From Amphiura filiformis (taxonomy: Eukaryota; Echinodermata; Ophiuroidea; Amphilepidida; Amphiuridae), in assembly GCF_039555335.1 (NCBI RefSeq), contig NC_092647.1, positions 6,958,608 to 7,022,607 of the forward strand: DNA of 64,000 bases, written 5' to 3'. The translations under genes were made by a program, and so were the position numbers. Under the pieces are notes generated by a model that was not told where the DNA came from, made no database searches, and worked only from the letters and a program-made list of their open reading frames with translations. Shown one piece after another: positions 1 to 64,000 of this stretch. Each line of letters begins with the position of its first letter. Position 1 is the first letter of the stretch.

Positions 1-315
1 TATTGCCTGCCAGGCATTTTCCTTTATTTTCATAGCATATAAAAATGGGTATGCTTGTACTGCACTAATAAAGGGCACACCACTAAATCAATGCGCCATT
101 TGTGTAACCCTAATGAGTTCCGGTAAAATACAGAAACTATTTGAGGCTTTAGACTTATTAATCAGAAAGAGTGTAGATCTTATAGCTTAAATAAAAGTGG
201 AAAGCCTATACATAAATTTGAGTCACCAAAAAAGACGCATTTTTATCATTATTGAGAAAATAGGTACGCGAATTAAAAAATGGCAGAATCGGGTTTGCAG
301 TCTTGAGAGCATGTC

Positions 316-648
316 AAAACACCAAAAAAATTACGCTCTTTTTGGAAAAAAAATCCATATCTTCAATATGAAAGGGCAAAATGTTCAATTGATCGTCGGC
401 TTTTCCTCCCAGCTACATACACTTTAGATTTATAATATTTACTTCGAGGACTGTTATATATCAATATGTGAAAAATATCAAATTTTAATAATTTGTCATG
501 AAATTTGTATTATATCGTGAATTTCAAAAAATGAAAATTATTTGATATCAGAAAGACATTCTTCGTATTCATAATGTAATTCGATATGTCTGATGTGCTC
601 TCATGTCCCACAAAAATACTGTCGAAACGCTCAAAACGCTCATTCCAG
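316..648 (+). repeat. Single arm of a foldback (palindromic) repeat
   Basis: This stretch is a diverged copy of one arm of the palindrome at 18101-18748. Shared landmarks include CCATATCTTCAATATGAAAG, TTGATCGTCGGCTTTTC, TTTGATATCAGAA and TTCGATATGTCTGATG, in the same order. It ends in the repeated GCTCAAAACGCTC. Only one arm is present, so it is a truncated or solo copy. It lies in what would be intron 1 of the minus-strand GAMT gene. No protein is predicted; the 76-codon frame over it is unsupported. Confidence 0.7.
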
Positions 649-3034
649 ATGCCTTAATTTTCATTGGGGATTTTTGAAATCATCGTTCGTTGAACGATAT
701 TCAGGTGACCTCGAGCCTTTCATATAAATCAATAGTATCTCACTATCAGTTGCGCGATATTTAATCCGGTTCAACTCGGCGTGTCATCATATTTTATTCG
801 TTGCCGTATATATTTTGACGTCACAAAAAGTATTCGCAGCCGAATATTCGCCTTCGAATATTCACTTTGAACCAGCCTTAACCCAGCGTTTGCAAAGACT
901 ATTTCGGGGTTTTCAATCAGCGTTTTACGATACAATTTGCCGGCCAGGATCGGCGTAAAAGTGCTAAAAATACGTCTCGGACATGAAAGATGACATTAAA
1001 ACTATCCTAAATTTTCTTAAAAACCTGAAAAATGTGGAATAATGAAATATTTGATCGGCATTTCTTTTTGACCGGAGTCGGGTAACAGGAAACTGGGAAT
1101 TTGTGTAAAAACAGAAATGTTGAAAAATATTGAGGGCGTTCTACTCAGCAAATGTTTATCTTACAATGGCTTTAAGGGACCCTTCACAAATAATTGTAAC
1201 AGAGAGCCTGATGCAAAAAGAAAAATTCACATATTTTTTTCAGTCAGGGCCCGGCCGGCCCCCCTTTCAGACCTAAGGCTAAAATCACTTTCAGCCCCCC
1301 CCATCTTTTGGCCATTGATAAATGAACATCAAGTCAACCCCATATATGTGAGTGGACGCGGCGAATCAGCCGTAAACTCGGCAAATTGTATTCTGAGTTA
1401 AAGTGTAATGTATGTGAAGGTCGTATTCATAGGTGTATCAATTCGTTGCGACAAGTATCTTATCAAACGCTGTTTAAATCAATCAATAATACTACTGCTG
1501 AAGAGAAAAATAAGGCGTTTTGGGTCAAGCTGGGAGAAAAAAATCCCAGGTCGACCAAAAATAGCGTATCGCACACGATAGACCACCTAAGTTATCGTAA
1601 ATCGGTTTCTCCCAGGTCGACCGTAAATTTTGGGTTGCCACATTCCCGCCACATTCGGCCCATAAGCGCCAGGATTTTTAGCCAAGTCAACCCATGACAA
1701 GCATGCAAATAGCCCTACATACGTGCCCGACCATGGCGATATAGGGGCCTACTACATGTGATGAGTATAAACCATTGAACGGCATTCATTCATAACTTTG
1801 TGCAAGCGCCGGTGTCAGCTGTGACTTCCGACATCAGTTTCAGTGTCTTGGCATCTAAATTAATTCAGTCATAAGCCCGGGTCATAAGCCTCTCATTTCA
1901 GTCGTATAAATTTAATAGAGCAGGCCCTATTCTTGTTTTAGTTTGCAAAATACAGAGGCAGATATAGTCCCGGGATATAGTCATACTTCCAAGTTTTCTT
2001 CTTTCTTGAATTTGCGTCAACATGTAGGCCTAAACTCGCTTAAGCTTACATCCAAGTTCGCATGGACGGTACTACGTCTACGACTCGATGTGTCAGACTT
2101 GTGAGAAAAGGAAAGAGGTCACAAATAGGATCAAATAAAATAATCCAACAAAAAATACCCTGCCTAAAGTGCCGGCCATATAGGCCTACATGTTATTTAA
2201 CTTTATTATTATCCACCACGAATGGAGTGCCAATTTCTATTAGCCTAAGCTGTCTTTCTATCAACAAACGTGGAATCTCCCAGCTTGACCAATTTGGCGA
2301 AAATAAGCTTCTACCTATTTCTATAGAATAGTTCTTGTCTTTGTTTGCTTTGGCTAAATCCTGTTCAAGTGAACAAAGCATTGTATTTTGTCTAGGTACC
2401 GGGGGTATGTATAATCAACAATGAACAATGAGAGGATATTTCTGAACCTCGTTGACTTGGGGATGATTTGAAATGACCGCCAATTATGACTGTTGGATAT
2501 TTATTACCAGAAATGTAGAAAAAGAGACACATGTAGAACCGATCAAAAATACAATTTTGTCGAAGGAACAGAGTTCAACAAATCATAACCCCGCTTTTGG
2601 ATATCGTTTGAAGTCAAATGATATACCATTTTAAAGCTTATCGTATATATTTGCTAAACACGAAATAAAACAAAATTGACCGGGGCCGACTTTACGGCCG
2701 ATTCGCCGCGTCCACTCACATATAGAAAATAGTATTGTAAACTCATGTTCATGTGTTCCACAAGAAAAATTATGCATTTTTGCATCAGCTCCCCCCTTAC
2801 AAGTGTTCATGTGTTTGTGAACGGTCCCTAAATTCAGTAAGCTTATGAAAATTAATTTCAAATTACCAATAGCAACTCCGTTCGGCAGTGAGTACAAATA
2901 AATTTAGATCTGACTTAAGTTAACTTATTTCATAAACGGTAATAATTCGCAATTATCATGCTAGGTTAACACTATTATACTAGAGTAATAATTGAGAAAG
3001 TGCGTAAATGGTAAAGAAAATAATTAGTCCTCAC
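649..3034. other. Non-coding stretch, presumed GAMT intron 1, with an inverted repeat
   Basis: I see no exon here on either strand; GAMT exon 2 motifs such as the methyltransferase VGFGMAI loop are absent. Two inverted segments stand out: 1168-1383 and 2686-2832 share, in opposite orientation, the sequence around TGAGTGGACGCGGCGAATC and an outer GGGACC(C/G)TTCACAAA-like end. Positions 1108-1172 also recur as a direct copy at 23413-23473 (AAAAATATT(G/C)AGGGC, AGCAAATGTT, ACAATGGCTTTAA). These are probably degraded transposon pieces of unknown family. Confidence 0.5.
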
Positions 3035-3203
3035 CTTTGGAGGCCGCGACGGATGCAATCATGTGCATATAAGGAGTTTCCCATCTCTCCATCACAGGCT
3101 TTCCCATTATCTCTAAATGCGTGTTGGCTTCATTGAAATCTGCCCCTGCTTCCTTCCACGAAGTCTTGCAGTTTTCCCCCGAAGCAAAAATTGGTTGCGA
3201 CAT
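3035..3203 (-). CDS. GAMT: Guanidinoacetate N-methyltransferase, first coding exon
   Basis: GAMT methylates guanidinoacetate with S-adenosylmethionine to make creatine, in the cytosol. The translated exon begins [12 protein letters not shown], matching the PIFAPGENC start of vertebrate GAMT, and continues to a near-invariant [14 protein letters not shown] block followed by ASVAASKG. The exon closes at CCAAAG|GTGAGG, a good 5' splice site in phase 1 exactly where the vertebrate first exon ends (after SSKG). I chose the ATG at 3203 because it aligns with the family start; an in-frame upstream ATG at 3305 would add 34 residues with no family match. The SAM-binding core and the rest must lie left of position 1, so intron 1 exceeds 3 kb. 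Seen: sequence match and splice site. Inferred: the gene is functional. Confidence 0.9.
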
Positions 3204-3990
3204 TTTCGTTCCTGAACAAATTATTGTACAATTTGAGAAAATACAAGACAACGGTGTTTTACGGTATAGCGGTACACGTGCTTGTCGCTCCGGAATCCTT
3301 GCCAAATAATCTCCGAAATGTCATCGATAAGTACAGTGTTGCCAGAAAACTATCCCTTTGCGAAATGCCTAATAAATAGACTGACTAAAGTCTTGTGCAT
3401 CCTTCAGAAGAAATTATTGAAAGCAATAAACAAAAGAAAAAAAATTATAAAAAATAAAATTAAAAAAAAATTATGAATAATTGTTTGTGCGCCAAGTTGA
3501 ACTCTTGTAAAATTCTGTCCATTTTGTTTGCTTGCTTTTTTTGCCCATGTTTAGGCGATAATTTGGTTCACCTCAAGAGTGATGCAAGCAGATTCCAGAT
3601 CATTCCACCTGTAAAAAGTGCCCATCCACCATTCTGAAATGATTACCCCTTCTTTGGCTGTGTCTCGTGTCAAAAATCGTTACCCCCTGTCCCCCTCTTT
3701 TGATGTGCCAAAAATCTTTATCCCCATTTTACACATCCATTTTGAGGAAGCCAAATTTAAAAACTTTACTCTAGGCAAAAAATCAAGTGTTGTGTTGCTC
3801 TCAGCAATTGTCCCCAATCCTGAAAAATCAGGGTCACGATTTTTTTGAATGACGATACATTAAAAAAAATGTTTTTTACAACTGATAGGCCTATATTCTA
3901 TTGAAAGGCTGGACAAAGAGGGCAAGTGCCGGGGAACAACCGTTACCGATTTGGCATAGCCTTATCAAATAGCTTACAACAAAGTACCGT
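3204..3990. other. Upstream region of GAMT, no gene seen
   Basis: This stretch should hold the GAMT 5' UTR and promoter (reading leftward). I see no convincing TATA box. 3410-3475 is A-rich. 3615-3845 is one of the degraded TTACCCC/GGGGGTAA-type repeats that recur near 7.3 kb and 28.3 kb. No supported coding region. Confidence 0.4.
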
Positions 3991-3992
3991 AT

Positions 3993-6537
3993 GCTGGTTT
4001 CATACTTTCCTGCCGCTTGCCGCTTTGCCGCTCTGAAGATGATTTTACTTCACTGCGCAATCTCACTAAAAACGCTAGCGGTGACCAGCGGCAAGCCGAT
4101 ATATCGATTACTCCACCGCTTTGCCGCGGCGGCAGCACCGCTGGGAGTTGAATTCAAGTCACCTCGGGCGGTGCACACCGTCATCATCCCTATATCTTCG
4201 TGTTAAAAATTGCCGTGGTAGTACGATGAATCCTCACGTTTTTCAACAACTACGCATGGTGATTTTTTTCGAGATAGGCCGTGCGACTCAGGCTATGCAT
4301 ACAATTTGAGATTTTGAGAGCCGGCCACACTGTTTCTATTCTATGTTTTACGATTTTCGCATGATCAGTATATGGCTGGCCGTAACCGCCACAACGTGGA
4401 GCTGCTACGCGTAGCTTACTTTTCGCTTCGCGGAGCTAAATTGACCAATCATGTTAGATCTTTTCATTACGCGGAGCCAGTTGATGCATCATCGTTCCAG
4501 AGAGAAAAACTCTTGCCAAAATTAATGTTTACTATGTGGATTTTAAATGAATCGAATGTAAATAAACCACAAACAGTTGTACAGGATCAATACCATTGTT
4601 TGATTAGTGTATAGTCAATGTTACCTTGCATGCATGTGCCATGTGTGTGGCGTGTTTGTTTGTTTGTCTACTGTGTCAGGCCAGGATCACTGACACCCAC
4701 GGTACTGATACTGTCATACTATCACGGTGATCATATTGTTGAATGTTGTTGACTTTAAAATAATCATGATGCAGTCATGTCTACAGTAGAATTCACCACG
4801 ACCTTAAACCCCATTAAAAGCTATTAAACCAAGATAACACTCAATGAAAACAGCTCAACTATGTTACATCAGATCTTCTCTGGTTAAATACACACTGCAC
4901 TTGTGTCTGTTTTACCTGTGCAATGAACAATGAGCTGGTATTATAGTTTCAGTTGGGTGAATGATTATAAAGCGAATGCAAGGTAACAATACTGTCTGGG
5001 CTTTTGTTTACGAAATGAGACAATAGTCTGCTTATTGTTAACCAGCGTTCTTGAAAATGAGAAGCATAATGGTTTGCAGACTTAACACGGTTTAGAAATA
5101 ATTTGTTCATATTTTTTGGTGTTATCTGTCGTTTACATATCCTTCCTAAAACACAAAAGTACCAATATTTCCAAACACCTAAATTAGCTAAAAATTTAGG
5201 AAATGTTACAAAACTATATTTTCTAGAATTTCAGAGAATACTTTAAATATTGACTGGTTATTTTTTACACAGTGACGTCATATAGGCAATGGCATAATAC
5301 TTCTAACATACACTAGGTCACGCGTCAATGGTGAGCGCACTGAGTATTGTGTATAGGAAAACGGGCAGTACCGTAACTACAGTATGTATGGCCTACTACT
5401 AGTATATAAAGTAAATCCGAACTGGTTTGCTGAAGGTCGAATTCCGCAGGCCACGCCGCGCAAGATGTACAAATCAGCTCCCGGCGATCTGCAGATCGCA
5501 GAATTGTGTGCATGGTTTACCACCACTCTGCCTAGCTATATAGTTGTGTACAATACTGTATGAGTTTCTTGTGAGTGCATGTCCATCTTAATAATAAGTC
5601 GGTTCGTACTTTTCATAAATTACTTTTTGAATCATAACTATCGTGACCGAGGATATCTTGCAACTACGTGAAGCTCGTCTGGCAAATTCTTAATGACTAA
5701 ATTCGCTTCACGTAATGAGTAAGTCGTACTTGATTGGTCAGTTTTACCTCCGAGTAATGAAAAACTCTAACATGATTGGTCAATTTGGCTCCACGGAACA
5801 AAAAGTCAGCTACGCGTAGCAGCTCCACGTTGTGGCGGTTGCGGCCTACCATATCAGTATCCCATATGATATTTCTATTGTAAGAAAATTTTATTTGTTG
5901 TCACGTAAATCACAGGTTTCGTTTAAATGTACTAACTGGAAATTAAATTAACTAATTAGTGAGGACCGGTATTTTGCTGTGGATATGTTTAACTGCAATT
6001 TTGATGTAAAACATTTGAAATCCGCTGTAAATATTTTGATAATATTCAACTCTTTGAGAAAATTATTTTATAAAGGAATGCTGGTAAAACCAGGTGCAAT
6101 ACAATGTACATTATTGACACACTATCACGCTCTTTATCTTCGTCAATAATAGAATAATCGATTTCAATCGAATTGAATGCATGAGTTTGTAGTTGACTAC
6201 TGAGCGACCTAAGCGATCGATTGCTAGCCAATCAGATAGAACTCCTTTTCTTGCGTTCAGTGAAATACCACTCGCCTGTCGCTCACTACCACTCGCCCGT
6301 CGCTCACCAACGGAGTATTAAATTTATATTTATCGTATAGGACGTCGACACTGTGCGGTGCCGCTCTGACGTATGAGAACAAAATACGATTTTGGAGCGG
6401 TGCTGAGCGGCAAGAGTAGCTTTCAGAGTCATGCCGCTGCCGCTTAGCGGTGTGCCGCTCCGCTTGCAGAAAAGTACAAGCGGCATGATGAAGCGTCATG
6501 CCGCTCAGCGGCAAGCGGCAGAAAGTATGAAACCAGC
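3993..6537. mobile_element. DNA transposon/MITE with 31-bp terminal inverted repeats, split by a nested element
   Basis: The left end reads GCTGGTTTCATACTTTC(C)TGCCGC and the right end is its inverted copy, about 31 bp matching with one extra base. Both sub-ends are rich in GCCGCT motifs. The intact relative at 45602-45888 is only 287 bp, so this copy appears expanded by insertions; 4372-5852 is one with its own target duplication. A short imperfect duplication, CACTCGCC(T/C)GTCGCTCAC, lies at 6268-6308. No transposase frame is visible, so it is non-autonomous. Flanking target duplication is not clear. Confidence 0.65.
4372..5852. mobile_element. Nested non-autonomous DNA element with 8-bp target duplication
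   Basis: The 1481-bp unit begins ATGGCTGGCCGTAACCGCC and ends in the inverted form (ATGGTAGGCCGCAACCGCC when reversed); the match runs on through CACAACGTGGAGCTGCTACG, about 44 bp with few mismatches. Both sides carry the same 8 bp, ATCAGTAT (4364-4371 and 5853-5860), a target-site duplication. An 8-bp duplication is usual for hAT, P and Merlin groups; the termini do not decide between them. Subterminal direct and inverted CCAATCATGTTAGA-like segments recur at 4442-4460 and 5770-5790. No transposase frame. Confidence 0.8.
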
Positions 6538-6757
6538 TTAAAGGTCCGTTCATACTACCACCGCATTTGCGATGCGTTGCTTTGCGATGCCGATATATCG
6601 ATTACTTTTGCCGCAACTCAACGCAACTCGTCGCATTTCCAGGTTAAAATGTATTTAACTTTATTGCGATATCGCAATGCAGTAGATGCGGTGCGACAAC
6701 GCATCGCATCGCAAAGCAACGCATCGCAGATGCGGTGGTAGTATGAACGAACCTTAA
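6538..6757. mobile_element. MITE with ~50-bp inverted ends and TTAA target sites
   Basis: Ends are GGTCCGTTCATACTACCACC and its inverted partner GGTTCGTTCATACTACCACC; the match continues through GCATTTGCGATGCGTTGC. TTAA stands at 6538-6541 and 6754-6757, the duplication expected of piggyBac-type insertion. The core is about 115 bp. It abuts the right end of the 3993-6537 element, sharing the TTAA. Too short to code. Confidence 0.75.
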
Positions 6758-6919
6758 TGGCGCTATGATAGAGTTCATGGAAACGAGAGAGCGCCATCCC
6801 TGTAAATGCCACTGATCATTAAGGGTACGTGTAGTTAAAGGGTGAAACCTATCAACACATACAATTATGAACAAGATCGAACAAACTTGTTCATGAATGC
6901 GGTAATCATTCACCTGATA

Positions 6920-7020
6920 CGTTGTGGCCCAGTGAGCAGAGCATTAGACTATAGTGCGAGGATAAAGAGAACTTGTGGAGAAGATTGATGGTTCGAATCT
7001 CATGCAGTAATTTCTGACAG
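6920..7020 (+). repeat. tRNA-derived SINE fragment
   Basis: GTGGCCCAGTGAGCAGAGCA resembles an RNA polymerase III A box and GGTTCGAATCT at 6992-7002 is a B box, spaced about as in tRNA genes. The stretch between does not fold into a plausible anticodon arm, so this is a tRNA-derived SINE head rather than a tRNA gene. Confidence 0.45.
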
Positions 7021-7195
7021 ATTGTGATGTCTGTCAATGTTTTTTTTTCTGATTTGAGCGGAAATTCTATTCTCTATTTTCTTGATTTTATCTTTAACAT
7101 TGTTTATATAATTTTATTATTTTATCTGGTAGGCCTATGTGTCTTTTTTCATGATTCTTTGTTTTTATCGTTTCATTTTAGAGTAACTCAATCCA

Positions 7196-7935
7196 TGTCC
7201 ATTCAATCAAATGTTGTAATGAACCTATTTGATTGTATAGGCATTTGTTATGTGTCTGAGACGAACTGTCGCGTGCGACAAGTCTTTCAATTCGCGCGAG
7301 TGTCCTTGCCTATATGCATCAGTGGTCATAAGAGGTATATCATTTTATTCGAAGGGGGGGGGGTCCCAAATATACGGGGGTCATAATAAAGTCTTGGAAA
7401 GAATAATAGGAGGAGGTCATAAAATGTTTTATGACCAAAATGTAGGGAGTCACACGATGACCACAGAAAGTGTGTTATTTTATTCAAAAAGACTGATTTC
7501 AATACAATTTTGGGGTTTGGGATCATAACATTTTTGTTGCCGAAATAGTAGGTGCGCAATTTTATTGACGCCCCACCCCTTCCGAAAAAAATGATAGCAC
7601 TCTAAGAGGATTCAGAAGATAACCTCTGCCCCAATAATCCCTAGCTATATTTGTTTGAAACTGTTCCGCGGAGGATGTATCATAATAGGCTCAGTCTTCA
7701 AATGATATAAAAAAAATTTGAATGAGTGAACGAACAAAATCATACAACGACCAACTGAATAGAGGCTGTGCATATGAAGTATATCCCCGGGAGTATATCA
7801 TCCCGTAAATATGGCGGACTACTCAAATGCATTCAACAAAAGCATGATTGCATCTACCGCGACAGTTCGTCTCACACACATAACAAAATGCACTACGATC
7901 AAATAGGTTGATGACAACATTTGATTGAATGGACT
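7196..7935. mobile_element. Inverted-repeat element enclosing a GGGGGTCATA-type repeat
   Basis: Arms 7196-7282 and 7851-7935 are inverted copies, sharing TCCATTCAATCAAATGTTGT, CAACCTATTTGAT and GAGACGAACTGTCGCG. Between them, 7345-7470 carries poly-G tracts with GGGGGTCATAATA and AGGAGGTCATAAAA, like 28260-28640. No real coding frame. Confidence 0.55.
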
Positions 7936-8650
7936 GCACTGTGCCATGATTACGGGGAAGAAACCTGTTCAAATCCTTTGTTTGGAGCCAATCGATAAAC
8001 GCAAGGCCTCAATAGCTATCATTGAATACTGGCTAGGATTCCACAACACAATGAGAACATGTTATAAGGCGATTTGGAAGACACACAATACGGCTTTCCA
8101 TATTATGTGCACTCAATAACTATTCAGTATCGAAGCCCGGTATCAAAGTTACGTAATGTTACTATGTCAACGGAATCACGCGCTTAAGTAATGAACCACG
8201 ATCGAAACAATCAGTACACAAAACAGGCATACCAAAATAGCGTGATCGTATAATGATCGCCATACAAACAGTGCTTGGTTCCGATACCATCACGGAGTTA
8301 CGTAACTACTTCGTGGTCTGATAGTTACATGATCAATGGTCTGATCTACTTGGGTTCGATCCTTTTGAGAAAAGAAAAAATAGCTGATCATTTATAATGC
8401 ATAAATGAATAAAGTAATGAAGTTACACAATTTGAAACATTGAGGCCGTTCTATTTTTCGAAGGTCATTTAACTGTTAAATGTAGTGGAATATATCACGC
8501 ATTGATAGGTAGCAGGTGGAGCAAATTTTGTCAGCGGTTTTTGTTGCCGTTTGTTCGCAGTGCCTATTTATCTAAAAAAAATAAGAAAATTAGAATTAAA
8601 TTTAAAAAATCACAATATTCGTTCGTAAAATGGGGACAAAATCCAAAAAC
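7936..8650. other. Gene-free stretch
   Basis: No gene seen. A loose inverted pair joins 8131-8155 (CCGGTATCAAAGTTACGTAA) with 8285-8310 (TTACGTAACTCC), perhaps the ends of a small MITE. The remainder is AT-rich single-copy-looking sequence. Confidence 0.35.
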
Positions 8651-8654
8651 ATTT

Positions 8655-8760
8655 CTTGACCCTTCTTCACATAAAAGTGGGGGCAGAAATCAAGATTCGA
8701 ACAAGTACCATTCACCATTCAAGGCGCACCCTCTACCGACTGAGCTAACGGGTCAGACAA
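8655..8760 (-). repeat. tRNA-derived SINE or tRNA pseudogene
   Basis: Read on the minus strand, TTAGCTCAGTCGGTAGAG (A box and D arm) is followed about 28 nt later by GTTCGAATCTT (B box). The region between does not form a good anticodon stem and the acceptor stem does not close, so a working tRNA is unlikely. A SINE head is the best reading. Confidence 0.6.
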
Positions 8761-9835
8761 TATAGAAGGGTGTAATTTTGAACTGAAGAATATTAAAAAA
8801 TATGAAGAAATTACAATGTTATAAAAAGATTTACCAAAATGAGTTAGGTATAACGTATGAATCGATTTACAAATTAAGTCCAATGGCATTTTGAGAAAGA
8901 ATACCTGAAGAAACCCCAAAACATTTGCTGCTCTAGCAATTAACCTAGTGACCTAAAGTATTGGGTCATGTCACGATATTTTTTTCTGAGGCATTATGTC
9001 CAGTTTGCTCAATTTAACATATACGTATCCTTAATGCTGTTGAGATTTTACAAGGATGGCGCTCTCACATTTCTAAGAATCCAAAAGCGCCATTAGGCGA
9101 ACGTTTACGGTAGCCTACAACACTTACAACAAAGGGCCTAAAAATCTCTTGAGTATCCGAAGGCGATCATCATCAGTCCTAAGGGGGGGGGGGAATAGGA
9201 GAAGTTGCGTGAGCAGGTCTTAAAAGTCATGCACAGGTCTCAAACCCCCCGATTGTTCTAAAATTTTCACCTTGCTTTGGTCGCTAATTCCCAAATATTT
9301 CCCCCGATTCAGGGTGCATTCCCGGGGTGCATTTCACTGACTTTTGACAAAAGTGGGGAGAGCATTCTCCCACCCCTTCGCATGTCACTGTGTAGAGTTC
9401 AGTTGGCAAGACTTCTTTACTGGCCCAGTACTGTCACTGGGGGCACCGTATGGGTATCTGCTCCAACCAGGCTGGCTCCAACCGAAACTTGACCCTTTTT
9501 TGTACCGCGCCGAAATCCAAAAGACTCCTTTTATTTCAAATAGAGCACTGAAAGATGCTTGATTTAAATTTCAACTCTAAAAGACCCCTAAATTCCTTAT
9601 TCCTCACATTCCTGAGTTTTCACCAAGATTTTCAACCTGAAAGCCAAGAAACCCCTTACCCCTTTTAAGTTTTATTGCAAGTCTAAACACTTTTGAATGT
9701 TTTGGGTCTATTTGGCTTCGGCTTCTGAAATTTGGGCGCCAATCGTAATACTGCAGGCAAAACCGGAAATTTTACAGGAGGAAAAATTGACCTGGAAATT
9801 GAGGGATGGATTAAGGGGTCGGTCACCCAATTTTG
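8761..9835. other. Gene-free stretch
   Basis: No supported gene. A short poly-G run lies at 9183-9194, and degraded CCCC-rich segments at 9245-9660 resemble the other GGGGTC-type repeats of the window. Short open frames here have no family resemblance. Confidence 0.35.
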
Positions 9836-10020
9836 CACATTATTATGTTTTGATGGATCCAAGTTGTGATAATATTGGATCCAAAACATAATAATGATAA
9901 AATTGATGCTTTACGCTAATATTTATTGGTCTCGCTATGAGTTGTAAATATTGGACTCGACTACGTCTCGTCCAATATTTTAAAACTCATAGCTCGACCA
10001 ATAAATATGGGCTCAACCGA
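9836..10020. repeat. Two adjacent perfect-looking hairpins
   Basis: First hairpin: ATTATTATGTTTTGATGGATCC near 9838 pairs with GGATCCAAAACATAATAATG ending at 9895. Second: ATATTTATTGGTC and TGAGTTGTAAATATTGGAC (9919-9957) pair with the segment ending ACCAATAAATAT (to 10008). These are probably ends of short palindromic elements. Confidence 0.55.
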
Positions 10021-10731
10021 TCCAATTTTATATCAGTATTTTTAGTGGGGCCTGTGAGTTAATGTCTTGGTTCTCGTCCAGAGGATTTTCATGAATGGAT
10101 GAGGGAGGGAGGTTATTCCAATCCAATGTATATTAATGCGCATTGTCAGTAGTTTGCGGTATTTTCCAACAGTGCTCGAGGAAACGATGAGGCCTTATTT
10201 TTCAAATGTGTTCTGAGCCTGAAATCCCTTAGAGAAGCCTCCCGAGTAGCCTACTATCAGTGTAGTGTACCGTACAAAAAGTGAAGTGATCCGTGTTCGG
10301 GTCTCTAACAAACTTATTTTTATGTATGAACATTTCATAAACCATTCAAAAATCAAAAATCTAACAAAAATTAAAAATCTTAAAAAAATCATCATATCAT
10401 TTTGTAAAGCGCTCTTTTTTAAAAGTCATAGTTCATTGAATTTAGGCCTACAACCGTATGACAAAACAGGCGAAAATAGTAACTTTTTGCAATTTAAAGA
10501 GAATTGACCATTGCTCATTCTAGTGACTCTAGTATGTAGACAATATTATATTAGTGTGCTTTTTCATTTAATGACATAAAAATATTGTAAGGAACACTTG
10601 AGGTTTTGACCTTTAAAACCTACATTTTTGTCAAAAAATGTGCTGATAGGTAGGCCTACCGTAGCTTTCAACAGATTTTCCACATTCGCCTTGCTATAAC
10701 AGTATAACATTGAATTGTGTTATCTGTTGAC
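10021..10731. other. Gene-free stretch
   Basis: No coding region supported. A lysine-rich frame at 10265-10507 arises from repeated AAAAAT(C/T) sequence (ATCAAAAATCTAACAAAAATT) and is low complexity. TAGGCCTA occurs at 10443 and 10652. Confidence 0.35.
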
Positions 10732-11416
10732 CTACCCAACAAACACAAAAACGTTTTAAAAACGTTTTAAATAAGTTATATTTTGGCTTTTGGTTTAAGT
10801 AAAAACGTTTTAATAACATTAAAATGTCGGGTTATATAAAGGTCATGATAACGTTTTAAAACGTTTTGTATGAAAAACACTACAACAATATTTTTAAATG
10901 TTATTGTAAACTATTTTTGCCAACATTTTGGCCAAATATTGTGTCAATACTTAAATAACATTATGTTAAAATATTTGAACCCAGCAAACACAGAAATGTT
11001 CTTAAAATGTTTTTTTCAAAACGTTTTAATAACATTTAAATGTCGGGCTATATAAAGGTCATGAAAACGTTTTTAAAACGTTATTGAAAATATTTTGAGC
11101 AAACATTTTTCGCAAAATATTTTTTCAACCCCAAAATAACATCCTGATTAGAATGTTTTGTATCAAGTTTTCAAGAATGTTTTTGGAATGTTATTAAAAC
11201 GTTTTTATACCCTTTATATAACCCGACATTTAAACGTTTTCTGTAAAACAGTTTTGTTTGCTTGAGCAGTAGATTATCAAAAAATGTTTTTTAAGGTTAT
11301 GAAAACGTTTTATACTCTTAATATACCCTTTATATAACCCGACATTTAAATGTTTTCTGACAACCTTTTATAACCTTTTGCGAATGATGTCGAAAACGTT
11401 TTGTGTTTGCTGGGTA
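10732..11416. mobile_element. AACGTTTT-rich inverted-repeat element (ACCCAGCAAACAC ends)
   Basis: The left end CTACCCAACAAACACAAAAA and right end (reversed) CTACCCAGCAAACACAAAAC form terminal inverted repeats of about 25 bp. The body is built of AACGTTTT blocks and two orientations of a TGTCGGGTTATATAAAGGTC segment (10825, 11040, and inverted at 11205 and 11325). An internal CCCAGCAAACACAGAAATG at 10980 suggests two fused units. Non-coding; family not named. Confidence 0.65.
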
Positions 11417-12930
11417 GTGACTAAAAGTGTTTTTAGGGGGAAGTATTAGCTTTCGTTTGATATAAAAAAAATTCTGATTGGATGAAGGGAACACTAGTTG
11501 TTTCGACAAAAACCAATCAAAGAGGCCCATTTTTTAGCTAGAAGCTTCACAGGTCCTACATTGCTATGCGCAACCGTAGTGTAATCAATGACTGTGGTGG
11601 AGACATTCGCTGCTTGGTGTTCTCTGCCCTCCGGGGGGGCATTTCAATTTGAAATGGATATAGGTGTAGGGCTGGCGCTTTCGCACTAAGGGGCATTCGG
11701 TGAGAGCAACATGTAAAAAATATGGGGTCATTGGGTGAGAGCATGATTTTTGGCATTCGGTGAGAGCAAAATGTAAAAAATATGGGGTCATTGGGTGAGA
11801 ACATGACCTTTTTCTTGAATGGAATCTTTGGGTGAGAAATGGCTTCAAATTTCTTTATTTTTTCAAAATAAGTAACAAAATCAGAGATAAATGAAAGTTG
11901 CTGTTCAAATTGAACTTGTAAGGGTCTTTGGGTGACAGATCAAATGGAAAAATAGGGGGTCTTCGGGTGACAGAGCGCGGAGCGAGCATGTGTTCGTAAA
12001 AAAATATGGGGTCTTTGGGTGACAGCGATGCTGAAAAGGGGGGTCTTAACAGCCCTACATACGCGTTACCTCCAAAGTTGGAGTGCCCCCACCCCCGGGT
12101 AGGCCTAGTACTGTGCGCATGATGATGATGGTTTATAAGAGAATCGTTGTAAACCTTTCCATACCGTATGAATCCCTGAAATTGAGGAGGGAGGGAACAA
12201 GAACCAAAAACATTAATTTTATACGGCCGTACACGGTAAGCTTATGTACCCGGGGGGGGCACTCAACTTTTATAGAAGTGACGGGTAGGCCCTATGTGCC
12301 TACCGGAGTCGCGAAGTAGGGGTATATCGGGACACTTATTTTACAAACAAAATAAAAAAGGGGGTCAAATACTTTTTAAAAAAAAGGGATCATTGGTATA
12401 AGATTTCAAATTTTCCTAATTTCCAATACAATTTTTTTGAAATAAGAGAATTTGAAAGTTTCGGCATTTTGTGGCATTTTGATGATTCTATTCTATATAG
12501 GTCATTGGCTACCGTAAGCCGCAAGCAAATAAAGCTAAATAAGGGGGTCATTGGGGTAGCCGCAACTAAAAAGCGGGAGTCATTGGGTATGACTTTGCTA
12601 TATAATTCGGCACATATAAATCAGAATTATTGCCCGAATTTGTCAGTTTTTGACTCAAGACGCAAGCTACTGTCTCAAGACTACGCACGCTAACGACTAT
12701 CATATCTGTTCAAAATATATATTCAAGGGCAAGGAACCACATCTGGTTTCTTTTAATATACGAAATCATTTACGGGAGATACATGATCATTTTCTATCCC
12801 GGTATCCAATGATCCGGGCCAATGATTTTCTTCTCATATCAAACTCGTGCATAGCAAATTCCCGTGTATCGATCCCGGGTATTTATTTTAGTATCTCTGC
12901 TGACAAAGTAATTATTAGCCAAGCGATGTC
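11417..12930. repeat. Degenerate GGGTCATTGGGTGA repeats and poly-G sequence
   Basis: 11690-11815 holds two near-identical ~72-bp units (GCATTCGGTGAGAGCAA, AAAATATGGGGTCATTGGGT). Looser variants follow at 11920-12040 and 12340-12600 (GGGGTCTTCGGGTGACAG, GGGGTCATTGGG). Such blocks look like decayed simple-repeat families. No gene is supported; frames on the minus strand at 11556-11848 are translations of the repeat. Confidence 0.5.
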
Positions 12931-13800
12931 GGTGTGCCCCCCATGTCAAAAAGAAATCTACGCCACTGATGGGGGCTTTGAGACGAACTATCAAATTAAT
13001 GTAAGATAGCATAAAGTGCACACCCCCTAGAGTGACTTTTCCAAAATGGAAATGTCTGGATTTCCATGTTTGCTTTCTGAAAACGACTAGAATTCCAGTA
13101 GCCGATGTATCATGATGTATTGTAACTGGAAAAAACTTGGAAATACAATTAAATTGATTAAAAATCACGGAATTGTCAAAAAGAGCTCTCAAATGGAGGA
13201 TTTCCGATTTTGAACTACTTTTCTGCTGTGTATTTTTCGCCTTTGGACACTTTAAAAGTCCACTGAACAATTATCTGATTTATAGAAAGTCTTCTCTGGC
13301 GGAAACGCACAATTAAGGGATTATGAACACGATGGGGATCAAAAATGTCAATACAACAAATTATAGGGATATACCGGTAAAAATCAATTTTAAAAAAGAA
13401 AAAGAAAAAAGGAAAGGGACCAAATGTCATCAAAACTATTTCTCAAAAGAAACTTTTGAGCCTTTGTTTTGACAAAAAGTCTATAGTCCTAAAAGAATAC
13501 AGAGAGCAAAAATGTTTCTAAATCAAATATGGGGCTCAAAAGGGTTACAAATGTACTAATTAAAAAAATATAGGGATCTAAAGGTCAATAAATCAGAAAT
13601 AGGGATCACACAGGTTAAAAAGTCAATAAAACAAGAAAGAAATTTTACTCAGGCTTTTGCAATCAATACAAAAGATGTCCCATTTAAGAAAGAAACATCA
13701 CCATTATGCTAATTAGAGTTAGTGGTTTAACGGTTATAGGTTTGGGGGTCGTTTGCAGTGGCGGAGATTTCTTTTTGACATTGGGGGGATGGGGTTGAAA
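12931..13800. repeat. Two opposed copies of a GTGGCG(T/G)AGATTTC repeat end
   Basis: 13756-13790 reads AGTGGCGGAGATTTCTTTTT then GACATTGGGGGG. 12940-12975 is the same sequence in reverse orientation (GTGGCGTAGATTTCTTTTTG, ACATGGGGGG when reversed). The pair encloses about 780 bp with no credible gene, so this may be a transposon with both ends. A 143-codon minus frame at 12839-13270 lies inside but has no recognisable domain. Confidence 0.45.
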
Positions 13801-14316
13801 AAATTTCTTGAAGTATAGTAAATCCAGGACCTTTTGGCGACAGAATAAGTTTATGGTTGACATTTTGGCTAAACTTTACTATACCCTACCACATTTGGCC
13901 GTCGCCGAAGCTACCCTAGTTTTAGCCCTGCTACACCGACGGCGCGAAACTCAATGATATGATTACATTGAATAATGTATGGATTAACTCAGTGCAATAA
14001 ATAAATCACTTAATTCAGCAAATTAAATAAACGCACGAGAGAGATTCAAAACAACATTGTAGTAATTTAATTAATAATGCCACTATACAATGAAGAAGAG
14101 GAACATTAGTAAATTTTAAATTTAATTAATTGCTTTGCTTCCCATAATCAGCCAGGAATCATAAATCTGCATAATGATCGGTTTCCATTCATTAATTATC
14201 TTATTTAAAGAAGAGATAAATAATTATTAATTAACTTAAAACATTAAATAAAAACATTAACTTTAAACAATACTCTGTCATTAATTACCGTATAATATGT
14301 AAATTATGATGCACAC

Positions 14317-14620
14317 GAGGAAGGTTACCGTTGTTGCAGGGCTACAGGGACTTCGCAGTTTGATAATTAATCAATTAATTAACGTTCTTAAACAATCAAC
14401 TTTTATCAATATTCAGTCATTAATGTTATCATGGTTATGCCCATGAGGAAGGTTATCGTTGTTGCAGGGCTACAGCGACATCGCCGTTTGATAATTAATG
14501 AATTAATTAACAAACAAACAAACAAACAAACTTTATAAATATTCACCCATTAATGCGATGCCTATGAGGAAGGTTATCGTTGTTGCAGGGCTACAGCGAC
14601 ATCGCCGTGTGAACTTTGAA
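14317..14620. repeat. Three ~125-bp tandem units (GAGGAAGGTTATCGTTGTTG)
   Basis: Units start at about 14317, 14445 and 14566. Each has GAGGAAGGTTA(C/T)CGTTG, a GCAGGGCTACAG(C/G)GAC core, and an AT-rich TTGATAATTAAT tail. The core is the inverse of the 15.3-16.5 kb array motif. Confidence 0.75.
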
Positions 14621-14927
14621 CGACAATTTCTCAACAACCCTACTACCGATTTCCATGATTTTTGTACCAAATTTCTTCTTTTTAAAAGACCTTGCTAAGT
14701 ATAGGCCTAAATGATAAATATTATCATGATTTCACGTTGTTCATAAAGCGCCCCTACCACTCACAAGCTTTACGTTACATTGACCACATTCTTACGTTCA
14801 ATACAAATCTGAATAAAGGTGGACGATAACAGTTCTGTTTCATTCACAATGTTTTGTTGAACTTGTAAAAGAAATGTCTTATGATGCTTATTTTTTCACC
14901 TAATTAGTCGGGACTGTATGACCATTT

Positions 14928-15200
14928 TCTTCTTAATTAACTTTTCAGTGGTCACGGTCCTGTTTTTATTTATAACAACTGCAAAGTATGAAATCACATA
15001 AACCAGTGTATACGTCGTTCATAAAAGGCCCCAACCAGTGATAACCAGGTGCAAAGTTCTGTTTCTTCTTAATTAACTTTTCAGTGGTCACGGTCCTGTT
15101 TTTATTTATAATATCTGGAAATTATGAAATCACATAAACCAGTGTTACGTCGTTCATAAAATGCCCCAACCAGTGACAACCAGGTGCAAACTAAGTTATG
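14928..15200. repeat. Direct duplication, ~132-bp unit
   Basis: TTAATTAACTTTTCAGTGGT, CACGGTCCTGTTTTTATTTA, AAATCACATAAACCAGTG and AACCAGGTGCAAA recur in order at about 14933-15057 and 15066-15190. Non-coding; inside the 13874-17206 element. Confidence 0.75.
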
Positions 15201-15289
15201 TGCATTATGCGCTTACCAATGACAACTTAACTTAATATTTCCTCTTGTCAACAAACAAGCAACTCCCCATTTCACATGTGCATCATATC

Positions 15290-16520
15290 ATTTGCGGCGT
15301 CGCTGTAGCACAGCAACAGCGATACCTTCCTCCTCTTCATTACATTTAGTTGATCAAGTCATTACAAAATACGCAAAAAGTCTAGCTTTGCGCCGTCGCT
15401 GTAGCACAGCAACAACGATACCTTCCCGCCGTCGGTGTAGCCCAGTAAAAAGGTATAGCTTCGCGCCGTCGCTGTAGCACGGCAACAGCGATACCTTCCC
15501 GCCGTCGGTGTAGCCCAGTAAAAAGGTATAGCTTCGCGCCGTCGCTGTAGCACGGCAACAGCGATACATACCTCCCCTACATTCATTTGGTGACATGACC
15601 AAATAAGGTACACCTCAGTGCCACCGGTGTTAGCATACGAAAATAGGTATACCTTCGCGTCCTCGATTTATCCCCTCGAAAAGTCTAGCTTTGCGCCGTC
15701 GCTGTAGCACAGCAACAACGACACCTTCGCGCCGTCGGTGTAGCCCATTGAAAAGGTATAGCTTCGCGCCGTCGCTGTAGCACGGCAACAGCGATACCTT
15801 CGCGCCGTCGGTGTAGTCCTGTAAAAGGTCTAGCTTTGCGCCGTCGCTGTAGCACAGCAACAATGATAGCTTCGCGCCGTCGGTGTAGCCCAGTAAAAAG
15901 GTATAGCTTTGCGCCGTCGCTGTAGCACGGCAACAGCGATACCTTCCCGCCGTCGGTGTAGCCCCGTAAAAAGGTATAGCTTCGCGCCGTCGCTGTAGCA
16001 CGGCAACAGCGATACATACCTCCCCTACATTCATTTGGTGACATGACCAAATAAGGTACACCTCAGTGCCACCGGTGTTAGCATACGAAAATAGGTATAC
16101 CTTCGCGTCCTCGATTTATCCCCTCGAAAAGTCTAGCTTTGCGCCGTCGCTGTAGCACAGCAACAACGACACCTTCGCGCCGTCGGTGTAGCCCATTGAA
16201 AAGGTATAGCTTCGCGCCGTCGCTGTAGCACGGCAACAGCGATACCTTCGCGCCGTCGGTGTAGTCCTGTAAAAGGTCTAGCTTTGCACCGTCGCTGTAG
16301 CACGGCAACAACGATACCTTCCTCCACCACACTCATTTGCTAATATGACAACTTTAACAATTAGGCCTACATAAGGTGCACCCTTACGGAAATAGGTCTA
16401 CCTTACCGCCGTCGGTGTAGGCCCCTCATAAAAGGTCTAGCTTTGCGCCGTCGCTGTAGCACGGCAACAGCGATATCTTTGCGGCGTCGCTGTAGCACAG
16501 CAACAACGATACCTTCATTC
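15290..16520. repeat. GC-rich minisatellite with a 448-bp higher-order duplication
   Basis: Units of roughly 70 bp alternate two related halves: GCGCCGTCGCTGTAGCACGG with CAACAGCGATACCTTC, and CGCCGTCGGTGTAGCCCAGT with AAAAAGGTATAGCTTC. A larger block containing CCTCCCCTACATTCATTTGG occurs at 15571 and again at 16019, exactly 448 bp apart, with the sequence to about 15830/16278 almost unchanged. Recent unequal exchange or amplification is implied. Each half-unit is a self-complementary-looking GC block in AT-rich surroundings. Confidence 0.85.
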
Positions 16521-17206
16521 ACCATCACATCATTATTCAATATTATGATACTTAACGTATTTACTCCATGAAATAAATGCTACTCATTCTTAATCAAACC
16601 ACTCATTAACAATTAACATTCCTCTTATCAATATAACTTTAATCATTATTAACAATCATTGTTAATTACTTACAACAACCCTCTTATCCCTCACACTCAT
16701 TATTATTATGTCATAATTATTAATTAACTACCATCGCCCTCTAATCCATCATAATAATTAGAATTATATAATCATTCATAATCAATTACAATCGGCCTCT
16801 TATACGTCACACTAATTATAATTATATCATGCTTATTAACATCATCTTTTGATGCGGTCATCATTTTTACTTGAGTACATTAAAATCTATTACGCATAAT
16901 TAATACTTCTAAGCCATTATATAATGCAATATAGTTATTTCATTATGCTTAAATTAAATTCAAATGACATTACTATTATCTAGAAGTAACCACAATAATT
17001 TAATTGTACAGTCACTTATTACCTTGATGAATGCAAACTTCATTTAGTCAAACGCCGACATACTTTATTAAAAACCTGACTCATATAATACCTCTAACTT
17101 AATTTAAATCTATCCCATTAATAAGTCATTCGCGCCGACGTCGGTGTAGTTTTACAAAAAAAGGTGCAGCTTCGCGGCGCCGTCGATGTGGTAGGGTATT
17201 CTAAAG

Positions 17207-18100
17207 GTACTCCGACATTTTGCCACATTGAAGCTAATCAGATGAAATATGGTGCAAAAGTGGAATAATTTTGCACTTTTGGGCGTTTATCACGGATTAG
17301 GAACATTGATCAATTAGTTTTAGCATTCTAGGGGACTGGTGCAACTTTTGGCAGGTGGGTGCCAAATTTTGTGGCGATGTTTTGGGCACTGTTTTCTATA
17401 ATGGCCTAAAACATGTTGAAAACGTTAGGAACACGCTCAAATATTTCCTGATAAAGACACTGAAGGTTTTGAATTTGGATTCCCACAATCTTGCACGTCT
17501 AAGAAGGGGGACATTTTTGGCAAAAGGGGGAGGGGGTAAGTTGAATGGGGTTCAATACAGTTTGGCAGACAACATTGAATTCAGCATCGTGAGATTTAAA
17601 TGTCAGCTTTTACGCAAACTTGTAGGACGCAATTGAATAAGCATATTTCCGGAATATCATAGGTCATTTATCATCACTGGGTGACTTCAATTGACTCCTA
17701 TCAAACACGACTTATTTGCCTAAACAATAAAATCCTTATCCATCTATCGTAAAAACAGGTAGCCAAATAACGTAAGAGAGACATTGACTAACGACTGACG
17801 AGCCAATAATATAAGGTGACGCCTTCAAACGAAATGAGTACTTTGTCGGGAAAACATTATTTCTGAAAATCGGATTATTTTCCATACCTTAAAACCACAA
17901 TATACGATTTCCGTCAAATTTTATTATTCTTTAGCTTTATGCTTTATCAAATATTATGGAAAATCATTAGTAGGCCTACTATATACTGCCAGGAAGCTTT
18001 TCTGTCTCTTAAGGAGCCAAAATGAAAAACAAAAACAAAAACAAAAACAAAACGAAAAATAAAACCCTGGCGGACCTTTCAAGGATTAAGGGATCGGGAA
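17207..18100. other. Gene-free stretch
   Basis: No supported gene. A 93-codon frame at 17355-17636 shows no recognisable domain. (AAAAAC)n-type low complexity lies at 18021-18065. Confidence 0.35.
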
Positions 18101-18748
18101 AGAGCGTTTTGAGCGTTTTGACAGTATTTTTTATGGAACATGAGAGCACCTCAGACGTATCGAATTGCATTCTGAATACGAAGCATGTCTTTCTGATATC
18201 AAATAATTTTCATTTTTGAAAATCACGATATAATACAAATTTTATGACAAATTATAAAAATTTGATATTTTTCACATTTTTGATATATAACAGTCCTCGA
18301 AGCAAATTTTATCAATCTAATGATATATTCTTAAAGTGTATGTAGCTGGGAGGAAAAGCCGGCGATCAATTGAAATTTTGACCTTTCATATTGAAGATAT
18401 GGATTTTTTCCCAATAAGACCTAATTTTTTTTGGTGTTTTTTTTTAAAATCCATATCTTCAATACGAAAGGTCAAAATTTTCAATTGATCGTCGGCTTTT
18501 CATCCCACCTATACATACACGTTAAGTATAAATCATCAGATTTATAAAGTTTACTTCGAGTACTGTTAAATATCAAAAATATCAATTTTAATGATTTGCT
18601 ATAAAATGTGTAGGCCTATTACATTGCGAATTTCAAAAAATCTAAATTATTTGATATCAGAATGAAATTCTTCGTATTCAGAATGCAATTCGATATGTCT
18701 GATGTACTATAATGTCCCACAATAAATACTGTCCAAACGTTCATACCC
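18101..18748. mobile_element. Large foldback (palindromic) element
   Basis: Left arm 18101-18408 and right arm 18446-18748 are inverted copies around a ~37-bp spacer. Landmarks in both arms are CCATATCTTCAATA, GATCGTCGGCTTTTC, TACTTCGAG, TTTGATATCAGAA and TTCGATATGTCTGATG. Arms of about 300 bp can form a long hairpin. A solo arm is at 316-648. No coding capacity. Confidence 0.85.
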
Positions 18749-19646
18749 CAGTCCCTTAGGGTCGGTCGGCTGGGCATTTTTTTAAGTATTATCAAATGAC
18801 TTTAAATAAAAATTATAGGCCTATTTATAACAATTATGTGCTGATTGCATAATTTTTCTTTCGCTTTACTCGCGGTTTTTTCAGTCAAAATAAACTACTT
18901 TTTGCCCGAAAGCGGCTGATTTTACATGCATATTCATGCATATTCATATACAACAATTTCCGGAACTCGTCCATTGTCAGCCCAAAACGGCTAATTACAT
19001 GCATATAGACCTGCAACAAATAAATAATAATAACATTTTTTTTTAAATCCGAAAACGGAAAATCTGGGTTGGACGGGCCCGTAGAACAGGGTTTTGTTTC
19101 TGTAGCCTTATAACGTGGAGTTCTACAAGTAATAAGGGGTTTTATATCCTATAATCAAGACAGTAATTCGAAATTGCCCTGTTTGATTCCAGTTAAGTAT
19201 AGGGCCCAAGTTTGGACATAAACATGTATATGCCAAAAAAATCAGGTTAGAAAAAGATTACCAAATTCATTTTTATCTCCAAATCAATTTAAGCGACAAG
19301 CGACCTATTTGCAGGATCGTCTCACCAATGTTGTAATCAATGAATATCACTGGTTCGAGTCATAAAAATAGGAACACATAGTCTCATTTGTACGCTACGA
19401 TATGTGCTTAAATTCACGAAGCCATATATATTTCTGACGTGAAAAGAAAGTTGAAACCTAGGTACGAGATTACGAGTTGGTTTTTGATGACACGGTCCTA
19501 TTTTGGGGTGTGGTAACGCCCATTGTTTTACAATATAGACTATATTAAAGACTAAATTTGTTGTAGGGCGTTTAATTGGGTCAAGACAGTTGGATCTTGT
19601 TGTTTGGTTGGAGATGTTGACATCATTCTAGCTTCTGAACAACACG
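18749..19646. promoter_or_regulatory. Presumed promoter/5' UTR region of the CTLD gene
   Basis: No gene is seen before the signal-peptide ATG at 19647. A weak TATA-like ACTATATTAAAG occurs at 19548-19559, about 90-100 bp upstream of the ATG. This is inference only; transcription start is unknown. A B-box-like TGGTTCGAGTC at 19350 may be a SINE trace. Confidence 0.25.
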
Positions 19647-19680
19647 ATGACGAGGATATTCTCGATATTACTCCTTTTTG
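19647..19680 (+). CDS. CTLD gene exon 1: start of signal peptide
   Basis: ATG opens MTRIFSILLLF and the exon ends TTTTTG|GTAAGT, phase 1. Joined to exon 2 it reads on as G-VVTLSHG, together a typical n-region plus hydrophobic core of a secretion signal with likely cleavage near SHG. The join spans a 12.9-kb intron, so it is inferred from phase match and signal-peptide character rather than seen directly; RNA evidence would settle it. Confidence 0.6.
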
Positions 19681-22672
19681 GTAAGTTATTGTTATATGGT
19701 TTCTAACTTTCTATATTATTCTTCATATTCAAAGAAAGGCTGAGTCTTTTTAGGGATAAATGTTTCTTGTTGCATATTTATGGCATCTGATGTTAAGTTT
19801 GTTACCAGTAGGCCTACGTGACCTAAAATCCAAATGCGAAATGTGTTTATTTATTTTTAGAGTTAGGATTTATGGTAACAAACTTAACTTACGGTTCAAT
19901 CAAGATGTAGACAATTGAAATGGTTTTAGCTGTTTTATTTTCATGGAGATGCAGGTTTTACTTTACACTAAGCCTTTGTATCGGGGCTTCCCAATTTCTT
20001 ATTTCTCGACCCAAAAGGCTAAGAGCCTACAATTGATTTGTTGGCCTATCTGTTCCTTGCTTTTGTCTTCATTCTTTTGTTTCTTCTTTTTCTTCATACA
20101 GGCCAACATGCATTAAGCTTTCAAGCTTGGCTTGACTTGAGCATTTTGCTTGAGCCTGGTCCTATCCGGTGGGACCCAACCCAACGTGTGTCCACCCGGA
20201 CAGACTGGTTAAACGTTTCCTTGGTGTATTTAATAAATGTTATAAGTATAGGGATATGAACTCTTACGTCGGCGCCCCCGGGCGGCGCCCCAATGAATTG
20301 TATCAGTAGTGCGGCTGCAGCGTATATAATAGAAGTTATGAACGATAAAAGAAGGAAGTTAAAAACAGGGAAAATATCGCACAACATGAGGGAATTTCAC
20401 AAAACGTATAAACAAAGTTGCTGTTTTTAAACTTTGTTTATTCCCTCATATTTTCGATGTTTTTAATTTTATCCATTGTTAGTGTGGCACTGTTGTATCC
20501 TATTGGATCCATCCTTTGGTTCCCTGCTGGTCAGTTGGAACATATTTTCCCTGTTTTTATAAAAGAAGGAAGGAAAGAAGAAAAAAAGTAATAAATGGTT
20601 TATTTGATCTTGTTCAAAAATTAAGTTTCCGGTTGCTATAAAATAGAGAAAAAAATAGTAATTCATGTTCTGCCTTCCACCTCCTTCCATAGAGATCGAG
20701 TTTCTAAACTCCGACTATATAGAACAGAACTGCTTAATGAATTTGATTTTTACACCATAAAATTCTTCTCAGAGTAGTTTAATTAAGATAGGCTGATTTT
20801 TCAAAAATTCAAAAGTGCCCATTTTTGTGTGACCCTTAAGGGTATTGACCCTTAAGGGTATCCGTAGGGAGAACACTTTGTTTTACGGCCAGGTCTGGCC
20901 AGGTGCATGTTTGTTCGCAGTCTACAGGTGTAACTAGGTTGTTGTATATTCTATAATTTTCCTGGTGTGTTAACTGTGATTACATCTAGACACCAGTTTA
21001 TTTTTTATTTGAACGGGACCCTAATTTAATGAGAAAAACGCCGAAAAAGAGAGGCCCGGCAAAAGCCGATTTGCAGACAATTTTGTAGCTACAGACAGCT
21101 CGTATTCCATATAACAACTACGGAAACCAATCAGTGCCAGAAGTGTTGATTTATATTTCATCCACTTAGGTTTGGCTTAACCCACTAAAAGGTAAAACTT
21201 TAAGGCTGATCATTTTAATTATAAATGTAGTGTGTGTGTAAAAGTATATTTCTCAAAATGGAGGAGAGCGCCTATGACTATTGTCCGTTCTGACTACATG
21301 GTCTATGATAATTATTTTCTTACCGAAATATATTCACTTAACACAGACCACGGTTGCCAAACAAATGAGGGCAAACCGCGGGTCAAATCATTGAAAAGTC
21401 GCCCAATATTTTTTTTATCAACCGTTGGTTTCTATGAGATAAAAAACTACCAGAAGTCGCGTAAGCCAATGTTGAGAAGTCATGCAATATTTTTCTTAAC
21501 CATCAATTGGTGTCTATAGGACAGGAAATTGTCGCGAGGAAAATCTTCAAAACTCATCCTATTGACCTAGGCCTATTACATCGCGGGTTTGGCAACCCTG
21601 CAATATATACAGTTATATAACATCGCACCGCATTGTGAGGTGAACGAACTGAATGTTGACATTGTATTCAGGATTTAAAACAAGAACTGTCTTTAACCAG
21701 ACAATGCGGTTGGTATAAAACATAGCGTGTGATATCATGATATCAACTTCAAAATCTAAAAACAAAAGTAAAGAAATAATTTAGGGCGAAATAAATAAAC
21801 AGCGTACAGCAGGTGCTATCTTGTCAATAATGATAAGAGGAAGCTTGCAGAAAGGGGAAGTTTTGAAGAACTGAGTTGTTTTCCCGGCCCCTGTCTGTAC
21901 AGAAAGTCAGTGAGGGTTATTTACTGGTGTGCACCCTAAAAGGCCCTTGTCATAACCCACACCACCTCAATGCCTTCGGCAAAATATTTCCCTAAGTTCA
22001 GGTGTGCCATTTGCGCATGCGCGAAAGTAGTTTGATTGACAGATTTCACCTCTGACCTCGATCAGCTGTTTTTGCGACAGTCATAACACTGACAGAAGTA
22101 TTCAGTTGCGAAAATCGAATTATTTGCCTCATTTTAGCGACGTGCTTGGACTAGTTTGCAATAGTAATATTAGTATTCAATTCACTGAATATTTAGAGAA
22201 GCAAATGACATGATGGATAAGGACAGTTTAAGGCCACGGACATCGAATATACCACGAAAACTAGCTCGTTCACGTAGCGTTTTCGTTGTCCCACTGGCCT
22301 ACTACACGTAGATTGCCTGGCGATCGGAGTGTTATCGTCAGAGCACCTCGGACTACACGAAAACATGACGAGATTTGTCCCATTCACCACTGCATCACAC
22401 AGATCTGTTGTTCATGCACTGTCATGACTGTACATTCATGATCATTGCAATACAGTGTATGTCGTGTATGTGTATACCGTTCTCCTGGCTGAGTATGTTG
22501 GGTGTGTTGTTTGTACCTCGACTCTGCAAGGTGAGTTTCTTTTTATAACTCATTAATTTTTTAATGCACAAGTAAAACTAAACGACACAACATTAATTTT
22601 AACTGGCAGTGAGGATTCGCTATAGTATAGACGAATCCAACGAGCCAAGTCATGGTCAGGAATTGGTCGGCC
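19681..22672. other. CTLD gene intron 1, first part: no exon seen
   Basis: No exon found. 20820-20870 has two tandem GACCCTTAAGGGTAT palindromic units. 20395-20460 forms a loose hairpin around AACAAAGTT/AACTTTGTT. 21349-21595 is flanked by GGTTGCCAAAC and its inverse GTTTGGCAACC. Short open frames lack family features. Confidence 0.35.
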
Positions 22673-23037
22673 ATTAGGCCAAGTAAAATAAAAAACATGT
22701 TTCACGTCCGGTTTTCAAAAAAAGGAGGAAGAGGGTCTTTTATTTTCTATTTTTATCACAAAATTGGTGTAAATAGCCATACTTAGAGCTCAGTGTTTTA
22801 GCGTATACAATAATGCCTGGAAAAAGGAGGAGAGTTACACCCCTCAAATGATCACAAAACCTTCCTAACGTGTTTCTTGTATCTTAACAAGGATATAGAA
22901 AGCATCCTAACTTCCTAGACATATATTTTGAAAAGTTATAACCGAATTTCAAAAAATAAAAATATATTTGAAGAAACCTCTCAAAAAGGAAGCGGAGGGG
23001 ACGTGAAACATGTTTATTTTTTTATTTGGCCTTATTA
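22673..23037. mobile_element. MITE, ~360 bp, TTAGGCCAA(G/A)T ends
   Basis: ATTAGGCCAAGTAAAATAAA followed by AACATGTTTCACGTCC is mirrored at the right end by GGACGTGAAACATGTTTAT and ATTTGGCCTTATTA. That gives inverted ends of about 36 bp. The body is AT-rich and non-coding. Confidence 0.7.
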
Positions 23038-24282
23038 GGGTCCCTGCATGCACCAAACAGGTGTTGTGAGTGCCCAATTGGGTGGATTAAACCCGCTTAA
23101 AATTTGATGTGAGATTCTTTTGTGTTGTAAACTGTCATCATTCTTTTGTCTGCGTGTAACACGGGTGGTAGAATGCAGTTTAAAATATCCTTCAAGGGCG
23201 CATCATTTCACATTTTAGGTGAGATAGTTTGTCCCTGTCATGCTATGGCCGCCATTAAGGTGCAGGAATGCGTGAAATTTGATTCGCCTATAGGACAATA
23301 TGATTTTGACTTCATCTTCAGTCTCAATCCCAACCCACAGCAAGTGAGCAAACATAAAGTCTTGATTTTTGCAGAGTATGTAGGCCTACTATATGTTTAC
23401 AAAGCAATCGTGTAAAAACAGAATTTTGAAAAATATTCAGGGCTTTCCCCTTAGCAAATGTTACAATGGCTTTAATTACAATGTCATTATTGTCATACTG
23501 TATTGTCTTTCCAGAAACTGGCACACGAAAGGTCCATTCAGCAAGGCATATCTTCCAAAAATCTGAACTATAAACACACACTGAAGCAAAGCACCTGCAA
23601 CCGACAGCACAGCTTTCCTTATTGAGGAGGATGTAAGTAATTTCATTTACAAAGTTGTAGCCAAGGGGTGCAGCACACCACACAAAATGCCAATACCTTA
23701 TTCCTATGTGTTCCTATATTTAATTCTCAGGCACGACAGGTATATATGAAATGAAAGTGCCCTCTGACAAAAAAAATAAAAGAGAAAATCAGAAGCGCCA
23801 AAAGAAAAGAAAAGGGACAAGGAACCCTTTACTACCGAAATTAACCTGATCATGACCGAAAATAGTGTAAAATACGAAATTTTTGCGTATACGTCCCAAT
23901 AAAGCCTTTTTAGAAGCTCAAAGACATACAACCTCTCTATGTATATTGTATAATTGTATGATGCAACTTTTTTTGCAATGCAGAGTTTTTTTGTGTACCA
24001 CCTAAGTTTTATTTTGCCCTCCTTACTAAAAAAGATGGCTATGCCCATGAAACTATGCACGACTAGTAGACTTAGTAAATTACAGATTAGTGCTTTAAAT
24101 CTGTCTCCGCTCTCACAGTTCATAAAAAATAAAAAAAATTGCAAAATGATTGCAAGTGACTACTTTTGACTTTATGACCTTTGACCTCACACCTATTGAA
24201 ATAGCATATCATGACTCTGCTACAATAATTTATCATTTTGGAAGGAAAATCTAAAAATTTAAAAAGATAGTACATTAAGGAT

Positions 24283-24586
24283 TTAAGGGAGTACTACACA
24301 CCTGGCCAATTTTGTGCTTATTTTTTTGCATTTTTACTTAAAATTATAGCACATTGGTGACAAGTAAGATATGTATAGGGCAAGGACTCCCAACTACTGT
24401 ACTGAAAATTCAGCAACTCAAAGCAAGTAGTTATTGATTTTTGATCAAATATATAAAATTTCCAGTGCAGTAGTTGTAGTCCTTGCCCCTATAATATACA
24501 TATCTTACTTGTCCCCAATGCCCTATAATTTTTGAGAAAAATGCACAAATAGGCACAAAATTGGGCAGGGGTGTAGTACCCCTTAA
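24283..24586. mobile_element. Foldback MITE with TTAA target sites
   Basis: TTAA at 24283 and 24583 bracket a ~296-bp near-complete palindrome. GGGAGTACTACACACCTGGC pairs with the right-end GTGTAGTACCCC. Inner arms match as GTAAGATATGTATAGGG and CCTATAATATACATATCTTAC, and AGGACTCCCAACTACTG. TTAA insertion is typical of piggyBac-like elements. Confidence 0.8.
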
Positions 24587-26559
24587 GGCACACAAACAGC
24601 CTAGATACCATAATCCTGATAATAATGTGTAATAATTAATCATTGGCTATTATTTTATTTTATTCCAATTTCCAGGTGCAGCAGTACTACTGAGGATACT
24701 GGTTTCGTGAAAGACAAAGAGGATGATGGTTTGGAAGTCAACAGCTGGCATCTGTTATCTGTCGCATCACTCGCTAGCCGTATTATAGGGCTTTTTAAAC
24801 ACACTATATCCGAGAACTGCTAAAACCCACTAACCGCTCCACCCAAAAGGGGAATTAGCAGTCTGGGTTTAGCAGTTCTCTGGATATAGCCAGGTTTTAC
24901 GATATAGCATGGTTTTGGACCACCACAGTCAAAAGGCCGTAGTAGGGCTATCACTCGCATGCATTGAAAACTTTCCCAACATTATGTCAACAATTAAATT
25001 TTTTGAAGAAAATCTTTTCTGGAGGGTGAACATTTGATGAGAACTTAAATACTTGCATAAACTAACTAGTAAATGTTTGCTCCAATTATTAAAATAATAA
25101 GGACCTCAACAAATGACTCTGACATCATGTGATGTAATCGTAATGCATAGTTCCTTACAGGCTGTAAAAGTTGCATGGAATTATTGGAAATGTTCTAGGC
25201 ACTTTTCTTTGGTTTGCCTCAAATTCAGCAGTGACGCTAATGTCTTTTCATGGCTGCGCCACAACCACCCTTTTTTGCTACACAATTAACTATACGCACA
25301 CGATTCAATACGGCGCCCACTAAAATATGCACCTCCGTCACTACTGAACTTGAGGGGAACCAATGTATAGCCAAGGTTCCCTAGTCCAAAAATACGGATC
25401 GCTAGTCCGAAAAAAATAGGAAATGGTTCACAAGTCCAAAAATAAATAAGGTTTACAAGACCTTAGCAATGGAAAATCTGCAGCCATTAGGACTAGCGAC
25501 CATTTTTTTCTTGGACTAGTGACATTTATGACTAGCGCACCTTAGGATTAGCGGATGCAGGATAGAGTAATTGTAGACCAAATTGTTTAGTAGCTGCTAC
25601 TGGTTTACCTTCATCCCCGTAAATATGATGAGTATCCAGTCCACTAATCAAGGGTTTAGGCGCAGAAGGCCTAACTGCAATAGCTGCCCCATAGACATTT
25701 TGATAATTTATCTAAAATATGACACTTGGCAGCTATTGCAGATAAGGCCTCGTTAATGTCTGTTATTTATTAAATAAATAAAAGAAGACCCTACATGTAA
25801 ACCCTTAACATAAAACTAAAATAAAAGAAGGTCCTACATGTAAACCCTTGACTTATAAATGCTTTTAAAGGAGTGTAAGTGTTCATAGTTTATTATTGGC
25901 AGACACTGTTTCTTTCATGAAAGCTGTGACTGTGCATCAATGCATTCACACCCAAAGCCTTCAGGAAAGACTAGCCGATGTCAGTCAATGCTACAATGTA
26001 GTCTTTTGTGAAGGCACCATATTAACACACAAGCTGGACTCGAATTTCAGTCAGGGCCATTGCCTGCAGTTTTTCAGTTTTGGCCTTTGTGCATGATCTT
26101 TGTTAACTTCAAGGTGTTCTTCATTCCTCTTGACAAGTGGTGCCAAATGGCCTTGACAAAGGGTCCCCCCCCCCCAAATGAAGGTCTGAACAAAAGCCTT
26201 CTCAAAAGACTAGTGGCTGCCAATAAACTGTAAATAAATGGTCTTTTTGCACTCATTATCTCATACTTCATTACTAAATGTATTTTTACACCTATTTCTC
26301 TGGTACATAATTATTAGAAAGACAAGAGTTCATGAAATAAACAAAATGCATGGTGAATATGTAGCTTTGATCATTGTTTTAATTTATTTTGAGATCTGTA
26401 AGGAAGTGAAAAAATAAAAGCACTATTTTTTTCATTTTTTTTGTATGAAGAAGGAAGTCCAACAAACCAAAACAGTTGAACACACCTACTTAATAGATAA
26501 TAAATGATGGGGATTTTTTTACTACATGTATCCTCTATTGTGTGATGGAAGATATCCAA
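24587..26559. other. CTLD gene intron 1, middle part: repeats only
   Basis: No exon found. 25665-25750 is a small inverted pair (GGCCTAACTGCAATAGCTGC with GGCAGCTATTGCAGAT). 25783-25855 is a two-fold direct repeat (AAATAAAAGAAG(A/G)(C/T)CCTACATG, TAAACCCTT). 25378-25560 contains repeated ACTAGTCC-type words. A candidate splice-like CCAG at 24674 leads into a frame that stops within 12 codons. Confidence 0.35.
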
Positions 26560-27012
26560 TAAAAAGTCTGCACAAAAAGTAACAAAGCTGAAATATGCCT
26601 ATAAGTTCAGAACTAGTAATCGTTTCCACAATATTTCTACATAGAAAGAAGGATGATTTATTTACGCTCATTTTGATACCCCATTGGTGAAATGTCGTTC
26701 AATACTGATAACACCGTACATAGTGCTTTTAAAGAAAAACCACAAATTTAAAAGTTGCCATTTACAGCAATCAATGGTTTCAATCAATGACTTCATATCA
26801 ATACAAATAACCGCAACTTTCAATTCGGTATTTTTCTTTAAAAACACTGCTGTGTTGTTATTATTGAACGAGATTGGACTAATGGGGTATCAAAATGCGC
26901 GTAAATAAATCATCCTTCTTTCTATGTTGAAATATTGTGAACACAATTATTAGTTCAAACGCTACAGGCATGTTTATAACAGCTACAAGCGTTACTTTTT
27001 GTGCAGTCTTTA
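26560..27012. mobile_element. MITE, ~450 bp, long inverted ends, TA target site
   Basis: Outer ends are AAAAGTCTGCACAAAAAGTAA and, inverted, GTTACTTTTTGTGCAGTCTT. Inner parts match strongly through ATAGAAAGAAGGATGATTTA and CATTTTGATACCCCATT. TA stands at both edges, as in Tc1/mariner insertions. The 74-codon frame inside has no domain. Confidence 0.75.
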
Positions 27013-27064
27013 TTTTTATAATACAATTCAGCATATTCCTCTAAGTGATTGTGATCTGGGACAA

Positions 27065-27300
27065 ATCCAAAATTGGATCTAATCTATTAGAAATATTCAA
27101 TCTAGAATTCAATCTTATTTGAAAATTAAAATAAAAAACATTTGGATGGATTTTTAAAAATCTAATTTGAATACATCTAATTTGATTTTAATCTAAGGGG
27201 TTAAAATCAATCTAAGCAATTTTAATCCCATATATTAAAATTGAATTAGATTGAATTCTAATCTATTGGATTGAATATTTCTAATAGATCTTAATAAATT
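27065..27300. mobile_element. AT-rich palindromic element
   Basis: GATCTAATCTATTAGAAATA near the left end pairs with TATTTCTAATAGATC near the right end, and (A/T)TCTAATTTGA words pair across the centre. It is probably a degenerate foldback MITE. Confidence 0.6.
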
Positions 27301-28667
27301 TTCACACATTCTGTTACACCTAATTTATGAGTCCCGACTTTCAACACAAGTATTGTTCTTCAATTAGTGAGATTGAAGTGCGTTTCTGAATCCGGTCATT
27401 ATTTCAGTCCTTTTTAATATTTCATTTGTTCCATGACTTCCATCTGCCTCCGCTGCAAAATGTGACATGAAATGGCTCACAGTGGCATTGGTTAATGGTG
27501 TCTGGCAGTTGGTTGTTACTTGTACAGTGTAGCTCTGACCCCGGGCTCTGACCTTTTAGTAGGCCTGAAAAGAAAAAGAGGATTTTAGAAAATTTGTCAG
27601 GGTAAAGCTGGGACAGTGGCACAATCCTCGCATGGGGCTGTTACAGCGCTTGGTTTGAAATCCTTGCCCACCCACTTCCCCAAATGAGCACATGCATCTG
27701 TATTCCCCAGCCCCCCCTTGGCGGTGGTGGCAGATTTACCCCCAGCTAGCTGTTCCCTTGATTGCAATGAAAGTGTAGTTTTGCCACTGGTGCCCCCAAT
27801 TCCCCCTCCCCCATCGGTTGCACACCACAGGGTTCATTTATGTGCCATATTAGGGGCTGTGCAATAATTATCGGGGTAATAAAATGTCCGAACGACCCAC
27901 CAAAATAGCTTGCCCCCCCTCTCAGCCTGCAACATAATCGCTTTCCTCCCTCTTTTGGCCTGCCAAAAATCTTTGCCCCCAACACATGCCAAATTTTTTG
28001 GGATCCCAATTTGCAAACCTTAAAAGGTCTAGATATGTTGTGAGCACAGCGAGCATGAAAATTTGCATATTTCAGCGTTTCCATACTGTTTTCCTAAGCC
28101 TTTTTAGAGCATTTTATTTAAAAGGCACCCCATGAATGTGTGCTGTAAATTGCTTGCCCCCCCTCGGATCGCTTGCTTGCCCCCAATTTTACCCTTCTTC
28201 CAGGGCTCATAATTATTGCACAGCTGAGCCCCTTATAGGTATAAGGGGGCTATCATTTTCTTCAGAAGGGGGGGTCATGAATATACTGGGGGGTCATAGA
28301 ATTTTAAGACCAAAAATAGGGGGTTATAATTTTGTAGCAATCATAATAGGGGGTTATAGAATTATTAAGGGCTGGCGACTGGTGTAACTTTTCTTACACT
28401 TTTTTGAACAAAATGTGCACACAATCTTTATACAATGTAAGATTTTTGCGCCTCCGTATGCCTTCTTTACGCTTATGGTCAAAAATTTTAACGCTTTAGC
28501 GTACTCCGCTCTAAAATTTTGACAGAAGGGGGGGGGGTCCTAAAATTTTTGACCCACGATAGGGGGTCGAAAATTTTAGCCCGCGATCCGGCGATGGAGG
28601 GGGGGTCATAAAAATTGACTTCAGTCACCGACATATTCATGACCCCCGTCAAGAAAATTACATCCCC
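27301..28667. repeat. GGGGGTCATA/poly-G degenerate repeat region
   Basis: 28258-28640 shows repeated GGGGGGTCATGAATATACTG, GGGGTCATAGAATTTTAA and GGGGGTC(G/C)(A/T)AAAATTTT words, related to those at 7345-7470 and 30640-30950. 27700-28000 is the C-rich complement style. No gene seen. Confidence 0.45.
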
Positions 28668-31600
28668 TGAAAGGTGAATTCAGTCAAATTTTGCCATCAA
28701 ACACTGCATCATTTTATATCAAATTAAACTCCTTGATTATAAAGAAAGCCAAAACTGAAAATCGTTTTGTCATAGCACTTTCCGTAGCAAAATTACATCT
28801 TGTCACAGATTGACTTTCATGATATCATCAAAAACATTCAGCCAACATTAGAAGCTTCAATTGGCAAAACAAATCAGGATCTAGGCTCATGATGGAATTT
28901 CCGCTCATGACAGAGCAGCTTTTCTACGGTGCGGAACTGCTATCAAAATCCTCTAAAATTCCATGTGCGATTCTCTCATTACAAAAATAAATCATATATT
29001 TGGGTCAAGTGAAGTATTGACAACATATTCATATAGGTTTCCTTGACCGATCTTTTCTTTACGAGGAAAATTTACAAAATATTGTTGTATTTTAGCCTAG
29101 TCGTAAGAGATTCCCATTGAGTTTACATGTACGAACCTGTTATTCCCACCTAGACCATGCCAAAAACATGCCCACATTTCAACTCGATTTATCTACCAAA
29201 CTGGTCATAGATCTCCAACAATTTTTTGATATGACATAAATGAAAGTGTTACTTACCTAATGTATCCATTTTCAGTCGAGATCTATGACTGGAATTCCTG
29301 GAATTCGTTGCCAAATATTGGTATTTTCCTCATTTTGCACCACACAAACCAATGGAAAAAGTTACTTCCGGGTTGCCGAGAAGGCAGGGAAAGTAGGCGG
29401 GGCTTGTGAGAACAACTTCTAGAATCGTTTGAGTCGGGACGGTAGAAACACCGAGTGCATTAAAAGTAACGAACCCAATGTGGTGGTGTGGTCATAACCA
29501 ATGGTGGCGGCATGATTTTTCCCGTGCATGAGGGTTTAGGGAAAATTAAATTATATGTCTAAACTTGAGGTTGCATGTGTAAAACATGGTCTTTTTTAAC
29601 GCATGTTTGGGGTATTGAAATGATATTTTTTTTTTTTGCACAATCATGGTAAAGATCCATGTCATACATAAGAGATTATAGGACATACAATACTTGGTAG
29701 GCCTAATGATAATGCGTAAACTTTGTACCTGTTAGGGAACTGAAATCAGACTGAAAACACAAACGTCATTCGAGGCTCTGTCTCACCAGTTGCATTTACA
29801 AGGCCCTTGTTATAACCAGTGGTGGCGGATGATTTTTTTCTGGGGGAAGGGTCACACAAGGTTCTGAACAGAAACGTCACATACGGACCAACCCACACTA
29901 CCGAGAACCGCGAATGCCGAGAACCGCGAAAGCCGAGAACCGCTCTAGTTTATATAGTTTTAAGGAACATTTGTGAAGACTTTTCCAAAAATTGGTATAT
30001 GGATATGTCATTTTTCCAAATTATCCCAATTTCTCCCGAAATTAGCTCAAAAGCCAACTGTAGCCAAAAATTTGCCAAAAATTTTGTGAAAACTTTTATA
30101 AAACCTGTGGCCATTTCCATTAAATTTGGCAAAAAAACCCACAAAACCTTTTGGTACAGCGACGCGATGAGTCCAAATGTCTTGGAAAATCGATTCACTT
30201 TCAAATTTTCAGCGGCACATCCCTACGTACCAAACCAAACTTGAGTACCCGGACCCCCCCTGCTGAAAAGCCTATCGACCTGGGACTTTATTGCTCTGCA
30301 CTGTTTAACTTGGCACATTTTCAACATGTCTATAATAAAGGTTCAAATTAAAATTGTGTCATAAGTTTGGCCAGTAATCAACGTTTTGGGAAAGACGGTA
30401 TGTATACATATATGTGTAAAATGTCTTCACCAAAGTTTTACAACATCTTATCTTTGCTGCTATGGGAGCTTATGGGGTTTACAACCTCATTAGAAGCTAT
30501 ATTAGACATAGTGAGAGATAACGGTTACGGTACCAGGCAATTCATGGCATGCTATAAATGATAAGAAGTAGTGAGATCTGGGATACTGTAAAATTCCGTC
30601 TACAAGCATAATTCCAAAACTCAAATTGATTTCTGAGGGGGGGGGGTCTAATGTCAACACGTGTCATGCAAGCTCATGCAGGACACATATCATTAGCTAT
30701 TATTTGACCAGAATATGGCGGTTGGATGCATTATCATGATTATTGCAAATGTATGTGGTGTTGGTTACCGTAGTAAATTTGTTTATGACCCCCCTATTAG
30801 GCTCTATCGCCGGCTAAAATTCAAGTTGGCCGTCCGAGTTGACTCGCAGATTCAAATGTTGAGTCACCAGACCTTAATAAATCTATACCCCCTATTTTTG
30901 GTATGAAAATTCTATGATCCTCAGTATATTCATTACCCCACCATATCCCGAAGAAAATGACAGCCCCTCCCATATATAGGCATATGTCCCGGCCTATGTC
31001 TATGAACCATGCTTGTATTTTTTATAGAGAATTCTTGTTTTAATAACCACGGCCTACGAGCTGTGTTTAGTAGTTGCGAACGGGAAAATTGAAAATTGTT
31101 AATTTTTACATTTTTTTACTCCGTATTATCATGCTATTTCATGAATTTCTACTTGCTTTTTAACCAAGAAATTGAATGAACTTGATGAAGTTGCTTCTCT
31201 AGTAACAGTAGGTCAAGATATATTGTGTGCCAAGTTAGAGAAACTAAGCAAAGTAGGCGTAGCAAGTCAGAACCATAACATGCTCGATTTGGCAGTGCAT
31301 AGAAATGCATAGTATTCAACATATTCAATGACAGTGTGTGGGTAAGCTTTGATATCATATGGCCATGCATTTTGAGTTGGGCCAGTAAATAGGTAGTCCT
31401 GCCAGCAAGACTACAGTCTTTATCATAAACATAATGACATCTACGGACTAGGTATGACGAGTTACAGTTACCATGGTTACTGGAACTAGTAAATAGGTGG
31501 AGATGTTCATGGGCGCAACATTTTGGGGGTCATCTTTCTTATTTTCTCAGTTAATTTGTAGTTCGAGAAACACTAGCAATGAATTTGGAGTAGGTATGAG

Positions 31601-32362
31601 AGGCAAACCTCAGTTAACACATTTGCTAGTCAGCCAAAATGGCTTAAACCGGGGCTCAAACACATTATATTACATAGAAATTTAAAAGAACAGCTAGCTC
31701 TAGGACAGGTATCCATACTTGTATACTGCCGTTCTTCCGTGAACGGCAGTATACTAAAACGTTGCTATATTAAATTCACCAGCTAATGTTGTCGGTTTTC
31801 ACTCATTGTTCAAAATGTGACATGCACAACAAATACAGCCCCCGAAATAGTCTACTTTTAGCGGACCTTAACTCCAAAACAATTTAGTCAAAGTTAAAAA
31901 TGCGATCCCCAACCCTTTGCTTACCTTTGGACGAATTTGTAGTAATCTCCGCTAGCCACGTGTTGAAAAATGTCTGGTACTTGCCTGGTACAAACATAGA
32001 AATGGCCACTTTGCTTCAGTCCTGGCAATGAATATTTCTTCCGTAATCCAATGTTTCCAACGTGGGCGCCACGATGATAGTCTCCTACACAACCAGATTG
32101 TGTCGGCCTGACGCTCATCGATCCTAATCGCTGAAGTGAGGACAGAAAAGCTGCTATCATCACTGTTTTAAGATCTAGAAACACTACCGAAATGCTGTTT
32201 TGTTAGCTGAATCTTTTTGATGAAAGTCAATCTTTGACAAGATGTAACTTTGCTACGGAAAGTGCTATGACAAAACGGTTTCAGTTTTGGCTTTCTTTAC
32301 TCAAGGCTGTAATTTGATATATTAAATGATGTGGTTTGATGGCAAATTTGAATTTACCTTTC
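28668..32362. mobile_element. Possible 3.7-kb element with ~165-bp inverted ends
   Basis: 28668-28846 and 32200-32362 are inverted copies: TGCCATCAAAC, AAAGAAAGCCAAAACTGAAA, TTTGTCATAGCACTTTCCGTA and ATTGACTTTCAT recur in reverse. Identity looks high over about 165 bp. The enclosed 3.35 kb carries no transposase that I recognise, but does hold a possible minus-strand exon (31925-32184). It could be a transposon, or a segmental inverted duplication inside intron 1. Confidence 0.5.
31925..32184 (-). CDS. Possible exon of an unidentified secreted protein (minus strand)
   Basis: An open frame starts MFLDLKTVMIAAFLSSLQRL, somewhat like a signal peptide, continues with a region holding two cysteines (SGCVGDYHRGAHVGN and HFYVCTRQVPD), and runs straight into CCAAAG|GTAAGC, a good 5' splice site. 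Codon choice looks protein-like. It would lie antisense in CTLD intron 1 and adjoins the inverted repeat at 32200-32362. I recognise no family and found no partner exon. An alternative start is an acceptor (TTAAAACAG) at about 32165. Confidence 0.3.
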
Positions 32363-32562
32363 ATACCTATTTGGAGGGCATGTATATCATGTGTATTGAA
32401 CCCACATCATTACATTTCTATCCAATTATGGCGAGTGGTCCGAATTTTGAGCCATACAAGTTTAATATGTGGTGAACTTTGTTTGAGCATATTCTCTAAC
32501 TGTATGAAAATAATTAAAATGTATTTTTATTTCACTATTTTGTGAATCATTTACAATTTCAG

Positions 32563-32625
32563 GAGTAGTCACTCTCTCTCATGGATTGCTGGAACTGGAT
32601 GGATTCCCAGACTTGGGAGCATTTG
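32563..32625 (+). CDS. CTLD gene exon 2: end of signal peptide and N-terminal spacer
   Basis: Acceptor TTACAATTTCAG and donor G|GTAAGT bound 63 nt, phase 1 to phase 1. The translation VVTLSHG completes the signal peptide; LLELDGFPDLGAF is the start of the mature chain and leads in phase into CTLD A1. Its short length and symmetrical phases fit a linker exon. Confidence 0.7.
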
Positions 32626-32644
32626 GTAAGTATAAACACTTACC

Positions 32645-32850
32645 CAAGAACTCTAGCTTCGAATTTGCACACAATAGTTACACATTCGATGCTAGAGTCA
32701 GAGCGTGTTGCTATCTTTTTTCGGTCGGACAGCAGTGCAATTTTTTCACCGGAGATTATTTATTCTGTTAATGTTGAAATTTAGATGAAAGTCATTTCGA
32801 CGAGTCAACTGTATCTTTTGAGCAAGATTTGCCTATTTTGGACAATTTTG
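32645..32850. repeat. Intronic segment shared with intron 17 (53175-53380)
   Basis: Segments AATTTGCACACAATAGTTAC, GCTAGAGT, GTGTTGC(T/C)ATC and GAGTCAACT(G/A)TATCTTTT occur in the same order and orientation in both introns. Both introns precede or lie within a type A domain. This is either a surviving piece of the duplicated block or an independent repeat. Confidence 0.65.
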
Positions 32851-33372
32851 CTGGAGTGTAATGTTAGCAAGGCTTCTTGAGCAAGTAAATGCATGCCTTC
32901 ATGAATTAAAGCAATATTGTGAAGATTTGTTTTCAAGATTTTTAAGATTAAGATTTAATTCAGTCAATCCTGATAGATTCATTTGCATTGTATCTTGGCA
33001 CTAGAATATGAAAAAAAAAAGTCTTTCATTTAACATTTTTGTATTCATTTTATTGGCTCAAATTTAAAAAGGCACATCTCATTGTGAAAATTAACATCTT
33101 GTGGAAAACAGTGACTAGAATGCTGTTGAAAATCCGTACAATATTGTTGTTTTTTTACATCATATGAAATTAAAGAAACATACATATAACATATTACATA
33201 TGTACATATTCTAATCTAGACTACATGCAATTGCTGCTTTAGTGCTTTTTAAAGAAAACCAGAGAGGCAAGTCATGTTGGGCTGTTAAACTTTTAAAAAT
33301 TATTTTTGGAACTGTGCACGGTAGTGCAGTGATTCAGCAGTTGATGTACCATTTTCACATTTTTTTTTTCAG

Positions 33373-33540
33373 CAAATGAAACTGGTGGATGCCCAGACGG
33401 TTGGTATAGATTAGACTCTAAGTGCTACTCACTCAGCGGTACGGTTGATGCTAAGACATGGCAGGAGGCAAGGGAATGGTGCAATGTCAATGGCCCAGCA
33501 AATGGAGATTTGGCTACAATCTTTGCCCCAGGATTACAAT
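33373..33540 (+). CDS. CTLD A1, exon 1 of 3 (gene exon 3)
   Basis: After TTTTTTTTTCAG the frame reads NETGGCPDGWYRLDSKCYSL, the usual CTLD start with the first cysteine pair, then TWQEAREWC (helix 1 with its cysteine) and GDLATIFAPGLQ. Donor T|GTAAGA, phase 1-1, 168 nt. NET at the start is a potential N-glycosylation site. Confidence 0.9.
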
Positions 33541-33643
33541 GTAAGAATATGAGGGTTTCTTAGGTTTTTTTTTGGTTTTTTTTTCATATATTACAGAGAT
33601 AAAAACAACAAACATGCAAAAAAAAAAATAATAAGAAGAATGG

Positions 33644-33910
33644 CAATTATACTTGATGCGATCAAGCAAAATCAGTCGCAACTCAGAAATAATAAATTTT
33701 CAGTTTCTTATAAGAGAGTAAAAAACATTTACAAAGCTGTATTTTGTATAAAACCCTATTTAAATTGAACAACCAGTTCCAAAGATATGAGTAATTACAA
33801 AGTTTCCAAAACAACACGAAACAAAAGCAAATAACTCCTTTGTTTGGCTATATCTCAAAATCAATATTTCTGAGTTCCGCCTAATTTTGCTTGATTGCAT
33901 CACATATAAT
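33644..33910. mobile_element. MITE in CTLD intron 3
   Basis: Ends ACTTGATGCGATCAAGCAAA and, inverted, TGATGCAATCAAGCAAA match over about 48 bp including CAACTCAGAAATA and G(A)AACTCAGAAATA. About 267 bp, non-coding. Confidence 0.7.
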
Positions 33911-34588
33911 GCACAGAGAATGATATAAAATTTCATTTATAAAGAAGAAAGGAAAAACTTTGTATTATATTAAATATACTTCAGAAATGGAGGATTGTAT
34001 GGCCACTATGCATGCAAGTCCATCAAGTGGGACTAAATTTGGAAGCGAGCAGTCCTGATTGCATCTAGGTTCATTTATGCACATTGTGAAGGGTGCAACC
34101 ATGAGTGCTTTGTCTGGATAGAGGAAGGAGATCTTTCGTACACTCTGGGGAAACTCAGGAGGTCTTGTGATATTAAAATATGTTGGTACAATGATCCAAA
34201 AATAGAAAGTTAAAAAGTTATTGGTGGTTTGATTGAAATCAGATCAGGTCAAAGAAATGCTGGGTTTAATCCTTCTAGGATAAGAATAGGAGCTTTTGCA
34301 AACCCTCTACAGAATGTATCTAGCTTCAAGTCAATGTGTCATAATATCTTTGGGTGGTTGGTAATGGAGCATTAAAATCGAATCAAAGTCATCACATCAA
34401 AGACAGTGAAAAACATGATGGATTCTAGCTTTCCAGCAATAGGCCATTTCATAAATTACACTTATGATCAATCTTATACTTGAGGTAACATGGCTTCAAT
34501 CAAAAGATCACCTGTAAATGTCATTATGAATGGTTTGCAATATATAGCAATGTAGTTTTCTTAACAATTATGTTTCAATTACTTGCAG

Positions 34589-34734
34589 CATTTCTGACAG
34601 CATTATTGAAAGCCTTCCCAGTGGATATGTGGATTGGTCTGTCAACAGGCAGCTCAGACCCGACCTTCAAATGGGCTGATGGTACAGCTCTTGACTATAC
34701 CAGATGGGCAGAAAACCAGCCAGAGGGAGGAACG
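34589..34734 (+). CDS. CTLD A1, exon 2 of 3 (gene exon 4)
   Basis: Acceptor TTACTTGCAG; reads FLTALLKAFPVDMWIGL (second helix and the conserved WIGL strand), FKWADGT and WAENQPEGG. The QPE tripeptide sits where sugar-binding CTLDs have EPN or QPD. Donor ACG|GTAAGT, phase 1-0, 146 nt. Its 3' half and donor are repeated five more times downstream (34735-35310). Confidence 0.9.
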
Positions 34735-35310
34735 GTAAGTAATATAAGATCTCTATTGCAAGAAGTTGGGACCCGACCTTCAAATGGGCTGATGGTACAA
34801 CTCTTGACTTTACCAGATGGGCAGAAAACCAGCCAGAGGGAGGCATGGTAAGTAATAAAAGATCTCTATTGCAAGAAGTTGGGACCCGACCTTCAAATGG
34901 GCTGATGGTACAACTCTTGACTATTCCAGATGGGCAGAAAACCAGCCAGAGGGAGGCACGGTAAGTAATATAAGATCTCTATTGCAAGAAGTTAGGACCC
35001 AACCTTCAAATGGGCTGATGGCACAACTCTTGACTATTCCAGATGGGCAGAAAACCAGCCAGAGGGAGGAACGGTAAGTAATATAAGATCTCTATTGCAA
35101 GAAGTTAGGACCCAACCTTCAAATGGGCTGATGGTACAGCTCTTGACTATTCCAGATGGGCAGAAAACCAGCCAGAGGGAGGCACGGTAAGTAATAAAAG
35201 ATCTCTATTGCAAGGAGTTAGGACCCAACCTTCAAATGGGCTGACGGCACAACTCTTGACTATTCCAGATGGGCAGAAAACCAGCCAGAGGGAGGCATGG
35301 TATGTAAAAT
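34735..35310 (+). repeat. 113-bp tandem array carrying the 5' splice site of gene exon 4
   Basis: The real donor GTAAGT is at 34735; copies follow at 34848, 34961, 35074, 35187 and 35300 (the last as GTATGT), each exactly 113 bp apart. Each unit holds about 28 bp of intron start (AATATAAGATCTCTATTGCA) and about 85 bp of exon (CCTTCAAATGGGCTGATGG through GAAAACCAGCCAGAGGGAGG). Units differ at only a few sites, so the expansion is recent. As 113 is not a multiple of three, read-through changes frame. Two older, decayed units lie at about 35430-35500 and 35560-35635. Confidence 0.9.
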
Positions 35311-36012
35311 ATCTCTATACAAACGGCTATAACATGTAAAGTTACCAACCATCAAACCCAAACTCATGTATTTACGAACTGCGAAAGATGAGTGCCCTAC
35401 TAGTACTAGTACTGGTAATTATGACCTGTCTCCTCACCTTCAAATGGGTTACACAATAAGGGCAGGTGGAAGGGCAGCAAGTAATTTAAGGTCTGACATT
35501 TTTTCTCAGTATTACTGTGTACAAGCAATTTATGGATTGATGTTGTGCCTTGTGCATAAACTACATCAACAGCAATCTGCATATCAAGCAGAGGGAGGCC
35601 TTGTAAGTAATATAAGATCCCTATTGCAGGAATGCCCGTTTTCAGGCTTCGTGTTACTCCAAATTTCCACAGTTTTATTTATTTTCAGCCCCTTTTAAGA
35701 GTTTATAACCTAAATTTGCGTGCTTTTTCAGGCTTTTCTGGTATAGTCACTTCAGGCAACTGGCATCCCATCAGTGGGCAGTGTAGGCTCAAGCTTTCAG
35801 TGCTGGTCAGCAAAATAAGCTCTACAGGTCTGATGTTTAAAAGAGCTGATGCTGTAACTACGGTACCCTGCTAATTATATTTAGAGGTGTGCCTACTTAA
35901 AAGTGAAATAACTACTTATAAATTAAACATCTTGATTACTGTAAACAAAGTGGGCATTATCAATTAGAAAGCCGTAATATTGTAAAATAAATAATATTGC
36001 TTTGAATTTCAG

Positions 36013-36112
36013 AACAAGTGTGTGAAGTTGGTAAATGATCCCAACAACCCTGGAGAGTGGGATGATGTAGCTTGTTTAGAGAGCAATGCCTTCTTGTGTC
36101 AGAGTGACTTGG
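36013..36112 (+). CDS. CTLD A1, exon 3 of 3 (gene exon 5)
   Basis: Acceptor TTTGAATTTCAG; reads NKCVKLVNDPNNPGEWDDVAC, then NAFLCQSDLG. It supplies two of the last conserved cysteines and WDD at the WND calcium-site position. Donor G|GTAAGT, phase 0-1, 100 nt. Confidence 0.9.
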
Positions 36113-36946
36113 GTAAGTATACAGTAGCCATTATGAGTAACTAGCAAAATGATGATGGGCAGAGGAAACCTCCGATGTGTCATAACCTCATGGTAGTTTT
36201 ATTTTAAACATGTTCAAGGGCCACAGGTGCATAGGAGGATTTTCTGCCCAATGACAAGCCTTTAAAAGCTTTGAAACATTTGCAGAAATATTGATAATAA
36301 TTACAAGAAGATTGATGATTTTTCTGTTGATATCAGCAATAAAACTACAGAATAAAACGGCAATGTTTAGCCTCTTCCTCCAAAATAATGAATACAACAT
36401 GTAAGCAATGCTTACTAAGCATGCATAAACGCACACACAAGTTCTAGGCATGGTAAATTTTAACGTTTATGTGTGCTTCTGTTAACTTGCAGTTGCGTAT
36501 AGGCCACTGTAACATTGTGCAGGTAATCAAAGGTAAATTGACAAGGACACTTAGGCATGCAATTGCATGACTATCAGGGTTGACCCATGGTGTTTCAAAT
36601 TAAGCCATTTCAACCATGATCTTGTTGTCACTTTAAATATCAAGCTGTAAATGGTTTTAAGCTTGAAATTGGGGGGGGGGGGAATTATTGTCTGAAGTGA
36701 TTTTAGACTTCAAAGTTGATTAAGGTGCATGTATAGTTGCTACAAATAGTAGGCACATGCAGCAAAAATCCCACAATATCAAATAAAAATTGTGTATTCA
36801 TGTAAAAGATACAGCAAATTGAAGGTGAGTAATGTATTTACTCTGTCTATTTTTTTTATAGTTTCATGAAAAAGAAAATTCTTCATGTTTTTCCTCTTAT
36901 TTTTGGATGTAAATTCCCTAAATTTCTCCATAATTGATGATTTCAG
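36113..36946. other. CTLD intron 5
   Basis: No further feature beyond a poly-G run at 36671-36682 and TTTTTT tracts near the acceptor. No exon seen. Confidence 0.4.
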
Positions 36947-37191
36947 ACCCAGACGTATCCGATAACATAACCATCATTAGTCAGTGCGAAAGTGACGAAT
37001 ATCAGTCCTACTTTGATGCATGTTTCCGAGTTGAGCCCACACCAGTGACCTTTGATGATGCCATAGCAATATGCCAAGGAGAGAATGCCGAGTTGGCGTC
37101 CCTTACAGATCGCTATCAGGAGGCTTTTGCCCAAACAGTGCTGTACAATAATGGATTGGACAATATGTGGATTGGTTTAGAGAGAAACCAG
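36947..37191 (+). CDS. CTLD B1, exon 1 of 2 (gene exon 6)
   Basis: Acceptor ATTGATGATTTCAG; reads DPDVSDNITII, then CESDEYQSYFDACFRVEPTP, helix 1 AIAICQGENAELASLTDRYQ, helix 2 QEAFAQTVLYNNGLDNMWIG. Donor CAG|GTAGGA, phase 1-0, 245 nt. NIT is a potential N-glycosylation site. Confidence 0.9.
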
Positions 37192-37544
37192 GTAGGAAAT
37201 ATTCCATGTGCGCAGCCCTGTATTTGTTACTTAACCAAAAAGACACTGCCATGTCTGTATTAACTTAAAGACCCATTCAGTGATCCCAGCGCAGGCATAA
37301 AAAAATTAAAATTTTTATTTTTGAAATGAAAAATTTGACGAAAAACAAAGAAAACAGCAGTATTAACGAAGTTGAAGCCCCATTTAAATACATGTAGCAA
37401 CATCTATGACAATGACAAAGGTATCAAAATCTGATTTTTATGATCATCCAGATGAGCAAATCACTGAATGGGCCTTTTATCAAAAAGACTCTGCCATGTT
37501 TGGTGGGGGGGGGCAAAATTGTATACTTCTGGATCTGAATCATG

Positions 37545-38075
37545 AACCTTTTATTTTATTTATTTCTTCTTTAACCTGGGACATGCAATCAGTGACCAGC
37601 ACTGTTCTCCCTTGCTGCCCAGGATACAACACAGATAAACAACAAACATGTATTTAAAAATATACATAAAAGTCATAAAATTAATACCATATAAATTATA
37701 CACATACTAGGTACAAGAAATTTAAATAACATATGATAATTACATTTACAATGTGCTACATAAAAGAGATATTATTGCAAGTTGGTATATAATTTATATT
37801 CTTGAAGACATTTGCATTGACAGGAAGGGGATTTTTGATGTTTCGGGGAAGATCATTCCAGGCCTTAGCCCCCCTGAACAGGAAAGTTCTCTTGCCAGTC
37901 TCAGTGCGCATCTTATTTAGAACCTTGCAAACTTTGATGCTTGTTCGTAAAGAACATGACCCAAATTCAAAGGCTAATATTATTTCTCAAAGTAGAAAAG
38001 TCTGGTTGGTGTTATATTAGACAGTATAGCACAGCTGCAATGCATGACTTGATGGAATGTTCATATTAGTATTAT
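37545..38075 (-). mobile_element. 5'-truncated non-LTR retrotransposon, 3' end, in CTLD intron 6
   Basis: On the minus strand an open frame reads FEFGSCSLRTSIKVCKVLNK then FLFRGAKAWNDLPRNIKN, the RGAKxWNxLP motif found at the C-terminus of CR1/L2-like reverse transcriptase proteins, and stops at about 37764. A 3' UTR ends in an A-rich AAATAAATAAAATAAA tail near 37550. Truncated, so immobile. It sits antisense to the host gene. Confidence 0.75.
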
Positions 38076-38101
38076 GCACTGTTCTAACCAATTGATTGAT
38101 T

Positions 38102-38601
38102 GGTAAGCGATGTCTTCCAACCACCGGATCAAGAATTTAGGGTTAGGGTTAGAGTTAGGGTTAGGGAATGGTTAGGGTAGAGTCCGAAGTTTTCCGTTTT
38201 ACGGAAAACTGAAGAAAATCACGGAATCGGAGGTACAACACGGAAAATTACATTTTTGTATGATGTGACAAAAATTGTTAAAAGATAAAGGAAATAAATG
38301 TTAAAAACAATCATGAGTTGTGTATGTAAATGAACCCCCTATATCCCTCCAAACATCGTAATAGTCAGCTTATTATTGTGAGAATATTCCAATCAGAGCA
38401 TATTGATCGAGATATTTAACACTTTATTGTGACAATAATATCATTGTTTATACATTTTAAGCTTTATTCATGACACGGATTTACAAATTTTACAACACGG
38501 ATTACAACACGGAAAATAGAAAACGGTAAACTTCGGACTCTAGGTTAGGGTTAGGGTTAGGGAATCATTCTCGATCCGGTGGTTGGAATACATCGCTTAC
38601 C
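38102..38601. mobile_element. MITE with telomere-like TTAGGG core, interrupted by another MITE
   Basis: Ends GGTAAGCGATGTCTTCCAAC and (inverted) GGTAAGCGATGTATTCCAAC match over about 38 bp to CACCGGATC. Just inside, (TTAGGG)n-like runs lie at 38138-38176 and 38543-38565 in the same strand orientation. The tract is split by the element at 38178-38543. Confidence 0.75.
38178..38543. mobile_element. Nested MITE with TAGAGTCCGAAGTTT ends
   Basis: Left TAGAGTCCGAAGTTTTCCGT and right, inverted, TAGAGTCCGAAGTTTACCGT form ends of about 25 bp, flanked by TTAGGG-like sequence. CACGGA words repeat inside (38219-38245, 38473-38518). Non-coding. Confidence 0.8.
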
Positions 38602-38820
38602 TCATTGATTCAACTCTCAGTGATTCCATGGGCAAAATCTAGGATTCAATTTGATTCTTCTTTTCAAATTGAACATCTTATTTGAATATAAGCATTTAAC
38701 AAATATGTTTTCGACACTGTCGTTCATTTCTTGTCTTCTTTATTTGCCCCACCATTATATTTGACATATAAAATCTTGGCCTTTGACCTCATTGTTCTCT
38801 ATTTGATATATTTTGTATAG

Positions 38821-38983
38821 ATGTCTGGTGATTATAAGTGGCAAGATGGATGGCCTTTGACCTTTACTTCCTGGGGTATGCATGAGCCGAGTGGTGAGGA
38901 ATGTGTTACCATGACGAATAGAGAAACATGGAATGCTACAGGATGTTTTGACATGAGACCGTTCATCTGCAAGTACACATTAG
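38821..38983 (+). CDS. CTLD B1, exon 2 of 2 (gene exon 7)
   Basis: Acceptor TTTTGTATAG; reads MSGDYKWQDGWPLTFTSWGM, HEPSGEECV, WNATGC, MRPFICKYTLG. EPS replaces EPN; WNA replaces WND. NAT is a potential glycosylation site. Donor ATTAG|GTAGGT, phase 0-1, 163 nt. A second GT four bases on (GTAG|GT) makes a tandem donor, relevant to the frame problem at the next exon. Confidence 0.9.
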
Positions 38984-39366
38984 GTAGGTTATTATAGGTT
39001 TATACATATGCGCTATATAACAGCATGCGTGATTGGTCGATAGACAGGCATTTCCGGTCGTAAACAAGCCGTGCGAGAACTGATGGACGCTCGCGAGTAG
39101 GATATTACGCGCCTATTTACGCAAAACACAAGTGATATACGCAATGTTCGTGCACGTCCAAACACGACAAACTGAGCAAGTAAACGTTTTATCACAATTA
39201 GCGATGGAAAAACTTTAAAAAAATGATAAGGAACTTGTAGTTTTTAGTCTAAAATGATGGTATTTTTAGTTGTGGAGGAAAATAACAGCAAGCAGAATGT
39301 TGCGTTTGTCGGGTATAAACAATCGTTTAGTCATGAAAATATATGAATGAACCCCTGATTCATTAT

Positions 39367-39529
39367 ACGGCTCTTCCATTTAATGTTCATACACCCTCTA
39401 TGGAAGACATGACCTAAATCTGCCACACAGGACATTCAGGTAATATCATTTGAAACTCATAGCCCCTGTGTAGAAGATTAAAGGCATGTCTTCCATAGGG
39501 GGTGTATGGGTTTTACCTGGAATAGCCCA
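39367..39529. mobile_element. Small MITE (GGCTATTCCA family) in CTLD intron 7
   Basis: Ends CGGCTCTTCCA and, inverted, GGGCTATTCCA. Inner arms pair CATACACCCTCTATGGAAGAC with GTCTTCCATAGGGGGTGTAT. A relative with the same ACACCC/GTCTTCC arms is at 60363-60473. Confidence 0.7.
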
Positions 39530-39918
39530 TAGGGGCAGTGTGCCGGTATTACTTAGGGTTGCCACACCCGGGGATTGGTAGCCCAATTAAGTGTCCGTGG
39601 ACTCGTCCTGCGACTTGAAAATGGCTGCATTTGAACCTCAATGTGAAAACATTCATTAATAAGATACTTGATGTTTTAAAAAAGACTAAAGGGGATTGTA
39701 GATAAGGTGGGAAAAACACACTTTCATATAGTTTAACAGTTTGTGCTTGCATAAGTGTACACACCTCCATCCCTCCCTCCCTCCCTCTCCAAGACACATG
39801 GGGTTGGATGCATAGATGAATTGACCTCAATGTTTATCAACAAAGGCAAGGGACTGGTATATCGATATTCTTGAGTGAGCTGCATACAACCACTACACTG
39901 TTCAATAGCCCTTAATTG

Positions 39919-41430
39919 CAGAGATGTCACATTTCCGGATTTATCCGGATTTCCGGATTTTGGGGATTAAAAAAAAAAATTCCGGATTTTCGCTAGTCAT
40001 GTTTAAGTTTAAATGGAAGCAAACTTGGGTCAACAGGTTTGATATGAACCTTTTAGCTGTATCCTTTGGCTTTAAGTGGCTGTCGGGGTGGACTTGGGGT
40101 GGGGGGGGGGGGGTAGTTGGGGGGTGGGTGAGTGTGTGTAGACCACAGAATTAAAACCAGAGAACCAGGACTCGACCGCCATCTTGATACAGGCATGGAG
40201 CAAAAATTGGGGGTATTCGGTTTCCCTCGGAATACGCTCGAGGCATTCGTTGTCTTGCAAGCGCGACATGGATGATGGGCGCATTTGAGAGACGCACTTT
40301 ATGCGACCTGCACGCGAGTACCAAGACGCTTCAGATGAGACGCAGAATTGTTTTCGTTCGTCTCCACAAGACTGTCGGCAAGGACCCGAATACCCCAATT
40401 TTCTCCCCATATAGCTGACGGCGCGATTGTACGTGGCGGTATAGGGAGTCCCGGTTCTCCTTCTCTAATTCTGTGGTGTAGACCTATGTATTTCCCTTGG
40501 GATAGGCCTACTATTTTAGTCCCAATTTGTAGTGCTAGTGACATCAGTCTATATGTTACAAATTACTCTTATCATAAAATGTATTCTACATGCACACTAG
40601 TACCCCCCCCCCCCATGTGGCCCCTCCCCACACACTCGAAGTTGAGGGGGGGTCAAAAATTTAATGAATCATTGTTTTTAAATTGCGCATTATATATATC
40701 AATTTCGGTCATGTAGGCCATGTTATTAGTCCAAAAAAGGACTTTGAAGAATGTCTCCCATGTACAAAAGTATAGGAAACTGAACATTTAAAACCAGCTT
40801 TTTAGGGTGAAGGAAGCATTTTTTCCAAAAAATGTCTAAAACAGGTTTTTATGTCAAAAATGGTCTCTTTTGGGGTGCTACATCTGCTAAAATGTTTGTC
40901 GTCCTGAAATTCTAACTACTGTCAAGGCCCATGGTGGGGTATCTGCCGCTTGGTGGGGTGGGGTGGGGGAGGCAGTGGATGCCAAGCACAAAAAAAGGTT
41001 AATTATTGTCTTATCTTTCTGCTTCATATATATATCAACATCACCCATATTGTCCATGTAATAAAGCCAAAAAACTTTTTTTTAAGAGTGTCTCTTGTAC
41101 ATAAAAGTATAGGAAACTGAAAACTTTAAAGCATGTTTTCTGGAAGAAGGAAGCACTTTTTATTAAAAGTGTAGAACAAGCCAGGCGCTTTGAACTGTTC
41201 TTGTTACCCTCTGAAATGGACTTTACTGTGGTGCTAAATGTGCAGAAACCATCTGGCTTCGGGGGGCTTCGCCCCCTCGACCCCTAACGGGGCTTCGCCC
41301 CTGGACCCCACCGGGGCCCTTAAGCTGAGCCCCGGACCCCCGGCTCCGTTCTTGCGCGAGAGCTTCGCTCATTGCGCTCGCTCACGCTCGCAAAGTTCAG
41401 GATTTTTTGGGTCAGCCTGTGACATCTCTG
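39919..41430. mobile_element. DNA element with CAGAGATGTCACA inverted ends (hAT-like)
   Basis: Left CAGAGATGTCACATTTCC and right, inverted, CAGAGATGTCACAGGC give short terminal repeats of 13 bp; a CAGRG start is usual for hAT elements. No exact 8-bp target duplication is seen (CTTAATTG versus TAATTGTG). The body holds TCCGGATTT repeats, a nested element at 40136-40484, a direct pair at 40710-40840 and 41040-41170 (AAAAGTATAGGAAACTGAA), and GC-rich GGGGCTTCGCCCC words at 41258-41330. No transposase. Confidence 0.55.
40136..40484. mobile_element. Nested inverted-repeat element
   Basis: Left GTGTAGACCACAGAATTAAA with AGAGAACCAGGACTC pairs with the right end, reversed GTCTACACCACAGAATTAGA with GGAGAACCGGGACTC, over roughly 45 bp. 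It lies within the 39919-41430 element. Confidence 0.6.
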
Positions 41431-41842
41431 TAATTGTGATTTAAAATCACAGTCCCTGAACAAAATATGATGCACGCGCATACTAACAGGCAAGGAACAA
41501 TGGGAATTGTGATGATGTGCGCACATGCTGCCAGGCAATGACATCACAAGTCAACTCCTTTGTTAAGAGGACAATCATCTTCCAATCCACTAATTATTAA
41601 TGTTGAGCAAATGGTCAAAGGATTTCAGAAATGCATCAAGTGTACTAACATTTTTGTGCATGATTGTGGATAATTGTTAACTGGCTGGATGCGGAATTTC
41701 TTGAAAAGTGGAAGGATTGTTCAGCTTCTTAGCACACAACATTTAGTCTGCAGCTGCATGGTTCTGAAGATGTTGCAGTGTATTTATTTATTTGTTTTTA
41801 TCTAACTATATCTTATTTCTTTAATCTATATTCCATTTTCAG

Positions 41843-42095
41843 TATCGGTTCCCCAGCACCAACACCCACACCGGCTACTGTCCTGGAAACTTTGGACGTT
41901 TTGGAGATTACTGTTATCTAATTGACCCAGACATGAGAGCCACATCATGGTCCCAAGCTAACGAATCGTGTCAAGCACTCTATGGGAGTCATTTAGTTAG
42001 CATACACAGCGATGATGAGAGAGATTTGGTGAAAGTACACGGGGCAGTGTTTCAAGCTACTAGTATGTGGATTGGTATGGACATCGATATGGATG
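41843..42095 (+). CDS. CTLD C1, exon 1 of 2 (gene exon 8), with a frame problem at its start
   Basis: Clear CTLD sequence: GYCPGNFGRFGDYCYLIDPD, WSQANESCQALYGSHLVSIH, MWIGMDIDMDG. Donor G|GTGAGT, phase 1. The obvious acceptor TTCCATTTTCAG at 41842 joined in phase 1 to exon 7 puts this frame out and meets a stop within about 30 codons; C2 and C3 equivalents are clean phase 1. Using the tandem donor four bases downstream in exon 7 with a second acceptor, TTCCCCAG at 41856, restores the frame (reads LGSTNTHTGYC). Otherwise a 1-nt indel (real or assembly) is present. NES is a potential glycosylation site. Confidence 0.8.
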
Positions 42096-42559
42096 GTGAG
42101 TAAACGGCTCTTTTCAGAGCCACCAAAAACTTTTACTTTAGCAGATAGGTATGGTCTGCTTGTTTTATGCTCAAAAAATGCAGTCTTTAGTGAATGGCTA
42201 TGGCTAACATAATGCTTGAATAAGTTCTATGAACTCAAAACAAGACCAGGTTATTAAATCAAGGCATAGCAATAGCTATTTGAATTGACTGAACCGGCCC
42301 CTAAAGATGTAGAGGTCAAATTTTTGACAAGGAGTTTGGATGACAATGACAGGCACTTGTCAAATCCTACTTAGCTACATGTAAGACCCTGGTGTGCAAT
42401 TTGTGATTTTAATGCAAGAAGAAGAATCTTGTATTTAATCTGTTAGCACATAGGCAGCGAGTGAAGACATTATAAGGGTTGGAATAATGTGATCACATTT
42501 GAAAATGTTATCAGTCTCATCACCTACTTTTAATAAAAACCCTCTAAATTTGATTTCAG

Positions 42560-42724
42560 GTGAATTTCAGTGGAGTGATGGTTCTGTGGTGAATTATGTA
42601 GACTTCATGGATGGTCAACCATCAGGCATGGGAAACTGTGTAGAGATGGACCTGTTGAATAATGGCCAGTGGAAGAGTGATGATTGTAATGATAACAGCC
42701 CATACTTCTGTAAAGCACCTGTTT
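42560..42724 (+). CDS. CTLD C1, exon 2 of 2 (gene exon 9)
   Basis: Acceptor TTTGATTTCAG; reads GEFQWSDGSVVNYVDFMDGQ, PSGMGNCVEM, GQWKSDDCNDNSPYFCKAPV. QPS occupies the EPN position, and the residues after W (KS) are not the calcium-binding ND. Donor T|GTAAGT, phase 1-1, 165 nt. Confidence 0.9.
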
Positions 42725-42874
42725 GTAAGTCTACATAGTTTGTTATGATTTCAACATGTTACGGCTCTCACCTAAAGGGTACCCTTGAAAAAACAAGAAA
42801 TAAAACAACCAAAAAAAAAAAACCAACCCCAAATCCAGTTTATGGTGTACTTAGCAACCCTGAAAATTGAAAAA

Positions 42875-43117
42875 GTTATAGACCCTAAATTATTTGTTAA
42901 TCAAGGTTGGAAACCATTTTGTTTTCAAAGCTGCATCTGGATAGAGTTGTAGGTTTTAATAACTATTGCCTCTATTGAACAGCCAGGGACATATTGAATT
43001 AGTATGCATTGCTAGCCGTTCAATAGAAGCAAAAGTAATTAAAACATACAAATAATTTTTTTGCAGTATTTCTCCAGTTTCCAACCTTGATTAGCAAGTA
43101 ATTTAGGGTTTATGATT
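42875..43117. mobile_element. Foldback MITE in CTLD intron 9
   Basis: TATAGACCCTAAATTATTTG with TTAATCAAGGTTGGAAAC pairs with the right end (reversed: CATAAACCCTAAATTACTTG, CTAATCAAGGTTGGAAAC). TTGAACAGCC and its partner GGCTGTTC-like inner arms also pair. A partial copy is at 47994-48105. Confidence 0.75.
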
Positions 43118-43435
43118 TCTTTTATTTAAATTTTATTTATTTATTTGGATTCCGATAACCTGTTACTGGAATTTTGATCTGGGTAGGCCAAGGACGGGTA
43201 GGAATTCTGTACCCGGGAATTGGTGAGAGCCTTACAACATGCAATATTCAATATATATCAATAGTCAATTTCGCATCCTCGAGAGAGTGACGTCAGTGTG
43301 TGCTCCAGTGCGTGTATTATTGAATTGCACAGTTTGACTCAAAACCACAGGCGTGTACATGGTCCTACCAAAGCACTGACATCACTCTCTTGAGGAAGAC
43401 AAAATGGACTATTATGGTTTCATCACAGAAATATT

Positions 43436-43757
43436 AAGACATTTTATTTTCAAGATTTCATTATTTATGTTTTTGTCAAGCATTGTAGTTTTTCTCACAT
43501 AGTTTGATGTTGTTTTTCTACACAGATGATTATGATGCAGGTGGTTGTCCATTGTCAAGCATTGTAGTTTCCCTCACATAGTTTGATTAAGACATTTTAT
43601 TTTCAAGATTTCATTATTTATGTTTTTGTCAAGCATTGTAGTTTCTCTCACATAGTTTGATGTTGTTTTTCTACACAGTTGATTATGATGCAGGTGGTTG
43701 TCCATTGTCAAGCATTGTAGTTTTTCTCACATAGTTTGATGTTGTTTTTCTACACAG
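43436..43757 (+). repeat. Tandem copies of the 3' splice site and start of gene exon 10
   Basis: TTCTACACAG followed by (A/T)TGATTATGATGCAGGTGG occurs with acceptors ending at 43525, 43678 and the real one at 43757. Spacings are 153 and 79 bp. The two upstream pseudo-exons read YDYDAGGCPL, then stop at TAG after about 18 codons and lack a donor. A TTTTATTTTCAAGATTTCAT plus TTGTCAAGCATTGTAG block is also doubled (43441, 43593). Confidence 0.85.
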
Positions 43758-43928
43758 TTGATTATGATGCAGGTGGTTGCCCATTGGACTGGTATAAGCT
43801 TGATAATAAATGCTATACATTGGCTGGACAGAGTTCACCTATGACATGGCAAGATGCTAAACAATACTGTATGGAGACTGGTGCTAGTGATGGCAACCTG
43901 GCAACCATCAATTCTGCTGGATTACAAT
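43758..43928 (+). CDS. CTLD A2, exon 1 of 3 (gene exon 10)
   Basis: Reads DYDAGGCPLDWYKLDNKCYT, SSPMTWQDAKQYC, DGNLATINSAGLQ. Phase 1-1, 171 nt, donor T|GTAAGT. The real exon is distinguished from its upstream copies because only it continues past GGCPL into the full domain. Confidence 0.9.
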
Positions 43929-44969
43929 GTAAGTCTCAATATTATTACTTAGAAAGCGGTCATTGGTTACACGTAAGCACCAGGAAAATGCGTGATTTTT
44001 TAGGCCAAATTTTGTGCACCCGTCCGTAATATTCCCAAAATGTGCGCATTTTCCCCCAAAAGTTCAAATATGCAGTTTTAGGTATTAAATTACGCGGCGC
44101 AAAGATGAATTCATTAATAATTTAAGTCCTACGGTCTATTTTCTATACTTTTTTCTGCATGGATTGTATTGCAGATTGCATGGATTCTTTCAATTTTAGT
44201 GAAAACGTTTTTTGGGAAATGAATACTTTAAAAATTGATATCTTTGAAAAATCTGAACGGAGAAATTTCAGAAACAGGGGAACACAGAATTTTTGAACAG
44301 AAACAAAGGCGGAATGCACAGTAGTGTATGTTAGTGTATGTTATAAACCTGGAAATTAATAGACTATGCCATAGTCGATTTTTGATAAATAAAATGTTAT
44401 TAATCATGATGAACGCATTCAGTTGAACTCGAAATTATACTGATATTTAGTAGGCCTACATCAAAATACTAGTATAAAATGGTTATGAAATAGTTTAGGC
44501 TATATAATTATATTTGTGACAGTAAAAGTAAAGTATAGGCCCTACGTAGGCTTATATTATTTAATGCAACATATCATAATACACTCAATACTGAACAATT
44601 CTAATTTTAGAATCTGCCAGTTTATTATCCGAAAAACCGACTATGGACTTTCACTTTTAAGCAAAACTTTACCCCGGGACTCACACACTGTCAATCATAC
44701 TTGTTTATCAATAAAATCTAACCACAAGACTAAGCATGGTGGTACAATACGCGCTAGATGCATACGTTCATCCACCAGCACAAAAGCGCCGCATTCCCTA
44801 GATAGTTGTGTACCATGTATAGTTATAATGGTACCAGTACGCGTCGGGAGGATTTAAACAATAACGAGATCTGGGCGACCAATCACAAGCCAGATTCATT
44901 TTTAAAGATGCATTACATCATCACCAATTTTAGTTAGGCCAGAAATTGGCCTAACTCTCAAGGCAAAGT

Positions 44970-45122
44970 CAGTAGTCCACTTGGGAAGCTAACAAACAGA
45001 GGCGTGACGGTGACTGAAAAGATCAGTTGTGAAAATCTATCAATTGTGCACTCATTAATTAAATCAGAGTTTTAAGCTTAAATGTAATAGCCAGAGTAGT
45101 GCACAATTGGCAAGTGGACTAC
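44970..45122. mobile_element. Small inverted-repeat element before gene exon 11
   Basis: GTAGTCCACTTGG at 44972 pairs with CAAGTGGACTAC ending at 45122, and CAATTGTGCAC pairs with GTGCACAATTG inside. About 150 bp, ending 67 bp before the acceptor. Confidence 0.5.
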
Positions 45123-45189
45123 GGAGAAGTCTAGGAAATTAATGACTAGATATTCATATTGTGTCTGTTTTGAACTTGTAATTACACAG

Positions 45190-45335
45190 CATTTATGACG
45201 GCCATTTTGAAAGCTTTTCCAGTTGATGTATGGATTGGTCTGTACACAAACAGCACAGATCCTACATTCCAATGGTCTGATGGTTCACCTGTCACTTACC
45301 AAGAATGGGCTGATGGACAGCCAGATGGTGGCCTA
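45190..45335 (+). CDS. CTLD A2, exon 2 of 3 (gene exon 11)
   Basis: Acceptor AATTACACAG; reads FMTAILKAFPVDVWIGLYTN, FQWSDGSPVTYQEW, ADGQPDGGL. QPD is the galactose-type tripeptide of known lectins. Donor CTA|GTAAGT, phase 1-0, 146 nt. Confidence 0.9.
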
Positions 45336-45601
45336 GTAAGTATACAATACATATAATGACTTAATAAATAAATTGCTATGAAGAGATACCCACTCAGGTT
45401 TGTGAACATGGGCATGAATTATTACCTTAACATTTTACTTGCAAACTCATTGCATTCAACTAATAAAAATTCAAACACTTATGATTAAGACAGGTGTTTT
45501 TAGATAGAATATATATAGAGAGAGAATCTGGTGGTCTTTCTTTCCAGCTGACAGAACAATGTGAATAACTATAACTCTAACTCTAACCATAATCCTAGGC
45601 C

Positions 45602-45888
45602 TAATGATGGTTTCATACTTTGCTGCTTTGCCACTCTGATAACAATTTTGCTTCACTGCTCAGTTGCATAAGAAATGCTAGCAGTGACCACTGGCAAGCA
45701 GATATATTGATCGTTGTACGGCTATGCCCAAAGTGGCAGATTGCTAGGAGTTGAATTGAAGTCAACTCATGAGTGGTGCCTCTCTTTTGGCCAAAGAGCA
45801 CATAGCGGTGCTGCTGAATATTGCAAGCGGCACAATGAAGTGTCACACCGCTCAACAGCAAGTGGCAGAAAGTATGAAACTAGCATTA
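45602..45888. mobile_element. MITE, 287 bp, TTTCATACTTT ends, in CTLD intron 11
   Basis: Ends TAATGATGGTTTCATACTTT and, inverted, TAATGCTAGTTTCATACTTT. Interior words (CTTCACTGC, GCTAGC(A/G)GTGACCA, GGGAGTTGAATT-like) match the 3993-6537 element, so this is a compact member. It interrupts a CTAACC-type telomere-like tract (45570-45592 and 45889-45902). Confidence 0.8.
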
Positions 45889-46033
45889 CCCTAACTCTAA
45901 TCAAATACATCAATCGATATATTCAGAGGTGCAATTTTAATTCTGTATTGCAGGTGGTACTTTGTGTATCTTTGTAAAGATGCTTTGTTTCAGCTGCTTT
46001 GTAATATACTTTTCAAATGTTTATTTATTTCAG

Positions 46034-46133
46034 AATAAGTGTGCTAGAATGTTGAATGTAGCAGAGAACCCTGGCAAATGGGATGATGATGAGTGCACTG
46101 TCCAGAATGCTTTCCTATGCCAAAGCAACCCAG
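46034..46133 (+). CDS. CTLD A2, exon 3 of 3 (gene exon 12)
   Basis: Acceptor TTTATTTCAG; reads NKCARMLNVAENPGKWDDDE then CTVQNAFLCQSNPG. WDD at the calcium position. Donor G|GTAAGG, phase 0-1, 100 nt. Confidence 0.9.
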
Positions 46134-46492
46134 GTAAGGACTGGCATTGTAAACTTACAATGAGTTTGTTTTCATACATATACTGCATTGTTTGTATTAA
46201 ATGCCAGGGAGCATTTGCATTTTTCCAAACAAGGAGCATTTATTAGAAGTGAATTTTGAGTCAAAAAAGCTTCAGAATCAGTAAAATCGCTCCCGATGGT
46301 GGCGCACACAGAACCGCAACAAAATTACACCTATACAGTCACATAATCATCCAGGTTGGTAGGAGGAGAAAAATACATTTCTGGTGAAAAATAATTCAGT
46401 TTAAGTGTACTTAGCATTCCAAAAAGATTCATTTACAATGATAATCACTTTTTTGTTTTCCAAGTTAAGCTTAAAATATTGCATTTTTCTGT

Positions 46493-46745
46493 TATAGCCA
46501 AAATAACAATTTCTCGATCATGAGAGGATGTACCTTCTGCGTCAGTGTACTTTTCATAGAATAACACGATCGCGCGACCTGCATGACCGAACCTTGACCT
46601 AGCCTAGCAACGACCGTGTGATTGGTCAATTCTCAAAAGCTGTGTTTGTGCCGTAAGCGCCGGTAATTGCGTAGTACGCTCGGCGCAAATAACTCTGCGC
46701 ACCCAAGTTGGCTCTCATGATCGAGAATTTAATATTTTGGCTATA
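46493..46745. mobile_element. MITE with TA target site in CTLD intron 12
   Basis: TATAGCCAAAATAACAATTT with CTCGATCATGAGAG is mirrored by the right end (reversed TATAGCCAAAATATTAAATT, CTCGATCATGAGAG), about 37 bp. TA at both edges. The GC-rich core has no coding frame. Confidence 0.8.
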
Positions 46746-46836
46746 AGACATTCTATGCATCTCATGCAGTAGAAGGTATTCAGAAATTTTGCTCATTTGT
46801 ACTTTAACTTTAATGTTATTTCTTTGTAATCCCCAG

Positions 46837-47081
46837 ATCCCAACCTTCCTGGTAACCCAGACATAATCAGCAACTGCGGCCGTGAGGGCTATCAATCCTA
46901 TTTTGATTCTTGTTTCCGTGTGGTGTCTACACCCATGTCATACGATATGGCCATGGAAACATGCAAGAATGAGAGTGCACAATTAGCCTCCGTCACAGAC
47001 AGATATCAGGAAGCATTTGTCCAGACTGTGCTGTATAATAACAGATTGGATTCCATGTGGGTTGGGTTAGCAACAGAAGAG
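46837..47081 (+). CDS. CTLD B2, exon 1 of 2 (gene exon 13)
   Basis: Acceptor TAATCCCCAG; reads DPNLPGNPDIISNCGREGYQ, SYFDSCFRVVSTPM, AMETCKNESAQLASVTDRYQ, EAFVQTVLYNNRLDSMWVGL. Donor GAG|GTTTGT is weaker than the others. Phase 1-0, 245 nt. NES is a potential glycosylation site. Confidence 0.9.
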
Positions 47082-47688
47082 GTTTGTATCAATGAGGCTG
47101 GGAAAGATAGAAAATGCAGGGAGGGTTACAAAATAAATCCCCATTTTTAACTTGGTACAACTTTTAATGTAGATGTGGTTACAAACTTAAATTTAGTCGC
47201 AAATGAAAGGTTAAACTTGAACTTCCACCAAGTAGCATCCCCTCAGGTCTAACAGGTCCCGAGAAACAGCTCCACCCGGATTGACAGAGAAAATGGTTAC
47301 TACATGTATGAACATATATAGTTCAGGTGAGACAATAAGTGGACCATTTAGTGGATTTGGGTGGTGCATTCCACTTCCTGCACCTCCCAGCTATACAGGC
47401 AGTACAGGTATGAATGTGGCCTATTTGCAGGGCAGACTAGTGGTAAAATTACCTGGGGAAATATTGATAATCCATGAACAAAGGGTCAACTCATTTGAGG
47501 GGGAAACTCATTTGAAGGGTTAAATTGAGATTTCGTTACAGTATGCCACCAATCAACAAGGAAAACTTTTTTATGTGACCAGGGGTTAATGTGTATGTTT
47601 TCAGGTCAAAATATACAGGTCATGACAGATGATGGTGCTCTTCAATGTGAAAGCTTCCTTCAATCTTGAGTCGTAATAACTAGAGATA

Positions 47689-47934
47689 TTACCGTAAAAC
47701 CTCGTCTATAGGCATATAGAGTGCTTTTGATGAAAGCTAAATGAATCCATGCGCCATCCATCGACACAATTACAACATTATGGAGTTTTAGCAAATAAAT
47801 TACCGATACAAGTATATACAAACAAGTACTATGGCAAAACCAATCTATCGTATCGGCATATTTACGCTTGTTTCGTATCAATTTAGCTTTCATAAAAAAC
47901 ACTCTATATGCTTGTAGACAAGGTTTTATGGTAA
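47689..47934. mobile_element. MITE (TTACCGTAAAACCT ends) in CTLD intron 13
   Basis: TTACCGTAAAACCTCGTCTA with GCATATAGAGTG pairs with the right end (reversed TTACCATAAAACCTTGTCTA, GCATATAGAGTG), and continues to GATGAAAGCTAAATGA, about 55 bp. 246 bp, non-coding. Confidence 0.8.
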
Positions 47935-47993
47935 TTACAGCTTCTTGTAAATATCTTATTTTGTCTTTGATCTTAAAAGAATTTAAAAAAAAA

Positions 47994-48105
47994 GAAGTTA
48001 TAGACCCTAAATTACTTGTAATTCAAGGTTGGAAACCTTTTTTTTTCAAAGCTGGATAGAGTTGTAGGTTTGAATTACTATTGCCTCTATTGAACAGCCA
48101 GGGAA
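47994..48105 (+). repeat. Partial copy of the 42875-43117 MITE
   Basis: TTATAGACCCTAAATTACTT, CAAGGTTGGAAACC, GATAGAGTTGTAGGTTT and CTATTGCCTCTATTGAACAG recur in order. The right arm is missing. Confidence 0.75.
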
Positions 48106-48255
48106 ATAAATTTTGATGATTTCCCAAATAAGCAAATCACTGAATGGATCTTGAACTGCAAACTGAGAACAAGGGGCTAAGTTTAATGCTTGTAAAAGTG
48201 CACTTACAAGGATGATGCTATTTAAAAATAAATTTATCATTGTTATCACTATCAG

Positions 48256-48418
48256 ACATCTGGGCAATACCAATGGCAAGATGAGTGGCCTTTGACCTTC
48301 ACATCCTGGGGCATAGATCAACCTAACGGTGAGGAGTGTGTGCATGTGGATGCCAAAGGATACTGGAATGGGGCTGATTGTGCTATGATGAAGCCATTTA
48401 TTTGCAAGTACACATCTG
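48256..48418 (+). CDS. CTLD B2, exon 2 of 2 (gene exon 14)
   Basis: Acceptor ATCACTATCAG; reads TSGQYQWQDEWPLTFTSWGI, DQPNGEECVHV, YWNGADC, MKPFICKYTSG. QPN at the sugar-site tripeptide; WNG in place of WND. Donor G|GTAAGT, phase 0-1, 163 nt. Confidence 0.9.
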
Positions 48419-49139
48419 GTAAGTAGTGTGGAATTCCTTACATGCGCAATTTGTCACGACTCACCGAGTTTTGAAATTTTCAATTGTCCATTACGCAATT
48501 CCACTTGATGTGTAGTGGGAAATTTTCGTTGGGTTAATTTTTTGCAATTTTATTAATTCTGGACAGTTTAGTGGATGTATAGGCCTAATTCATGTTTCGA
48601 AACATATTTGCATTGAGTACTATGTGTAGTAAATATATTTGCAGGGTTAAAAATTTGAAGCTGCCTGTTCGACCATGAAAGCACAAAAATTACCCCCAAA
48701 ATCTACCCGCTATACAGTAAATATCCACTTGCCCAACTTGATATATCACTTGCCCTGCTCTTTACACATATTTCTTTTCCTAAACCCTGATGAAGTAATG
48801 ATACGATAGTGACCAGACAAGGCGTAGTAGGCAGTGCGGGGTACTTTTGTTGGAGGGGCACCTGATAGTTCACATAGGTATTTATCAGGTAATCATATCT
48901 GTCATTTTAAATATAGTTGCCCATCGGGCAGACATATCAGTGTTTTGCTTTCCCGACGTCAACTTTTGGTTGTACCATGCTACTGGGCAGAGGATTGCAT
49001 AGGTGGTAATAACAGGTGTTCAAAAAAGGCTTCCAGCATGCTACCTGTTACTTACTGCTAGCCCTCCAGCACCTCCTTCATAATTCTGCCCCAGCAGATG
49101 GGAACAAGTGAGAATCTATTTGATGACCTAGCATTGTTA

Positions 49140-50126
49140 TTTTCATCACCCACAACCTCACCACCAGTCCCTCCAGCATCTCTTTCATGATTCTGTCCCA
49201 ATGGATGGGAACAAATGAGAACCTATCCTTGTCTCACCACCAGCCCCCTCCAGCACCTCCCACAGGTATCTGCCCCAACAGATGGGAACAAATGAGAATC
49301 AATATGATGACCTAGCATTGTTGTTTTTCTCCCACCCACAGCCACACCACCAGCCCCTCCAGCACCTCCCACAGGTTTCTGCCCCAACGGATGGGAACAA
49401 ATGGGCACCAAGTGTTTTCTGTTTGATGACCTAGCATTGTTCATTTTTCTCCCACCCACAGCCTCACCACCAGGCCCTCCAGTTCCTCCCTCAGGTTTCT
49501 GTCCCAACGGATGGGAACAAATGAGCACCAACTGTTTATCTGTTTGATGACCTAGCATTGTTTGTTTTTCTCCCACCCACAATCTCACCACCAGCCAGCC
49601 CTCCAGCTCCTCCCTCGGGTTTCTGTCCCAATGGATGGGAACAAGTGTGCACCAACTGTTATCTATTTGGTGATATAACATTATTGTTTTTCTCCCACCC
49701 ACAGCCACACCACCAGCCCCTCCAGCACCTCCCACAGTTTTCTGCTCCAACAATGGGAACAAATGAGCACCAACTGTTATCTGTTTGATGACCTAGCATT
49801 GTTTGTTTTTCTCCCACCCACAGCCACACCACCAGCCCCTCCAGCACCTCCCACAGTTTTCTGCTCCAACAATGGGAACAAATGGGCACCAACTGTTATC
49901 TGTTTGATGACCTAGCATTGTTTGTTTTTCTCCCACCCACAGCCACACCACCAGCCCCTCCAGCACCTCCCACAGTTTTCTGCTCCAACAATGGGAACAA
50001 ATGGGCACCAACTGTTATCTGTTTGATGACCTAGCATTGTTTGTTTTTCTCCCACAAGTGAACAAGTGGGCACCAACTGTTAATCTATTTGGTGATATAA
50101 CATTATTGTTTTTCTCCCACCCACAG
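49140..50126 (+). repeat. ~120-bp tandem array carrying the 3' splice site and start of gene exon 15
   Basis: Units contain TTTTTCTCCCACCCACAG, a Pro-rich linker (CCACCAGCCCCTCCAGCACC), then GGTTTCTGCCCCAACGGATG and TTTGATGACCTAGCATTG. Intact acceptor copies precede 49342, 49462, 49705, 49824 and 49943; the unit near 49582 has lost AG (ACAAT); two more degraded ones lie at 49140-49320; a truncated one at 50030-50070. Spacings are 119-122 bp. No unit has a donor, and most read-throughs break frame. Minus-strand frames here are repeat translations. Confidence 0.9.
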
Positions 50127-50381
50127 CCTCACCACCAGCCCCTCCAGCACCTCCCGTAGGTTTCTGCCCCAGTGGATGGGAACAAATGGGCGGCAACTGT
50201 TATCTATTTGATGACCAACTCATGGCTGCATCCTGGAGTGATGCTCATGATGATTGCCAAAGCAAGTATGGAGCTGAATTGGCTAGTGTTCATACCAACA
50301 GTGAAGAAGATTTCATCAGACAAAGAGCAGAGACTGCCTTCCCAGGGTCGAGTGTATGGCTGGGCATGGAACGTTCTATGT
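50127..50381 (+). CDS. CTLD C2, exon 1 of 2 (gene exon 15)
   Basis: Starts with a Pro-rich linker (ASPPAPPAPPVGFCP), then GWEQMGGNCYLFDDQLMAAS, WSDAHDDCQSKYGAELASVH, EEDFIRQRAETAFPGSSVWL, GMERSM. Donor T|GTAAGT, phase 1-1, 255 nt. The copies upstream share only the first third, so this is the functional one. Confidence 0.9.
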
Positions 50382-50588
50382 GTAAGTGTAGTTTGTCACA
50401 TGAATGTAAACTTGTTGTTTGGGAATTGTTTTGCAAAGTAAGTTTTTTATGGATTACAAAAGAGAAGCCAATATGTGATGTATAAGAAGTAGGATCAGAG
50501 AACTATTTTGACACTAGCCAGTCATCAGACATGTCACAATAAATAATGTTACAACTAATTCAGGTACATCTATAACCTTCCTGACATA

Positions 50589-50782
50589 CAGTCTGTCCAC
50601 ATAGAAGTACAAAGTAAATAGACCTCGGAAACTGGAGGCATGAGAATAATTATTTCAGTGCAATGCGTGTGTAAATGCTTCTTTGCCGCGCCAACTGCTG
50701 CGCGATTTGTACTTGCCAAGCGAACCACGCTCTTGACCCCAGATGCCGCAAATTTGGTTTGTACTTCTATGCGGACAGACTG
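50589..50782. mobile_element. Tc1/mariner-like MITE in CTLD intron 15
   Basis: CAGTCTGTCCACATAGAAGT and, inverted, CAGTCTGTCCGCATAGAAGT are 24-bp ends with one difference. TA on both sides (50587-50588, 50783-50784) and the CAGT start fit Tc1/mariner. 194 bp. Confidence 0.85.
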
Positions 50783-51322
50783 TAGTGAGTCTTCTTGAGA
50801 TGGGGTAAATTGCTACCAGCCAATTGGTTATGAACTTTGGGGAGGGGGGGAGAAATTTGCAATATTACAGACCTGAAAGCAAACATTGATTTTTGCAGTC
50901 ATAATTTTTTCTTAAGGAGGGTCAGACTTAGCTCTAGCTGTGTTTGCCCTCAAATATTGAGACAAACAAAGCTGACCCCTATAGAGGAATGGTATGAAAT
51001 CTATAAAGGAGATCCCAAGCTTTGATACAAGGGGTGTCATAACCACCCTGTGTGTAACTTTTTTTGGGAGTGGGGGAGTTGAAAATGCCTAAAACTTTTG
51101 TTCTGATATGTCATTGGTCCTAACTTAAAAACTACATGACCTATGGGAATATAAATGCAATTATTGGCTTCCTTTCTCTCTCTTCCTCTTACACTCTTAT
51201 TTCTCTCCCTCTCTGTATTCATTTCTGTCTCTGTGGCTTTGGTTGCTTCCCTCCTCTCTCTCTCCCTATCTCTCTTATATGCATATTCCTGTATTTACCA
51301 CATCCCCTATTTATTTATTTAG

Positions 51323-51478
51323 ACATGCTGAGATGGACAGACAAATCATTGGTTGATTATGTTAACTGGATGGATGGTGAGCCAGACTCAGGTGATTGTG
51401 TTACAATGAATGGTCAGGATGGCTGGAGTACTAATGATTGTACAATGACCAATCGCTATGTCTGCAAGGCACCTGTCT
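51323..51478 (+). CDS. CTLD C2, exon 2 of 2 (gene exon 16)
   Basis: Acceptor TTATTTATTTAG; reads YMLRWTDKSLVDYVNWMDGE, PDSGDCVTMNGQDGWSTNDC, NRYVCKAPV. EPD at the sugar tripeptide; W-S-T follows where WND would be. Donor T|GTAAGT, phase 1-1, 156 nt. The upstream TTTCTCTCTCT tract (51170-51270) is intronic. Confidence 0.9.
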
Positions 51479-52891
51479 GTAAGTATAGTAGACTAGATTT
51501 TGGGTTCTCGGGTTGGGTGGTTCTCGTAATAGGCCTATCTCTAATTACCAAACACCCGTACCCATATACCTGCCCTGTCCTTTTAAACTACTGTGATATG
51601 TGCATATGTCTCTCAGTGATCCAACTTGACACAACTCTGTTTTGTAGTTGTGACCCTTACTTCGGTATCCATAATCTGGAAACCCATCGTTCGCCTCGTC
51701 CAAGCCCTGAGTGTCCTGCTACTACATTGGAAGACCCTGAAAATACCCCCGGTATCTGGATGGAGGCTGTTACTAAAGTGATGAAATCAATAGGAAAAAA
51801 TGTGAACGCAATAAGGCCTAATGTAATGGGTTATAGGCCTTACCATAATTGATTATTTTTATGGACCACGGAAATAGTCATTGAAAATGGTCCTATGAGA
51901 TGTACTCCACGCACACGCCCGTTGATACTCCGCAATAGTACTCTGCGCATGCAATAGCGCACAGACAGAGGACAGACACTCTGTAAATAGTATTATGATT
52001 ATGCATTCAGGGTAAGCTGTTGTGGTGGTAAAAAAAGAAATTTTACCACCGAAAACATTGAATACATCAAATATTTTTCATTCAGTTCCAGCTGTTTAAA
52101 ATAACAATATACACAGTGGTAATTATAGTGGTAAAGATGTAATATGCAGCAGTAGAGAGGCCATGCTGCCAAAAATTCTTTATTCAACGATTTTGTAGGA
52201 CAAATGTTTCAATTTCAAATGGACACTTCATATATCAAAAGTTAAGAAGAGTCTGGAGAATCTTTCCTGCTATGTTGTCAAATTTGTAACGCTATAGCAT
52301 TCTCTTCTGTTTCAATAGCAACGGTCACAATATTTTATGATTTTTTTTATTTTTTACACAAAAATGTCATGTTTTATAGAAACTTTTTATTTGGTGTGCA
52401 GAATACATGGATATGGATATTTAATATCCATGAAAAAATCATCACTTTCAATACATTTGATTAATGGGTAAAAATGTGATTTTTTTTTGCAAGTATGATG
52501 AGCAAAAGTGTAATTTTTGCTTGGGAAATTAAAATGGTTTTTTTTTTGCGTCATGCAAAGTTTATCAATCTATTGAGATGTTAGGTCAAAAAAGTCTGTA
52601 ACAACATTATTCTGTGACCTCTGATTTATTTACCTATGACCTCTTGAAATTAGTAGGCATATTTTTAGTGATTTTTAGCATTTTGGCCAAAAATGGATCC
52701 CTTTTCATCATTTTTATCAATTCCATATATCACAAAAGTTTGTATTACACTTTATATTATTGATATACACAAGACTTCTTTAATTTCAAGATATTAGGAG
52801 AATTCAAAGAGAAAACAGTTTCCATTCAATGGCCATTTGTACACCCATATTTGGTCAACTTTACTTCAAATTTTGCTCAATTTATTTTCAG
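51479..52891. other. CTLD intron 16
   Basis: No exon found. The open frame running 51136-51852 is exon 16 read through both splice sites. The remainder is AT-rich with no clear inverted-repeat element. Confidence 0.4.
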
Positions 52892-53062
52892 TTGACTATG
52901 AAGAAGCAGGATGCCCAACTGGCTGGTATAAATTGGACAAGAAATGCTACACATTAGGTGGTCAGGGAAGTCCCCAGACATGGCAGGGAGCTCAACAACA
53001 ATGTATGGATGGTGCTATTGCCAATGGAAACCTAGCAACGGTATATGTAGAAGGACTGCAAT
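52892..53062 (+). CDS. CTLD A3, exon 1 of 3 (gene exon 17)
   Basis: Acceptor TTTATTTTCAG; reads DYEEAGCPTGWYKLDKKCYT, SPQTWQGAQQQCMDGAIANG, NLATVYVEGLQ. Donor T|GTAAGT, phase 1-1, 171 nt. Confidence 0.9.
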
Positions 53063-53084
53063 GTAAGTTTGTTACTTTCCTTTA

Positions 53085-53165
53085 TTTATTGCTGGGTAAC
53101 TCAAGGTGGTGGGTTCAAATCCCTGCACGGCTGACCTGTGGTGCACTTTGGGAAGGTGCCATACC
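53085..53165 (+). repeat. SINE-like fragment
   Basis: GTGGGTTCAAATCCCTGCAC is a B-box-like word, followed by TGGTGCACTTTGGGAAGGTG, as in tRNA-derived SINEs. The A box is missing. Confidence 0.35.
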
Positions 53166-53174
53166 ATGCTTGCC

Positions 53175-53380
53175 TTTTTAATACTTGAGAACTTTAGCTG
53201 TGAATTTGCACACAATAGTTACACATTTGAGGCTAGAGTGTGTTGCCATCCTTTTTTTTTGTAGATTAGTGTTGATTTTTTTTGCAATGCATGTTCAATA
53301 TTCTGTTGATGTTTAAATTTGGATGATAGTTATTTTGATGAGTCAACTATATCTTTTATAGCAAAGTTTGCCTATTTACG
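53175..53380. repeat. Intronic segment shared with intron 2
   Basis: Same orientation copy of 32645-32850; see that entry for the matching words. The two are clearly diverged, so the duplication is not recent. Confidence 0.65.
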
Positions 53381-53563
53381 CAGCGATACTTGCAAATGAC
53401 CTTTCTCCTATAATTATGGAAACAAATGTCAGTGTTGGTAAATTCCCATCATTTTCTTGTGGAAAACACATTTGATAGGTGTTTGTCAGTTAGCTTGTCG
53501 GTAGGAATGTCACTGTATGACAAATAGAAATATAATGATTGATGCTTTTGTTTTGGTTTCTAG

Positions 53564-53712
53564 CACTTTTGACTGCAATCATGAAGGCATTCCCTGAAGA
53601 TGATGTGTGGATAGGTCTGTATACCGATGACATGGATGATGCATATAAGTGGGCTGATGGTGCACCACTTACATACACCAATTGGGCTGATGGACAACCT
53701 GATGGAAATACA
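53564..53712 (+). CDS. CTLD A3, exon 2 of 3 (gene exon 18)
   Basis: Acceptor TTGGTTTCTAG; reads LLTAIMKAFPEDDVWIGLYT, YKWADGAPLTYTNWADGQPD, GNT. QPD present. One codon longer than the other A middle exons (EDD insertion). Donor ACA|GTAAGA, phase 1-0, 149 nt. Confidence 0.9.
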
Positions 53713-53888
53713 GTAAGATGATAACTATTGATTTAAACCTATGATCTCAACAGAAAATTCAGAAGTACCTCAAATTTTCGGTCACAACTTTGAGACCTTC
53801 ATCAGGAGACTGGCAACACAAGTTTGGGATCAGTGACATTTTGGACCACACCGCGGTTGAGTGATGTTGGCATTGATGTTGTGATGAT

Positions 53889-55022
53889 CAGTCCTTCGTT
53901 TTTAAGGAGCGCAATTGCGCTAACGCTCCTTGGCGCTCCTGAAGTCTGATCCTTTAGCGCAATTCACTGCGCTCCTTGCAACATGTGAAAGAAAAATAAA
54001 AGCTTCGATCTCCAATATTTACGACCGTCCAGAAATTATGTAACATAAAATGCAAATTCGCGTAGCATTGTAACATAATTTTAAAATAAGAATAAAATAC
54101 ACACCGCCAGCATATATTACACAGATTGCGATATTGTCTAGAATCACTGATGAGTTATTGCAGTACTGAATGACGACACGTACGTGAGTTGGTAATTCTA
54201 GGGATCGGAAAGAATTGCTTCACAGGTGGTGTGTAGAGATATGCCATCGGTGAATTACGAGGCCGTAGAAGAAAAAAATGACAAAAATATGCCCTTGAAT
54301 TATGTTTTATAGTCAAAATACTCCAGTAATTCAATAAATATCATGATATTTGGCCTAAAATTGAACTCATTTGCAATGAAATGTCATTTTTATTAAGTAA
54401 ACATGGGTTTTAACTCATCCATGTGACTTGCAATGCTGTTGAATTCTGCACTTTGCCGAAGTTGAATTGCATTTTGTGGAATTCGGCGAACTTTTATGGC
54501 ATAAAGCAACATTTTTATAGTAAGTACACTGCTTGGGGACTTTCTTTAAAAGGGAGGTAGTTGGTAATAATAGCAAGATCGCGTTTTTTGCTGGGCCTTA
54601 ACTATATTTATTAGTAACACATCATGATTATTATAACCTAAATGAAAATCACAAAATCTGATACTGATATATTGAAACGGTACATTCAATACTTGACAGA
54701 TTAGAGAACCCTTAGGATTTGAGCGCATATTTTTAACACTTTCAGGGGGTGCAGGGGTTCTGAGAACCCCTGGTTTTAAAACCTAGTGCGACCCCTGTCA
54801 ACTATTGAACTAATGATTAAATTTCGAAGTTTTGTCTGCGTCCACATAATAAATGCATGGGATATGGACGCAAAACGATCTGCCTTCATGTTCAATTGGG
54901 AGCTCAAATTGAGCTCCTCAGTTCTACCAGGAGTGTAATTTTAAGTGCTCAAAGTTGCTCTCCTGAACAATTCCAGGAGAGCAATTAATTAAGCTCCACT
55001 GATTTATTTAAACGAAGGACTG
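53889..55022. mobile_element. 1.1-kb element with CAGTCCTTCGTTT inverted ends in CTLD intron 18
   Basis: Left CAGTCCTTCGTTTTTAAGGA and right, inverted, CAGTCCTTCGTTTAAATAAA, with sub-terminal GGAGC(G/T)CAATT and GAGC(T)CAATT words at both ends. No transposase. Its right end abuts the trinucleotide array. Confidence 0.6.
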
Positions 55023-55071
55023 GATGATGATGATGATGATGATGTAGATGATGATTGTGATGCTGCTGCTG

Positions 55072-55158
<87 letters not shown>

Positions 55159-55276
55159 GTGGTAATGGTGGCAGTGTTTTTTTGTGGTGATGATGATGAT
55201 GATAGTAATGATGATGGTGGTAATGTGTTTGATGGTGATGACAATGATGATGATTGTGATGGTAGTGATGATGATA

Positions 55277-55357
<81 letters not shown>

Positions 55358-55660
55358 GTGATTGTGATGATGATGATGATGGTGATAAGATGATGATGAT
55401 GACAGTGATGATGGTGGAGATGATGGAGATGATGATGATGTTGGTGGTAATGGTTTGATGATGATGATGATGATCATGATGGTGGCGATCATGACTATGA
55501 TGATGATAATGACAATCATGATGATGCTGATGATGCCAATCATGATGATGCTGATGGTGATGATGATGGTGATGGTGATAGTGATGATGACAGTGATGAT
55601 GGTGTTAGTGCAATAGTGTTATAGTACAATGATGATGGTGGCAGTGCCAGGAATAGCAAT
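55022..55660 (+). repeat. Trinucleotide microsatellites (GCT)n and (GAT)n in CTLD intron 18
   Basis: 55059-55146 is almost pure (GCT)n, about 25 or more units with one CTACTG interruption; 55186-55620 is (GAT)n with long pure runs at 55275-55355. All long open frames here are homopolymer translations on either strand and are not genes. It sits between two exons of CTLD A3, 115 bp short of the next acceptor. Confidence 0.95.
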
Positions 55661-55774
55661 ATGGTTTGGGCAATAATGCAGATGTTGAAATGCGGTACAC
55701 TGAAATTGCATCAATAATCATTGACCATATTTTGTATTTTGTCTAATGCTCCAAACCTTTTCCTCTGTGTACAG

Positions 55775-55877
55775 ACCACAAAGTGTGTTGGTATGCTGAA
55801 TAACCCAGACAATCCAGGACAGTGGGATGATGTGGAGTGTATGGAAAATAAACTCTATCTTTGTCAAAGTGATCCTG
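55775..55877 (+). CDS. CTLD A3, exon 3 of 3 (gene exon 19)
   Basis: Acceptor CTGTGTACAG; reads TTKCVGMLNNPDNPGQWDDV then ECMENKLYLCQSDPG. WDD at the calcium position. Donor G|GTAAGT, phase 0-1, 103 nt. Confidence 0.9.
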
Positions 55878-56589
55878 GTAAGTAAGGAATATAATTTAAG
55901 GTTAGAAAACAGCCAATTGCGCGGAGATTGCACAGAACTTTTACACATGAAACACAGGAAGAAGAACAAAAAAACATGTGAAAATATGAAATTATACACC
56001 CGTGTCATGTAAGATATATTGTTTTAGCATTATGATATCTAAATCACACAATTTGTGACCATTTTTAGACATTTTGGCGACCATTTTGAAAAGCGCCATC
56101 TATCACCATTTGTAACGGTAGCATACTTTTTAAATGATTCCCCATTCTTCAAAGTATAAGATACCACTTTCAAATCTTATTACCTGTGATTTGATCACGG
56201 AACCACTATTTTCACCCTACTATACATGCATTCCCAACTAGTATTTACACTTGGATGCTTTTCCTCAAAGTTCTTTACACGCGTAAAGACACAACTTCAG
56301 TATGATGATAAATATGTCAAACTAAGCAACACTGGTTTGAAACAGATTACCAAATGATTGACATTACTGTAACATTTCAAAAAAGGCTGATATTTCAACA
56401 AAATGACCGTTTTTGTTTACATTTCATATTAAATTATGCATAAAAACACAAATTTTGCAGGCAAAAGAAAATTTTGCCATTTCGTGCCGCGAAATCGTTG
56501 GACCCTGCACATAAGGGAGGACAGCTAAAATGGTTCACACAGAGCCCTAAGAATGAGGCATTTCTCTCATCTTCCTGATTTGTGAAAGT

Positions 56590-56881
56590 ATATGTGTACA
56601 TCCATATCAAAACGATGCACTTGTCGGCTGCTACATGTGCGCCATTTCACATAATAGCTAGGAGTAAATACCAGACTCATCTCAAGTGGAGGTCACTTCA
56701 AATCATCCCCAAGTGACATGGTTATGGAATGTTCTCTGTATTAATAATAAGCCATGTGACTTGGGATGATATAAAGTGACCCCCACTTGAAATGAGTCTG
56801 GTATTTATACCCAGTTATTATGTGAAATGAGACACATGTAGCAGCCGACAAGTGCATCCTTTTGATATGGATGTACACATA
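56590..56881. mobile_element. Foldback MITE in CTLD intron 19
   Basis: TATGTGTACATCCATATCAA, GTCGGCTGCTACATGTG, ATACCAGACTCAT and CATCCCAAGT-type words occur in the left arm and inverted in the right; arms are about 135 bp around a short AT spacer. 292 bp. Confidence 0.85.
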
Positions 56882-57425
56882 TGCCTATTTAAAATAAGTG
56901 TCCATGTATGAGTAAGCATCTTATCAAGGCATTATCTGCATGGTGTAATTGAATAAGATTGTGATATTTAAAAAAAATCCTTTGTTTGAAAGCTAGTTAC
57001 AAATGATGCATCCTTTGAAGTTTGCATACTACATATTTGTACAGTTTCTTGCTGCATGGTGAGTTATATGCTTCATCAAATCATTGTGGGTGTGGTATAG
57101 GCCTAGAATGAGTCAATCTGGACCTGTAGGGACTTGTGCACACCATGAATACAGTTCAGTAAAAGGCGAAATAAGCCAAATTTGTTTCCTGTAGGTGAAA
57201 AATCTGAATGCAAAATTAAGTTCTATTTTAATTATTTTCCAGAGTCTGCAACGATGTATGTAGCAGTATGCCTTAAATCATTTTTTATTGTCAAATCAGT
57301 GGAGGCGGAGTAGGTTAGATATGGGAATTGAAAGTTAGAACAAATTACTGTGCACCTGATCTGTGAACTTTGTCTTGACTATTATTAATCAGAGACAGAA
57401 ATTGTTTGTTTTTCTCTTCTTTCAG

Positions 57426-57667
57426 ATCCTGCTCTTCCAGGTAACCCAGATCTTGTCAGCTTATGTGAGCGTGGTTATCAGTCGTACATTGATTCATGCT
57501 TCCGTATTGAGCCTACACCAATGACGTATGCTATGGCCATGGAGACATGTCATAATGAGACGGCTCAGCTAGCCTCCTTCTCAGACCTCTACCAAGAGGC
57601 ATTTGCCAATACTGTGTTGTACTATAATAGTTTGGAGTCATCATGGATTGGGTTGATGGAAAACCAG
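57426..57667 (+). CDS. CTLD B3, exon 1 of 2 (gene exon 20)
   Basis: Acceptor CTCTTCTTTCAG; reads DPALPGNPDLVSLCERGYQS, YIDSCFRIEPTPM, AMETCHNETAQLASFSDLYQ, EAFANTVLYYNSLESSWIGL. Donor CAG|GTAATT, phase 1-0, 242 nt, one codon shorter than B1 and B2. NET is a potential glycosylation site. Confidence 0.9.
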
Positions 57668-57734
57668 GTAATTATTCTAAGAGTAAAGTAAGGGTCATAA
57701 TTTTTTATTATTATTATTGAGTAAGATTTTTTTG

Positions 57735-57795
57735 TTACAAAAGACAAGTAGAGCAAAGCAGAGGTCGCTGGTTCAAATCCCGCTTCAGCCATCCC
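57735..57795 (+). repeat. SINE fragment with B box
   Basis: AGTAGAGCAAAGCAGAGGTC then GCTGGTTCAAATCCCGCTTC, matching the 3' half of a tRNA-derived head with a clear B box. No A box upstream. Confidence 0.5.
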
Positions 57796-58175
57796 CTTTA
57801 TTTAATATTATTACCTGGTCAGATTCTCTGTATATAATATTTTCTTTACTAAAAACTTTTTTTTTGTTTTCATAAGTTTTTAAGAATATTATGATTGTAT
57901 AAACTACATTTTTGTACTCTCTGTCAGTAAAATACTGAATCTATAATTATATAGATCTACGTTTGAATTTACCACTTTAGTAATTTGTGTATACATCTCT
58001 GCTGCTAACATATCCTGGGTGCGTCCAAAACATGGTAATAAGTTAATACCTTTGACTAATCCTAAGGCTGAATATTGGTAAGGACTGAAACACTCACCCT
58101 GGACCAATGGTCCATAGGTCAGGGGTCAAATTGAATAAAATTATAAGTGTTTTTCTATTCTCTAAATATGGTAAA

Positions 58176-58352
58176 AAGCTTACTTACTTACTTGCTTATG
58201 TCGGCTTGTCTAGTCGGACTCTGCTGATGGCACTCCACACAACTCTGTTCTGCATGCAGTTCCTAATGTCTTGTCTCTCTAGTCCAGTATCCTCGATAAG
58301 TTGCTTTATGTAGTCCTTCCGTGATTGTCCTCTTGATCTTTTACCATGCATA
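58176..58352 (-). mobile_element. Non-LTR retrotransposon C-terminal fragment in CTLD intron 20
   Basis: Minus strand reads GKRSRGQSRKDYIKQLIEDT, GLERQDIRNCMQNRVVW, then a stop at 58196, followed by a short (AAGT)n tail. The GKR-RG-(R)P/S then W(R/S)xx pattern is typical of the extreme C-terminus of RT-encoding LINE proteins. Severely 5'-truncated. Confidence 0.65.
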
Positions 58353-58645
58353 GGCAAAAAAAAAAGCTTAACAAAGTATTAATGCTCTGCATGCTAGACA
58401 TAGGCTTCAACATAAAAAAGTTTTGAGATATTTTTTCAAAATATCATCAAGAGCTTTCTTAAGAGCCACTAAGCCAATACTAGGCTAGCTTGCTTGTACT
58501 CAATTTAATGCATTTTTTATGCCAATTCCAAATATGGTAATGAAAAGTTTACAATTCTAAAATTGTTGTAGTCGACACCCGCATGGAGAGAGGTAACCTT
58601 TGTAACACCACCTCAGTAGATTTTTTTGTTTGTCTCTCACATTAG

Positions 58646-58808
58646 ATGACAGGAGAGTATGAATGGGAAGATGGGTGGCCTTTGACCTTTACATCCTGGG
58701 GCATGGATGAACCAAGCGGTGAGGGATGTGTGGCTTTGACTAATGGAGAGACTTGGGATGATACCAGCTGTGAGGAGATGAGACCATTCATGTGCAAATA
58801 TTCACTGC
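58646..58808 (+). CDS. CTLD B3, exon 2 of 2 (gene exon 21)
   Basis: Acceptor TCTCACATTAG; reads MTGEYEWEDGWPLTFTSWGM, DEPSGEGCVAL, TWDDTSC, MRPFMCKYSL. EPS plus WDD: the only B domain keeping an acidic pair after W. Donor C|GTATGT, phase 0-1, 163 nt. Confidence 0.9.
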
Positions 58809-59074
58809 GTATGTATAGTTACTTTGTCTCTAGAGTTCAAACTTACAATTAACAAGTGCTCATGAAATTTGTATTTTGTTCGCACAAAATAAAATGGTTA
58901 TTTTAGCAATGATACCATTCTATCAAAACTATAACTAATTTTTTAATTCTTCAAAGTTCTGTATACGAGCTTATAACCCCTATAGGTTACTGTGTAAAAT
59001 GACAGCTATTCAAATACAATTTTCTCAGCTATAAAGGGACTGGTTCTTTCAAATGTGCATTTGAAGCAGTCAAG

Positions 59075-59395
59075 TAGTCAAGTTAGCTCAATCGTTAAAA
59101 TTGTGGAAAATTGAGTTGAAATTCCCCTGGACAAGGAACTTACTGCTAATTGTCTTGTTGTAACCTCGGGGAGCTGATCCTGTTTACGAAAGTTATTTGC
59201 AGAATGTCTAGGGTGTGCGCTCTTGAAGCAGCAAAGTCCCTGATTTGTTGTTAAATGGTTTATGGAATGATGTGGGGCCGTAGTGGTCAGCAACAACCTG
59301 TAAAGTGTGCTGAGGCTTGTGGGTCAATGTCTAGGCATTGCGCCTGTGTGTAGCACACTATAAATCACTGTGCTTATTATTTATTATATTTGAGT
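59075..59395 (+). mobile_element. tRNA-derived SINE in CTLD intron 21
   Basis: TTAGCTCAATCGTTAAAATT is an A-box-like head and AGTTGAAATTCCCC a decayed B box, followed by CTGGACAAGGAACTTACTGC and a tail ACTATAAATCACTGTGCTTA ending in TTATT repeats. This head-body-tail order is that of metazoan SINEs with a (TTATT)-type end. Confidence 0.65.
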
Positions 59396-59608
59396 AGTCA
59401 AGATATATAGTGGCCACTCCATGGGTGTGGCTATTTGATGATGATCATAGCATATTCTACAATAATAAATTTATTGATGTGAAGACAAAAACTCTTCATG
59501 ATATTGCTTTGTGCCTTCAGATTGATTCAGTTGATGAAATATCACAAAATGAATGATATAGATGAGTAATATTTTGTGACTTTGTGCTGTATTTTATATA
59601 TCACACAG

Positions 59609-59869
59609 AAGCACCACCACCATCAGAACCTACTCCAATACCTGGCTACTGTCCCAGCGGATGGGATCAATATGAGGGCGCATGTTATCTATTTGATGCT
59701 GCCTCTGCAGCAGGATCATGGGAAATGGCGGAGGAGGAATGCCAGAAAATGAATGGAGCCAGTCTTGTAAGCCTGCATAATAATAATGAGGAGGATTTTG
59801 TCATGACACATGCAAAGGCAGCGTTCCCATCGGCTTCTACGGTGTGGGCTGGCATGAAGAGGGATGTGG
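59609..59869 (+). CDS. CTLD C3, exon 1 of 2 (gene exon 22)
   Basis: Acceptor TATCACACAG; Pro-rich linker APPPSEPTPIPGYCP, then GWDQYEGACYLFD, WEMAEEECQKMNGASLVSLH, EEDFVMTHAKAAFPSASTVW, AGMKRDVG. Donor G|GTAAGA, phase 1-1, 261 nt. The conserved W(I/L)G strand reads WAG. Confidence 0.9.
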
Positions 59870-60362
59870 GTAAGACATGGATTGTTTTTCTTGTCATCTT
59901 GTATGCTTTACGGGGGCATTGGCCTATGTAGCTGACTAGTACCATTTGGTGGGTGTGTGGGCGGAACATGTAGAACAGGAATACACATGTGTTTGTAACT
60001 ATGAAACACTGGATACACTTGAAAATGGGGAACCCATTTGACAACATTACTGAAATACTCAGATAAGTTTCAAAAGGGGTCTATAGAGGATTTTAAAGCA
60101 TTGGAGTTTTACTTCTATAGCACTATCACACGCATACACAAATAAGGGAGGGTGGAGTTGATAAGTTGTGTGAGGCCCATTGTTTTGCATTCATATAGTT
60201 CCAAAAATATATCTTTAAAGCCAGCATTATAGGGTAGATGTTGGGGGCCTGAACTCCAAATGCTTGAAAATGGCACTTATTACATCTGAACTCTTCATAT
60301 GTTTGCCACTTACAATGATTTAATTTCTATTTGTTTTGTTGTTACTTATGTTTCTTTTTCAT

Positions 60363-60473
60363 TGGGCTATTACTGACTTCATTTGAAATTCACACACCCT
60401 ATGTGGGAGGTTAAAGACATGTCTTCCACAGGGGGTGTATGGATTTCAACAGTAATCACCGGTAATAGCCCAT
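60363..60473. mobile_element. Small MITE (TGGGCTATTAC ends) in CTLD intron 22
   Basis: TGGGCTATTACTG and, inverted, TGGGCTATTACCGG; inner CACACACCCTATGTGGGAGG pairs with TCTTCCACAGGGGGTGTATG. Related to 39367-39529. Confidence 0.75.
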
Positions 60474-60526
60474 TGTATTGCATCCATAAGTTGCTAAGTT
60501 GTATATTACTGTTTTCACCTCAACAG

Positions 60527-60691
60527 ACATGTTAATGTGGAGTGACCAATCTCTGATAAACTATGTGAATTGGTTTGGTGGTCAACCAGGAACTGTGGGT
60601 GACTGTGTTGAGATGAGTACAAGTGGTGCAGGAGGATGGAGGGCTAACAACTGTGCCTTGAATAAAAATTATGTCTGCAAAATACCTGAAT
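60527..60691 (+). CDS. CTLD C3, exon 2 of 2 (gene exon 23)
   Basis: Acceptor CACCTCAACAG; reads MLMWSDQSLINYVNWFGGQP, GTVGDCVEM, GGWRANNC, KNYVCKIPE. QPG at the sugar tripeptide, WRA instead of WND, so canonical sugar binding is unlikely. Donor T|GTAAGT, phase 1-1, 165 nt. Confidence 0.9.
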
Positions 60692-61124
60692 GTAAGTAGT
60701 CCTTCCTGTGTGAGGTTGGTAGTGACATCAAAAAGCGTCCCTGCGTGGCTGACAGTGTTAAATTTTGCTGCGCTTAATATTCTGTGATTGTGAAAACAGT
60801 GTTTTGCAGCTACGCAACCTAAAACATGCAGTATGTCACTAAAAATCTCGAGGTGTTAAGAAGCTGATCCAAAATTGGGATTTCTGGATATGTTTTTTTG
60901 CAACAGAATATAAGCCAATTTCGTATCACACAATACCATTGATTTATACTTGATCATCAAAGTACTGATATGCAGTGAAAGAACCATTTTTGGTGTTGTC
61001 TGCTTAGCAGCCAATATGAATTCATTTTATTTGTGACACAATCTACTCCATGGAGGCCAAAGGAGACATTTTTGAAAATTGAGTTACTATAATTATTACC
61101 TTACACAAACATTAGGCTATCATT

Positions 61125-61410
61125 TACTGACATCCACACAATAAAAATGAAGAAATGGCATTGGGCTGGCCGTCTTGCAAGATCAACAGGTAATAGACAT
61201 GATAGATGGACAAAGAATGTCACAGAATGGAGGCCTTGGCTGGGCTCAAGACACCAAGGTAGATGGAAAGTCAGATGGAGGGATGAGATATCAAGTTTCA
61301 TATATATATCAGGTGGGTGGTAAAGGCAAATGACAGGAATCTTGGGTGCCAACTTGGAAGCTTTTGCCCTACAGCGAGCTGAATACAGCTAATGATGATG
61401 ATGATACTGA
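61125..61410 (+). mobile_element. RTE-like LINE 3' end with (TGA)n tail in CTLD intron 23
   Basis: The frame KMKKWHWAGRLARST, RWTKNVTEWRPWLGSRHQGR, WKVRWRDEIS is the KW(x)WAGHxAR - RWT - WRP - GRxxxRWxDE signature of RTE-type endonuclease/reverse transcriptase C-termini. One stop and a small gap follow before NLGANLEAFALQRAEYS and a stop, then a TGATGATGATGAT tail as such elements have. Truncated and decayed, in sense orientation with the host gene. Confidence 0.8.
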
Positions 61411-61528
61411 AAAGGTCTAGCATACGTGGCTCTAAAGTTCTGAAGTTTTGTGATGTGTATTTTATCATGTATTTTTTTAATTTTTTTATTCCATATGTTT
61501 GCCCCCATGGAGCAGATCGTGTCACATT

Positions 61529-61708
61529 TACCTTTTCTTTATAAATCAAATGTTTCATAAGTCTCATGTTGAATACCTTTTCTTTATAAATCAAATGTTT
61601 CATAAGTCTCATGTTGAATACCTTTTCTTTATAAATCAAATGTTTCATAAGTCTCATGTTGAATACCTTTTCTTTATAAATCAAATGTTTCATAAGTCTC
61701 ATGTTGAA
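61529..61708 (+). repeat. 45-bp tandem repeat, four copies, abutting gene exon 24
   Basis: Units TACCTTTTCTTTATAAATCA plus AATGTTTCATAAGTCTCATG start at 61529, 61574, 61619 and 61664, essentially identical. The array ends 21 bp before exon 24, so it replaces or contains the branch-point region. Being 15 codons long, it makes repetitive open frames on both strands that are not genes. Confidence 0.9.
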
Positions 61709-61729
61709 TGATGCTCTTTTTTGTTTCAG

Positions 61730-61900
61730 TCAATTATGCTGATAGTGGTTGTCCGCCAGACTGGTTCAAACTGGATGAACACTGTTACACATTGGCTGGC
61801 CAGAATTCCCCAATGACATGGCAAGACGCTAGGCAATACTGTATGGATAACAGTGTTGGGGATGGGGATCTGGCTACTGTTTATACAGGGGGATTACAAT
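61730..61900 (+). CDS. CTLD A4, exon 1 of 3 (gene exon 24)
   Basis: Acceptor TTTTGTTTCAG; reads NYADSGCPPDWFKLDEHCYT, SPMTWQDARQYCMDNSVGDG, DLATVYTGGLQ. Donor T|GTAAGT, phase 1-1, 171 nt. Closest in wording to A2 (NSPMTWQDAxQYC). Confidence 0.9.
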
Positions 61901-62754
61901 GTAAGTTCTATAATAATAATCATAATATTTCTATAATTTGTCTAACCTAGAAATAAGAAATATTCTAGAAAATGCTGGAGCAACATTAGGCAAACAAATG
62001 TGTGTGTTTGGTCTCATTGACTGACCCTCATTTTGAAAAAACAAAACAACAAAAAACTGACCCTAATTTCTGAGAATCCAGAGCCAGCATTTTTCCGGTC
62101 TATATTTTTGCATTCTAATTAATCAAAAATACACATTTTAAACAAAATGTATCACTTAAAACCTGCTTTAACATTTAAATAAGTACCACAATAGCATAAT
62201 ATTGCAAGTTATGTACACACCATTTGGAGGTTAAACTTCATATTGTTAAAAAAGTGGGCCAAACATAGTAATTTTTTACCTTATGCATGTATGCAGAGTT
62301 ACTCACAATTCCAGAAAAACACAGCACTATTCACTATTTTTTCAGATTAAAGATGTTATCCTGTGTTAATCTTTTAGTAAGTTCTAACTGGCAATAAAAG
62401 TCAAATTTTAACACTATGCAAGTGTCTACCCCATGTAAAGATGCAAGCAAGATTTAAGATAATAGCACCATCATTGTTCAACTTAACTCAAAAATAACTT
62501 CCGTGTTTACGATGTATTATTCGCCAATACCATCGCCATTACTGATTGTGTGTGGATCATGGTAAGCTTACACAAGATAGTATGCAAATTGTTTGTTTCC
62601 AGTGGAAGTTAGGGGGACATTTATTTAATTCAATTTTTCAAAAAGACTGGAGGGTCGTGTGTTAGAGAAGGGGCATTAATTAGAGGATATATGGTATATA
62701 TTTGTACCTATTAGCTATTCATTGCTGCATTTTATCATTTTATCAATCCTACAG
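61901..62754. other. CTLD intron 24
   Basis: No element with clear inverted ends and no exon seen; AT-rich sequence with CTGACCCT-type words. Confidence 0.4.
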
Positions 62755-62900
62755 CGTTCCTGACTGCTATCATGAAGGCATTCCCCGTAGATGTGTGGAT
62801 AGGTCTGTATAATACTAACATTAGTCCCGAGTTCCAATGGGCTGATGAATCACCTGTGACCTACACCAGCTGGGCTAATGGCCAACCAGATGGTGTTGTT
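62755..62900 (+). CDS. CTLD A4, exon 2 of 3 (gene exon 25)
   Basis: Acceptor CAATCCTACAG; reads FLTAIMKAFPVDVWIGLYNT, FQWADESPVTYTSWANGQPD, GVV. QPD present. Donor GTT|GTGAGT, phase 1-0, 146 nt. Confidence 0.9.
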
Positions 62901-63512
62901 GTGAGTATTACTATTACTTATATGATCATTTCAATTGTTGCTTTTAAGTTTAAAAAATACATATATACTTGAATTATGCTACTTGGCGATTCGCTGCCGC
63001 TACTCAAAAACCATGTTGCTTCTTGCCTAAAATTGGGCTACTTTTGCAAGTGTCAGGCCACGGCTGTAATTTGACATATTTTCCTTTCAATTCAGCAAAT
63101 TATAAAGTAATTGAATCTCTAAAGCTCTAAATTGTAATAACAATGGGTTATGTGACAACTTATTGATACCAGAATTTTTTAGTAAAAGTAGAAGTAAAAG
63201 TGCCCAAATATCCTTTTTTTGGTGTTTTTTTGAAATCCTAAACGTTGGGCTACTTGAGTCATTCACTGCGGTCTTGTGAGCCAATTTACTGTGCCTTGGC
63301 ACTGAAAAGTTTTGGTAACACTGCAAACAATTTACTAAACAATTTCATAGCAAATGGATTCTATCATTTGTTTGGGGAGAGCAAGGCACAGTGCTTGAGT
63401 ACTTTCCTCTGGTCCATGAAGTCTATTGTACATAGGGTCACACTTCTTTACTTCTTTCCACATTCATATGATAGCAGTAAGTTTCAGAAAGAGTAGGCTG
63501 TTTTTCCCAGAC

Positions 63513-63768
63513 TACCATAAAAACTTGATAGTTAGCATTTGTGCTTACTATCTAGCGCTTTTGAAAACATAAAATGGTACCAAACTCTGCCGCTATGAGC
63601 TAATGGGGTTGAGACACAAATTTGCAGGTTTACTTTTTCGTAGATAACTATGTGTATCGATGATTTGATCAAAACCCTATACACTTTTGTGGATGGGGCT
63701 CTTCATGTTTGCATGTTTCAAAAGCGCTCGATAGTATGCACATGCTAACTATCAAGTTTTTACTGTAC
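63513..63768. mobile_element. Tc1/mariner-like MITE in CTLD intron 25
   Basis: Ends CCATAAAAACTTGATAGTTA and, inverted, CAGTAAAAACTTGATAGTTA, matching onward through GCAT..TG(C)TTACTATC and GCGCTTTTGAAA, about 55 bp. TA at both edges. Confidence 0.8.
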
Positions 63769-63911
63769 TTCAAACTGTCTCACCAGCATCTAGAAGGGTC
63801 AATTAAGAAATTGATGATTTGGAACTGGTAATTGCTATCCTTTGTAAAAATAACATCAAAAGAATAGAAAATGAATAGGATGTAATGAAGGATTTTGTTA
63901 CTGTTTTGCAG

Positions 63912-64000
63912 GGTACTGGTTACTGTGTAAAGATGGTCAATGATCCTATGGATCCAGGCAACTGGGATGATGTGTCATGTGATCATGCTAATGCCTTCCT
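63912..64000 (+). CDS. CTLD A4, exon 3 of 3 (gene exon 26), cut by window end
   Basis: Acceptor TGTTTTGCAG; reads GTGYCVKMVNDPMDPGNWDD, VSCDHANAFL, then the window stops. WDD present; the last cysteine and donor are outside. The gene therefore continues, probably with B4. Confidence 0.9.

Follow-up and report, generated by a model that had tools for sequence, protein, structure and literature searches.

How a long row of CTLDs came to be built in so regular an order, and what kind of protein it would encode, are the questions raised by this locus of Amphiura filiformis. We consider it likely that the window (the whole stretch of 64,000 nucleotides that was analysed) carries part of one large mannose-receptor-like multi-CTLD gene in which a seven-exon ABC block has been tandemly duplicated, with the A domains as the main sugar binders. 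Ten CTLDs were found, nine of them complete and the tenth (A4) cut by the window end, in the order ABC ABC ABC A; both number and order bear out the original prediction, and the order is one of the 4200 possible for four A, three B and three C domains.

Each A domain is encoded by three exons and each B or C domain by two, again as predicted, and all lie on the + strand. The exons of A1 are 33373..33540 (phase 1 in, 1 out), 34589..34734 (1-0) and 36013..36112 (0-1), those of A2 43758..43928 (1-1), 45190..45335 (1-0) and 46034..46133 (0-1), those of A3 52892..53062 (1-1), 53564..53712 (1-0) and 55775..55877 (0-1), and those of A4 61730..61900 (1-1), 62755..62900 (1-0) and 63912..64000, which ends at the window edge; the starts proposed for the four A domains were all exact. 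B1 consists of 36947..37191 (1-0) and 38821..38987 (0-2 in the open-frame model), B2 of 46837..47081 (1-0) and 48256..48418 (0-1), and B3 of 57426..57667 (1-0) and 58646..58808 (0-1). For the C domains the exons are 41857..42095 (2-1 in the open-frame model) and 42560..42724 (1-1) in C1, 50127..50381 and 51323..51478 (both 1-1) in C2, and 59609..59869 and 60527..60691 (both 1-1) in C3. Two splice sites had to be chosen among repeated copies: the donor of A1 exon 2 is present six times, and only the copy used gives phase 0 out without a stop, while the acceptor of C2 exon 1 is the last of six copies and the only one from which the exon reads free of stops. When joined in the open-frame model the 24 exons encode 1375 amino acids with zero stops. 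The blocks are spaced by 8.3–10.6 kb overall (A to A, 10385, 9134 and 8838; B to B, 9890 and 10589; C to C, 8270 and 9482, with C1 measured from 41857), the predicted period having been near 9–10 kb, and are separated by introns of 1.0–1.4 kb.

The intron phases within each type are kept in every copy, as had been claimed, and the ABC triad array is unusually regular for such lectins. To call it a strict super-repeat is nevertheless an overstatement, since the B1-C1 junction departs from the expected phases. The stronger donor of B1 exon 2, after 38983 (0-1), together with the C1 acceptor before 41843 (an alternative start in phase 0) loses the frame and leaves 113 stops in the translation. 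The open-frame model places a weak donor after 38987 and the C1 acceptor 14 nt further downstream, so that C1 reads 2-1-1 as the sequence stands; the predicted 1-1-1 architecture holds for the other two of the three C copies. The crude donor score is −0.8 after 38987 versus 4.7 after 38983, and that of the accepted B3 exon 2 donor is −2.5. Either the use of neighbouring splice sites or a one-base sequence difference would explain the frame at this junction.

That the domains are CTLDs is clear from the features by which the superfamily is recognised, namely a Lectin_C match, the four core cysteines together with the extra N-terminal pair seen in long-form domains, and the WIGL motif. Pfam Lectin_C matched with an E value of 5.1e-101 in five stretches across the spliced A1-B1-C1-A2-B2 sequence to which it was applied, the remaining five domains being assigned by their identity to these. 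Six cysteines are present in all nine complete domains and five in the cut A4, and every one of the ten carries a WIGL-type motif (WIGL, WVGL, WIGM, WLGM or WAGM).

Equal-position domains resemble each other more than neighbours do, both in identity (41–62% within a type, 22–33% between types) and in trees. The tree of the ten domains groups them by type (A 71/90, B 100/98, C 99/98), as does one that also includes 27 vertebrate CTLD rows (A 89/97, B 100/99, C 96/87), and the grouping was kept with two subsets of these rows. In this test, which had been set beforehand, B and C domains never grouped with a neighbouring A. For all 12 same-type pairs dN (0.24–0.58) is well under dS (1.36 to saturated), and the copies are therefore old and under constraint. 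DNA matches between blocks (≥90 bp, E 1e-10) comprise six on exons and one non-exon repeat; being nearly confined to exons, they imply that the introns have diverged. The proposal that the seven-exon ABC block was duplicated as a unit is well supported by the grouping of same-type domains. An ancestral seven-exon block coding for three diverged CTLDs would have been copied head to tail via its flanking phase 1 introns to give ABC ABC ABC A in an inferred number of duplication steps, and further ABC copies may lie beyond the window.

The array is like that of CTLD group VI (MRC1, MRC2, PLA2R/FcRY and DEC-205/LY75) in being long and tandem: group VI has at least eight CTLDs in a row, and ten lie in the window. 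Group VI proteins, however, possess CysR, FNII, 8 or 10 CTLDs and a transmembrane domain with a short endocytic tail, whereas the brittle-star array has at least ten CTLDs, seven exons for every three of them, and the same type at every third place. Genes for mannose receptors with eight CTLDs are described as having 30 exons with conserved phases (PMC4229073), and chicken DEC205 is given 35 (PMC3541370). The Manila clam genes RpMR1-13 are described as invertebrate CTLD genes termed mannose receptors, with 2 to 60 exons and, in the description consulted, no mention of an ABC order (PMC12321717). Among solved structures the mannose-receptor family leads the whole-chain matches for A, B and C, in a ranking that is biased toward chains with many CTLDs. 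With single domains, C scores 69.7 bits against CD23 versus 60.1 for the best mannose-receptor-family domain among the scores listed, and A scores 66.4 against the snake lectin BJcuL versus 57.0 against FcRY, one MRC1 domain reaching 68.0. Single domains outside the family thus score as high or higher, and single-domain matches do not point to mannose receptors specifically. Upstream, in the three + frames of 1–33377, Pfam gave no match at E up to 1 to a cysteine-rich (ricin-type) or a fibronectin type II domain, by a method that recovers Lectin_C from the two frames of the lectin gene supplied to it but that could miss a very diverged, split or more distant domain. Because of the unspecific single-domain matches and since CysR and FNII were not found upstream on the + strand, we call the protein mannose-receptor-like rather than a family member.

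An idea that would add to this explanation, and which we hold as tentative, is that ABC is the homologue of vertebrate CTLD6-7-8, the triad predating the split from vertebrates and having been amplified here. In each of the three full-length proteins the best alignment of the ABC profile falls, in matching order, on CTLD6-7-8; it covers the whole block in FcRY (134.7 bits) and most of it in LY75 (123.7) and PLA2R (121.3). Controls do almost as well: a CAB block reaches 132.6 on CTLD1-2-3 of FcRY, and a BCA block has a whole-chain score on FcRY of 437.7 versus 391.6 for ABC. Similarly, the profile of the A-B junction scores highest at the 6-to-7 junction in all three (22.9 in FcRY, 27.2 in LY75, 23.7 in PLA2R), with the 2-to-3 junction of FcRY nearly equal at 21.5. 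When domain order was shuffled, P for the best register was 0.011 for LY75, 0.091 for FcRY, 0.32 for PLA2R and 0.071 for all three, and with FcRY and PLA2R other orders score equally or higher. The full tree joins A to CTLD6 (80/86) and B to CTLD7 with LY75 CTLD9 (86/88); removal of LY75, however, parts A from CTLD6 and moves B to CTLD3 (74/74), removal of FcRY and PLA2R moves B to LY75 CTLD6 (57/69), and C joins CTLD8 in none of the full or subset trees. None of the 12 clade tests completed was rejected at 0.05, including A with CTLD2 and B with CTLD3. We also count against this homology that vertebrate and invertebrate CTLD families are described as scarcely overlapping (PMC514892). We discarded the idea that the vertebrate receptors consist of two x-A-B-C units, in registers 2-3-4 and 6-7-8. 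Its joint register score was suggestive (P of 0.015 over the three proteins, for a pairing picked after seeing the data), but CTLD2 and CTLD6 do not pair in the tree (p-AU of 0.069 when constrained to group). That the triad is an ancient mannose-receptor unit, surviving as CTLD6-7-8 and amplified whole here, each triad having one domain that binds sugar strongly, we think doubtful.

Returning to one long gene with duplicated blocks, a single gene and transcript across all blocks may be inferred from one open frame and matching phases. Several separate tandem genes with one ABC block each seem improbable. An AATAAA is present in two of the three inter-block introns, the C2-A3 intron has two ATG frames that are hydrophobic and carry phase 1 GT sites, and C2 exon 2 read beyond its donor yields a short hydrophobic stretch; but motifs of these kinds arise by chance, the scan gave no such ATG frame in the other two introns, and at each of the three junctions the donor matches the acceptor (both phase 1) with the frame unbroken. 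Assembly collapse or expansion as the source of the alternation is hardly credible: tandem arrays abound in this region and are difficult to assemble, and the B1-C1 junction is out of frame, but assembly duplicates would be near identical, whereas these copies differ (dS 1.36 to saturation), their intron lengths are unequal and every exon set is intact.

As to the ends of the single gene that we favour, no signal-peptide exon was retained when a donor threshold was applied; a relaxed scan gave several weak candidates, of which the nearest (32785..32857, +; ATG, hydrophobic, phase 1 donor GTAATG) is doubtful because it lies partly inside a dispersed repeat with a second copy at 53188–53377. A profile search of frames of at least 15 aa on both strands found no further CTLDs upstream or on the − strand (best upstream E 0.28). 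The model stops inside A4 exon 3 at the window end and includes no transmembrane segment or tail. Rfam and tRNA scans gave no matches, and no relatives were confirmed with A or B in a viral contig collection or with B in a prokaryotic one.

The growth of giant proteins by head-to-tail copying of multi-domain blocks is already known, and so are multi-exon, multi-domain super-repeats, from nebulin and titin. Chicken nebulin is described with four exons per seven domains (PMC1553488), so that there too a multi-exon block recurs together with a multi-domain block; its domain and period are different, however, and its exon borders lie within domains, whereas here phase 1 introns also part successive domains, except at B1-C1. 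For the titin A-band, equal-position domains are described as more alike across super-repeats than they are to the other domains of the repeat, an effect clearest in the central C-zone (PMC10665226), but these are Ig and FnIII domains of muscle, and the best conserved part is a single long exon.

The EPN/QPD motif rule predicts the type of sugar bound by a CTLD. The A domains have the best sugar and calcium motifs among the types, with QPD in three of four (QPE in A1) and WDD in all four, whereas the motifs of the C domains are degenerate, with WKS, WST and WRA. On these grounds we propose that each triad has a single main binder. WDD also occurs in B3 and EPD in C2, so that A need not be the sole binder. 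Each A domain would bind calcium and, via QPD and WDD, probably a sugar of the galactose/GalNAc class, the B domains may retain a partial site, and the C domains would be mainly structural. In a product that is presumably a secreted or membrane-anchored receptor, binding sites at every third domain could make for avid binding to repetitive glycans, whether microbial or on self glycoproteins.

A fixed CTLD triad as the unit of duplication offers a handle on the origin of long arrays, those of vertebrate mannose receptors with eight CTLDs among them, and a defined unit with its intron phases allows comparison across CTLD arrays. If the triad matches CTLD6-7-8, the origin of the mannose-receptor family would become testable domain by domain. 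The array also represents a natural case of multivalent design, with each presumed binding domain followed by two domains of other types.

The CTLD gene on the + strand, from 33373 to the window end, comprises 24 exons, all with an AG acceptor and 23 with a GT donor, which splice into a single stop-free frame of 1375 amino acids. Ten CTLDs are encoded, nine complete and a tenth, A4, truncated where the window stops; a Pfam scan of five of them (A1-B1-C1-A2-B2) gave Lectin_C with an E-value of 5.1e-101. All nine complete domains have six cysteines and A4 has five, while a WIGL-type motif is present in all ten. Classified by exon architecture (A with three exons, 1-1-0-1; B with two, 1-0-1; C with two, 1-1-1), the domains follow the order ABC ABC ABC A, with a block spacing of 8.3-10.6 kb. 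Identity within a type is 55-62% for A, 59-61% for B and 41-51% for C, against 22-33% between different types. The tree of the ten domains keeps the types apart (supports A 71/90, B 100/98, C 99/98), and they stay separate after addition of 27 vertebrate CTLD rows (A 89/97, B 100/99, C 96/87), as well as when either of two subsets of these rows is used. Type A has one intron before WIGL and one after QPD; B and C have a single intron each, a few residues past WIGL, in a phase that differs between the two. The type-wise grouping and the type-specific intron positions therefore indicate that the unit of duplication was the seven-exon block, in agreement with the original prediction. That prediction had also called the repeat strict, which holds for the domain order and the internal introns but not for every junction.

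The deviating junction is B1-C1, where phase 1, as used at the other two B-C junctions, loses the frame. At 41843 the acceptor of C1 exon 1 has phase 0; moving the donor 4 nt and the acceptor 14 nt downstream gives an open frame. This later B1 exon 2 donor scores -0.8 versus 4.7 for the stronger site; the accepted B3 exon 2 donor scores lower still (-2.5). The break may reflect a genuine shift, an error of one base in the sequence, or a defective allele. Reading C2 exon 2 beyond its donor leaves it open to 51849 (51479-51849), including a short hydrophobic stretch, possibly a truncated isoform or chance.

An intronic array at 34657-35311 contains 5.8 copies of a 113 bp unit that combines the 3′ portion of A1 exon 2 with its GTAAGT donor; among the six donor copies, phase 0 and a stop-free reading result only from the exon's own. 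At 49062-50216, units of ~119 bp consist of the C2 exon 1 acceptor and the 5′ part of the exon, and of six CCCACCCACAG acceptor copies only the last gives a stop-free exon. Units of 153 and 79 bp at 43433-43786 derive from the A2 exon 1 acceptor and first bases and present three acceptor copies. Three exon borders of one gene have therefore seeded tandem decoy splice sites. The B1 intron holds a telomere-like run of about seven TTAGGG copies (38137-38178, 78% matches), and four perfect 45 bp tandem copies lie at 61529-61709, ~20 bp before A4 exon 1.

No upstream CTLD exon emerged when frames from both strands were searched by profile (best upstream E 0.28), and Pfam gave no match at E up to 1 in the three + frames over 1-33377, in a scan whose control recovered Lectin_C in both lectin-gene frames given. 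Rfam and tRNA searches had no match. A weak signal-peptide candidate at 32785-32857 (+ strand) partly overlaps a dispersed repeat. A repeat of ~190 bp (76% identical) occurs at 32647-32838, just 5′ of the gene, and at 53188-53377 in the first A3 intron; a tandem array at 15291-16516 is unrelated to the lectin gene.

The block copies are old: dS is 1.36 to saturated in all 12 same-type pairs (dN 0.24-0.58) and between-block DNA matches are nearly all exonic (blastn at E 1e-10 and at least 90 bp: six on exons, one a non-exon repeat). According to PMC1553488, domain repeats often expand several domains at once, and nebulin has seven domains per four exons. The titin A-band, as described in PMC10665226, is similar in kind to the ABC super-repeat, and PMC4229073 reports a conserved 30-exon structure for eight-CTLD mannose receptors. 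A lectin with a three-CTLD period was not named in open-access titles or abstract openings among the matches listed. Given this and the nebulin and titin precedents, the ABC lectin appears to be a new form of an already known mode of multi-domain super-repeat growth.

By whole-chain score, the vertebrate mannose-receptor family (FcRY, PLA2R, LY75, i.e. DEC-205, and MRC1) leads for all three type profiles, a measure that sums many domains and favours long CTLD chains. By single domain, with CTLD numbers assigned by order of matches, the family leads for B (LY75 CTLD7 63.6, PLA2R CTLD7 alone 62.4, MRC1 CTLD3 62.2, against 59.4 for aggrecan) and is not outstanding for A (MRC1 1egg 68.0, snake lectin BJcuL 66.4, FcRY CTLD2 57.0 bits) or C (CD23 69.7, MRC1 CTLD2 60.1 bits). 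We regard it as conceivable but doubtful, and slightly less likely in view of these single-domain scores, that the A-B-C block is the homologue of vertebrate CTLD6-7-8. The whole-block profile does fit best on CTLD6-7-8 in all three full-length proteins (FcRY 134.7, LY75 123.7, PLA2R 121.3 bits), and for the A-B junction the best position in each of them is CTLD6 to CTLD7, with 2 to 3 near-equal in FcRY (21.5 vs 22.9) and a fit at 2 to 3 in MRC1 (CTLD1-3 only). However, a CAB control built from just two sequences scored 132.6 on FcRY CTLD1-2-3, and a BCA control 115.8 on FcRY CTLD3-4-5, with a whole-chain score on FcRY of 437.7 vs 391.6 for ABC. On 5-6-7, CAB outscores the ABC register in PLA2R and ACB equals it in FcRY, and shuffling the CTLD order gave P values of 0.011 (LY75), 0.091 (FcRY), 0.32 (PLA2R) and 0.071 jointly. 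The full tree joins A to CTLD6 (80/86) and B to CTLD7 (86/88), but both joins are lost without LY75, B then joining CTLD3 (74/74); with FcRY and PLA2R left out, B goes to LY75 CTLD6 (57/69), and C groups with CTLD8 in none of these trees. Twelve completed clade tests rejected no grouping at 0.05 (lowest p 0.060). It is more improbable still, and again slightly less likely in view of the single-domain scores, that the triad is an ancient unit of the family, kept as CTLD6-7-8 in vertebrates and amplified whole here with one strong sugar binder per triad.

Within the LY75 chain 7jpt (~1369-1634), the full tree places DEC-205 CTLD9 with CTLD7 (94/90) and CTLD10 with CTLD8 (73/84), as would result had the 7-8 pair been copied to form its two additional domains. 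With FcRY and PLA2R removed, a subset lacking CTLD8 rows, CTLD10 sits with CTLD4 (60/43).

EPN or QPD together with WND are the signature of the site for calcium and sugar in CTLDs, QPD being the galactose type. Three of the four A domains have QPD, A1 having QPE instead, and all four have WDD; B has EPS, QPN and EPS with WNA, WNG and WDD, and C has QPS, EPD and QPG with WKS, WST and WRA. By this motif rule, A is the likeliest sugar binder, with B predicted to be partial and C degenerate. A single main binder in each triad would suggest avidity for repeated glycans.
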